From IMG/VR virus record IMGVR_UViG_3300033146_002524, positions 1 through 38,856 of that record: a DNA stretch of 38,856 nt; one strand, written 5' to 3'. The stretch comes from a virus. This document shows, piece after piece, positions 1-38,856 of the stretch (within the stretch, counting starts at the first letter, position 1; every line of letters begins with the position of its first letter). The position numbers and the translations under genes are program-made. Below the pieces are notes generated by a model. It was not told where the DNA came from. It saw only the letters and a list, made by a program, of their open reading frames with translations, and ran no database searches.

Positions 1-114
1 TTGATAACTATTTCACCTTCTACCGCCGTTCTTAACTCTTCGTCGTCTTCTAAAATAGTATCTAATACTACTATCTTTTGAATTTGCCTAAGCTGTTTAC
101 CTTCAGCGTTTGAA
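1..114. repeat. Terminal direct repeat, left copy (assembly closure)
   Basis: Bases 1-114 are identical to 38743-38856. A gene reads through the join in frame, so the repeat marks a circular or circularly permuted molecule. The short length fits an assembler overlap better than a biological long terminal repeat. A true 114-bp DTR cannot be excluded without read data. Confidence 0.95.
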
Positions 115-209
115 ATATCGCGGTTATCTTCCATAAAACGCGTTTCTTCTATAACTCTATCGGCGGGAATAGTTAAAGAAAAAAGAAGGTCTTTTAGTTT
201 CTTAGCCAT
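1..209 (-). CDS. 5' part of join-spanning virion-associated protein (166 aa in total)
   Basis: This is the N-terminal 69 codons plus two bases of a gene that continues in the same frame from base 38742 down to 38451 when the sequence is circularised. The ATG at 209-207 overlaps the end of the preceding DUF5675 gene by 8 bp. The N-terminus begins MAKKLKDLLF and is charged, with no signal peptide or membrane segment. I do not recognise the family. Its place between the DUF5675 gene and the collar-domain fibre suggests a fibre-linked or structural protein, which is inference from position only. Confidence 0.85.
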   Translation of the reverse strand, partial: MAKKLKDLLFSLTIPADRVIEETRFMEDNRDISNAEGKQLRQIQKIVVLDTILEDDEELRTAVEGEIVI

Positions 210-594
210 TTGAAACCCTTAACATAAAACTATCTAAATTTTTAGTAGCTTCAAGAAAGCGGTTAAACGCCTTAGTGCTATCTAATACCGCCCGCTTACC
301 GTTAAGATACCCTACACGCTCCCCAACGCCTATACAGCCCTCTAAGTCGTCTACAGTATTAGCAATGTGGAAAAGAATATAAGAACGCCCGTAAACATCT
401 TCTAAAATAAAAGTATTCGAGTGTTTTGCTGAACTGTAACGCTTACATTTGTAAAGCCCGCAAGGTATAGCCGATATATTCGGCTCGTTACCATTTTCGG
501 GGCGTTCGATAGTATTACAAAAAATACTACCTTCGTGCATTAAAACGCCGATACTTGCGTTTCTACCGCGTTCAAGTCTTTTAATTTCAAACAT
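202..594 (-). CDS. DUF5675-family protein, candidate lysis/cell-wall enzyme
   Basis: 130 aa from ATG 594. A GTG at 603 also keeps the frame, but AAAAGGTGG lies 6 nt before the ATG, and the ATG overlaps the preceding stop as TAATG, so 594 is preferred. The pattern is that of DUF5675: an N-terminal strand pair (FEIKRLERGRNASIGVL), a CNTIERPENG segment, then IPCGLYKC, and a conserved core FHIANTVDDLEGCIGVG at about residues 75-92. Known members occur in phages and prophages and have been suggested to act like L,D-transpeptidase-fold wall enzymes; that activity is not settled. The His, Asp and Cys of the core are candidate active residues. Its place after the tail fibre block suits a lysis or wall-penetration role. 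Confidence 0.7.
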   Translation of the reverse strand: MFEIKRLERGRNASIGVLMHEGSIFCNTIERPENGNEPNISAIPCGLYKCKRYSSAKHSNTFILEDVYGRSYILFHIANTVDDLEGCIGVGERVGYLNGKRAVLDSTKAFNRFLEATKNLDSFMLRVSNG

Positions 595-1247
595 TAGAAC
601 CACCTTTTAAAGTTTAAGAAAAAGAAGATAGTTTTAAAAATTTCCTTAGTTTCTTTTTTATGTAAAATTTTAGCTTCGTCCATAATTTCGCGAAGCTTAG
701 AAATACCGTCTTCTTCTGAAAATCTCATATCGTTAGTTTTTTCAATAAGAAGCCCCAAACCTTTACTCATTTTCTTCATATCATATTGCGACTTGTTGCG
801 AAGTCGTCGCCCTAAATCGCGTAAATATTTAATGTACTCTTCTTCACTCATTCGGTAAAAACCGTTTTTGTGCCGTGCTGTTTTTATTCTTTGAAGCGTA
901 CCAATAAATAAAGAATTGTGTAGGGTTCCATAAAAAGAACCCAGCGGGTGAATACAGGTTTTACAGTCGTCGTTATTGTGGTAATCTGTAGCACTTGACC
1001 AAATACCAAAAAAAGCAAGCTCCGAAGAGCTTTCTATAGAGTATAAAACATCTTCGGCTTTCTCCATAAAATCGGCGGTGTGCTTATGCTTTATATTTAT
1101 GATACGACTTACCATAAACGCGATATAAATAGTAAATAAAACAGAAATCAAGATGGATACTAAAACACTATCGTTCATAGTTTTTAAAACTAACTCTATC
1201 GCTTTAAGCGAAGAAACCGCTTCTGTAACAACCCCTACACTATCCAA
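594..1247 (-). CDS. Single-pass membrane protein, unknown (holin or lysis-accessory candidate)
   Basis: I place the start at TTG 1247, preceded by AAGGGGG at a 5-nt gap, just after the stop of the upstream gene. This gives 217 aa. An ATG at 1295 lies inside the upstream gene and has no such site; ATG 1178 is a second option. After about 24 residues comes a hydrophobic span (SVLVSILISVLFTIYIAFMV), then a basic stop (INIKHKH) and about 170 cytoplasmic-looking, charged, partly coiled residues. A Cys-x2-Cys (DCKTCIHP) lies mid-protein. I do not recognise the family. Its partner is the DUF5675 gene, with which it overlaps by 1 nt, so a lysis-linked role is plausible but unproven. Confidence 0.6.
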   Translation of the reverse strand: MDSVGVVTEAVSSLKAIELVLKTMNDSVLVSILISVLFTIYIAFMVSRIINIKHKHTADFMEKAEDVLYSIESSSELAFFGIWSSATDYHNNDDCKTCIHPLGSFYGTLHNSLFIGTLQRIKTARHKNGFYRMSEEEYIKYLRDLGRRLRNKSQYDMKKMSKGLGLLIEKTNDMRFSEEDGISKLREIMDEAKILHKKETKEIFKTIFFFLNFKRWF

Positions 1248-1258
1248 ACTAAGCCCCC

Positions 1259-1612
1259 TTAAACGGTAATCTCTGAAACATAATCGTAAGACCATACGAC
1301 CGCTTCGGGCGTATCTGAAAAGTCTATTTCTTTAATTTTGTCGTGTAGATGATAATAAATTTCTTTGTTTACTACTTCGCCCTTTGCTAAAAGCTCCATA
1401 GTTTTACTTTTAGAAACGGCTACACCCCGCAAAATTACATCTTCGCCGTCGGGTGTCGCTCTTATTAAACCTTCTAAAAGTGTAAGGTCTTCGGGTTTGT
1501 GGGGTAGCTGAAGAACTACCCCGCTATCTGCTAACTTAACATTTAAAAGGCTTGCCATTGCCTTTCTGTAGTCTCTATCCATCATTTTTACTTTGTAAAA
1601 TTCTTTATCCAT
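1259..1612 (-). CDS. Hypothetical protein downstream of the tail fibre (possible fibre accessory)
   Basis: 117 aa, starting at ATG 1612 with AGAAGGTG upstream. The protein is soluble and mixed alpha/beta: a basic start (MDKEFYKVKMMDRDYRK), a central acidic region (LTLLEGLIRATPDGEDVIL) and an aromatic end (VVWSYDYVSEITV). It lies 11 bp after the 1357-aa tail fibre, the usual place for a fibre chaperone or assembly protein. There is no sequence match I can name, so function is inferred from position only. Confidence 0.6.
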   Translation of the reverse strand: MDKEFYKVKMMDRDYRKAMASLLNVKLADSGVVLQLPHKPEDLTLLEGLIRATPDGEDVILRGVAVSKSKTMELLAKGEVVNKEIYYHLHDKIKEIDFSDTPEAVVWSYDYVSEITV

Positions 1613-1623
1613 TTTTACACCTT

Positions 1624-4600
1624 CTATTTAAGAACTGTTACTACAAGTTTACCGCTTCTGTCGTTAAGCGTATCAGTCCACTCATTTACACGAACTCTTA
1701 CACTTACCGTATTAGCCGAAGAAACATAGCCTTCTAAATATACGAAATTCGTAGCACTTAAAGCGTCGCCGATTATTTCGTTAAGCGTAACGGCTACACC
1801 GTCACCAGCCGAAGCACCTGTTACAGTAACATCGTAATTGTAAGTTTGCCCCGAAGTCCACGAAGCATCTGTAGGCGTATAAGCTGTTTTTAAGTTGCCA
1901 CCGCCTACAGGTGCGTTTCTGCTCCAGTATCTTTGTTCAATAGCCCCGCCGTTTATAGCTGTCAAGTTTACGCCCGAAGCGACTGTTTCATATATAATAG
2001 TACAGTTGTCGGCTACGATATTAGCCGTAGTTACATAATCGCCGTTTATATTCTTGACAATATCAGTAATGTAAATAGCACAATTATTTATACCTTTGAA
2101 AGTTACAGTTTCGCCGTTATGCTGGAAAGAAACACCACTTTTAAAATAAATAGCGGTTCCGCTTGTGCTAATATTTATAACTCTATCGGCGTAGGTACTA
2201 TTCCACTTTCCTATATTTGCGGGCATACCTGTAAAGGTTAATCTGTTTACGGCGTTAATAGTTACTTCTCTGTCAGCTTGACCAAAAATAGGGTCTTCGT
2301 TATTTGTCAAAATAACTCTGTAGCCATTATTTACAAGAAAGTCGGCGGTAACTATATCGTTGTCTAAAACAGTAGCTACAGCGTCTTCATTGGTGTTTCT
2401 CCATTGCTTTTTAGTAGCACCGTAAACACTAAAACCGCGTTTGTCTTCGCTATCTCTTGTGTAAGCTCTTTCGTAGAAAATAGTACCGCCGTTAAGTTCG
2501 TACCAAGTAGGTAAAAACCCGCTAATACTTTCAACTCCTGTAAATCTTAAAACCAAGTTGTCGGCTCTTACACTATATTGACCGCTTACCGTATTTATGA
2601 AATCAATTCCAGTATTAGCTACACCGTCACCGATAAAATAGGCACTTGAAAAATAACAGTCTACACCTGTAACCGTCTTTTTACCTCTTACGGTTGTTGG
2701 CGTGCTATAGTTGTCGAAGTAGAAGTAGTTAGTAATTATTAAAAGCTCTTTTTCTACATCTTCAAGAGCTGTAATAAACTCTTCTTGTGTAGAAATAAAG
2801 GAAACTTCAGCGGGTAGAGTTGAACCACCGCCAGAACTTCTATTAGTGTTATCCCAGTACCCTAAAGGAATACCTACAAGGTCGCCAGTATTTCCGTTTC
2901 TGTTTTCAAAGTATTCTACTAAGCTATACTCTGAAGCGTTAAGAAAGTTAGTGCCACCAACAAAAGAAAGTAATGTTTTAAAACCTAACATTTTACCTGC
3001 TACTTCAATAGTGGCTAAGTTGTTAAAAACTTGACAATGGAAAAAGGTATCTGCAAAGCCTGTAACAGGTGTAGCACCTGTAAAGTTCAAACCTACACCA
3101 AAAATATGCTTAATCCCTACACCGCCTAAATCACCTTCTAAGTAAATAGTTTTTGTAGCAAAAATAGCCTGTACTGAAACATCTCTATAAAGCTCTAAAA
3201 ACTCTTCAGCGGTAGAAGCTAAAAAAGGCTTTTCGGCTGGAATTTGAGAAAGAACCCAGTCACGATAAGCTATAGAACGGGCTTTAGTCATAGCGTTATT
3301 AGTTTGTACTTCTCCATCTTTGAACTCTAAAAGACTTTGTAGCGTTAAATTGCCATCGTCGCCAACTACAGGGAAAGCACCGCTACGGGTAGCGTCTACG
3401 AAAATATCGTAAAGGTTTTTAATATCCCATTTTTCGCGGGCGTACCTTCCTAATCTCAATTCAGAAAGTTTTTTAGAAGATAGGTTTACGAAATAATCGG
3501 CGGGGGCTGTTCTACCTGTAGCCGAAGGAACTACCAAGATAGCACCTAAACACTTCATATCTACGATAAAGTCGGCGTAGTGTTCTAAAGTGTATTGTAG
3601 TTCGCTACCCATAAGGCTAAAAGTTTCGTATTTGTTGTTAATATTTCCTACTGAAGAAGTGGAAGGAATTATAAGCCATTGGTTCCCGTCTGTTTTTACG
3701 CCTTTATTTGCTTTGTCGGCTCTACTGTCGGGGCGTGCAAAAATGAAATACCAAACAGGGTTAGAAGTCTCTACAAGACCGCCCTGTAGAGCTTGAATAT
3801 AGACCTTAGAAGTATCTACACCACCTAAGAATTTCCAAAAAGCTTTATCGGTTTCGTCGGTCGCGTAGTCCTTAACTTCGTAAACTTCGTTACCATAATC
3901 AAGCATACTACTATTTACAAAAACCATCTTCGGGAATATTGCTGAATTTACATCGCTAGTGTCTTCATCTGTAGAATAAATCTCTACTAAAGCGTCGTCG
4001 TTTACAAGCGTAGAAGGGTACACTACAAGCTTGTCGCTACCTATCCAAGTGTCTAAGCCTTCGTAAACCCACAAACCTTCTCTTATGTTGCTCGCTTCTT
4101 TATCAATAGAAGACATTGTAAGACCGTGAATGTCAGTATTCATAAAAGCGTATCTATTAGAAGTAGGGTTTTTATAAAACACCGTTATCGGTGCTAAACC
4201 ATCAACCCACGCGTTAGTAATATCGAAAGTCTTATCTTCTTTCAGATACAAAACACCGAATTTATTAGAGAACCCCAACGCCGTAAAGTCGGCGGTCAAA
4301 ACTTCGTTAGCCTGCAACTCTGTAAAAACACCGTTAGAAAAATATCTTTGTGCTACAGTAGTTTTTACAGTAAGAACCTCTGTAGCTTCGTTAAAAAATA
4401 CTTCAACCTTGTTAGGGTGTAGAAAACCGTTAGCAATAGGGTCGGTAGCCAAAAGCGAACCGTTTTCTATTGCTACCTCTTCTACTTTTTCCAAAGTTGG
4501 AAGGTCTTTAGGGTTTTGTATTTCGTCTTTTGAAAGATTAGGCAAACGCTTAAGACCGTTAGAGTATTGTTGTTCTATAACAACTTCAGCGTTAATCTTT

Positions 4601-5697
4601 TCGCGTATCATAATAGCACCTTCGGGGTCTGTAAAGCTCGAAAGCTCGATAGGCATACCGTCAGCGTTTTTAGTAGTTACAAATTTAGAACCAAGCTCGT
4701 AAGCTGTAGAAGTTTTAATAGCCTTTTCAGCGTAAATCTTACTATTGGTAGAAAACCCCTCTACCGCTTCGGTGGTTCCTGTAGAACTACCTGTAGAAGG
4801 CACTACGGTAACTACTCCCGTGTGACCATTAAGCACCGACGGGTAAGAACCTTCGGGCGTGCTAATCTCTCCAATACTACCACCAGCACCGTAGTAAAAA
4901 CCAGTATTCCAACGGTCGTTAGGGTCGCTACAAGCTACCCAGTAATATTTTTGAGCATCACCGCGACTTAAATAATGGTCGGCATCTTTTCTATAGGTGA
5001 AGTCGTCTACTTTGCTGTATTCTCCGTTAATTTCAGGCGTGTCGGCTCCTGTAAGCGTAAAATCTCCAGTAGTAGACGGTACAGCTTCAGAATAAGCCTC
5101 AACCATCGCGGGTGCTAAACTCTCTTCAGCTCCTACTACAACGCGGTCGGTTGTGTTCTTCGGCTTCAGCTTGTCGCCGTCTCGCGTCCATTCAGAAACA
5201 CCGCCCGTAGTAGTTACATATAATTCACCATTTGAGCCAATAGCAAGCCCTACACCGATAGATAACGAAATTTCTTGACCGTTAATCGTAAGCGGGTTTG
5301 TAACTGTTACAGCGTCGTGTAGTAAACCCTTTTCTGAAGTTGTAAGGTGTAATCGTTCGGTAGTGGTTCCACCCTGCAACCCCGAAAGTGAATTGTGTTC
5401 ACCTGTGAAACTGTCTACAGAAACAACACCGTTAGCGTCTGTTTTAAGAAACCCACTAATAGCGTTTTTAATAGTAAGCTTATCTACGGTAGTATCACCG
5501 AAACGCTTAGCAAGATAAGACGCTACATTACCAGCATTATCTAAAATATTGTCGAACGATAGCGACCGAATAACCCCGTTATCATCTTTGTAGAAATAAT
5601 TGGCGTTTCTGTTAGAAATAAACCCGTCTTGCTTTTTTCCCGAAGTACCAACTTCAGAAGATAGTTTTTCAACCTCGAAAACTCTGTTTTTATCCAT
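1624..5697 (-). CDS. Large tail fibre / receptor-binding protein
   Basis: 1357 aa, the longest gene. The start ATG at 5697 overlaps the previous gene by 8 bp and has GGGG upstream. The N-terminal 150 residues are a charged attachment segment followed by a beta-rich region with a GLQGG turn. The middle is an elongated beta-rich shaft with many Gly, Asn, Thr and aromatic residues. From about residue 825 there are repeated modules that open with similar words (STAEEFLELYRDV near 825, STQEEFITALEDV near 967, then a third stretch near 1104), each followed by parallel beta-strand patterns typical of right-handed beta-helix fibres. The last 90 residues form a separate Ser/Thr-rich beta domain, a likely receptor-binding tip. 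It follows the baseplate J gene, which fits a fibre joined to the baseplate. Confidence 0.8.
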   Translation of the reverse strand: MDKNRVFEVEKLSSEVGTSGKKQDGFISNRNANYFYKDDNGVIRSLSFDNILDNAGNVASYLAKRFGDTTVDKLTIKNAISGFLKTDANGVVSVDSFTGEHNSLSGLQGGTTTERLHLTTSEKGLLHDAVTVTNPLTINGQEISLSIGVGLAIGSNGELYVTTTGGVSEWTRDGDKLKPKNTTDRVVVGAEESLAPAMVEAYSEAVPSTTGDFTLTGADTPEINGEYSKVDDFTYRKDADHYLSRGDAQKYYWVACSDPNDRWNTGFYYGAGGSIGEISTPEGSYPSVLNGHTGVVTVVPSTGSSTGTTEAVEGFSTNSKIYAEKAIKTSTAYELGSKFVTTKNADGMPIELSSFTDPEGAIMIREKINAEVVIEQQYSNGLKRLPNLSKDEIQNPKDLPTLEKVEEVAIENGSLLATDPIANGFLHPNKVEVFFNEATEVLTVKTTVAQRYFSNGVFTELQANEVLTADFTALGFSNKFGVLYLKEDKTFDITNAWVDGLAPITVFYKNPTSNRYAFMNTDIHGLTMSSIDKEASNIREGLWVYEGLDTWIGSDKLVVYPSTLVNDDALVEIYSTDEDTSDVNSAIFPKMVFVNSSMLDYGNEVYEVKDYATDETDKAFWKFLGGVDTSKVYIQALQGGLVETSNPVWYFIFARPDSRADKANKGVKTDGNQWLIIPSTSSVGNINNKYETFSLMGSELQYTLEHYADFIVDMKCLGAILVVPSATGRTAPADYFVNLSSKKLSELRLGRYAREKWDIKNLYDIFVDATRSGAFPVVGDDGNLTLQSLLEFKDGEVQTNNAMTKARSIAYRDWVLSQIPAEKPFLASTAEEFLELYRDVSVQAIFATKTIYLEGDLGGVGIKHIFGVGLNFTGATPVTGFADTFFHCQVFNNLATIEVAGKMLGFKTLLSFVGGTNFLNASEYSLVEYFENRNGNTGDLVGIPLGYWDNTNRSSGGGSTLPAEVSFISTQEEFITALEDVEKELLIITNYFYFDNYSTPTTVRGKKTVTGVDCYFSSAYFIGDGVANTGIDFINTVSGQYSVRADNLVLRFTGVESISGFLPTWYELNGGTIFYERAYTRDSEDKRGFSVYGATKKQWRNTNEDAVATVLDNDIVTADFLVNNGYRVILTNNEDPIFGQADREVTINAVNRLTFTGMPANIGKWNSTYADRVINISTSGTAIYFKSGVSFQHNGETVTFKGINNCAIYITDIVKNINGDYVTTANIVADNCTIIYETVASGVNLTAINGGAIEQRYWSRNAPVGGGNLKTAYTPTDASWTSGQTYNYDVTVTGASAGDGVAVTLNEIIGDALSATNFVYLEGYVSSANTVSVRVRVNEWTDTLNDRSGKLVVTVLK

Positions 5698-5878
5698 TAC
5701 ATACCCCTAATATTTTTTCATTGGTAACGCCTTCGGTAAAGCTTTTTTCTATCGCTTCGTCTAAAGGGTTAAAAGTTTTTTGAATACAACCGCCTAAGCC
5801 GTCGTCTTTGTCTTCTTTAAATTGCTGTAGTAAATACTCCGAAATACTAAACCTTATATTTGAACTGTAGATACTCAT
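5690..5878 (-). CDS. Small baseplate-region protein in the gpI position
   Basis: 62 aa between baseplate J and the tail fibre, overlapping the fibre start by 8 bp. Sequence MSIYSSNIRFSISEYLL, then an acidic stretch and two cysteines. In most simple contractile baseplates a tail protein I of around 200 residues sits between J and the fibre. Here only this short protein occupies the slot. It may link J to the fibre or be a reduced gpI, but the sequence is too short for a family call. Confidence 0.6.
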   Translation of the reverse strand: MSIYSSNIRFSISEYLLQQFKEDKDDGLGGCIQKTFNPLDEAIEKSFTEGVTNEKILGVCNG

Positions 5879-5886
5879 AATTTAAC

Positions 5887-7362
5887 CTAGACGCTTTCGG
5901 TTACTGTAATATTTACGCTACTTGCTAATATTATTTTTTCGTATTTGCTAGCTTCTATACTTCCAGTAGTCCAGTTAGTAGACGGTGTAGTCGGGTTGGT
6001 TCCTGTAGCGACCTCTACAGTAGCGTTTAATACTCCATTTACAGAGTAAACCCCTGTAGCTATTCGGTTCGCTATTAAGTCGTCGCCTATTGTCATATTT
6101 CCGATAATTGCTGTAATATTTTCTACTATTTGTTTTTGCCAATCTACGGGTAAAACCTTATCACCTTCTATTGCCGTAATATCAACACGAACAAAAGCGT
6201 AAGTAGTTATAGGTCTATCAAAATAGATAGCTCTACTTTCACCAGTATTGTCTAAAATAGTTACACTTATACTACCGTTTGTATCTATCCCGTTACCTTT
6301 TGAAACCCAAATCATATCGGCTATTTTGTCGTCTTCACCTTCAGCACCTTCTACAACTACATAGATAGAGTGCGGTTTAAGACCATCTACAACGGTGTCT
6401 TTATCGTTTTCGTAAACTCTTACACTCTTGATACCGTCTATAGCGTTTTCGATATTTGAAGCGATAGCGTCGATATTTGCACCACCGCGAAACTTACTAC
6501 GCCGTCTTCTTATCCTTAAAGAAACATCGTCTTCAATATCATTACCTATAAAGCCGTTAGCATAATTTAAAACGCTATCAAACCCCGAAATAGTTGTAAC
6601 AATATTTTTTACAGAGCTTCGCGGTGCGGGTATTGCTCCCGTAACCGTATTTCTAACAATAAGCGGGGAACCTACTTTGTCAAGCGTAATTTTTACAAGA
6701 CCGCTAACGCTGAAGCTTACAAAAGATAGAGAAAGCAAGTCGAAACCGTCGGCGGTAATTTCGGCGGTAATTCCCGAAGGGATAAGCCCCGCCGAAACTT
6801 GACTATTTAACCAGCTTGAAAAATCAGCTTTAAAAACATCGCCCGAAGAGCTATTAGCGTAAGTTATCGTTTGTTCTCCCGCTGTAATCGTAATCTTACG
6901 CGTTATAACATCGTTATAGTCGTCTAACTTCACTTCAGCAAAAGACAAAACAGAAGAAGAAATAGTAAAATCATCTACAGCACCGTAAAGGTTCCCGTCG
7001 CTATCTGAAACTAAAGAGCCTTCAGCAATTACAACCCCGTCGGTTCCAAACGCCGTACAGAGTACGACCGTACCAGTAGCGTCTTTTCTTTTTATAGAAG
7101 TATATTTACATAGGTTATCAAGTCTTACGCCGTCGCTACTGTCAGGGTCTAAGGACAACCACAACTTTTCTAATTCAAGCCACGCCCTAACATAAGGCGT
7201 AGCCATAACGCCTACAAGTTGCCCTATAGTGCTTTCGGGGTTTCTTTTAATCTCCCCCCACTTAGCTTCTAAGTCGTTGTAAATATCGTTTTCTATATCT
7301 TCGCGTCGTTTAATTCTAAAGCCTTCGGGTGTCATTCCGAAGCCGTCGTTTATATCGCTCAT
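5887..7362 (-). CDS. Baseplate J-like wedge protein
   Basis: 491 aa with the features of the baseplate J family (gp6/gpJ wedge). The N-terminus MSDINDGFGMTPEGFRIKRR leads into DIENDIYNDLEAKWGEI, the typical opening helix. The central part has GAIPAPRSSVKNIVTTISGF and then NGFIGNDIEDDVSLRIRRRR, the conserved ETDEELRxR-like site. The C-terminal part has strand-rich repeats (ITAIEGDKVLPVDWQKQIV, IGDDLIANRIA). In the virion J dimers form the wedge ring around the hub. It follows the gp25-like gene by 1 bp, the standard order W-J. Confidence 0.9.
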   Translation of the reverse strand: MSDINDGFGMTPEGFRIKRREDIENDIYNDLEAKWGEIKRNPESTIGQLVGVMATPYVRAWLELEKLWLSLDPDSSDGVRLDNLCKYTSIKRKDATGTVVLCTAFGTDGVVIAEGSLVSDSDGNLYGAVDDFTISSSVLSFAEVKLDDYNDVITRKITITAGEQTITYANSSSGDVFKADFSSWLNSQVSAGLIPSGITAEITADGFDLLSLSFVSFSVSGLVKITLDKVGSPLIVRNTVTGAIPAPRSSVKNIVTTISGFDSVLNYANGFIGNDIEDDVSLRIRRRRSKFRGGANIDAIASNIENAIDGIKSVRVYENDKDTVVDGLKPHSIYVVVEGAEGEDDKIADMIWVSKGNGIDTNGSISVTILDNTGESRAIYFDRPITTYAFVRVDITAIEGDKVLPVDWQKQIVENITAIIGNMTIGDDLIANRIATGVYSVNGVLNATVEVATGTNPTTPSTNWTTGSIEASKYEKIILASSVNITVTESV

Positions 7363-7363
7363 A

Positions 7364-7714
7364 TTAAGCCCTTAGCCCTTCTTTAAGAGTTACCACGCCG
7401 TAAGTAGTATTTACTTCAAAATCTACATTAAGAACGCGTTTTTTTGCGTCAAAATCTGAATTATAGTTTATAATAGTTTCTACACCGTCTTCTTTCACAA
7501 CCTCTTCTTTTATCGCTTCGTCTAAGTCGTCGGGGTCGGGTTTGTCGCTGAAAACTATTACACCTATTTTATTATTCAAATACCATTCACCGTAAATAGT
7601 GGCAAGCCGAACTCTTAAGCCCTGTACAATACTTTCGATACCATCAACAAGAACGAAGTCACCGTTTACTATTTCCAAGTCGTTAAGCTCGCTATTAAGT
7701 TTTATATCAATCAC
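7364..7714 (-). CDS. Baseplate wedge protein, gp25/W-like
   Basis: 116 aa. The pattern LEIVNGDFVLVDGIESIVQG followed by RLATIYGEWYLNNKIGV is the signature of gp25/gpW and DUF2634-type wedge proteins: a strand pair, then an Arg-containing helix, then GEWYLN. These proteins connect the sheath to the wedge and start sheath assembly. Its order after the spike and tip genes and before J supports the call. Confidence 0.85.
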   Translation of the reverse strand: MIDIKLNSELNDLEIVNGDFVLVDGIESIVQGLRVRLATIYGEWYLNNKIGVIVFSDKPDPDDLDEAIKEEVVKEDGVETIINYNSDFDAKKRVLNVDFEVNTTYGVVTLKEGLRA

Positions 7715-8048
7715 AAAAAACCTCTTCTTGTCCTGTAGTGTTTATAGATACCGTTGTAAGCATTGTCGCACCTGTAGACGCGTCTGTTAGTGTCACATCT
7801 ACCGAAGAGCCTTCTAATACCAAAGAAGCCCCGTCTATAAGAGTATTTACAGAGTTCCCACTTAAAACACCGCCCCCCGCATAGCTACCGAAGGTTACAA
7901 CGAAAGTAATAGAAAGATAAGCGTTTAAGTCATTTGAAAAAAGATTAGGCGTTATTACGCTCGCGGGCGGTGGCGTTACCGCTACGGTTCCACCAGCCGA
8001 AGAAGATAGAGTTGCACCTACTACAGCTATTTTCTTTAAGCTATCCAT
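7707..8048 (-). CDS. Small Gly/Ser/Val-rich baseplate protein, possible spike tip
   Basis: 113 aa, with stop-start overlap (TAATG) to the spike gene at 8048. The protein is nearly all predicted strand and low in charge: repeated GG and SS turns (SSSAGGTVAV, SYAGGGVLSGNSV), then LVLEGSSVDVTL. The spacing of Gly-Ser-x-Val words resembles PAAR-like spike tips, and the place directly after the Gp138-type spike suits a tip. The usual PAAR His and Cys metal ligands are not evident, so this is a tentative reading. Confidence 0.5.
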   Translation of the reverse strand: MDSLKKIAVVGATLSSSAGGTVAVTPPPASVITPNLFSNDLNAYLSITFVVTFGSYAGGGVLSGNSVNTLIDGASLVLEGSSVDVTLTDASTGATMLTTVSINTTGQEEVFCD

Positions 8049-8557
8049 TACGCTAATACTTTCAAGTGTCCGTTAATCAAAACGCTACCGTCTTTCTTTG
8101 CTACAATCTCACTACTACCTGACTTTATTTTTAAAGTTTCGTCGGCGTTAAGTTCTGAAGGCTTCATTTTGATAGTAGCAACCATCGCTACACAATCGTT
8201 TATATTAAACCGTCTAAGGCTTTCGGGGTTGCCTTCTACTCCTCTGTTTGTAAAGCTACTTATATCTAAGTCGCTAAACATTAGTAAAAGCTCGTCGTTC
8301 GGCTTAGGTTCAAAATAAATTCCTACTGTTGAATTTCCCGAAAAAATTACAGGTATGTTTTCAATAACAGGCGGGGCTAAAGGCGTACCGCTACTATTCC
8401 TTAGTTCTTTAACTACAGAAAGCTTCGCTGTAACTGTATTTTTAAGCTTATTGTAAGAAACTACTTTAGCTGGAACAGTTATTTTAATTTCACCTATTTT
8501 ATTATTTACAATAGTTGTAAAAGCTCTTTTAAAACTCTCTGCAAGATTATCGTTCAT
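8048..8557 (-). CDS. Baseplate spike, Gp138-N/Mu gp45-like
   Basis: 169 aa. A short N-terminal helix (ESFKRAFTTIVNNKIGEI) leads into an OB-fold-like strand block: TVPAKVVSYNKLKNTVTAKL, then PPVIENIPVIF and a GIYFEPKPNDELLLMFSDLD core. This matches the Gp138 N-terminal domain of membrane-piercing spikes. The C-terminus ends with strand repeats (LKIKSGSSEIVAKKDGSVLING), a short beta-helix typical of the needle. It overlaps the hub gene by 4 bp. Confidence 0.8.
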   Translation of the reverse strand: MNDNLAESFKRAFTTIVNNKIGEIKITVPAKVVSYNKLKNTVTAKLSVVKELRNSSGTPLAPPVIENIPVIFSGNSTVGIYFEPKPNDELLLMFSDLDISSFTNRGVEGNPESLRRFNINDCVAMVATIKMKPSELNADETLKIKSGSSEIVAKKDGSVLINGHLKVLA

Positions 8558-9396
8558 AATTGTTCTACCTCTAAATTTGTGCTATAGTCGTCGCCGAAGT
8601 TGCTACCCTTATGGGTAACACCAACTACTTTAAAAGTACCGCTTATAAAACCGTCGTCAATGTTTACTTTTGAACCTCTATTAAGTTCGGGCATTAAGAT
8701 AGATTTACAGGTAAAAGTTTTAGCCGTGTCGGTGCTTTTCTTGCCTTCTTTTAGACCTTCTAAAAGCCCCGTTTCTTTCGTAAGAAAAACAACACGAATA
8801 GTATTACCTTCTGAATTGCTGAAGAACTTAATAATATTACCTTCTATTGCTACTTCTGAAGAAACATCGTTAGCAATATCTAAGATAGTTTTAAAAGCTG
8901 AACCGTAAACGGTATAACCACCAGCGTAGAGCTTCAAGCCTAATTTAAGAGCTACGGCGGGGTGATATTCAGTATCCATTCCTAAATCTTTGGCTAAATC
9001 ATTTATGATAGTAGAAGCCGAAGTAGCTTCGGGGTATTTTTTAGAAACTACTTCAAACTTTCGCGTAGGGCTACCAACACAATTTAATGAATATTGAATA
9101 TCTGCACCAACATTTAACGGTGTAATTCCTGTTACCCTACCGTCGAATAGTTTACGGGCGGGGTTCCCTTCAGAATACCCCGCCGTAATAGTTATAAAAC
9201 TATCATCTAAAGAAGAGTTTACAGCCGTCAAGGTCTCTTTACTTAAGTTGAAAACAGTAAGTACCGCCGTCTTATCAACTCCACGCCCCGACTTCACCGT
9301 AAACATTATATGCAAGTCGCTAATATCAATAGAAACACCCGTAGAAGCAACACCTACGATAACGCTTACTTTTCTACCAAAAACACCCTTTAACAT
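8554..9396 (-). CDS. Baseplate hub protein, gpD/gp27-like
   Basis: 280 aa. The opening (KVSVIVGVASTGVSIDISDL, then IMFTVKSGRGVDKTAVLTVFNLS) is the usual first barrel of the gp27/gpD hub fold. Then comes ITITAGYSEGNPARKLFDGRVT, a widely conserved hub word, and a middle domain with STIINDLAKDLGM. The C-terminal part has the strand pattern LMPELNRGSKVNIDDGF and ends TNLEVEQL. In the particle the hub trimer joins the tube end to the spike encoded next. Confidence 0.8.
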   Translation of the reverse strand: MLKGVFGRKVSVIVGVASTGVSIDISDLHIMFTVKSGRGVDKTAVLTVFNLSKETLTAVNSSLDDSFITITAGYSEGNPARKLFDGRVTGITPLNVGADIQYSLNCVGSPTRKFEVVSKKYPEATSASTIINDLAKDLGMDTEYHPAVALKLGLKLYAGGYTVYGSAFKTILDIANDVSSEVAIEGNIIKFFSNSEGNTIRVVFLTKETGLLEGLKEGKKSTDTAKTFTCKSILMPELNRGSKVNIDDGFISGTFKVVGVTHKGSNFGDDYSTNLEVEQL

Positions 9397-9398
9397 TT

Positions 9399-9770
9399 TT
9401 AACCCCTAAATTCTGTTAAATCTACAGCGTTAAAAAAGTCGTCGTAATACTCTTCTGAATAAAGAAAGTAAACGCCGTCTAAATCATCGTCTACAACCAA
9501 ATCGCGGGCTAAAGCTCGCGTTAGAAGTATTAAGGAACCTTTAGGCTTATTAGCAACCGTTACACCAGCCAGCAAATTAAGCCCAGCTACAACCTTTAAG
9601 CCAAATAAAACAGGCTTATTTTCTTTGTCGTAAATATTAAGAGTTACCGAATTATTTGTAAAATTCTCGATAAATTCAAGGTTATAAACTCCATCTTTTA
9701 ACATTACTTCAAAGTTATAGTTAGGGCGTTTAAATAGCTTGATAATAGAAAACCCGTCTAAAGTAGCCAT
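9399..9770 (-). CDS. Baseplate plug protein, Pam3 gp18-like
   Basis: 123 aa, overlapping the Dit-like gene by 1 nt. The strand pattern YNFEVMLKDGVYNLEFIENF then VTLNIYDKENKPVLFGLKVV, followed by a central PKGSLILL and an acidic end (VDDDLDGVYFLYSEEY), is like the short plug proteins described for the cyanophage Pam3 baseplate (DUF6983-type). These lie at the end of the tube above the hub. The gene order Dit-plug-hub-spike supports the call. Confidence 0.65.
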   Translation of the reverse strand: MATLDGFSIIKLFKRPNYNFEVMLKDGVYNLEFIENFTNNSVTLNIYDKENKPVLFGLKVVAGLNLLAGVTVANKPKGSLILLTRALARDLVVDDDLDGVYFLYSEEYYDDFFNAVDLTEFRG

Positions 9771-10444
9771 TACTTACCACCCCCGAAAAAATCAACAAAT
9801 TTACTAAAATTCTCTTCACCAAAAAGACCGCCTACAAGCGACTTAAGAGCCGACTTATTCTTAGCCGTTTCGGTCGCTGTAATTCCCATAGCTGAACCGC
9901 TCGCCATAGCTGAAGAAGCACCGTCACCACTTACCCCGCTCCCTATATCTTCAACTACTACAGATTGAACCTTAGTAACTATTACTTGAACAAAAGAAGC
10001 CGAAAACCTAAACCCTTCACCGTCCGAAGGCATCTTAGGAAAACTTAAGCTTGTTAAAGCCATATTTCTATATGTTTCTCTACCGTCTTTGATTGTTACT
10101 AAGCTTAAACTATCTGTTTTTTCGTAAATACCTATAAGCTTGTTATAAAGTAGTGCTACCTTCTTTTTTCTACCTATCAAGTTAAGCGGTATTGTTGGGG
10201 CTATAGCTCCTACGGGTGAATTTCCGAACATACCATTTATAGGCGTATCTGAAATAAACCCTTGAATAGTAAGGCTTACAGGGTCTTTAATGATAGTGTC
10301 GGCGAATTGAGTACCGCCCTGTACAGGGTGCATCGGTACTTTTCGCGTTCTCGTGGCGTTAGAAGTTAAGAAAACATCGGCTTCGATTTTGTCGGCTTCG
10401 CTTCCTATCCACTTATCTTTTTTAAATAAAAATTCTATTCCCAT
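9770..10444 (-). CDS. Dit-like baseplate protein
   Basis: 224 aa. The N-terminal 160 residues have the layout of Dit-like baseplate proteins of simple myoviruses: an acidic strand (IEADVFLTSN), then a basic turn with KVPMHPVQGGTQFADTI, the PVSLTIQGFIS strand pair and a C-terminal FSASFVQVIV strand. The last 60 residues are Ser/Gly/Ala-rich with a final FSKFVDFFGGGK. Known relatives form a ring between tube and baseplate. It lies between tape measure and plug. Confidence 0.7.
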   Translation of the reverse strand: MGIEFLFKKDKWIGSEADKIEADVFLTSNATRTRKVPMHPVQGGTQFADTIIKDPVSLTIQGFISDTPINGMFGNSPVGAIAPTIPLNLIGRKKKVALLYNKLIGIYEKTDSLSLVTIKDGRETYRNMALTSLSFPKMPSDGEGFRFSASFVQVIVTKVQSVVVEDIGSGVSGDGASSAMASGSAMGITATETAKNKSALKSLVGGLFGEENFSKFVDFFGGGK

Positions 10445-10453
10445 ATTTGCACC

Positions 10454-12136
10454 TTAAGGGTTTACTAAAATATTGTCGTAAGGGTCAGCGTCGGGGCTTA
10501 TTCCTAACATTTCCATATTAGAAAGAGCGTCGGTGCTGTACCCTACTTGTCTTATAATTTCAGCTACTAAAGCTTCTTCGTTACCCTTAAAACTATCAAT
10601 ATTGATAGTAAGATTTTGTAAACGGTCGCCGTATTCTGTTTTACCTTTTTCGCTTAGAACTGTTAATAAGTTGTTGAAAAATAAATCATCAATACCAAAT
10701 TTATTATTTCGTGCTACTTGTTGGGCTTGTGCTTGTGTAGAAGTTGCTGAAGAACCCCCGCCCATTCCAAAAGTTTGCGGTGTAACATTTACAAGGTCTA
10801 CGCCCTGTATTCCCATTATACTTTTCATTTCGTCTATAACAGTACCGAAGTCACGCGAAAAGTCTTCTTCTGAATAATCATCACCATAAATTTTTGACGC
10901 TAAGAAAGCCATAGGCTTAAGCGTAAGAGCCTTGATAGTTTCTAACATTGTATCAGTAATAACGAACGCTAAAGACTTCGCTATTTCTTTACCTGTCATA
11001 TCGGCGTAAGACTTGAAATAGTCCATAATATCAGCCCACGCTCTTTTATATTCGTCGGCATCTAAGAAGTTACCTATAACACTATCACCACCATTTAACC
11101 AAGTAATAATTTCGTCGAAGATAAGGTATATAAGACCTATAACCGCTAAAAGCCCCAAGAACGGTAAAAGCATAGTAGCCCCTAAAGTCTTAAGCATAGA
11201 AAGCCCCGCTACAATACCACGACCACCAGCGAAGAAGCCCGAAATAGTGCCAAGACCAGTAAGCAAAATAGGAATTAAAGCCGTGAAGCCACCCATAGTA
11301 AGAATAAATCTTTTTGTAGCGTCGTCTGACCTTCTAAACTGTTTTGTCATAAAAGTAAAGAAGTCCATAACCTTAGTAGCAAGCGGTAAAAGAATTTTAC
11401 CCCACTCTTCAGCCATTGCTTTTCTTGCTTCCATAAAACGGCGTTCTGAATTTGCGTAACCTTCTCGCGTTCGTGCGTAATCACCTATAGCGTTCTTACT
11501 CTGCTCTGTTGCAAGTGTAAGAGTAGCGTAAGCTTTAGCCTGTCTTTCGGTCGCGAAAGTCATACCCTGTGAAGCTAATAAGGCTACACGCTCTTTTACA
11601 TCTTTTTCAAGAATAGCGATACCTAAAGACTTCATAGCTTCACGCTCGCCAAGTAAGCCCGAAGTTAAAGCCCGCGAAGCTCTTTCGGCTCCACCTTCTA
11701 AATTTTGGAAAGAAGCAAGGTCTACGGCTAAACGGTTCACTCTATCACTCATAGCTAACGCGTCTTTTTGACTAAATCCAAAACCTGTAAGCATATCACC
11801 AGTAGCCGAAAGATATTTTTGAGCCGTAGAATTTGCTAAGTCGAAATCTTCAGCGAAGCTTTTAGCGGTAGCCGAAGCTTCACCGCGTAGGTTATTATAA
11901 ACCGCCGTAAATTTTCCTTCGGTTTCCTGTGCTTCAGAAGCCGACTTAATCATAGCCCGACCAGCTAAAGTAATCGGTAGAGTAAGGGCTAAAGAAAGCT
12001 TAGCCCCCATCATTTGCATTTCACGCCCGTACTTCATAGCCTGTTGTGAAACTTCGCCTAATTGTGCTTTATAAGCGTTTAGGTTAGTTTCATCAACATT
12101 ATAACCTAATCGCGTAACTACTTCGCGTAAAACCAT
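10454..12136 (-). CDS. Tail tape measure protein
   Basis: 560 aa, starting at ATG 12136 in TAATG overlap with the end of the frameshifted chaperone product. The N-terminal half is long helices rich in Ala, Lys and Glu (NAYKAQLGEVSQQAMKYGRE, then ATAKSFAEDF). A hydrophobic region at about residues 285-355 (ALIPILLTGLGTISGFF, TMLLPFLGLLAVIGLIYLIF) matches the membrane-active segment of tape measures. The C-terminus is mixed with a Gln/Ser linker. Using the usual rule of about 0.15 nm per residue, the tail would be near 85 nm; this is an estimate. Confidence 0.9.
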   Translation of the reverse strand: MVLREVVTRLGYNVDETNLNAYKAQLGEVSQQAMKYGREMQMMGAKLSLALTLPITLAGRAMIKSASEAQETEGKFTAVYNNLRGEASATAKSFAEDFDLANSTAQKYLSATGDMLTGFGFSQKDALAMSDRVNRLAVDLASFQNLEGGAERASRALTSGLLGEREAMKSLGIAILEKDVKERVALLASQGMTFATERQAKAYATLTLATEQSKNAIGDYARTREGYANSERRFMEARKAMAEEWGKILLPLATKVMDFFTFMTKQFRRSDDATKRFILTMGGFTALIPILLTGLGTISGFFAGGRGIVAGLSMLKTLGATMLLPFLGLLAVIGLIYLIFDEIITWLNGGDSVIGNFLDADEYKRAWADIMDYFKSYADMTGKEIAKSLAFVITDTMLETIKALTLKPMAFLASKIYGDDYSEEDFSRDFGTVIDEMKSIMGIQGVDLVNVTPQTFGMGGGSSATSTQAQAQQVARNNKFGIDDLFFNNLLTVLSEKGKTEYGDRLQNLTINIDSFKGNEEALVAEIIRQVGYSTDALSNMEMLGISPDADPYDNILVNP

Positions 12137-12809
12137 TATGAACCCTCATTTAATTTTTTGAAGCTTTCAAGAGCTAACACTTTATAAACATCATCTAAAG
12201 AAACTTCTTCTTCTAACTGTTTAAAAGTGAAGATACCTTTAGAAACCAAGTCGATAAGTATAAGCTCTTCTTTTACTTCTTCAGCTAAATAGTCGTAGCC
12301 TACCATAGTAGAACCACGACCGTTTTTACCGTTGGCTACTTCTGTAGGGGCTTGCCAAAAAGCCCCTTCCCGAAAAAATTGTTTACCTTAAAGGTGAAAG
12401 CCACAACCTTAAAGATAAAAGTAAACTCTCCTTCAAAAACCGCGTCGAATTTTTCGCCCGCGTTTTGGTTATCAACAAAAGTGAAACCTAAGAATTTTTC
12501 AAGAAACGAAAAAACTTCTTCGGGTGTCATAACATCAAGAACCCCGTCGATAGCTTCAGCTAGAGCCGAAAGGTCAAAAGAATTTAAGTCAGTATCTAAA
12601 AGCTTGTCGATACCATCGCCACCCGCAAGGGCTTCTTTAAAGTCTTCACCAGTAGCATTTTTAAGAGCGTCTACAATACTACCAACTTGCTTTAAAAGCG
12701 GTGGTAACAGTTTCGCAAGCTTTAAGCTATACATAAGCTTATAGCGTGCTGGAAACTCTGTTACAGTTACTTCTTTACCTTCAATAGTAGTTGTTTCTGT
12801 TCTAAGCAT
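12136..12809 (-). CDS. Tail assembly chaperone, -1 frameshift fusion (gpGT-like)
   Basis: A -1 shift at the heptamer T TTT TTC (12378-12372) moves the ribosome from the gpG frame into an open frame that reads REGAFWQAPTEVANG and continues to a TAA at 12138-12136. The fusion is about 224 aa. The extension is acidic and helical (YDYLAEEVKEEL, LVSKGIFTFKQLEEEVSL, then DDVYKVLALESF), typical of the T domain that binds the tape measure. The first bases of the extension overlap the gpG tail; the rest, 12136-12335, would otherwise be an unexplained gap. The stop overlaps the tape measure ATG. Confidence 0.88.
12336..12809 (-). CDS. Tail assembly chaperone, unshifted product (gpG-like)
   Basis: 157 aa made when no frameshift occurs; the stop is TAG at 12336. 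The protein has a strand-rich start (EGKEVTVTEFPARY), a helical middle (LPPLLKQVGSIVDALKN) and a DVMTPEEVFSFLEKFLGF helix, and ends NNFFGKGLFGKPLQK. This layout and its place between tube and tape measure match gpG-type tail chaperones. The last codons hold the slippery site described separately. Confidence 0.8.
   Translation of the reverse strand: MLRTETTTIEGKEVTVTEFPARYKLMYSLKLAKLLPPLLKQVGSIVDALKNATGEDFKEALAGGDGIDKLLDTDLNSFDLSALAEAIDGVLDVMTPEEVFSFLEKFLGFTFVDNQNAGEKFDAVFEGEFTFIFKVVAFTFKVNNFFGKGLFGKPLQK
12347..12378 (-). promoter_or_regulatory. Programmed -1 ribosomal frameshift signal
   Basis: The site reads, in order, T TTT TTC (12378-12372), a 5-nt spacer GGGAA, then a perfect 7-bp hairpin GGGGCTT (12366-12360), loop TTTGGC (12359-12354), AAGCCCC (12353-12347). 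The heptamer fits X XXY YYZ with codons TTT TTC in the zero frame. Spacer and stem lie in the usual range for a stimulatory hairpin. Confidence 0.88.
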
Positions 12810-13237
12810 TAGTTACCACCCACGAAGAAAGTATTACGAACACCAGCAACACTAAAAACCCATTCACGGGTTTCTACATTGTCGGTTTCTTCAAGGTCGG
12901 GGGCTTTCTTAATCCAAGCTTTAGAAGCCATAATAAGAGTTTTGCCACCTTTGTCGATAATCGTAAGCGGGAAAACCCCCGCACCTGTAGCAAGGTCTAC
13001 GGCTCTTACTGTTGCTAAAGCCGTATTTGTAACAGAAGCCTGTGAAAGGTAAACTGTAACCTCTCCAATATCTTTACGAACTCGCATACGGGTAACATCG
13101 CCGTCGGTTCCCGAAATTACTTTATAGTCGTCTTCTGAAAGTTTAGCTGAAACTTTTTTACCTTCAGCGAACCCCGTAATAGGAATAGCCCCGAAGGTTA
13201 CTTTTTTGTCGATAGGGTCAATAGTTTGAAATTCCAT
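12809..13237 (-). CDS. Tail tube protein, DUF3277-like
   Basis: 142 aa. Mostly strands: DKKVTFGAIPITGFAEGKKV, then an acidic turn with YKVISGTDGDVTRMRVRKDI and GEVTVYLSQASVTN, and a C-terminal segment with TREWVFSVAGVRNTFFVGGN. This is the pattern of DUF3277, the inner tube protein of contractile phages that carry a DUF3383 sheath. It lies 16 bp after the sheath gene and overlaps the chaperone start by 1 nt, the standard sheath-tube-chaperone order. Confidence 0.8.
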   Translation of the reverse strand: MEFQTIDPIDKKVTFGAIPITGFAEGKKVSAKLSEDDYKVISGTDGDVTRMRVRKDIGEVTVYLSQASVTNTALATVRAVDLATGAGVFPLTIIDKGGKTLIMASKAWIKKAPDLEETDNVETREWVFSVAGVRNTFFVGGN

Positions 13238-13253
13238 TTTTCAAAATCCTTTC

Positions 13254-14324
13254 TTAGTAAAGTGCTACGCCGTTAATAACCGCTTTGTGCATAGCGACGC
13301 TTTTGTAATATTTAAAAGTCGTTCTACTGTAAACGCGTGTTTCTTTTTCAGTAGAAGGAATTTCAGAAGCCTTAGGCGAAGTTACCTCGTAACCACCTGT
13401 ACGCTCGCCGTCTTCATTAAAAGCGTGTTCGGTGACAATACCGCGTGAAATAGCATCGTTAAAGACTTCTCTAATAGCATTGTCTACAAGACCAATACCG
13501 TTGTCGTCGTAAGCTACTTTAGGCTTCTTTTTGAAGAGCGATAAAACAGCTTCTTTAATTCGTGCTTCTATCCAATCGTCGGCTATTACTTCGTCGATAA
13601 AAGTAGCCCCTGTAGTACCTTCTTGAATAAGACGAAAACCGCCTTTATCAACAAAAGTATTTACATTCAAAAGACGCGTCGCGTTCTCTTCTGTAGTAGA
13701 AAGTTTTGAAGGCGTTACACCGATAGCGTCTTTAAACTTTACAGTATAAGAACCAATAGGCAACGAAATAAAAGCACCAATAAAAGCACCTTCAAGCTCT
13801 TCTGTTTCAGCGTCGGCGTGGTAAAATACAGCGGTTCTTTCTCGCCCTTTTTCTTTTACATACTTACCCAAACCGTCACCAGCTCCACCAATATCACCTA
13901 AAGCCGTTTCGGCATAGATAAAGAGTGTTTTAGAAACTTCCGACCATTCCGCGATAGTTTCAGCATCTGCTAAAGTGTTTGTACTTACAGCGAAGCAATA
14001 GAACCCGTTAAGGTCGCCTTTAATCGCATCTAAAGAAGCTTCTAAAGAAGCGTCGTCGGTAGCGGTTTGCCCTACAGCCATTTCTTTAGGCGATACTTTT
14101 GCACTAAACAACTTAGTAGCGAACTTATGAACATTTGTACCAGCTACAAAGTCTACGGCTACTTCGTCAAGACTACCGTAAGAACGGCTACGAAAAAAAG
14201 AAGTAGCGTCGCTTGCTAAACCACTTTCGTTTACATAGCAAGGAATACCGAAGCTTTTTACAGCTACAGCCCCGCTTTCTGTTGTTATCGTAACATCTAC
14301 GATATTACTTACATTATTCGACAT
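13254..14324 (-). CDS. Tail sheath protein, DUF3383-like
   Basis: 356 aa. The start (NIVDVTITTESGAVAVKSFG, then IPCYVNESG) matches the DUF3383 opening, followed by YGSLDEVAVDFVAGT and a Rossmann-like middle (FYCFAVSTNTLADAETIAEW). The C-terminal part has VTPSKLSTTEENATRLL, then NVNTFVDKGGFRLIQEGTT and an IDEVIADDWIEARIKEAVLS helix, the conserved sheath C-domain. This gene is the main evidence that the tail is contractile. Confidence 0.85.
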   Translation of the reverse strand: MSNNVSNIVDVTITTESGAVAVKSFGIPCYVNESGLASDATSFFRSRSYGSLDEVAVDFVAGTNVHKFATKLFSAKVSPKEMAVGQTATDDASLEASLDAIKGDLNGFYCFAVSTNTLADAETIAEWSEVSKTLFIYAETALGDIGGAGDGLGKYVKEKGRERTAVFYHADAETEELEGAFIGAFISLPIGSYTVKFKDAIGVTPSKLSTTEENATRLLNVNTFVDKGGFRLIQEGTTGATFIDEVIADDWIEARIKEAVLSLFKKKPKVAYDDNGIGLVDNAIREVFNDAISRGIVTEHAFNEDGERTGGYEVTSPKASEIPSTEKETRVYSRTTFKYYKSVAMHKAVINGVALY

Positions 14325-14335
14325 TTCTACACCTC

Positions 14336-14836
14336 CTACGGCATTGTTACAGTATCAAAATAATTTGTTTCTACACTAACTATCTTAGTAGTTCTTAAAA
14401 CTATATCTAAATTTGCAATTTCTTTGTATTTATTCTCTTCTAACCCTGTTAAATTTCTTACAGGCTCCGAAGTGATATAAGAAAACCCCGCTTCTTCTGT
14501 TAGCATATCGCGGTAAAACTGAAGGCGTAGCTTTGTACTCAATTCTTTCAAAATAGCATTAGCACCGTCGCCTTTAGCTTTTAGTGAAAGCGTATACTCT
14601 TGAATAGTTCTATTTTTTTCAATTAAGCCGTCATTTCCGCCTATTTGCTCTTCGTAACTCGTTTCACTAAGCATATCGCCCGAATTTGATACCAAAGAAA
14701 CCGATATAGCCACGCTTTCAGGCTCTTTGGTGTTTTGGTACGCCCAATAGACAAACCAGCCAGTAACGGCGTTTAAAACGCGTGTAATACCTTTTAGCCT
14801 TTCAACATCTACAGAGTACATTTTTTTAATTCCCAA
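14336..14836 (-). CDS. Tail terminator / neck protein, LIC_12616-like
   Basis: 166 aa. The N-terminal helix with ITRVLNAVTGWFVYWAYQNT, the strand ESVAISVSLVSN and the later QEYTLSLKAKGDGANAILKE and NLDIVLRTTKIV fit the LIC_12616/neck terminator family. Such proteins cap the tail tube and meet the connector. It precedes the sheath gene by 11 bp and overlaps the upstream gene by 11 bp. Confidence 0.65.
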   Translation of the reverse strand: MGIKKMYSVDVERLKGITRVLNAVTGWFVYWAYQNTKEPESVAISVSLVSNSGDMLSETSYEEQIGGNDGLIEKNRTIQEYTLSLKAKGDGANAILKELSTKLRLQFYRDMLTEEAGFSYITSEPVRNLTGLEENKYKEIANLDIVLRTTKIVSVETNYFDTVTMP

Positions 14837-15149
14837 CTAAAACAAATCTGTGGTTTATAATTCCGTTACCCCAGTCGTTATACTTCACGACCTTAAGCCA
14901 CTCGTTATCTATAAAAAATTCGTCGGTCTCTGAAGCGTCGGCTTCTGCGAAGTAATCTTTTGAATAAACCCGAAGAAGTTTCTTATATCGCGTTCCTTCT
15001 GGTAGCGTTGCCAAATCTCGACTATTTGCGGGTTGAACAGAACCCGTCACCGTAAAGACCGTTTCGGGTTGCTCTTCGGCTATCCCATCAACGAAGACGG
15101 CTTTAGCTCTTCGGCGTACTTCTAACTTTTTCTTTGGTATCAATCCCAT
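14826..15149 (-). CDS. Probable head-tail joining / neck stopper protein
   Basis: 107 aa, small and strand-rich. The segment TVTGSVQPANSRDLATLPEG followed by KKLLRVYSKDYF and then FFIDNEWLKVVKYNDWGNG, ending RFVLVGN, resembles the small beta-barrel stopper proteins found between connector and terminator genes. The family is not named from sequence; position is the main support. Confidence 0.55.
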   Translation of the reverse strand: MGLIPKKKLEVRRRAKAVFVDGIAEEQPETVFTVTGSVQPANSRDLATLPEGTRYKKLLRVYSKDYFAEADASETDEFFIDNEWLKVVKYNDWGNGIINHRFVLVGN

Positions 15150-15153
15150 TTAA

Positions 15154-15642
15154 TTATTTCCTCGCAACTACAAATTGAGTGCTATTTTTCATTTGCCCCG
15201 TTCTAATCAACGGGTTATTATATCCCTTGATAGCAACTGTAAGCGGTGCATTGGCGGGCGTTTTTATCTCGACTATTTTATTTTTAATCAAGTCTACAGC
15301 CTTAACGCCTAACGCTTCTAACGCTTGCTTTGCTGAAAGTTGCCCTACTGCTACCCGTTGGGCTAATTCAGCTTTAAGGTTTTCTATATCCCGTCTGCCT
15401 TCGTCGATAGCGGAACGAATAAAAGACCTTTCGGGTACCTTGTCGGTTCCGAACTCATTAGCAAGAGCTACTAAGGCTATTTCGCTTATCTCTGTAGCCC
15501 AGTCGTCGCCGTCGTCGGCGTTCCCTACATCGACTTCAGAAGGGTAGCCAGCTTTTACAACGAACTGTGAAAGCTCCCGTAAACCCGAAGCGTAATTTTC
15601 TAAACCTAAATCTTTAATCACAACTTCACCAACTCTACCCAT
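15154..15642 (-). CDS. Tail completion protein, HK97 gp10-like
   Basis: 162 aa. It contains the usual sequence of this group: VALANEFGTDKVPERSFIRS (residues about 55-75), a following helix with DIENLKAELAQRV, and a C-terminal PLIRTGQMKNSTQFVV. The E/NEFG...P.RSF.R pattern with LIRTGQM is typical of virion morphogenesis and gp10-type tail completion proteins. It is the first gene after the repeat-rich intergenic region and starts the tail block. Confidence 0.75.
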   Translation of the reverse strand: MGRVGEVVIKDLGLENYASGLRELSQFVVKAGYPSEVDVGNADDGDDWATEISEIALVALANEFGTDKVPERSFIRSAIDEGRRDIENLKAELAQRVAVGQLSAKQALEALGVKAVDLIKNKIVEIKTPANAPLTVAIKGYNNPLIRTGQMKNSTQFVVARK

Positions 15643-15667
15643 TTTCGATTTTCCCTTAACAATCCCT

Positions 15668-15723
15668 TATTCAATTACTATTCTATTCAATTCTATTCAA
15701 TATCTATTCAATATCTATTCAAT
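15668..15723. repeat. Five TATTCAAT iteron-like repeats
   Basis: TATTCAAT occurs at 15668, 15684, 15694, 15705 and 15716. The last four are spaced 10-11 bp, one helical turn. A 25-bp part (15680-15704) matches 36720-36744 with one mismatch. Confidence 0.75.
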
Positions 15724-15795
15724 CATCATTAGCTTACATAAGCTTATAATAGCTTATAAAAGCTCTTTATATCTCTTTGATAACTTAATGATAGT

Positions 15796-15921
15796 TTAAT
15801 AATAGCTAATCATTAGCTTACTAAAGACTTTTATTAAAAACCTCCTGTTTAAGCCACTTGTAACGGTTGAACCCAAAAACACAAAAGCAAAAACAACCGA
15901 TAAAACAAAACTAAAAGACAT
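15796..15921 (-). CDS. Tiny membrane peptide ORF, 41 aa (uncertain)
   Basis: ATG at 15921, TAA at 15798-15796. The first 20 residues are hydrophobic (SFVLSVVFAFVFLG) and are followed by TSGLNRRFLIKVFSKLM, a basic end, so a single membrane span with N-out/C-in topology is likely. The ribosome site is weak (TTTGAAG directly before the ATG), and part of the ORF overlaps the repeats. It could be chance. Other tiny membrane ORFs in this phage are better supported. Confidence 0.3.
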   Translation of the reverse strand: MSFSFVLSVVFAFVFLGSTVTSGLNRRFLIKVFSKLMISYY

Positions 15922-15943
15922 CTTCAAAGAACATTTTACACTT

Positions 15944-15983
15944 AAAAAGACCTTCTTTTAACAACCCTACAAGGTCTTTTTTT
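15944..15983 (-). terminator. Intrinsic terminator (two-way symmetrical)
   Basis: Perfect 11-bp stem AAAAAGACCTT / AAGGTCTTTTT with a 16-nt loop and a T-rich run on both sides. It stands after the connector gene and before the tail block. Confidence 0.75.
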
Positions 15984-15996
15984 AATGTAAAAACAA

Positions 15997-16071
15997 AAAC
16001 GGGGCGAAAGAACAAACTATTTACAGAAAGAACAAACTTTTATAAATCGCTTTAAAAATTACACCCCGTTT
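15997..16071 (-). promoter_or_regulatory. Long inverted repeat enclosing two GAAAGAACAAAC direct repeats
   Basis: Arms AAACGGGG (15997-16004) and CCCCGTTT (16064-16071). On the minus strand the second arm leads into GTTTTTGTTTTT, so it may end transcription from the connector gene. Inside, GAAAGAACAAAC occurs at 16006-16017 and 16026-16037, 20 bp apart, about two helical turns, which suits a dimeric DNA-binding protein. Confidence 0.5.
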
Positions 16072-16128
16072 ATTGAACTTTAATCATTAGCTTACATAAA
16101 GCTTTAATAAACTAATCATTAAAAAACC

Positions 16129-16527
16129 CTAACAAAAACCCATTCTGTTTGTGGCAAAAGTCCGAAAACCTACCTTCTCTTTAGATAATTGTTCAAGCTC
16201 TACACCGTAACCAGTTCGCATATAATCACTACTATAGCTACCTTTGGGGGCTACCATACTACGGGCTAATTCTCCTTCTTTCTCTGAAGCAATTACACCC
16301 GAAAGGCTACCCCCGCCGTTCTCTTCTGTAATCTTGTTTAGCTCGTTTTTGTGCAAGATAAAAAGCCCTAAAGCTTGATAGTACACCGAACCAAAAACGC
16401 AAGAAGAAAGACGCGTAGAAGCTACTTCTAAAGCAATATCAAAAACAGGCAAACCACTATCGTAGTTTGGGTCTCTGTAAGCTATATAGGCTTTTACTTT
16501 ATCTACAAGCTCTACAGGTAAAGCCAT
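16129..16527 (-). CDS. Head-tail connector, DUF4054-like adaptor
   Basis: 132 aa. Helical: LPVELVDKVKAYIAYRDPNY, then an FDIALEVASTRLSS helix and the word YYQALGLFILHKNEL (residues about 49-63), and a C-terminal TGYGVELEQLSKEKVGF. The A-x-H-L-type helix followed by a Gly/Ser loop (GGGSLSGVIASEKEGE) is the DUF4054 pattern of adaptor proteins bound under the portal. It follows the capsid block, as in related phages. Confidence 0.75.
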   Translation of the reverse strand: MALPVELVDKVKAYIAYRDPNYDSGLPVFDIALEVASTRLSSCVFGSVYYQALGLFILHKNELNKITEENGGGSLSGVIASEKEGELARSMVAPKGSYSSDYMRTGYGVELEQLSKEKVGFRTFATNRMGFC

Positions 16528-16529
16528 CG

Positions 16530-16862
16530 TTAAGCGTCGCCGTTTTCAGAATTAGAAGCGTCGTCTTCGCTTTCGTCTTCGTCTTCAACTGTAAGGAACT
16601 CTTTAAGAAGTTCTTTCGCTTTTCGTTTAGCTGTCACTACCTCAACTTCAGAGAGAACTTTAAGAGCCTTTTTTCTATCAAGGTCTTTAAGTTCGCCAAC
16701 TGTCATAAGGTCTTTTACGCGGTCGTAGCCTTTGTTTTTCTTAAGGGCTTTCGCTTCGTCTTCTGTAACGATATTCACGCCCATATCAAGACGAAGCGAA
16801 CCGATAAACATAATTCTATCGTTGCCGTCTGTTCTTTTTACTTTAAAAATTTTGTTAGCCAT
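16530..16862 (-). CDS. Small head-region protein with acidic tail
   Basis: 110 aa between capsid and connector genes. The N-terminal 50 residues are basic and strand-rich (NKIFKVKRTDGNDRIMFIGS), then helices with KKALKVLSEVEVV, and a C-terminal 20-residue tail of Glu, Asp and Ser. It resembles the small capsid-adjacent proteins that lie before DUF4054 adaptors, but no family is named. Soluble, no membrane part. Confidence 0.6.
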   Translation of the reverse strand: MANKIFKVKRTDGNDRIMFIGSLRLDMGVNIVTEDEAKALKKNKGYDRVKDLMTVGELKDLDRKKALKVLSEVEVVTAKRKAKELLKEFLTVEDEDESEDDASNSENGDA

Positions 16863-16920
16863 TTCGTTTTTTCCTTTTTTATAAAAACTTTGTTTTAACC
16901 TTTAACCAACTAATAGAAGA

Positions 16921-16954
16921 TACTGTAGCAAGCCCCGAAGAACCCGCTACAGTA
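16921..16954 (-). other. Stable hairpin after the major capsid gene
   Basis: Perfect 9-bp stem TACTGTAGC / GCTACAGTA with a 16-base loop that can itself pair around a TTCG. There is no T-run after it on the minus strand, so it is not a typical terminator. It may protect the 3' end of capsid mRNA or be a processing site; that is inference. Confidence 0.55.
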
Positions 16955-16961
16955 AGCTTTA

Positions 16962-17906
16962 TTAAATACCTTCAGCGATAGCCATAGTAAGCGGGTAGCG
17001 TACAGTCATACCAGCCGTTTTAGCGTAACAGTTTGTAAGCCAAGCCAAGTTTTTAGGCTGTGGTGGCATCTGTTTAAACTCTAAAGGAATTTCAAGAGCC
17101 AAGTAAGAAATATCGTTTACAAAAGCGAACAAACAGTTTACGGGTGCGGTTCCACCCGACGGTGCGGGGTTCATATCACCAAGCTCTGAAACAAAATCTA
17201 CAGTAAGATTTTCGTAGTTTTCTTTGAGAACTGAAAGAATTGTTTTGTTGTCGTAAAGAATAGTATTCTTAAGTTTTGACCAACGATTAGCGGAAACTAA
17301 AAGCGTGTCGGCTTCTTCTTTTCCGTTTGTCGCATTGAAAACCATATCAAGAGTGCCTACACAATCGTCGTAAATCTGCTTAGGCGTTGCGGTAGTCCAG
17401 TCACCAGTAATAGCCGAACCTACGGAAATATTAGGGTTATAAAAAAGCCCTACAATATCAGCTTCTTCATCACCAAGCCACGCGATTTTTTCTAAAAGCT
17501 CTTCCCAAGCTCTACGAACCGCAATAGCTTCTTCTGAAGGTAGGTTCGTCTTCCCAGCCTGTGACGCTTCTACATCGTCTACAGAATATTCGTAAGCATT
17601 ACCGAAAGCCTTAACCTTAGCTACAACCTCTTTTTTACCAACGGTAGCAAGTGGTAGGTTATCGGCGTAAGACTGAATAAGTTTCATCATTCCGAAGCGT
17701 TCAATAACTTTGTAAGTGTGGTTCTTTGCGAAAGAAGGCACATCGTAAGAAATTGGTAGAATTTCACGGGCTTTAAGGTTTCGTAGCGGTGCTTTGTAAA
17801 CCTGTTTACGAACATAGGTAAGCTCACGCTCTGTAAAAGCGGTCGTTACAGAGTCCATATTGTAGCCGTCCATTTTTGGCAACTTGATAGTTTTTTTCTT
17901 TTTCAT
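16962..17906 (-). CDS. Major capsid protein, DUF2184-like HK97 fold
   Basis: 314 aa. The start has a basic segment then NMDSVTTAFTERELTYVRKQ, followed by VYKAPLRNLKAREILPIS. The word TYKVIERFGMMKLIQSYADN and the region VVAKVKAFGNAYEYSVDDVE match the DUF2184 family of major capsid proteins. The axial domain includes LLVSANRWSKLKN, and the protein ends KTAGMTVRYPLTMAIAEGI. It follows the cement protein by 24 bp. The shell would be an HK97-type icosahedron. Confidence 0.85.
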   Translation of the reverse strand: MKKKKTIKLPKMDGYNMDSVTTAFTERELTYVRKQVYKAPLRNLKAREILPISYDVPSFAKNHTYKVIERFGMMKLIQSYADNLPLATVGKKEVVAKVKAFGNAYEYSVDDVEASQAGKTNLPSEEAIAVRRAWEELLEKIAWLGDEEADIVGLFYNPNISVGSAITGDWTTATPKQIYDDCVGTLDMVFNATNGKEEADTLLVSANRWSKLKNTILYDNKTILSVLKENYENLTVDFVSELGDMNPAPSGGTAPVNCLFAFVNDISYLALEIPLEFKQMPPQPKNLAWLTNCYAKTAGMTVRYPLTMAIAEGI

Positions 17907-17930
17907 TTTATTTTTTCCTTTTCTGAAGAA

Positions 17931-18377
17931 TTACGGTAGGTTAATTTCTACCAAAACAAGACCGTCGGTTACATCAACACAACGGAATACAGCGGTTTCG
18001 ATAATAGGGTTTGCTCCGCTATCGTCGGTATCAGTTAAACGCTTTTCAGCGTCCGACATATCAACATAGACTTTACCGCCTTCAGTAGGGGTTACAAGAG
18101 TAGTAGAAGCTTGACACCAAATACGCCCTTGACGCTTGTAAGTGACCGCTTCGCCTGTTTCGTAATAACCTTTTTCGTTGTGAATTTGAACCGATAAACC
18201 CATAATTTTATCGGTGTCTACTGTTACATTTTTAAGCTTTTTACCATCTGTAGTAAGTGCTACAGCTTTACCGAATTTGATAATTCCAGAAGCTACACGA
18301 CCACTTTCGTTATAGCTGTTTCCACTATCGGCTTGCATACCCTCTACAGCGGGGTTCATATCTTCGTAGGCTCCCAT
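17931..18377 (-). CDS. Capsid decoration / structural cement protein
   Basis: 148 aa, overlapping the protease gene by 1 nt. The strands FGKAVALTTDGKKLKNVT and VDTDKIMGLSVQIHN, then GEAVTYKRQGRIWCQASTTL, GGKVYVDMSD and the end TDGLVLVEINLP are the pattern of the gp24-type cement proteins (formerly DUF2190-like). Related proteins bind the outside of the DUF2184 shell. The gene order protease-cement-capsid supports it. Confidence 0.75.
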   Translation of the reverse strand: MGAYEDMNPAVEGMQADSGNSYNESGRVASGIIKFGKAVALTTDGKKLKNVTVDTDKIMGLSVQIHNEKGYYETGEAVTYKRQGRIWCQASTTLVTPTEGGKVYVDMSDAEKRLTDTDDSGANPIIETAVFRCVDVTDGLVLVEINLP

Positions 18378-19579
18378 TATTTAGCCCCTTTCTCTTTGTA
18401 TCGTTTCATAAGCTTGTTACGCTCTTCGTCTTCAGAGTCGTAGCGGTATTCGTCTTCGTCACCATCAGTTTTAGGCGTGAAAGCGTCGCTACGCTGTGAA
18501 GAAATACCGTCTGTTTTTGTTTCAGTAGGTGCTTCTTCGTTGTTTCCACCTTCGCCGTCTCCAGCATCAGAACGGGAAACCGCAATGTCAAAGAAAGCGT
18601 TAATGTAAGCTTCGTCACCGTCAAGATTAGCGTTAGCGTCGAAAGCTTTTACAGCTTCTTTTTTAACATCAAGGTCGCTTTTGCCGTCAAAGTTAGCACC
18701 ATCACCGACAACTTTTTTAGCCTTTGTTTCAAGGTCTACGCGGGCTTTTACAAGCTTCGCTACAACTTCGTCGCTATTAGCTGTTTTAATCTCTTCTTTA
18801 AGCTTTGCTACTTCGCCTTCTGAAGCGTCAAGCTTAGCCTGTAGCTCTGAAGCCTTAGTAGAAGCGTTGTCGGCTTTCTGCTTAAGGTTCGCTACGGCTG
18901 TTTCAACTTTTGAAGCGTCGCCGTCTTCAACTTGTACGGCTACGCCGTCCACTACAATAGTTTTCATCTTTGCCACCTTTCGCGTGGGTTCGGTTTTACT
19001 ATCTGTTCTACTTTGTTTAATTACTGTTTCTGAAATAGACATATTTACAGGGGCTTCGTCTTCACTATCAAACTTAATAGAAGCTTTGTCGCCCGCTCTT
19101 GCTCTATCAACGATAGCAAGGTGATTGTATTCTATTTCAGTTTGTCTGTGGTCGTAACGCTCGCCGTTGTACTCTCCTACCTCTTCGATTAGTTCAACTT
19201 CATAACCTAAAGAAAGCTGAACCTTACCGCTATCAATAGCCGTTACAGCGTCTTCGTGGGTAACGGTTAAATTTAATTTAACAAATTCACCATCTACAGA
19301 ATATTCGTCACCAGTATAACCCTTTTGATACTGTGAAGCATTTTTAGAGTTCACCAATTCGGTAGGGTGATTTAATGTTACAGGTCTTCTCTGAAGACTG
19401 TCTAAAGACTTTGTTTTAAAAACATCGTCGGGGTGTCGTAACTCTCTTCGTATCGAACCGTCTTCATTTAGATATTTAAAAACACCTGTACGCGTTACAA
19501 TAGCGTTAGTTTCAATATACCCCTCTTTAGTCATTCGGGTATAAGGCACTTCTATTCTATCGCTTCTTATTTTCTTCAT
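18377..19579 (-). CDS. DUF2213 prohead protease fused to scaffold
   Basis: 400 aa. Residues 1-165 have the DUF2213 pattern: TRTGVFKYLNEDG, LQRRPVTLNHPTELV with His71, GKVQLSLGYEVELIEE with Ser123, and TEIEYNHLAIVDRARAG with His153. These Ser and His residues are the likely active site of the maturation protease. Residues about 205-300 are a long coiled coil rich in Ala, Lys and Glu (LKQKADNASTKASELQAKL), and the rest is acidic, which fits an internal scaffold that is cut out as the head matures. Upstream lies the short RNA gene, which ends in a terminator just before this start. Confidence 0.8.
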   Translation of the reverse strand: MKKIRSDRIEVPYTRMTKEGYIETNAIVTRTGVFKYLNEDGSIRRELRHPDDVFKTKSLDSLQRRPVTLNHPTELVNSKNASQYQKGYTGDEYSVDGEFVKLNLTVTHEDAVTAIDSGKVQLSLGYEVELIEEVGEYNGERYDHRQTEIEYNHLAIVDRARAGDKASIKFDSEDEAPVNMSISETVIKQSRTDSKTEPTRKVAKMKTIVVDGVAVQVEDGDASKVETAVANLKQKADNASTKASELQAKLDASEGEVAKLKEEIKTANSDEVVAKLVKARVDLETKAKKVVGDGANFDGKSDLDVKKEAVKAFDANANLDGDEAYINAFFDIAVSRSDAGDGEGGNNEEAPTETKTDGISSQRSDAFTPKTDGDEDEYRYDSEDEERNKLMKRYKEKGAK

Positions 19580-19603
19580 ATCAAAACCCTTAAATTTTTA
19601 AAC

Positions 19604-19647
19604 AAAAAAAAGGGTTGCAAATCTCAACGAAGAGAAAAGCAACCCCC
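19604..19647 (-). terminator. Intrinsic terminator before the DUF2213 gene
   Basis: Stem GGGTTGC / GCAACCC with an inner TCTC-TTCGTT-GAGA hairpin, followed by eight T. It ends the short RNA. Read-through from upstream head genes must pass it, so it may also set the level of scaffold and capsid mRNA. Confidence 0.85.
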
Positions 19648-19766
19648 TAATTAGCGTTCTAATAAGCTTGAAATCAAAGTGGCTATCGTTAAATAGTATC
19701 TAAGACTTAGAAGAACGGTTAGCGGTATCAACTTAGCATAAGGAAAGGCTAAAGGCGTTTACGCTT
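19604..19766 (-). ncRNA. Predicted short RNA, about 160 nt, in the head operon
   Basis: A promoter (TTGCAC at 19801-19796, 17-nt spacer, TATACT at 19778-19773) is followed by about 120 nt without an ORF and then a strong intrinsic terminator. Within it, CGTTCT (19717-19712) can pair with AGAACG (19660-19655), extended by TAAG/CTTA beyond a 2x2 internal loop, and smaller stems lie at the 5' end (ATAAG/CTTAT; GCG/CGC). No codon frame of note is present. It could be a stand-alone small RNA or an attenuated leader for the DUF2213 gene. Ends are estimated, not mapped. Confidence 0.6.
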
Positions 19767-19772
19767 ATCATA

Positions 19773-19801
19773 AGTATAGATAAAAAACACAAAAAGTGCA
19801 A
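19773..19801 (-). promoter_or_regulatory. Sigma70-like promoter of the short RNA
   Basis: -35 TTGCAC, 17 nt, -10 TATACT. This is the closest match to the sigma70 consensus that I found in the window. It overlaps the stop of the 58-aa gene by only a few bases. Start of transcription expected near 19766. Confidence 0.75.
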
Positions 19802-19805
19802 GTTT

Positions 19806-19982
19806 TTATTTACCCCCGCCGAAATGTTCTTTTGTTTCTACTTCCACTTTTAGCGGGCTACCGTTACGAAAGTGAATAGTAAAAGATAGAGAACCGTTCT
19901 CTATTTCAGTTATCTTTTTCGCTACAATTTGCCCGAAGTGTTCAATAAGTCTTTTAAGCGTCCACGCGTTAGCTTTAGCCAT
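19806..19982 (-). CDS. Small protein, 58 aa
   Basis: ATG at 19982 with AAGGGG 7 nt upstream; TAA at 19808-19806. Sequence MAKANAWTLKRLIEHFGQIV then AKKITEIENGSLSFTIHF, ending EHFGGGK: a short helix followed by a strand pair. No family recognised. The fit to the ribosome site and the tight position between the 64-aa gene and the short RNA promoter support it as real. Confidence 0.65.
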   Translation of the reverse strand: MAKANAWTLKRLIEHFGQIVAKKITEIENGSLSFTIHFRNGSPLKVEVETKEHFGGGK

Positions 19983-20037
19983 TGCTACCCCTTATTTAAG
20001 TTGTTTATGTTGCGAAAATACATTATCCCGAAAACTG

Positions 20038-20232
20038 TTAGTATTTAACATCTTCTTCGGGGTCTTTTATGTAAGTTTCGTGTACTACTTCAGCACCAGC
20101 CGAAGAAAATTTGTTAAATTCGTCTTCTGAAATTTTAACTAAACCACCGCTTTTATTAAGCTTGTAAAAGTCGTTATAGGTTCCTTCAACTTCTTTAAAA
20201 GCGAAAATTACTTTTTTCTCTTTCTTTGCCAT
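20038..20232 (-). CDS. Small protein, 64 aa
   Basis: Lies 4 bp after the minor head gene. Sequence MAKKEKKVIFAFKEVEGTYN then DFYKLNKSGGLVKISEDEF, with an acidic end. It looks like the small strand-helix proteins often found next to gp7-type head genes. Function unknown. Confidence 0.6.
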   Translation of the reverse strand: MAKKEKKVIFAFKEVEGTYNDFYKLNKSGGLVKISEDEFNKFSSAGAEVVHETYIKDPEEDVKY

Positions 20233-20236
20233 TTTC

Positions 20237-22255
20237 CTACTCTCCTTCTGCTAATTTATCAACAATACCATACTTACGGTATTGCTCTATTTCACGCTCT
20301 ACTATTTCGCCTACCATCTTCGCGAAAGGTCGCGGGTTGTCGGCGTAATTCCATTCGGCGTAAGCTTCGGCGAACGCTTCGGAATAAACTACCCTTCTAT
20401 CCGAAGTAGCATAACGCGAAACTAATTCTGTTATAGTTTTACCTTCTTTTCTAACAAGATTATCAACTTTAATTCTGTAGTCGTTCCTGTCTGTAATATT
20501 AAAAAATCTGTCTATTTCGTGTCCGAACTCGTGGGCTACTACAGCTTCGTAGGCGTATTCTTTATTTATTGTCTTCGGTTGCCATTGAATATCTATCATT
20601 TTTTCACCGCTTTTAATAGCTTCTTCACCCTTAGCCATAGCGTCGGAAAAATAAACACCCTCTAAGTCTACCCGTCTATATCCTACATTTGCACCCCTAC
20701 CGAATTGAGTACCACGCCCCGCCGAAAAAGCCCCGCTTTTAGGGTTGGCGTAGTTGCCACGAAACTTATACTTTTTCTTTAAAGCACCAATTACAGCCTT
20801 TTCGGCTTCCTCTTTAGATAGTCTATAAGCCATATAACGCTTAACACTATCTCCAAAGTCTTTACTTTCCTTAAAACGCCTTATAATATCGTCTTTAGCG
20901 TACTTATTCACATTTGAAGCCGAACCAAAACCGCGAAGGTTCTTACGAAGTTCGGGAAAGAAAGAAAGCTGTTTATGTGTTGCTAACATCAACTTTTCAA
21001 AAGCTAAGTCGTCGAACTTATCAAGGTTCTTAGTCATAGCTTTAAGGTCGTCCGAAGGGTTAGCTATAAAGTCCAAAATAAAAGAGTTTCTAAGTTTTAC
21101 TTTATCCTTCTTCTTCGCTATCTTGCTAAACCCCCTTATCACCGCTAACGCTTCTTCTTGTGAAGCTGTAGCAATATCGAACCCGTCGGGAACTATACCG
21201 CCGTACTTCTCAACTACTGAAGGCGTTTTAGTTGTTTTTGGTGTAGTAGGTTTCTTAGTTGGCGTAGTGGTCTTCTTTCGTCTCTTAGGCTTTGGCGTAG
21301 GCGAAGGAATAGTAGCCGTAGAAGTAGCACCGCCGTAAAGTTTGTTAAATACTTCGCTGTTTTTAGCTTCTATTTTACCTTTTGTTTCGGTGTAGAGTTC
21401 GCCGTTTATTTCGTCGCTGAAGTCGTCGGGCAAATCCCACGCTAAAACCGCTTCGGCGTGGCATCTACATTGTATATCTTCGGCGGGGTTCCCTGTCTCT
21501 TCGGGGGGCTTTTCGTAGGAAAAAACACGCCCTTCGTTTCGTTGGTGGGTTGGTCTTACCCGTTCGTCCTGTGAAGTTCGCCAAATATAGTGATTTAAAC
21601 CAGCGTCGGCTTGTCTTCGCTTTGTCATTTGGGCGTTAGCTTTAGTAGTTTGGTCGCGGGCTATAAGGTTAGCCCTGTACTTCATACCCTCAATAACACC
21701 ACCTTTATCCGAAAGCTTTTTAGCTATCGTTTCGACGCGTTCGCCGTTATGAAAAGAAGTAGTAAAAGTGTGTTCTACCTTCTTCACAATATCGCTTACA
21801 AGACTTTTAATAAGCCCCATATTTTGGTTTATCCAAAGTTTAGAAGTCGGTATAATCCACGCTTCAGAGCTGAAGAAAGGAACACCAACCGCCCAACGCT
21901 GAAAAGTAGCCCATTCTTCACGGTTAAAGTCGTTTATACTACCGTAAATATCTTTTAAGCGGTCTTCTACTTCAACGGGGTTTATTACGCCGTTCATATT
22001 CATTAAAACCGCTTTAAGTATTTCTACATCGTCGTCGTCACCACGAAAAGAGTTCGCTAAGTTTTGGAAACGATAAGAAGAAAGATACTTATCAAGCTCT
22101 TTCTGTAAGTCCTCATAAATAGAGTAAAGATATTTCCTGTAGTACGCTTCAGAGTTACGCGGGTACTTCCAAACGGGGGGCTTTGTTCTAAGCTTCTTAG
22201 CCTTCTCCTTTGGTGTCTTCGCGTTCCATAGAGCATAAAGCCCCCCCTTATCCAT
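20237..22255 (-). CDS. Minor head protein (SPP1 gp7-like) fused to a predicted zinc metallopeptidase
   Basis: About 672 aa from ATG 22255, which overlaps the portal stop as TGATG with AAGGGG 7 nt upstream; a GTG at 22258 is less well spaced. Residues about 185-270 are the gp7-type morphogenesis domain: LIARDQTTKANAQMTKRR, WRTSQDERVRPTHQRNEG, and a final DIQCRCHAEAV. A Pro/Thr/Lys linker follows (about 312-345), then a helical region of unknown type, and a C-terminal domain with VVAHEFGHEIDRFF (HExxH at about 575-579) and YSEAFAEAYAEW about 46 residues later, the layout of gluzincin-type metallopeptidases. Known gp7 proteins are few per head and some leave with the DNA. Delivery of the peptidase into the cell is inference. 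Confidence 0.82.
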   Translation of the reverse strand: MDKGGLYALWNAKTPKEKAKKLRTKPPVWKYPRNSEAYYRKYLYSIYEDLQKELDKYLSSYRFQNLANSFRGDDDDVEILKAVLMNMNGVINPVEVEDRLKDIYGSINDFNREEWATFQRWAVGVPFFSSEAWIIPTSKLWINQNMGLIKSLVSDIVKKVEHTFTTSFHNGERVETIAKKLSDKGGVIEGMKYRANLIARDQTTKANAQMTKRRQADAGLNHYIWRTSQDERVRPTHQRNEGRVFSYEKPPEETGNPAEDIQCRCHAEAVLAWDLPDDFSDEINGELYTETKGKIEAKNSEVFNKLYGGATSTATIPSPTPKPKRRKKTTTPTKKPTTPKTTKTPSVVEKYGGIVPDGFDIATASQEEALAVIRGFSKIAKKKDKVKLRNSFILDFIANPSDDLKAMTKNLDKFDDLAFEKLMLATHKQLSFFPELRKNLRGFGSASNVNKYAKDDIIRRFKESKDFGDSVKRYMAYRLSKEEAEKAVIGALKKKYKFRGNYANPKSGAFSAGRGTQFGRGANVGYRRVDLEGVYFSDAMAKGEEAIKSGEKMIDIQWQPKTINKEYAYEAVVAHEFGHEIDRFFNITDRNDYRIKVDNLVRKEGKTITELVSRYATSDRRVVYSEAFAEAYAEWNYADNPRPFAKMVGEIVEREIEQYRKYGIVDKLAEGE

Positions 22256-23526
22256 CACTTAGCCCCTTCGCCGTTATTCATAGCGTTAAAAGCTACATCG
22301 TTGTAAGCTTCGTCAATCTCGATAGAAGTACCGAAGCCGTCTTTACCAAAACGCGACTGTCTAACCTCTTCGGGTGCTATAATCCCCTCTTCTAAATAGA
22401 TTTTGTCGGCATCGGCGTAAGCTTTGTAGGTCTTACTCTTCTGTTCTGCTGTCTGTGGTTTTACCTCGTGTGGCATAAACACCACTTCACCCTTGTAAAA
22501 GATTTTAGCGACCGCTTCGACTACAGGTATTACTTTCTCGTTTAAGAAGTCTTCTAAATACTCTACCCAGTCGCCAGTTTCACCCTCGCCCGAATTGTTA
22601 AGCCCGCCTGTTTGCTTACCAAACAAGATACGGGCTGGAATACCCGAAGAAAGGGTAGAACTATCGGCTATTCTATCCAAAATATCTACGAAGCCCGTAG
22701 CAACTGAAGAAAGCTTTTCTATCTTTTCGTCTTTATCGTGAATAGCGATATTCATATTATTAAGCGTAGAATTAAAAACGCGAAGACGCTTCTTTAAATC
22801 GTCTTCTTCTCCCGACCGTATAGCGTCAAAAAGTCCGTCTATTTCAAGAGCGATATTTACGAAGTTGTTACCGATACGCTTACCGTTATCTATCGTGTCG
22901 TCGTATCTTACGATAGCGTCTTTATTTGTGTAAATCTCACTATCACCCCAGTAGCCATTTTGAATATAAGTATCTTCGTCTACAGGAATACCGTCAAGCT
23001 CGACTACGCGGGTGTAGTGAACCTTGTAAGAAGAATAGCCCGACGCGATAATTTCGTAATATTCGGGTTTCCCGTAACGCTCGCTTTCGGGGTCGCGGTT
23101 CAAGTCGTTAGACTTTATCACCTGTTCGCGTCGGTAAACTCTTACAAAATCTACATCTACTTTGTCGGTTACATTTGCAGGGTCTAAGAAAGTACGCCCG
23201 TCGTTAATGCCTAAAACGATTAAAGCCCCTCCGTAAATTCGTTCGTACTTAAGAGCTTTTTTTAAGTTCTTGATAAAGTCGATTTTCTTAAATTGCTCTT
23301 CTAAAAACTCTTTGTTGTCGCTTACAATATCCCAGCCAACCCGTACCGAACGGTCTACAGGGCGGTCTACAATAGCTTTAGCCATACCGATAGTGCGATA
23401 GAAAGCCCGTAAAGTTTCGTCTGTAATGTGACCAGCTTCTACAGCGTGGGTGTATCTTTCGGGGTCATCTATATCCCCTTTCCCTACTAACAGGTTACTA
23501 AGCCCGTCTGTTATTGCTCTACTCAT
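22255..23526 (-). CDS. Portal protein, DUF1073-like
   Basis: 423 aa. The words MSRAITDGLSNLLVGKGDID, then FYRTIGMAKAIVDRPVDRSV and RVGWDIVSD open the protein as in DUF1073 portals. Then KALKYERIYGGALIVLGIND, and in the C-terminal half SSGIPARILFGKQTGGLNNS followed by GEGETGDWVEYLEDFLNE, the best-conserved block of this family. The twelve-fold portal is the DNA gate of the head. It lies 54 bp after terminase and overlaps the minor head gene. Confidence 0.88.
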   Translation of the reverse strand: MSRAITDGLSNLLVGKGDIDDPERYTHAVEAGHITDETLRAFYRTIGMAKAIVDRPVDRSVRVGWDIVSDNKEFLEEQFKKIDFIKNLKKALKYERIYGGALIVLGINDGRTFLDPANVTDKVDVDFVRVYRREQVIKSNDLNRDPESERYGKPEYYEIIASGYSSYKVHYTRVVELDGIPVDEDTYIQNGYWGDSEIYTNKDAIVRYDDTIDNGKRIGNNFVNIALEIDGLFDAIRSGEEDDLKKRLRVFNSTLNNMNIAIHDKDEKIEKLSSVATGFVDILDRIADSSTLSSGIPARILFGKQTGGLNNSGEGETGDWVEYLEDFLNEKVIPVVEAVAKIFYKGEVVFMPHEVKPQTAEQKSKTYKAYADADKIYLEEGIIAPEEVRQSRFGKDGFGTSIEIDEAYNDVAFNAMNNGEGAK

Positions 23527-23562
23527 ATTTAGCCCTTTTCTAAGAAGTACTACTACTATTCT

Positions 23563-23590
23563 AATATAACTTTACAAATTCTAAAGTAAA
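23563..23590 (-). promoter_or_regulatory. Possible promoter between terminase and portal
   Basis: TTTACT (23590-23585) and TATATT (23568-23563) separated by 16 nt, the same hexamers as the two early promoters (which have 18). The -35 overlaps the last codons of terminase. The spacing is short, so this is a weak call. Confidence 0.35.
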
Positions 23591-25116
23591 TCTTTATATC
23601 TGTAAGCTCCTGTATTTTCTAAACACGACGCTACGCCAACTACCAACGCGTCTACATCGTCGTCGTGTGGTGCTGAAGGGAACCCCGTAAGAGTTGCTAA
23701 AAACTTGTCTATAGTTTCGCGTGGTATGTTTTTATTTATAAAAATATTACCATCTTCAAAAGGAACTTCGATAAACGAAGACGCTTTAGCTACTTTGTCA
23801 CCCTTAAGCTGAATTTTCACAACCTTAGAAACTCCCTTAAGAATACGCTTAAAAGTTGTAAAGGTGTCTTTATAACCCCCGAAGCTTTCTACAGCTTGAA
23901 CACAACCGCGACCGTCTTTTAGAGCGGTGCGAACCATCTTCTTATTTCTTTCGGGTGCTTCCTTTCTCATTCTTACAATATCGTCGATATAAACAGAAAC
24001 TATTTCGGGTAATTCGTCGCCCTGTTCGCTGTTCTTAAGCTTCTGAATATTTACGCGGTCTACTTTAACTGCTACTTTTACACCTACAGTATAGTCGGGG
24101 TCTTCGCCCTGCCTTTCAGCTTCAGAGCTTGCCAAGTCCCAACCACGACAAAAAGCACCGAAGCCGTCGGGCTTACCATCTACAAAAGTATAGTTTACGC
24201 CTTCTACTGTTGCTATAATAGAGCCTTCGCGTGCCGACGGGTCGCAATCTAACAACCCCGAAGCGTTATAGGCTCCAAGCGTAGCGTATTGACCTTCGTA
24301 CCACTCTTTGGAAAACTTTTCGGGAAACAAATAACCCGAAGGGTAGCGTTTGCTTCTCGCTGGATAAACAAGCTTTTCAAAACGCGGGAACTCCTTATTT
24401 TTCTTCATTTCGCTTTCTATCATACCGAAAATATCGTTTTTGTGCCACGGGGTCGCTAAGACTATTACTATACAGGGGTCGGCTCTTCTACTCATTAAAT
24501 CGTTTCTGAAGCTTTCCCAAATCTTAACGCGTATCTTTTCGCTTTCCGCGTCTGCTCTACCTTTTAAAAAGTCGTCTAAGATAATCAACCCACCGCCACG
24601 ACCTGTAATAGAGCCACCAAGACCAACCCACGCCGTTTTTCCAATAAGAGTTTTAAAAACACCGTCTTCTACGGTGGTATTTGTAGCCCACTCGCTAACT
24701 GAAGAAACTTCTTTACTTAGTCCCGTGTTAGGGTACAATTCTTTAAACTTATCGCTCTCTAAAAGGTTTCTCGCGTCACGACTAAACAAGTTACTAAGTG
24801 AAGCTGAATAAGAAGAAACAACTACTTCAGCTTCGGGAAACTCCCCTAAGAAGTGCGGTGGTAGTGTTCGCGTTACAGTTTGGCTTTTGTGGTGTCGAAA
24901 CGGTACTTTAATTTCTAAGAAGGTGCTTTTACCTTTGGCGTAATCTCTCATAGCCTTATCAAGTCGGGCGGTTATCTCTTCAATGTGAAAGCCCGTTAAA
25001 AAGTCTATTGTAGAATAGTTCCAAGTGTACCGCACAAATTCCAAGTGACTAAGGCGGGCGGTTTCCCTCTCAATCTCTTTTACAGCGTCACCAATAGAAA
25101 AACCTAAGTCTATCAT
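23581..25116 (-). CDS. terL: Terminase large subunit
   Basis: 511 aa packaging motor. The ATPase has a variant Walker A VPFRHHKSQT (residues 71-80), a Walker B LIILDDFLKG (177-186) and the coupling-type word VLATPWHKNDIFG (219-231). The nuclease domain shows RGWDLASS (324-331) with the first metal-binding Asp and PHDDDVDALVVG (483-494) with the last acidic cluster. Length and order of motifs are those of the Terminase_6/GpA-like group. It follows the small subunit with 1-nt overlap. Confidence 0.93.
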   Translation of the reverse strand: MIDLGFSIGDAVKEIERETARLSHLEFVRYTWNYSTIDFLTGFHIEEITARLDKAMRDYAKGKSTFLEIKVPFRHHKSQTVTRTLPPHFLGEFPEAEVVVSSYSASLSNLFSRDARNLLESDKFKELYPNTGLSKEVSSVSEWATNTTVEDGVFKTLIGKTAWVGLGGSITGRGGGLIILDDFLKGRADAESEKIRVKIWESFRNDLMSRRADPCIVIVLATPWHKNDIFGMIESEMKKNKEFPRFEKLVYPARSKRYPSGYLFPEKFSKEWYEGQYATLGAYNASGLLDCDPSAREGSIIATVEGVNYTFVDGKPDGFGAFCRGWDLASSEAERQGEDPDYTVGVKVAVKVDRVNIQKLKNSEQGDELPEIVSVYIDDIVRMRKEAPERNKKMVRTALKDGRGCVQAVESFGGYKDTFTTFKRILKGVSKVVKIQLKGDKVAKASSFIEVPFEDGNIFINKNIPRETIDKFLATLTGFPSAPHDDDVDALVVGVASCLENTGAYRYKDLL

Positions 25117-25520
25117 TATTCAGTTTCGCCCTTTTTAGCTCGCTCTAAAAGTTCTTTAAGCTCTTTAAGTTCTTCAGCGTTAAGTTTCCTTAAATCGTAG
25201 TTTTCGGTGAAGGTGTCTTTTTCAACTATCTTAACTTCTCCCTTTTCGCTTTGGTTTAGATACTGTTTGCCAAGCCAAACCAACATAGACTTATCACCCT
25301 TTACGGCTAAATCGTACTGCTTTAGCTTAAGTGTTTCTAAGCCTACCTGTCTTTTTTGTTGTTGATACTCTGAAAAAAGCATCTTTTTATCTCTAATACA
25401 TCGTTTGTAAAGCGTGTCTACTTTAACGCCGATAGTGTCGGCTATTACTGTACCCGATAAACCCGCTTTAAGAAGCCTATCTACTTTTTTCCAATCTACC
25501 ACAACTTTAGGGCGTGCCAT
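25116..25520 (-). CDS. terS: Terminase small subunit
   Basis: 134 aa. The N-terminal helix-turn-helix (WKKVDRLLKAGLSGTVIADT then IGVKVDTLYKRCIRD) is the DNA-recognition part, and the later SMLVWLGKQYLNQSEK is a very common word in phage small terminases. The C-terminus is a charged helix (NAEELKELKELLERAKK) that would contact the large subunit. Directly before terL. Confidence 0.88.
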   Translation of the reverse strand: MARPKVVVDWKKVDRLLKAGLSGTVIADTIGVKVDTLYKRCIRDKKMLFSEYQQQKRQVGLETLKLKQYDLAVKGDKSMLVWLGKQYLNQSEKGEVKIVEKDTFTENYDLRKLNAEELKELKELLERAKKGETE

Positions 25521-25536
25521 AATTTAACCTTCTTTT

Positions 25537-25989
25537 CTAAAGTTCGCAACCGCAATTAGGACAACACTTAGTAGGCTTCTCTTCGTTGTCCTCTAAAGGG
25601 TCGCTATCTTCGGTATCGTTAAGCAAGTCGGGAACATCTAAGCCCCAGTTCTCCAATAAGTCGGCTTCATAATCTACGCTTAATAAATCGTAATCCCATT
25701 CACCAAAGGCTACATTATCTTTTACAATAAACTCTTTTTTCTCTTCTTCTGTAAGGCTATCGGCTAAGATAATATCTACAAACTCTAAGCCAGCTTCTTT
25801 ACACGCTGAAAGTCGCATATTACCACCTAATACGGTGTAATCGTTGTCTACGACTATAGGGCGTATCTCTAACATTTTAGGAAAATCTTTTATAGATTTA
25901 ACTAACTTTGTAAATTTGTCGTCTTTAATTGTTCGCGGGTTATTCTTGTTTCTTTTGAGCTTTCCAATACTAACCTTTTGAATATCCAT
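25537..25989 (-). CDS. ParB/Srx-domain protein with C-terminal zinc knuckle
   Basis: 150 aa. Residues 1-95 are the ParB N-terminal fold: VSIGKLKRNKNNPRTIKDDK, KMLEIRPIVVDNDYTVLGGN with MRLSACKEAG, the GGNMR box that binds a nucleotide in ParB-type CTPases. Then EEEKKEFIVKDNVAFGEWDY. The end is acidic and closes with CCPNCGCEL, a likely zinc site. In other phages this protein often lies next to a DNA methyltransferase; none is present here. Known roles include nuclease-like and DNA-binding activity; here it heads the packaging operon, 16 bp before terS. Confidence 0.8.
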   Translation of the reverse strand: MDIQKVSIGKLKRNKNNPRTIKDDKFTKLVKSIKDFPKMLEIRPIVVDNDYTVLGGNMRLSACKEAGLEFVDIILADSLTEEEKKEFIVKDNVAFGEWDYDLLSVDYEADLLENWGLDVPDLLNDTEDSDPLEDNEEKPTKCCPNCGCEL

Positions 25990-26013
25990 AGCAAAGCCTT
26001 TCTTAATTTCCTA

Positions 26014-26044
26014 AGTATAACTATAAATATACGAAAAAACGCCC
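26014..26044 (-). promoter_or_regulatory. Candidate late promoter for the packaging operon
   Basis: TATACT at 26019-26014, followed by AAGAAAGG and the ParB-like start. The -10 is the same as that of the short RNA promoter, but no good -35 is present, so it may need an activator. Placed directly after the accessory-block terminator. Confidence 0.4.
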
Positions 26045-26088
26045 TAAAACAACACTTAAAATGATTTTATAGCGTGTTTCGGGGCGTT
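26033..26088 (-). terminator. Strong intrinsic terminator of the accessory operon
   Basis: Long stem AACGCCC / GGGCGTT with inner AACAC / GTGTT pairing, followed by six T. It separates the accessory block from the packaging block. Confidence 0.85.
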
Positions 26089-26138
26089 AATGGTACATAA
26101 ACGGCGTTTAATTGAGCTTAAAACAGGTTTAACGCGTT

Positions 26139-26336
26139 TTAAGTTTGGTTTCTGTTAAACGAAGTAAGCTCTGTTTTAAGATTTTTATAGAAGGCGTATC
26201 GCTGTTCGTCTTCTATTTCTTTTGGGCTTTTATCTGCTAAGTAGTTCTTTTCAAAGTTTCGCGTAATATCTGTAAGCTTCAGAGCATCGGCGGGGGTAAG
26301 CTCCAAGACTAAAACCTTTTTAGTTTTTGCTTCCAT
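26139..26336 (-). CDS. Small protein, 65 aa, unknown
   Basis: Last gene of the accessory block, 2 bp after the Nmad5-like gene. Sequence MEAKTKKVLVLELTPADALK then a charged helix with DKSPKEIEDEQRYAFYKNLK. A strand followed by helices; soluble. No family recognised. Confidence 0.6.
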   Translation of the reverse strand: MEAKTKKVLVLELTPADALKLTDITRNFEKNYLADKSPKEIEDEQRYAFYKNLKTELTSFNRNQT

Positions 26337-26338
26337 TT

Positions 26339-26890
26339 TTAAACCTCTTCTTTCAATCTTTCTTTAAGATTGTCTACGACCGCTACAGGTAAGCAAGAGT
26401 TTTTAACATTGCAAATTCTTACTACATCGTCTTCAAGTTCCACCCAAACATCTAAGAGCTGTTTAGTGGTATTTATCGAACTTAAAACGCCTTTCACTTC
26501 TCTTACAAGAGTAGAAACCTTTTTCTTTTTTTCTTCTAAGTTTCTGAAAGCTCTTACAAATTCATTATGCTTTTTAAAGCTTTTTCTGACAAGAATAGCA
26601 ATAGTAGAATATTCTGAATACTCTGTAGGGAACGGTAAACTTTCTTCAAGTTTCAAATAAACTGTACTTGTTTCTGAAGAAGTAACTTTAAATTTTCCAA
26701 GAAACTGTAGATGTTTTTTAGGAACATCTTTTAGTCTACTTTGGTCTTTCCCGAAAAATTCTTTATAGACTTCACCGCCCCAGTATGTTTTAAACTTTTC
26801 TTCAGTTTTAGAAAGCCCTTCTGTTTGCTTTTGAGTAATTACCCGTAAGAGCTGTCTTCTTTCTTCTTCGTTTAGTTTTTTACTTTTCAT
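26339..26890 (-). CDS. Nmad5-like protein (nucleotide modification associated domain)
   Basis: 183 aa. The layout resembles the Nmad5 family: a basic N-terminal helix (LNEEERRQLLRVITQKQT), a conserved centre VYLKLEESLPFPTEYSEY, a coiled helix, then REVKGVLSSINTTKQLLDVW followed by an acidic turn and SCLPVAVVDNLKERL near the end. The word V..VL.S..TTKQLL.VW.E and the final LPV..V..L are the features I recognise. Nmad domains are so named because of gene neighbourhoods with DNA-modifying enzymes; their reaction is not established. No modifying enzyme is seen nearby. Confidence 0.5.
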   Translation of the reverse strand: MKSKKLNEEERRQLLRVITQKQTEGLSKTEEKFKTYWGGEVYKEFFGKDQSRLKDVPKKHLQFLGKFKVTSSETSTVYLKLEESLPFPTEYSEYSTIAILVRKSFKKHNEFVRAFRNLEEKKKKVSTLVREVKGVLSSINTTKQLLDVWVELEDDVVRICNVKNSCLPVAVVDNLKERLKEEV

Positions 26891-26911
26891 TATCTACCGC
26901 CTTTTTTAGTG

Positions 26912-27163
26912 TTAAACTCTTTTGTCATTATTTTTTACCGCCTTTTTTATAAAGCCCCTTCTCTTCATATCCTCAAGCCAAGTATAATCTACAGCTTTTT
27001 GGTGTAACGGCGAAAAACAAAACATATCACCGTGCTTTATTAAGTTTTTCGTGTGAAAATCAACATCTTTTTTTAACTCTTCTTCTGAAGCGTTTTCTAT
27101 CAATTTGAAAATTTCAGCTTTACATAAAGGTTGTGAAGCAAAAGTATAAAACCATATATTCAT
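26912..27163 (-). CDS. Small protein, 83 aa, unknown
   Basis: Overlaps the next upstream gene by 4 bp. Sequence MNIWFYTFASQPLCKAEIFK then ENASEEELKKDVDFHTKNLI, HGDMFCFSPLHQKAVDYTWL and a basic tail. It has His, Cys and Trp residues in the centre that could bind a metal or ligand. No family recognised. Confidence 0.6.
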   Translation of the reverse strand: MNIWFYTFASQPLCKAEIFKLIENASEEELKKDVDFHTKNLIKHGDMFCFSPLHQKAVDYTWLEDMKRRGFIKKAVKNNDKRV

Positions 27164-27465
27164 TCTGAAAACTCCTCTACAAAAGAATTGTCGTATAGTT
27201 TAGAAGTACGCTTATAGGTTTCTTCTTCAAGGCGACCAGCAAACCGACTAATTACCACCCGTGAAGAAGCGTCGTTTACTTTGCTGTAAGCTTCGTGTAG
27301 CTTCTCAACAAAAGAAAAAGCCCCTGTAGCTGTAGCGTAAAAAGCAAGCGTGTAGTGCTTTAAAACGAAACTCATAATATCCAAATCAAACTCTACAGGC
27401 GTTACAGTAAAAGTATTTGTAATTGCTTCAGCTTCTCTTAATTTTACGACCGCGTAAATTTTCAT
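27160..27465 (-). CDS. Small protein, 101 aa, unknown
   Basis: Starts MKIYAVVKLREAEAITNTF, then a predicted strand-helix pair with IMSFVLKHYTLAFYATATGA, and a C-terminal acidic region. Soluble. It lies 11 bp after the 139-aa gene in the accessory operon. No family recognised. Confidence 0.6.
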   Translation of the reverse strand: MKIYAVVKLREAEAITNTFTVTPVEFDLDIMSFVLKHYTLAFYATATGAFSFVEKLHEAYSKVNDASSRVVISRFAGRLEEETYKRTSKLYDNSFVEEFSE

Positions 27466-27476
27466 AATATCGACCT

Positions 27477-27896
27477 TTAATATTCGTTAGGGTTTATAAA
27501 AGCTTCGTAAAAATCACCAATTTCTACACCTAATTCATTTTCTATATAAGGTTTTAAATCGACCTTAAAAGTGTACCCACTCCAAGAAGTAACACCAGCG
27601 TAAGAACTCTTTTCAAACTCAAAAAGAGAAAGAAAAAAAGAAGCGTTTGAAGCTGTAAGACAAACCAAAAAAGCCCCGTCTACGCCTAAATGTGTTTCTA
27701 CATTATGTTCTACAAGAAAGTCTACAAGCTTTTTAAGTTTATCGTTTTCACGGGTTCTTAATGTACCGTCTCCACTCAACTTAAATACCAAATCCCTTAT
27801 AGCGTCGTAAGCTTCTTCTCGGAGTGAACGCCCCGAAACATAGGCGTTCACTATTTCCAGTAGTTTCTTTTTAAAAGCTATACCCTGTTTAACCAC
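27477..27896 (-). CDS. Hypothetical protein, 139 aa
   Basis: Helical N-terminal half (GIAFKKKLLEIVNAYVSGRS, LREEAYDAIRDLVFKLSGDG) and a strand-rich C-terminal half (GAFLVCLTASNASFFLSLFE, AGVTSWSGYTFKVDLKPYIE). The helical part may be a dimer domain. It follows the zinc-ribbon protein by 2 bp. No family recognised. Confidence 0.6.
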   Translation of the reverse strand: MVKQGIAFKKKLLEIVNAYVSGRSLREEAYDAIRDLVFKLSGDGTLRTRENDKLKKLVDFLVEHNVETHLGVDGAFLVCLTASNASFFLSLFEFEKSSYAGVTSWSGYTFKVDLKPYIENELGVEIGDFYEAFINPNEY

Positions 27897-27898
27897 AC

Positions 27899-28939
27899 TT
27901 AAACCACTCTCGTAATATTTTCTTCAGATAAACCTTTACCACTAAGAAGACTTAACAGGTATTCTACATCATCGTCGTCTTGACCTGTAAGCGTATAAGT
28001 CACGCCGTCAAGTGTAGTAAATATAACGCGAAGACCTGTACCCGAAACCTCTACAGAAGCTTCGTAAACATCTTTAGGGTTCAACGGTGTAAGTTTATTG
28101 GTCGTAATTTCTGTAGAAAGAATAGTATCACCTAAGATAGTAACCGCTTCGACCTGTTCGGCTTCGTCGATATAAACACGCCCGACCTGTTCAAAAGCTA
28201 CGCCGTTTTCGCCTACAACATTAAATACTACTCTGTCTTTAATTCGTCTTACAGCGGTGTAGATAACATCTGAAATACTAAGGTAATTGAAGCCCGTTTT
28301 AAAAGTTTCTTTAACTTCTGAAGGTTCTTTTTTTTCTGTAGAAACTTCTTTTAACTGTTTTTTCTTTGCTTTTATTACAGCTTCTACGCCCTTCGCTGTA
28401 AAACACCACAACCCGTCTTCGTCACAATCTTCTTGAATTATATTTTTATCAAAAAGAGAGGACATAATACCACCGACTTGCGAAGCGTTGAAATTTGAGC
28501 TTTTTACAAGGTCTTCGGCTTTAAACCAAGAATAATTATCTACTCTCAAATCCTCTATTTCTTCAAGCGTTACATTTCCATTTGAAACACTAGCTATAAG
28601 AAGCATTATAGTATTTTCTTTATCTGTTGTTTCTGAAGAGTTCTTTCTTTTTATCTGTCTATCTATCTCTATACAAAAGTCGCAAAATTCGCTGTCAGTA
28701 TCGCCTTCAAGACCATCGCCACAACCAATACAAAAACGCTCTTCGTCTACAGCCTTGACAAAAAGTTGTGGTACAGTTTCTTCGCCGTTTGGTAAAACTC
28801 CTATTTTGTATCTGCAAATCTCATTTTCAACTAAAAAAGTTACAAAACAAGTGGTACGCTTCACTACCTCAAAAAGCAAACCTGTAGAAGAAGATTTGTA
28901 AACACCGCCGACTTCAAACTTTTTAATTTCCTTAGCCAT
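27899..28939 (-). CDS. Zinc-ribbon / winged-helix protein, first gene of the accessory block
   Basis: 346 aa. N-terminal 65 residues are a strand-rich module (VGGVYKSSSTGLLFEVVKRT). A zinc ribbon follows with Cys70-x2-Cys73 and Cys86-x2-Cys89 (FCIGCGDGLEG, EFCDFCIEI). Residues 110-190 look like a winged helix (SWFKAEDLVKSSNFNASQVG, then GIMSSLFDKNIIQEDCDEDG and CFTAKGVEAVIKA). The C-terminal 130 residues are strand-rich with GVTYTLTGQDDDDVEYLLSL. This mix of a zinc site and a DNA-binding-like fold suggests a regulator acting on host or phage transcription. No family is named. It is read directly from the second early-type promoter. Confidence 0.6.
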   Translation of the reverse strand: MAKEIKKFEVGGVYKSSSTGLLFEVVKRTTCFVTFLVENEICRYKIGVLPNGEETVPQLFVKAVDEERFCIGCGDGLEGDTDSEFCDFCIEIDRQIKRKNSSETTDKENTIMLLIASVSNGNVTLEEIEDLRVDNYSWFKAEDLVKSSNFNASQVGGIMSSLFDKNIIQEDCDEDGLWCFTAKGVEAVIKAKKKQLKEVSTEKKEPSEVKETFKTGFNYLSISDVIYTAVRRIKDRVVFNVVGENGVAFEQVGRVYIDEAEQVEAVTILGDTILSTEITTNKLTPLNPKDVYEASVEVSGTGLRVIFTTLDGVTYTLTGQDDDDVEYLLSLLSGKGLSEENITRVV

Positions 28940-28981
28940 CTTTAGCCACCTTTAAAAAAGATAAATTTTCCTTACGCTTTA

Positions 28982-29011
28982 AATATATAATAAAAAATAC
29001 TAAAAAGTAAA
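28982..29011 (-). promoter_or_regulatory. Early-type promoter of the accessory block
   Basis: TTTACT (29011-29006), 18 nt, TATATT (28987-28982). The first 12 bases TTTACTTTTTAG are the same as in the promoter at 36.7 kb, with identical spacing. A ribosome site AAAGGTGG follows before the zinc-ribbon gene. Confidence 0.72.
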
Positions 29012-29028
29012 CAAATATTACTTTTTAC

Positions 29029-29058
29029 AAAAAAAAGACGAAGCCCGAAGACTTCGCC
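29029..29058 (-). terminator. Intrinsic terminator of the early operon
   Basis: Stem GGCGAAG / CTTCGTC (one G-T pair), 8-nt loop, then eight T. It stands 24 bp after the stop of the 91-aa gene and directly before the accessory promoter. Confidence 0.85.
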
Positions 29059-29081
29059 AAATAAAACAAGTTATAAAATAT

Positions 29082-29357
29082 TTATCTGAAGACATAGCTG
29101 AAGCCGTCTTTATCAAGTACAAAAGCCTTTAGACCTTCAATAGTGCAGCTATAGGCTTTTATATCGTGTTTAACTCTGTTTTCGGGGCTAAACATATCTT
29201 CACTACGCTTTCTTCTACCTTTGCCGAACTTAAAGCCCAAGAAGGCTATTTTAAGCTCTCCTGTTAATACTTTGCTACGAAAATACACAATAGTAATTTC
29301 TTCTTTCTCCTTTATCAAGTTTTCGCAATCGCTTACAACTCTGAAAAATTTATACAT
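29082..29357 (-). CDS. Small protein, 91 aa, unknown
   Basis: I prefer ATG 29357, with AGAGG 8 nt upstream, over the GTG at 29366. Sequence MYKFFRVVSDCENLIKEKEE then IVYFRSKVLTGELKIAFLGF, a basic turn KFGKGRRKRSE and a final strand. It could bind nucleic acid through the basic turn. Overlaps the RusA-like gene end. Last gene of the early operon. No family recognised. Confidence 0.6.
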   Translation of the reverse strand: MYKFFRVVSDCENLIKEKEEITIVYFRSKVLTGELKIAFLGFKFGKGRRKRSEDMFSPENRVKHDIKAYSCTIEGLKAFVLDKDGFSYVFR

Positions 29358-29772
29358 CTTCTTCACCTCTGTAGAAAATTTCCATAACCGCCCCGCCGTC
29401 GTTTTTCCTGTAAACAGGAATAAGAGTTATAGCCCCTGTACATTGCCAACTATCATCTTTAAGCGTTCCATATTTTACGATAGTATCAAAGACGCTTTCG
29501 GCTTTGTTTGTCAAGTCAGCCCGACGCTTACAAGGAAAGTAAAAAGTTACTATAATTTCTTCAGCTACGATTTTATTTTTAGGTACTCCACTTAAAAGAA
29601 GTTCTGTAAGTGTTCGTTTTTCCCATTTGTCGAAAGCTTCAGAGGGTCTTATACCGCGTTTTTTCTTTCCGAACTTAGTAACCCTTTGTGAAGACTTCTT
29701 AGAAGGAATACGCCCGCAAAAGGTTACAGTAAGCTTTTTAAGATTAGCCTTCACTTGTAGGAATTTCGCCAC
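29350..29772 (-). CDS. rusA: RusA-like Holliday junction resolvase
   Basis: About 140 aa from GTG 29772; a GTG at 29754 is also possible, since the fold starts at LTVTFCGRIPSKKSSQRV. The signature RRADLTNKAESVFDTIVKYG (residues 83-102) then TLKDDSW is that of RusA: Asp86, Asp96 and Asp106/107 are candidate metal ligands. RusA dimers cut four-way DNA junctions. Here it would resolve branched DNA made by the Sak4/exonuclease/SSB recombination genes before packaging. Confidence 0.88.
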   Translation of the reverse strand: MAKFLQVKANLKKLTVTFCGRIPSKKSSQRVTKFGKKKRGIRPSEAFDKWEKRTLTELLLSGVPKNKIVAEEIIVTFYFPCKRRADLTNKAESVFDTIVKYGTLKDDSWQCTGAITLIPVYRKNDGGAVMEIFYRGEEDV

Positions 29773-29995
29773 TCTTAACCAACGCCGTATAACTTTCTAC
29801 AGCTTCGGCAAGTTCATTGTATCGCTTCATAAGATAAAGCCCCAAAAGTTCGGCGGGGCTTGTAAGACGCTCTACGCCTTCTTCGCCCTCAACGGTTACA
29901 GTTTCGCGGTACTCTACATCTTCGCGGTCAGTTTTAAGAGAAACGCCTATTTTGTTGTCTTCTAAATCTTCAAGCGTAATTGTTACTTTTGCCAT
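29744..29995 (-). CDS. Small acidic protein, 83 aa
   Basis: ATG 29995 with GGAG 8 nt upstream. Sequence MAKVTITLEDLEDNKIGVSL then strand-rich acidic part and a helix PAELLGLYLMKRYNELAEAV. This strand-strand-helix layout is frequent in small phage proteins next to RusA. Function unknown. Overlaps the RusA-like gene by 29 bp. Confidence 0.6.
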   Translation of the reverse strand: MAKVTITLEDLEDNKIGVSLKTDREDVEYRETVTVEGEEGVERLTSPAELLGLYLMKRYNELAEAVESYTALVKSGEIPTSEG

Positions 29996-29998
29996 TTG

Positions 29999-30145
29999 TT
30001 AGGCTCCTTTTTTGAAAAACTTTTCAACTCTGAAAAGAATAGTTATTAGTAAAATGTAAAACAAAATTACAGGTAAGTGTAAAACCAAATCTATAAGTAA
30101 GGCTAAATTTTCTTTAACCTTACTAAGCCATTTTAAAACCTTCAC
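29999..30145 (-). CDS. Tiny membrane protein, 48 aa
   Basis: GTG at 30145, 1 base after the MazG-like stop; TAA at 30001-29999. A basic start (MKVLKWLSKVKENLA) leads to one hydrophobic span (LVLHLPVILFYILLITILF) and a basic end (RVEKFFKKGA). Its last codons contain the GGAG site of the next gene, so the pair is coupled. A positive-hydrophobic-positive layout suggests an inner membrane peptide, possibly acting on the host membrane early in infection. Confidence 0.6.
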   Translation of the reverse strand: MKVLKWLSKVKENLALLIDLVLHLPVILFYILLITILFRVEKFFKKGA

Positions 30146-30146
30146 T

Positions 30147-30758
30147 TTAATAGTTCTTATTGTGAAGGTAGGGGCGACGGCTGTTATAGTTCATTTTTAG
30201 AAGAAGAAAATAACCCAAATTTAAGCCGTTCGCTTCTTCATAAATCAAAATAAAACCGATAGCTTTTTTAATAGCGTGGTCGAAATCTTCACTATTATAA
30301 ATCATTTTCCCATAGTAGCGTTCGATAAATTCAGAAAGAACATAGCTTACAGAAGCCGAAAGCCAAATTAAAGAGCGACCTTCTTTAAGCTCTTCGGGGT
30401 CTTCTTCAATCTGAATATTAGATAAATCGGTGTTATGGTAGCCCGCTAAGTCTAAAAGTCTTAAAAGAGCGTCTACAACTTCGTCTTCTACGCTGTCTTT
30501 AATTCTGCTACAAAAAGCGGTATCTTTCATTTTGTTAAACATATCGACCGAAGTATTTAAACTTCCCTTTTGTGTAATTTCGTCGATATATGCCTTTTTA
30601 TCAGCATAGCGTCCTTTCCTTTCAGCTTCTACAGCTTCGCAAACTTCGGTGATAACTAAAAAAACATTTCTTAAAACATTTTCTTTATCCCAAAACCCTT
30701 TTTTTACAGCGTTTTCGTGAACTTCTACCTTAAGTTCGTTTAATTGGTCTTTAAGCAT
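30147..30758 (-). CDS. MazG-like NTP pyrophosphohydrolase
   Basis: 203 aa, all-helical. The metal-binding pattern is E38-V-C-E41 in FLVITEVCEAVEAERKGRYA, then E93-V-V-D96 in VEDEVVDALLRLLDLAG. This ExxE...ExxD layout defines the all-alpha NTP pyrophosphatase superfamily. Such phage enzymes are thought to act on nucleotides, including alarmones or non-standard dNTPs. A second helical part follows (SVSYVLSEFIERYYGKMI), giving a two-part protein longer than the simplest members. Confidence 0.85.
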   Translation of the reverse strand: MLKDQLNELKVEVHENAVKKGFWDKENVLRNVFLVITEVCEAVEAERKGRYADKKAYIDEITQKGSLNTSVDMFNKMKDTAFCSRIKDSVEDEVVDALLRLLDLAGYHNTDLSNIQIEEDPEELKEGRSLIWLSASVSYVLSEFIERYYGKMIYNSEDFDHAIKKAIGFILIYEEANGLNLGYFLLLKMNYNSRRPYLHNKNY

Positions 30759-31173
30759 CTTTTAAGCCTTTCTTATTAAGAATATTAGTAGCCAGCTCTT
30801 TAGTGTAATCTTCTGAAACATCTAACTCTATACGCTCTAAAGCTTCTTTTAAATACTTTGTAGCGTTGTTTACATCTTCTTCAGTCACTTCTACCTCTGA
30901 AGCTTCAGAAGTAATAGTAAGCCCGTTAATAGCTTCTTCTACCATTTCCAAAATATTTTCTTCACCGTTGCCGATACCGATTTTAATATTACTACCTAAA
31001 ATATGGTCGCTAATACCTTTTACAGTAGAAAAGTAAGAAGTAGAAATTACCATTTCTTTATTAAAATTCTTACTATTTTCGTCTTTATTTACTCTCCAAG
31101 TTTCAACAATGAAGTTATAACTATCAACACGAACGGTATATTTTACACCGTTTCCAAATTTAAGAACTACCAC
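30751..31173 (-). CDS. Hypothetical protein, 140 aa
   Basis: Starts at GTG 31173, overlapping the 55-aa gene by 7 bp. The N-terminal half is strand-rich with KYTVRVDSYNFIVETWRVNK; the C-terminal half is acidic and helical (TEEDVNNATKYLKEALERIE). No family recognised. It is coupled to the MazG-like gene by an 8-bp overlap, so the two may act together. Confidence 0.6.
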   Translation of the reverse strand: MVVLKFGNGVKYTVRVDSYNFIVETWRVNKDENSKNFNKEMVISTSYFSTVKGISDHILGSNIKIGIGNGEENILEMVEEAINGLTITSEASEVEVTEEDVNNATKYLKEALERIELDVSEDYTKELATNILNKKGLKDA

Positions 31174-31334
31174 TCAAGCCCCCAATTTTTAGGTAATAAT
31201 ATTGTAGATAAAAGCATAATGCCGACTACTAAAGTAGCACCGTCGCCGTCAATGTGCGGGGCTAAAAGTATCGCTGTAATGTAGGCAACTTTAACCCCGC
31301 TTTTTTCATTTGTAATATTTATTGCAGTCTTCAC
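31167..31334 (-). CDS. Small hydrophobic protein, 55 aa
   Basis: GTG at 31334 overlaps the preceding stop as GTGA, and its own TAG overlaps the next GTG gene by 7 bp. Sequence MKTAINITNEKSGVKVAYIT then AILLAPHIDGDGATLVVGIM and LLSTILLPKNWGLEW. Two hydrophobic stretches (YITAILLAP, LVVGIMLLSTILLP) flank a polar HIDGDG turn, so a small membrane hairpin is likely. Function unknown. The tight coupling on both sides supports it as real. Confidence 0.65.
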   Translation of the reverse strand: MKTAINITNEKSGVKVAYITAILLAPHIDGDGATLVVGIMLLSTILLPKNWGLEW

Positions 31335-31564
31335 TTTTTACTACTTTCTGAAAGAGTATAAACGCCCCACTTTACCGCGTCGCCGAAGCGGTTTTTACCA
31401 GTTTCAAACTTAAGACCGATAGGGTAGCCCATTCGTCTAAGATTGTAAATAACCGCTGAAAGTCGCGTTACACCGTACAGCTCAATAGCTGTAATAGAAG
31501 TAATTGAACCGCTCTCTTTCAAGTGGTTTAAAACTCTGTCTTCTTGCGTTGCTCTTTTTGCCAT
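31331..31564 (-). CDS. Helix-turn-helix regulator, HTH_39-like
   Basis: 77 aa. EDRVLNHLKESGSITSITAI with ELYGVTRLSAVIYNLRRMGY is a classic winged-helix pattern (helix, turn, recognition helix) followed by a wing with KFETGKNRFGDAVKWGVYTL. Small proteins of this type are common in phage early regions. It may control the early operon it lies in; target unknown. Confidence 0.8.
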   Translation of the reverse strand: MAKRATQEDRVLNHLKESGSITSITAIELYGVTRLSAVIYNLRRMGYPIGLKFETGKNRFGDAVKWGVYTLSESSKK

Positions 31565-31584
31565 AATAAAGCCTTTCCTTTTGT

Positions 31585-31824
31585 TTATCCTAAGCGAACA
31601 CTTTTACAGTGTTCTTCAGAATTTCTTTTAGTTTCTTCTATAACTCTCTCTACAATAGCTAACCCTTCAGAAGTTGAACCTGTTACACCTTCTTCTACTA
31701 AGTAACCAGCTAAAGCCCTTTCTGTTCTGTGGCAAGAAGTAGAAAAAACTTCACCAGCTACAACCTTGCGAACCTCGAAAGCTTCACCAGTTTTAACTAT
31801 TTCATAACTCGCATTTATAACCAT
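31585..31824 (-). CDS. Small protein, 79 aa, unknown
   Basis: Sequence VINASYEIVKTGEAFEVRKV then VAGEVFSTSCHRTERALAGY, followed by a helical end. A strand pair then helices. It follows the helicase loader by 2 bp. No family recognised. Confidence 0.6.
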   Translation of the reverse strand: MVINASYEIVKTGEAFEVRKVVAGEVFSTSCHRTERALAGYLVEEGVTGSTSEGLAIVERVIEETKRNSEEHCKSVRLG

Positions 31825-31826
31825 CT

Positions 31827-32390
31827 TTAAACTTCTTTCTTTCTAAAGCTTCTACCGTTAAAAGTGATAACCCCGCCTACCTCTTCGGTTCTGCTGAAGA
31901 CCGAAACACCTAAAAAGGCTTTAAGACTATCGGCGGTGTCGTTTGCTATTAGTATCGTTGTTGCGTTAGGGTTATCGTAACGCTTGTCGATTATATAATT
32001 AAGTTCGCGGTTTTCAAACTCTGAACCTTTGCGAACCTCTAAGGCATCTATAATAAGAATATCGACCTTAATAATATCTTTTATAAAACCCCTGTAATTA
32101 TTATCTTTTTCATATCTACCCATCAGCCCCTCAAAAACCTCATAGGCTTTCAGGTACTTCACACGCTTTTTATTTGTAAGAGCGTAACCGCTTAGCGTTG
32201 TGGCTATTTGAGTTTTACCAGTTCCACGCTTGCCGATAAAGAAAAGAATACCACCACCCAAAACGATAGGCTTAAGCCTTTCGTAGCGTTCCGCCCACTC
32301 TTCACACTTGCTATCTACGGGTCTAAATTCAGAGTGTCTTTGTGGAAACCCCGAAGTAGTAAGCTTTCTTGTGATGCTATTTAAAATCAT
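31827..32390 (-). CDS. DnaC-like helicase loader ATPase
   Basis: 187 aa. Walker A GKRGTGKT (residues 53-60) in ILFFIGKRGTGKTQIATTLS, Walker B KVDILIIDAL (108-117), then GSEFENRELNYIIDKRYDNP and a sensor-like TTILIANDT. This is the DnaC/IstB type AAA+ layout. It is short because the N-terminal helicase-binding part is small. It would load the host replicative helicase at the phage origin together with the initiator encoded just before it. Confidence 0.85.
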   Translation of the reverse strand: MILNSITRKLTTSGFPQRHSEFRPVDSKCEEWAERYERLKPIVLGGGILFFIGKRGTGKTQIATTLSGYALTNKKRVKYLKAYEVFEGLMGRYEKDNNYRGFIKDIIKVDILIIDALEVRKGSEFENRELNYIIDKRYDNPNATTILIANDTADSLKAFLGVSVFSRTEEVGGVITFNGRSFRKKEV

Positions 32391-32407
32391 TTTAGCCTTT
32401 CCTTTTA

Positions 32408-33310
32408 CTAAATCTTGAGTTCTAAATCTGTAATATCGTCTTCGCCGAACATTTCACCGACGGGGGGCGGTGCTGAATTACCGCCCCGACCAGTAAACCC
32501 GTTTTTAGGGAAAACCGACTTCCACGCGTTATCTGTAGCGTCATTTAAAGCGTTTACCCAGCTTTCAGCGTTTAGACCTTTAAGCTTATTAAGTAGTGTA
32601 GTGGTTCCGCGTTCCGTAAGCGGTGCTTTCATACTTCTACGCTTTTCGGCGTATTCTCTAAAAGCTTCAAAAACCTTTTCGTCTAAAACTCCGAACTCTT
32701 CTTTAATTGCTCGTTTAGCCGTTCCTTGAATATCTGTCTTTCCCTTTCTTGCTCCTGTAGCTGAAGAAGGCTTAGCGTCGTCTTTTGGTTCTTTAACATT
32801 TTCTTCTTTTGGCTCTTCAGTCTTCTTTTCGACTTCACCACCCCAACAAACGCCTTCAGAAACCGAACCGTTACAGTCGTTAGCGTTACTATTGTGTTCA
32901 ACTTCTTTAAGTTCATTTTTGCCAAAAAACCCCCCACCGTTAATTTTTATAAATAAGTCATAATAAGAACTTGCTTCTACTTTTCTTAAAGCACCTACAA
33001 CAATAGGCTTTTTAGAGTGAAGCCCGTTAGGAAACTGAAACTTCAAAAACCCCGTAACGATTATTTTACCGTCTTCAGTTTCAATAAATTTAGTTCCAGC
33101 TTCAAAAGTTTTACTTACTCTTAGCTCTCTTTTAAGTTCATCAATAGAACCACTAAAGCCAGTATAGAAATTTAAAACTTTCCAGTTACCGCCCCAAACG
33201 CCTATAGAATTACATTTATCTATAATAAATAGATACGCTAATTTTGCTTCGGGTGTAAGCTCTGAAAAATACAAGCTATCCCATTTTTCGGTTTCAGTAT
33301 AACGCTTCAT
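32408..33310 (-). CDS. Replication initiator-like protein
   Basis: 300 aa. The N-terminal 110 residues (TETEKWDSLYFSELTPEAKL, AYLFIIDKCNSIGVWGGNWK, then VTGFLKFQFPNGLH) are the winged-helix domain seen in phage replisome organisers. A low-complexity Lys/Glu/Pro linker follows (about 155-195), then a C-terminal helical domain FREYAEKRRSMKAPLTERGT with LLNKLKGLNAESWVNALNDA and a DNAWKSVFPKN end, a common C-terminal part of initiators that bind the loader. It stands directly before the DnaC-like gene. Origin binding within this gene or in the repeat regions is inference. Confidence 0.75.
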   Translation of the reverse strand: MKRYTETEKWDSLYFSELTPEAKLAYLFIIDKCNSIGVWGGNWKVLNFYTGFSGSIDELKRELRVSKTFEAGTKFIETEDGKIIVTGFLKFQFPNGLHSKKPIVVGALRKVEASSYYDLFIKINGGGFFGKNELKEVEHNSNANDCNGSVSEGVCWGGEVEKKTEEPKEENVKEPKDDAKPSSATGARKGKTDIQGTAKRAIKEEFGVLDEKVFEAFREYAEKRRSMKAPLTERGTTTLLNKLKGLNAESWVNALNDATDNAWKSVFPKNGFTGRGGNSAPPPVGEMFGEDDITDLELKI

Positions 33311-33311
33311 T

Positions 33312-33677
33312 TTACCGCCCCATTAAAAGCTTTCTCGCTGTAGTAAATACTAAAGCACTACCATAGTCACCACAAAGAACTTTCTTCACATAAGCAGGCG
33401 TGTAAACTTTGTTTAACTTGTCGCTTATTGCTTTTGATAGTTCTTTGTAATCAACACCTACAAAGTCTTCAGCGTTATACTTTTCTAACATCGCTTTAAC
33501 ACGCTTAGAAGAGTAAACACCGTTATCTACACCGCGAAGATAAGCCGACGGTAATAGTTCACCGTAATCATTATAAACGGCTTCAGAAAGCCCCGTATAG
33601 TCTTTTTTAAGAAACTTCTTTTTAACCTTTGAAAGGTCTATAGTAATTTCTTCACCTAAAGCTTTTTTTATCATCAT
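33312..33677 (-). CDS. Small DNA-binding-like protein, 121 aa
   Basis: Starts with basic strands, then two similar helical units: GLSEAVYNDYGELLPSAYLR with GVDNGVYSSKRVKAML, and YKELSKAISDKLNKVYTPAY with VKKVLCGDYGSALVFTTARK. The second resembles the HTH-type word seen in small phage replication-region regulators (a helix, xYVxKVLxGxxxS, a helix). Two related halves suggest an internal duplication. Function unknown; likely DNA-binding. Confidence 0.55.
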   Translation of the reverse strand: MMIKKALGEEITIDLSKVKKKFLKKDYTGLSEAVYNDYGELLPSAYLRGVDNGVYSSKRVKAMLEKYNAEDFVGVDYKELSKAISDKLNKVYTPAYVKKVLCGDYGSALVFTTARKLLMGR

Positions 33678-33695
33678 TTACAAAATTCCTTTTGT

Positions 33696-33723
33696 GTAGG
33701 TCGAAGCAAAAGCCCCGACCTAC
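33696..33723 (-). other. Perfect hairpin between the SSB gene and the next gene
   Basis: 8-bp stem GTAGGTCG / CGACCTAC with a 12-nt loop and no T-run. The ribosome site AAAAGG of the 121-aa gene lies a few bases downstream. It could slow decay of the SSB mRNA or limit translation of the next gene. Confidence 0.55.
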
Positions 33724-33734
33724 TTAGTTAAAAA

Positions 33735-34322
33735 TTAAAATGGTAAATCGTCTTCAGAAGGAACACCACCGCCGAGCCTATTACCGCCCGCGTTCCCTGT
33801 ACCCGAAGAAGGTTTTACAGTAATAGGCTCGTAAATAAATTCTGCTGTTTTTGCTTCGGTATTTTCTGTAAGTTCCTTATAAGTCTTCTTCGTAGCATAA
33901 TCTAAGAAGTGTTTTATATTGAACTTATATTTTACCTTACCGTCGTTTCCTAAATACTCTTTACGCTGAAGCGAAACGGTAATTTTACCGCCCTCAACTT
34001 CGGGTGAATAAAATTCTTCTCTTCCGTTAAACATACGCTTAGCATAAGAAACCGTAGGAATACCAAGAAGTGCGAAAAGGCTATCTAACCTACGCTTTTC
34101 GTAGTGTTCGTTACCGTTGTTTTGTTTGTAATAAACTTTAAGAAAGTCGGTTTTCACTCCGTTATCAGTTTCAAAAGCGATATTTACAAACTTAGCCCCG
34201 TTCTGTGAACTTTCAAAAGTAAAGCGTTTAATTTCACCGCTATAAACTCCACTTTGAGAAATGTAATTACCGCCGTCGGCTTCTAAAGCCCCGTTAAAAT
34301 CAGTTTGAAATACTACAGACAT
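33735..34322 (-). CDS. Single-stranded DNA-binding protein-like
   Basis: 195 aa. The strand order GNYISQSGVYSGEIKRFTFE, AKFVNIAFETDNGVKTDFLK, then KFNIKHFLDYATKKTYKEL suggests an OB fold. A Gly/Asn-rich linker and an acidic tip SEDDLPF end the protein; DDLPF-type tips are the partner-binding tail of SSB proteins. It lies between the exonuclease and the replication genes, the usual place in Sak4-type recombination sets. Confidence 0.75.
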   Translation of the reverse strand: MSVVFQTDFNGALEADGGNYISQSGVYSGEIKRFTFESSQNGAKFVNIAFETDNGVKTDFLKVYYKQNNGNEHYEKRRLDSLFALLGIPTVSYAKRMFNGREEFYSPEVEGGKITVSLQRKEYLGNDGKVKYKFNIKHFLDYATKKTYKELTENTEAKTAEFIYEPITVKPSSGTGNAGGNRLGGGVPSEDDLPF

Positions 34323-34324
34323 CT

Positions 34325-35449
34325 TTAATTCTCCTTCTTTTTAACTAAAGACGGTTTCGGTGTTTTTCCTTCAGAAATCGCGTCTTTAAAAACTTCGTTA
34401 AATTCTTCTTTAGTTGCTTTTTTATTTGCTTCTTTACCGTAAACCGCTTTCATTAAAGCCGATTTTGACAAAGAAGAAACTTTTGCAAGTTCGTAAGGCT
34501 CAACTCCGTAACGCTCTAAAGCTATTTCTTCAGCTTTTACAGCGTCAATTTTAACGCGTGGCGAACCGAATTTTAAGCCCCACCCAGCTACAGCGTTTTC
34601 GTCTTCTGCTAATTTTGCTTCAGCGATAGCTTTTAAGTCTTTAGCCCAGTCTTCAAGAAGTTTAGCATAAGCAACAAGACCGCCCAGCTTTTCGGGTGAA
34701 AGTTTGGAAATATCAGTTTTAACAGTAATACCTTTAAGTAGCTCTTTACCTTCGGGAATTACTTTTTTACTCTCTGTAAGGCTTTTATTTCGTGCTTTAC
34801 AGGAAAGTCTTTTAGTACACCAACCGCAATAAGAATTTACTTCGGGTTCAAACTCTTCACGGTTAGAAAGCTTGTAAACCATTTCATCGAAAAACTTTTG
34901 TGTTTCTTCAAGCTCAAAAGTATTAGAAGTAGCTTTTTTCTCTCTACCATAAACCGCGTAAATATCAACTTTTTTACAGTCGTAAGCTTGCATAGCTCCA
35001 AGACCATAAACTTTTAATTGTGCTTCGAAATCTCGTTCTACACCGCTTTTATAGTCGATAACTATTACAGTATCACCCTTGACCGCCAAAACATCGGCTG
35101 TACCTGTTACCGCTGTCATATCAGAAGTAAAAGCTAAAACTTCTACTTCAGTTTCAGCGTCTTTAATACCAAGATTGTAAGACGCTAAAATAGACATAAT
35201 TTTAAAAAAGGCAAAATCAACATTATTACGCTCTTCACTTGTAAGCTTCTCGTGAAACTCACTACGCTTAGTAATATCTCGACCGCCTTTTTTGTCGGCT
35301 AAACCTATTTGGTATTCAAGCTCTTTATGTTGCAAGGTTCCACGAAAAGCGGGGCTGTTCTCTCCATCTAACCCCGTTTGGTCAGTTTCGTAGTGAATAC
35401 ATTTCGTCCACGCGGGAAACGAAGACGGCGAAAAAATATGATGGCTCAT
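34325..35449 (-). CDS. DUF2800/Cas4-like PD-(D/E)XK exonuclease
   Basis: 374 aa. The start IFSPSSFPAWTKCIHYETDQ and the word FRGTLQHKELEYQIG are typical of this family. The catalytic core is GTADVLAVKGDTVIVIDYKSG, with Asp and Asp-x-Lys, followed by EAQLKVYGLGAMQAY, the QLxxYxLG motif. Cysteines near 210-220 (YCGWCTKRLSCKAR) recall the metal-cluster segment of AddB/Cas4 nucleases, here with three Cys close together. It would resect DNA ends for annealing by the Sak4-like protein. Confidence 0.85.
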   Translation of the reverse strand: MSHHIFSPSSFPAWTKCIHYETDQTGLDGENSPAFRGTLQHKELEYQIGLADKKGGRDITKRSEFHEKLTSEERNNVDFAFFKIMSILASYNLGIKDAETEVEVLAFTSDMTAVTGTADVLAVKGDTVIVIDYKSGVERDFEAQLKVYGLGAMQAYDCKKVDIYAVYGREKKATSNTFELEETQKFFDEMVYKLSNREEFEPEVNSYCGWCTKRLSCKARNKSLTESKKVIPEGKELLKGITVKTDISKLSPEKLGGLVAYAKLLEDWAKDLKAIAEAKLAEDENAVAGWGLKFGSPRVKIDAVKAEEIALERYGVEPYELAKVSSLSKSALMKAVYGKEANKKATKEEFNEVFKDAISEGKTPKPSLVKKKEN

Positions 35450-35451
35450 AG

Positions 35452-36519
35452 TTAAGCCCCTTTCTGAATTGCTTTAAGTTGTTCAAGATTATTATAAAGT
35501 CGGTTTAAGCGTCCTTCGGGAATAGTAGCAAGCTCTTCACCTTCTTTTAGTGCAAGTTTAGAGCGAAGAAACGCTGTAGCAACTTCAAGACCGCCCAACG
35601 CGTCGGCTATAACTATCGCTTTGTCGGATTTGTTATTGTCTACTACAATATCAACGGCGGGCGGTGTTGGTTCGGGAATATCAAACGTAGGAATAGTCGA
35701 AGTGCTTACAGGTTCACTTACAGGAACCGAAGCCGTTTCTACAGGTGTAGAAGTTACAGGAACCGAAGAGGGAACCCCTACAGGTACTACCGACTCTTCA
35801 GAAGTTTTTACAGATTGACCAACCACCGAACCGACAACTTTGCCGAACTCGTCGTATTTAGGCAACGCTGGGGCTTCTTCGTCTTCGTCGTAAGCTACAA
35901 CACAATCGCTTATATAAGCTAAGTCATTTGGTACAACATCAGCGGGAAACATACCCAACGGGCTTTTTACCGTGTTTTTGCCGTTGTTTTTAACTTCAAG
36001 CCCGTAATTACCGTCGGCTACTGTAGTCTGAAGAACGATAGTAAAAAGAGCTTCAAAACCTATAGTATTATCTACCATTTTACCCGCTGTTTTCGCTTTA
36101 GTTCCGCCCATTCCGTCGTCTTCAATATGTGACAAAAAGAAAACAGTAATAGAAGAAGGTAGTTTTTTAACTTCATCGCTAATAGCTACGAAGTTTTGGG
36201 CTATCTCTGTAAATTTTTCGTAGCCTTTAATGTGGGCTTCACGAACCATTTTCATACCCGCTACAAATTGGTAATCGTCAATAACCACGAAACGCTTACC
36301 CGTATCTTTCGCATACTGTAAGGTTTTTGTAATACCTTCTACAGTGTCTGTTACGGCTAAATTTCCACCGCTACCACCGTAATACTTCTTTTTCCAACCG
36401 CGAAACGGTAACGCTTTACCGTAAACATTGATAATAACAGTTTCTTCAGCGGGTAGGTTTCTAATAGAGAAACTTTTACCCGTTCCCGAACCGCCTAAGA
36501 TTAAAATAGCGTTTGCCAT
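35452..36519 (-). CDS. Sak4-like RecA-fold recombination ATPase
   Basis: 355 aa. Walker A GGSGTGKS (residues 9-16) and Walker B RFVVIDDYQF (76-85) in an AAA_24-type core, followed by ITVFFLSHIEDDGMGGTKAK and GKMVDNTIGFEALFTIVLQT. These match Sak4-type phage ATPases that help strand annealing with a partner SSB. A long Pro/Val/Ser/Thr-rich linker (about 235-290) precedes a small C-terminal helical domain (LATIPEGRLNRLYNNLEQLK), which may bind the SSB or nuclease. Both partners are encoded next. Confidence 0.82.
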   Translation of the reverse strand: MANAILILGGSGTGKSFSIRNLPAEETVIINVYGKALPFRGWKKKYYGGSGGNLAVTDTVEGITKTLQYAKDTGKRFVVIDDYQFVAGMKMVREAHIKGYEKFTEIAQNFVAISDEVKKLPSSITVFFLSHIEDDGMGGTKAKTAGKMVDNTIGFEALFTIVLQTTVADGNYGLEVKNNGKNTVKSPLGMFPADVVPNDLAYISDCVVAYDEDEEAPALPKYDEFGKVVGSVVGQSVKTSEESVVPVGVPSSVPVTSTPVETASVPVSEPVSTSTIPTFDIPEPTPPAVDIVVDNNKSDKAIVIADALGGLEVATAFLRSKLALKEGEELATIPEGRLNRLYNNLEQLKAIQKGA

Positions 36520-36611
36520 TATTTAACCCCTTTTGTTAAAGTGTTGTAAATAGCTACTGAAGTCACGAATATAACCACAACTTCAAAAGCAATAAAAAGA
36601 ACATCGAACAT
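36519..36611 (-). CDS. Tiny membrane peptide, 30 aa, first early gene
   Basis: ATG at 36611 with GAAGGAAAGGCGG upstream, a strong ribosome site; TAA overlaps the Sak4-like ATG (TAATG). Sequence MFDVLFIAFEVVVIFVTSVA then IYNTLTKGVK: one membrane span and a short basic end. It is the first gene after the early promoter. It may be only a coupling leader for the ATPase or an early membrane-acting peptide. Confidence 0.6.
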   Translation of the reverse strand: MFDVLFIAFEVVVIFVTSVAIYNTLTKGVK

Positions 36612-36665
36612 TTTAACCGCCTTTCCTTCAGCAAAATTTTAAAGCGTTCTTTGTCGCTCGTATTT

Positions 36666-36695
36666 AATATAGTTTAATTTATTCTAAAAAGTAAA
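36666..36695 (-). promoter_or_regulatory. Main early promoter
   Basis: TTTACT (36695-36690), 18 nt, TATATT (36671-36666). Same 12-base start TTTACTTTTTAG and same spacing as the promoter at 29.0 kb. The leader to the first ATG is about 48 nt. Confidence 0.72.
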
Positions 36696-36719
36696 GCTTT
36701 TTATTATTTAAAATAAAAT

Positions 36720-36757
36720 ATTCTATTCAATTCTATTTAATATCAATTCTACTCAAT
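36720..36757. repeat. TATTCAAT-type repeats upstream of the early promoter
   Basis: TATTCAAT (36724), TATTTAAT (36734) and TACTCAAT (36750). The 25 bp at 36720-36744 match 15680-15704 with one mismatch. Lies between the late terminator and the early promoter, so it could bind a regulator or the initiator. Confidence 0.7.
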
Positions 36758-36795
36758 AATAAAAGCCCTACGAAAGAGCTTCGTAAGGCTTTGAT
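36756..36795 (-). terminator. Intrinsic terminator of the lysis/fibre block
   Basis: Stem AGCC-T-TACGAA / TTCGTA-G-GGCT with loop GCTCT, followed by TTTTATTATT. It separates the late genes from the early promoter. A second inverted repeat ATGATAGT / ACTATCAT follows at about 36802-36827. Confidence 0.8.
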
Positions 36796-36844
36796 AGTTT
36801 AATGATAGTCTTTTATAAAACTATCATAGAATTACTTAAAACTT

Positions 36845-37390
36845 TTAAAGAATAAAATCAATTCTTTTAAGTGAAGGAACCGAAGACGACACTACTGCAA
36901 GGTCGTCGGGGGATACTTTACTTTTGTTTTCAGTAATATTTACCCCACCGTAGAACTTCAGCAAATACGAAGCGTATTCACTACAGAAGAACTTCTTAGG
37001 GTTTTCTTTAACACGCTTAGAAAGAAAAGCAATATCACCCGCCCAATCGTATTCTAAACCTTTGCGAAGGTCTAAAGATATTTTTTTCCTAATCTCTTCG
37101 CGTCCTTTTTTGTCAAGCTCTGTAGAGCGTGAAACCTCTACTATTTTGCGTCGGCGTTTCCCTACATATTTTTCAAGGCTATTAAGCTGAAGCCCTTTAG
37201 ATGTCATTTCAGCGATAAGTTTTTGACCGCCAAAAGTAACAACTATAGCCGTGTGTGTAGCTGTAGTTTTTCGACCTTTAAAGAAGCGTCTTTTACGACC
37301 TGTTATTTTCCTAATAATAGCCCCGAACAGTGTAAAAGAAGCTATTGAAACAATATCACCAGTTCTTAATTTTGAATAATCAATTTTCAT
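36845..37390 (-). CDS. Permuted NlpC/P60-like (YiiX-type) hydrolase, endolysin candidate
   Basis: 181 aa. RTGDIVSIASFTLFGAIIRK opens the protein as in permuted papain-like hydrolases, then TTATHTAIVVTFGGQKLIAE with His46 and Glu61, and FFCSEYASYLLKFYGGV with Cys136. The order His then Cys is the mark of the permuted YiiX/YebB group. Such proteins cut amide bonds in wall peptides or lipids. Given that no standard endolysin is seen, this is a lysis candidate. It is the last gene before the terminator. Confidence 0.75.
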   Translation of the reverse strand: MKIDYSKLRTGDIVSIASFTLFGAIIRKITGRKRRFFKGRKTTATHTAIVVTFGGQKLIAEMTSKGLQLNSLEKYVGKRRRKIVEVSRSTELDKKGREEIRKKISLDLRKGLEYDWAGDIAFLSKRVKENPKKFFCSEYASYLLKFYGGVNITENKSKVSPDDLAVVSSSVPSLKRIDFIL

Positions 37391-37402
37391 TTTAAAGCCT
37401 TT

Positions 37403-38425
37403 CTATTTTGCTTTTATGATATAGTTAAATACTGTAAACGGTGGTAAGTTTTCGTGTGAAACCGACGCGGTTCTATCTTCGGGCGTTTCAGTAGCTGTTA
37501 AAGTGTGACCTTTAACGCTGTAAGTAGTTTCCGTTCTATTGTTGTCGCCGTTTTCGTTGTTGTTATTCCCGCCTTCTTTGTTTCCACTCTCAGCGTAGCG
37601 ACTGTTTATATAGTCGTGCTTGTGGTTTGGCATTTCTTCAAGACTTAAAGAAACCCGCTCTTCACCGCCTGTAGTACCTAAAGCGTGGGTAGGCGAAACA
37701 CCCATAGGGAAAGCACCTCTTAAGTCGGGTATCCCAAACTCTGAAGTTCCCGTACTACCATTGTCGTAAGTGTTGCCTATTACAGCGTAAAGAGCTGAAT
37801 AGTCGCCCGTTTTGCTGTAGTTTCCACCCTTACAAAATAGCCAAGTGTTATCGGGTAGAGTATCACCAGCGAACGGCATAATAGCCCCTATCGGTGTAGG
37901 TGCTGAAAGACTGCTATTTAAAACATTTAAAGCGTCTTTTACCGTGCTACCGCTAACACTACTATCGTTTTCAACTTCTGAAGCTTTAAGGTTGTCAAGG
38001 CGTGAAGTATTACTACTAATATTAGAAGCGTTTGTAGTAATATTTGAAGCATTAGTAGAAATATTCGACGCGTTAGTAGAAATATTTGAAGCGTTATCTG
38101 TAATATTGTCGGTATTAGCGTTTATTTTTGTAAGGTTTTCGGCTACATCAGAAGCAATATTAGCGAAAGCGGTTCCCAAATTAGAAATATCGGTTTCGTT
38201 TGCCGCAATTCGTGCTTCGTAGTCGTCGCTCTGCTGTTCAAGATAAGCAACCCAGCGGGCTACTAAGTTGTGTAGCCAGTTAAAATATTGTGCTGGTGGT
38301 TCTTCTCCACCGCTCCAGCCGTTAGTTTTTTCACCTTCCGAAGGTTCTACTATATCGGCTACGGTATTTTCGTAGTCAGTATCTACCGCAAAACGCGGTT
38401 TTTTAGTAGGTTTTGTTACAGCCAT
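37403..38425 (-). CDS. Tail fibre with phage collar domain
   Basis: 340 aa. N-terminal part PTKKPRFAVDTDYENTVADI with NGWSGGEEPPAQYFNWLHNL is typical of fibre attachment regions. A coiled middle has a heptad unit (NISTNAS) repeated about five times. The collar domain follows: PIGAIMPFAGDTLPDNTWLF, then YDNGSTGTSEFGIPDLRGAF and GVSPTHALGTTGGEERVSL, with a His-rich EMPNHKHDY and a C-terminal LPPFTVFNYIIKAK. Collar-domain fibres form short tail fibres that hold on to the cell. Confidence 0.88.
   Translation of the reverse strand: MAVTKPTKKPRFAVDTDYENTVADIVEPSEGEKTNGWSGGEEPPAQYFNWLHNLVARWVAYLEQQSDDYEARIAANETDISNLGTAFANIASDVAENLTKINANTDNITDNASNISTNASNISTNASNITTNASNISSNTSRLDNLKASEVENDSSVSGSTVKDALNVLNSSLSAPTPIGAIMPFAGDTLPDNTWLFCKGGNYSKTGDYSALYAVIGNTYDNGSTGTSEFGIPDLRGAFPMGVSPTHALGTTGGEERVSLSLEEMPNHKHDYINSRYAESGNKEGGNNNNENGDNNRTETTYSVKGHTLTATETPEDRTASVSHENLPPFTVFNYIIKAK
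38018..38107. repeat. Exact 21-bp periodic repeat coding the fibre heptads
   Basis: AATATT recurs at 38018, 38039, 38060, 38081 and 38102, an exact 21-bp period. Each unit codes seven residues of the coiled shaft. Changes in copy number would keep the frame. Confidence 0.8.
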
Positions 38426-38450
38426 TTAAAGCCCCTTTGTAAAATTATAA

Positions 38451-38856
38451 TTACCAAACTGAAGAAAATTCACCACCAACGCCCGCCCCCGCGTGGTAAT
38501 CACCAAACCCCTTACCAACACCGCCCGAAAACACAAAAGGGGTATCTGAAGAAGTTGTAAAAAATACACCAACGCCACCAGTTACAACACGCTTAAACTG
38601 CAAAAAAGTTTCTCGCGTTACCGTACCACCTGTAATGTGAACCCGAATTTTAGCGTTTCCAATTTCATCTATACGGTAGGAAACTGGGTTAAAAATTTTT
38701 TCAATAATCATTGTAAGCGGTTCATATTGACCGCTTGAATTATTGATAACTATTTCACCTTCTACCGCCGTTCTTAACTCTTCGTCGTCTTCTAAAATAG
38801 TATCTAATACTACTATCTTTTGAATTTGCCTAAGCTGTTTACCTTCAGCGTTTGAA
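38451..38856 (-). CDS. 3' part of join-spanning virion-associated protein
   Basis: This is the C-terminal part of the 166-aa protein that starts at 209. Bases 38743-38856 duplicate 1-114, so the unique part here is 38451-38742. An internal ATG at 38711 is not the true start, because the frame stays open upstream across the join. The last 45 residues are rich in glycine and aromatic residues (GGVGVFF, VFSGGVGKGFGDYHAG, ending SSVW). Such composition is common in phage fibre tips and adhesive surfaces, but no family is recognised. The collar-domain fibre gene follows 25 bp downstream. Confidence 0.85.
   Translation of the reverse strand, partial: SNAEGKQLRQIQKIVVLDTILEDDEELRTAVEGEIVINNSSGQYEPLTMIIEKIFNPVSYRIDEIGNAKIRVHITGGTVTRETFLQFKRVVTGGVGVFFTTSSDTPFVFSGGVGKGFGDYHAGAGVGGEFSSVW
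38743..38856. repeat. Terminal direct repeat, right copy
   Basis: Exact copy of bases 1-114. Removing one copy leaves a circle of 38,742 bp. Confidence 0.95.

Follow-up and report, generated by a model that had tools for sequence, protein, structure and literature searches.

Loss of recognition sites as an escape from restriction is a textbook property of phages, as a rule reported for one or two sites, and Staphylococcus phage K and coliphage T7 are the textbook examples of GATC-poor genomes. The Helicobacter host of a further phage, KHP30, is rich in type II systems. In a survey of almost 4000 viral genomes, elimination hardly occurred except at orthodox type II sites, was stronger in non-temperate phages and, for type II, affected 7.1% of phage–site pairs (Rusinov et al. 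2018; PMC6286503). Coliphage myoviruses with a DNA hydroxymethylase hardly avoid sites at all – 2.4% avoided as against 55.8% – the enzyme making avoidance unneeded (PMC6286503).

The phage genome described here – IMG/VR record IMGVR_UViG_3300033146_002524, a single contig of 38,856 bases, the whole of which is referred to as the window – is an extreme example, in which the mechanism is known and the breadth unusual. It resembles the phages of Rusinov et al. (2018; PMC6286503) in that palindromic type II sites fall below 0.1 of expectation, in an apparent lack of signs of lysogeny among the proteins searched and in the mostly silent nature of the changes; it differs in that 21 of 43 testable specificities, among them at least nine to ten that are independent and palindromic, have been removed from one genome. 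The published threshold for elimination (observed below 0.1 of expectation, with an expectation of at least 15) was applied here with Markov expectations in place of the published compositional-bias formula. By this measure 58 of the 89 sequences compared (all of at least 7 kb: the window and 88 others, mostly from one phage group) have eliminated none of the listed specificities, while the window, with overlapping definitions counted, leads with 21, followed by 11 and then 8; shorter sequences have fewer testable sites, so the count favours longer ones, though for phage K and T7 39–40 kb were used. Phage K shares with the window a complete lack of GATC (0 against 75 in 39 kb) and T7 is likewise GATC-poor (6 against 141), but each has eliminated only four listed specificities, one of them a plain tetramer, whereas the window has lost six plain tetramers with expectations above 15, plus CATG. 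KHP30 has reduced ACGT (5 against 58), as does the window, and is low also in GTAC, TCGA, GGNCC and GTNNAC; yet only one of its specificities passes the threshold, the reduced set is a different one, and the searches made revealed no relationship between the two phages.

The first 114 bases of the window are identical to the last 114, which indicates that the genome is complete, and circular or permuted, with about 38,742 unique bases (about 38.7 kb). Almost all genes lie on the minus strand and base composition differs markedly between the strands (G 6518, C 8649, A 11047 and T 12642 on the plus strand). By its predicted proteins this is a complete myovirus-type (contractile-tailed) phage, probably of virulent lifestyle; no integrase was seen among the proteins searched, a set that covers only part of the small open reading frames. 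The principal features are:

1..114, left copy of a direct terminal repeat of 114 bp, where the assembly of a circular or permuted genome overlaps itself
5887..7362, minus strand, baseplate wedge protein (PHROG 6)
10454..12136, minus strand, tape measure protein (PHROG 991)
13254..14324, minus strand, tail sheath of the contractile tail (PHROG 205)
16962..17906, minus strand, major head protein (PHROG 264), 70% identical in the nearest relative
18377..19579, minus strand, head maturation protease (PHROG 530)
20237..22258, minus strand, Mu gpF-like head morphogenesis protein (PF04233, PHROG 324)
22255..23526, minus strand, portal protein (PHROG 146)
23581..25116, minus strand, terminase large subunit (PHROG 38), the query for finding relatives
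31827..33310, minus strand, replication module overall (PHROG 50/678), comprising the next two
31827-32390, minus strand, DnaC-like loader
32408-33310, minus strand, O-like initiation protein
33735..36519, a block comprising the next three
33735-34322, minus strand, ssDNA-binding protein
34325-35449, minus strand, DUF2800 / PD-(D/E)XK nuclease
35452-36519, minus strand, Sak4-like protein
38743..38856, right copy of the terminal repeat

An earlier note, made by reading the letters alone, had claimed that GATC, CATG, GGCC, CCGG and GCGC are absent, and exact counts are indeed zero for all five. Palindromes counted on one strand cover both strands, and expectations were drawn from a second-order (trinucleotide) Markov model, from a synonymous codon shuffle over 36 kb of coding sequence, and from base composition. 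GATC is expected 45, 64 and 134 times under these three nulls, so that the hundred or so put forward in the note is of the right size for base composition but high against the other two. Markov and codon-shuffle expectations are 14 (13.9) and 43 for CATG, 60 and 39 for GGCC, 92 and 47 for CCGG, and 106 and 52 for GCGC; zeros against Markov values of 14–106 are thus anything but counts close to expectation. The note's list nevertheless fell short: it lacked ACGT (1 against 105–127) and CTAG (5, four of them within coding sequence, against 82–157), together with the interrupted and degenerate sites GANTC, GCNGC, GTYRAC, CCNNGG and CCWGG. Pooled, the seven tetramers number 6 against about 600 under the second-order Markov model and, within coding sequence, 5 against 432 under the synonymous shuffle. 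Each of eight 5-kb blocks holds 0–2 such sites where 62–85 are expected; every stretch of about 5 kb being equally depleted, the loss is not limited to one module.

Among longer motifs GANTC occurs 3 times against 64 expected (44 under a third-order Markov model), GCNGC 2 times against 78 (61), GTYRAC not at all against 29 (22), and CCNNGG once against 50 (26); the third-order expectations still lie far above the counts, so the conclusion for these four is unchanged. Weaker cases are CCWGG (0 against 16, or 11 under the third-order model) and GGWCC (0 against 5–14). ACGT, CTAG, GATC, GCGC, CCGG, GGCC, GANTC, GCNGC, GTYRAC, CCNNGG, CCWGG and others fall under the published threshold, while CATG has a Markov expectation below 15. 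We regard elimination as firm for the seven tetramers and for GANTC, GCNGC and GTYRAC, as likely for CCNNGG, and as probable for CCWGG and GGWCC. The few surviving sites are:

35685..35688, the sole ACGT (motif start from the scan)
3956..3959, CTAG, with others starting at 5887, 5948, 12560 and 28590
17851..17855, GANTC, with others starting at 18435 and 35792 (all GASTC; GAWTC is at 0)
29145..29149, GCNGC, with another starting at 38202
24445..24450, the sole CCNNGG

Palindromes as such are not the target. AGCT (275 against a Markov expectation of 328) and CGCG (102 against 117) stand near expectation, and TTAA, AATT, TGCA, GTNAC, CTWAG, GGNNCC and GCNNGC are likewise retained, which shows that specificity is what matters. 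The earlier note had also counted TCGA and GTAC among the frequent palindromes, but here its description holds less well, for both are mildly reduced, to about half to two thirds: TCGA 67 against 131 by Markov and 62 against 94 by codon shuffle, GTAC 80 against 181 and 78 against 118. Both being cut by a third to a half without elimination, some of the overall deficit may come from a general dislike of palindromes, a point against the reading of restriction given below.

One explanation would be that the phage lacks these words by accident of its codon usage, its composition or its strand bias, and there is some substance to it: strong strand bias and skewed codon context are enough for a plain codon shuffle to yield many deficits in non-palindromic words. 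However, nulls that keep codon usage and protein, nulls that keep trinucleotides, and permutations of the same composition all fail to account for the loss. An equal loss of non-palindromic tetramers of like composition, the outcome that the earlier note named as speaking against avoidance, is not seen: non-palindromic words made from the same letters as the avoided tetramers stand at 0.94–0.98 of expectation, and the depletion is therefore not due to composition. With both strands counted, the lowest non-palindromic tetramer, CTGC, lies at 0.33. Relatives with the same proteins, moreover, retain the sites. The codon shuffle, the permuted tetramers and the comparison of orthologous sites given below together refute this explanation, which we find scarcely credible.

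The loss was achieved mostly by synonymous substitution, at positions where relatives carry the sites. The codon choice for aspartate, to which the note had drawn attention, is as it described: before a codon starting with C it is GAC in 54 cases and GAT in none, while before one starting with A it is GAT in 190 of 271 (GAC in 81). Likewise none of the 167 internal ATG codons is preceded by C. In 22 genes orthologous to those of relatives L004/L124, 59 avoided sites of the relative fall at residue-identical positions; the window keeps 1 of these, where its own codon usage predicts 15.2, while for control motifs 85 are kept and 74.8 predicted. The corresponding comparison with L007 gives 0 of 23 kept against 4.8.

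Avoidance is lineage-specific and graded within the phage group. The nearest relatives – L004/L130 (3300035698_017681), L007 and L131 (3300002026), with terminases 60–61% identical – are like the window in their reduced ACGT, GCNGC, GGNCC, CCWGG and GGCC, but unlike it they hold GATC, CCGG, GANTC and GTYRAC near expectation (GATC 69/81 in L004 and 99/88 in L007). L007 and L131, two contigs from one metagenome (IMG 3300002026), share one smaller fingerprint: GGCC 1/33, ACGT 4/55, GCNGC 1/60, CCNGG 1/39 and GGNCC 3/29, with GATC, CATG, CCGG and GANTC untouched; CATG, near expectation in these two, is absent from the window. L004 has a partial version of this set and, outside it, CATG at 33/55 and CTAG at 37/55; the window has the L007/L131 set with GATC, CATG, CCGG, GCGC, CTAG, GANTC, GTYRAC and CCNNGG added. 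Farther out in the group the sets differ again: GATC, CATG, CGCG and GCNGC are lost from L060, while in L099, which lies in Neisseria sicca, GATC, GGCC and GGNCC are reduced. A megablast of the first 25 kb of the window gave no match in the phage collection, the terminase was below 27% identity in the best rows against that collection, and when viral contigs were scanned for the Sak4-like protein no relative came up.

Six-frame searches of the window for the N6/N4, C5 and D12 methyltransferase families (PF01555, PF00145 and PF02086) found none. Two genes deserve mention:

25537..25989, minus strand, ParB-N domain protein (PF02195; PHROG 498, positions 33-180 of 633; PADLOC MTase_II, 9-127 of 436)
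26339..26890, minus strand, Nmad5-like protein (nucleotide modification associated domain 5; PF18757, E=1.2e-7, profile 121-202 of 206)

The ParB-N protein matches only the N-terminal part of ParB-methyltransferase fusions and has no methyltransferase domain, PF01555 included. A DUF4942 / N6-methylase-like protein is encoded by L007, in which GATC is kept; that protein and the ParB-N stump of the window may bear on avoidance, in a way that is suggestive only. The Nmad5-like match, found in the window alone among 35 related records, possibly hints at some DNA modification. The earlier note's view that the phage escapes by having no sites, and not by modification alone, accordingly fits the lack of a recognisable methyltransferase, with the reservation that this weak Nmad5-like candidate is present.

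What, then, removed the sites? We consider it very probable that the genome has experienced long selection by several orthodox type II restriction systems, in one host or a succession of hosts. Each cuttable site would lower survival on entry into a restricting cell, so that site-free mutants would be kept; because four-base sites would otherwise be present in hundreds of copies, even the last of them would matter, and counts would reach zero and not merely fall. A phage without a methyltransferase of its own would depend on having no sites. The host or hosts would carry enzymes against ACGT, CTAG, GATC, CATG, GGCC, CCGG, GCGC, GANTC, GCNGC and GTYRAC, and perhaps also against CCNGG, GGNCC and CCNNGG, a number higher than expected for one bacterial strain. 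The earlier note had likewise named type II restriction, and on its side are a loss that is palindrome-specific, lineage-specific, genome-wide and synonymous; host and enzymes we infer, since our searches yielded no host, CRISPR spacer or matching enzyme. A scan of genome contigs with an alignment of nine terminase sequences brought only distant prophage relatives, the best in Lentisphaerae and Treponema at 36–40% identity, and within the class of the Lentisphaerae genome terminase matches reached 43% at most. The head-protein profile found nothing close in 393 genomes from the phylum to which one of the Treponema genomes belongs; among 394 genomes from its order none gave a spacer-like match to the second half of the window (the best reached 81% over 52 bases), and the first half had no match at E 1e-6 in 374 genomes.

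That several successive hosts, or a broad host range, contributed in place of one heavily armed host, the avoided set being their sum over time, is a serious possibility, if one we would place slightly below even: the two closest relatives have in common a smaller set nested within it, as if specificities had been added over time, and the distant L060 and L099 have sets of their own. Yet all the eliminated sites are now at or near zero, whereas the site of an abandoned enzyme should drift back, and most of the pressures must consequently be recent or current. Mutational decay under host methylation, with 5-methylcytosine especially raising C-to-T change and no selection by nucleases, is a different matter. 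Several avoided sites are common methylation targets, and one-step C-to-T products are abundant (1.54 of base expectation for GCGC, 1.43 for GGCC); but set against other one-step neighbours the deamination products are inconsistent (CCGG 1.19/1.60, ACGT 0.39/1.47, GCGC 1.54/1.48). GATC, CATG, CTAG, GANTC and GTYRAC are usually adenine-methylated sites, and these, with no C-to-T drive, are equally lost. Decay would moreover spare some copies, and would not bring six or more sites to zero together. The substitution products thus lend deamination no support, and we judge decay very improbable. That the Nmad5-like protein makes a protective base modification, word loss having another cause, is in our estimation highly improbable: the match at 26339-26890 speaks for it, but it covers no more of the family profile than its C-terminal part, is absent from the other 34 related records, and site avoidance is scarcely seen in phages whose DNA is generally modified (PMC6286503).

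Within the reading of selection by restriction, a bolder version is that one host, or a tight guild, deployed at least ten four-to-six-base type II systems at once and was answered by sequence alone, relatives showing the stepwise, nested additions. This we hold to be doubtful. If true, the restriction complement of an uncultured host could be read off the genome as off a negative image. Apart from this version, a complete genome with so many independent palindromes removed, and with nested subsets in its relatives, sets a measurable limit to phage adaptation by silent change alone and allows the restriction enzymes of the host to be predicted: enzymes against the ten sites from ACGT to GTYRAC listed above, and none against CGCG, AGCT, TTAA, AATT or TGCA.

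A minor observation concerns further words. A greedy search against the codon-shuffle null returned many asymmetric or degenerate ones (CCWGA, CMTCC, CTCRG and others); because codon context and strand bias are not taken into account by such a shuffle, these extra words were rejected, most of them shrinking under the third-order Markov null. Three may be tentative candidates: CATCC/GGATG (0 against 34 by the codon null and 10–12 by Markov), CASTG (3 against 46 and 20–24) and CTSAG (1 against 40 and 13–22).

A distant relative of the window, L060 (IMGVR_UViG_3300037455_000485), has a strong avoidance set of its own: GATC (0/38, observed/expected under a Markov model), CATG (0/24), CGCG (0/21), GCNGC (0/30) and CTNAG (1/26) are low, while ACGT, CTAG and CCGG are retained. 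Two further relatives, the contigs L007 and L131, derive from one metagenome (IMG 3300002026), are complementary in gene content and share one avoidance fingerprint, that is, the set of restriction-type sites reduced or eliminated; possibly they are fragments of a single phage.

Across the whole window CATCC/GGATG is absent from both strands, CASTG occurs three times and CTSAG once, a deficit that shrinks under a third-order Markov null and that may reflect avoidance of asymmetric or type IIS sites.

Three proteins are considered here.

Window 25537-25989, minus strand: ParB-N domain protein, 150 aa (PHROG 498, PADLOC MTase_II; N-terminal part only)
Window 26339-26890, minus strand: Nmad5-like protein (matches the Pfam profile over its C-terminal half, E 1.2e-7)
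L007 3356-4846, plus strand: DUF4942 protein, C-terminal part N6-methylase-like

The match of the first is confined to the N-terminal part of these ParB-methyltransferase fusion families; the methyltransferase part is missing, as it is at L007 6945-7544. The Nmad5-like protein had no counterpart in any of the 34 related phage records searched; sensing by the Tmn defence system has been linked to Nmad5 of Dhillonvirus (PMC11846954). L007, carrier of the DUF4942 protein, retains GATC, GANTC and CCGG sites.

Within the structural operon of the window, some 490 bases (15643-16128) are without a plausible gene; the equivalent position in the relative L004 (9417-9517) spans about 100 bases.
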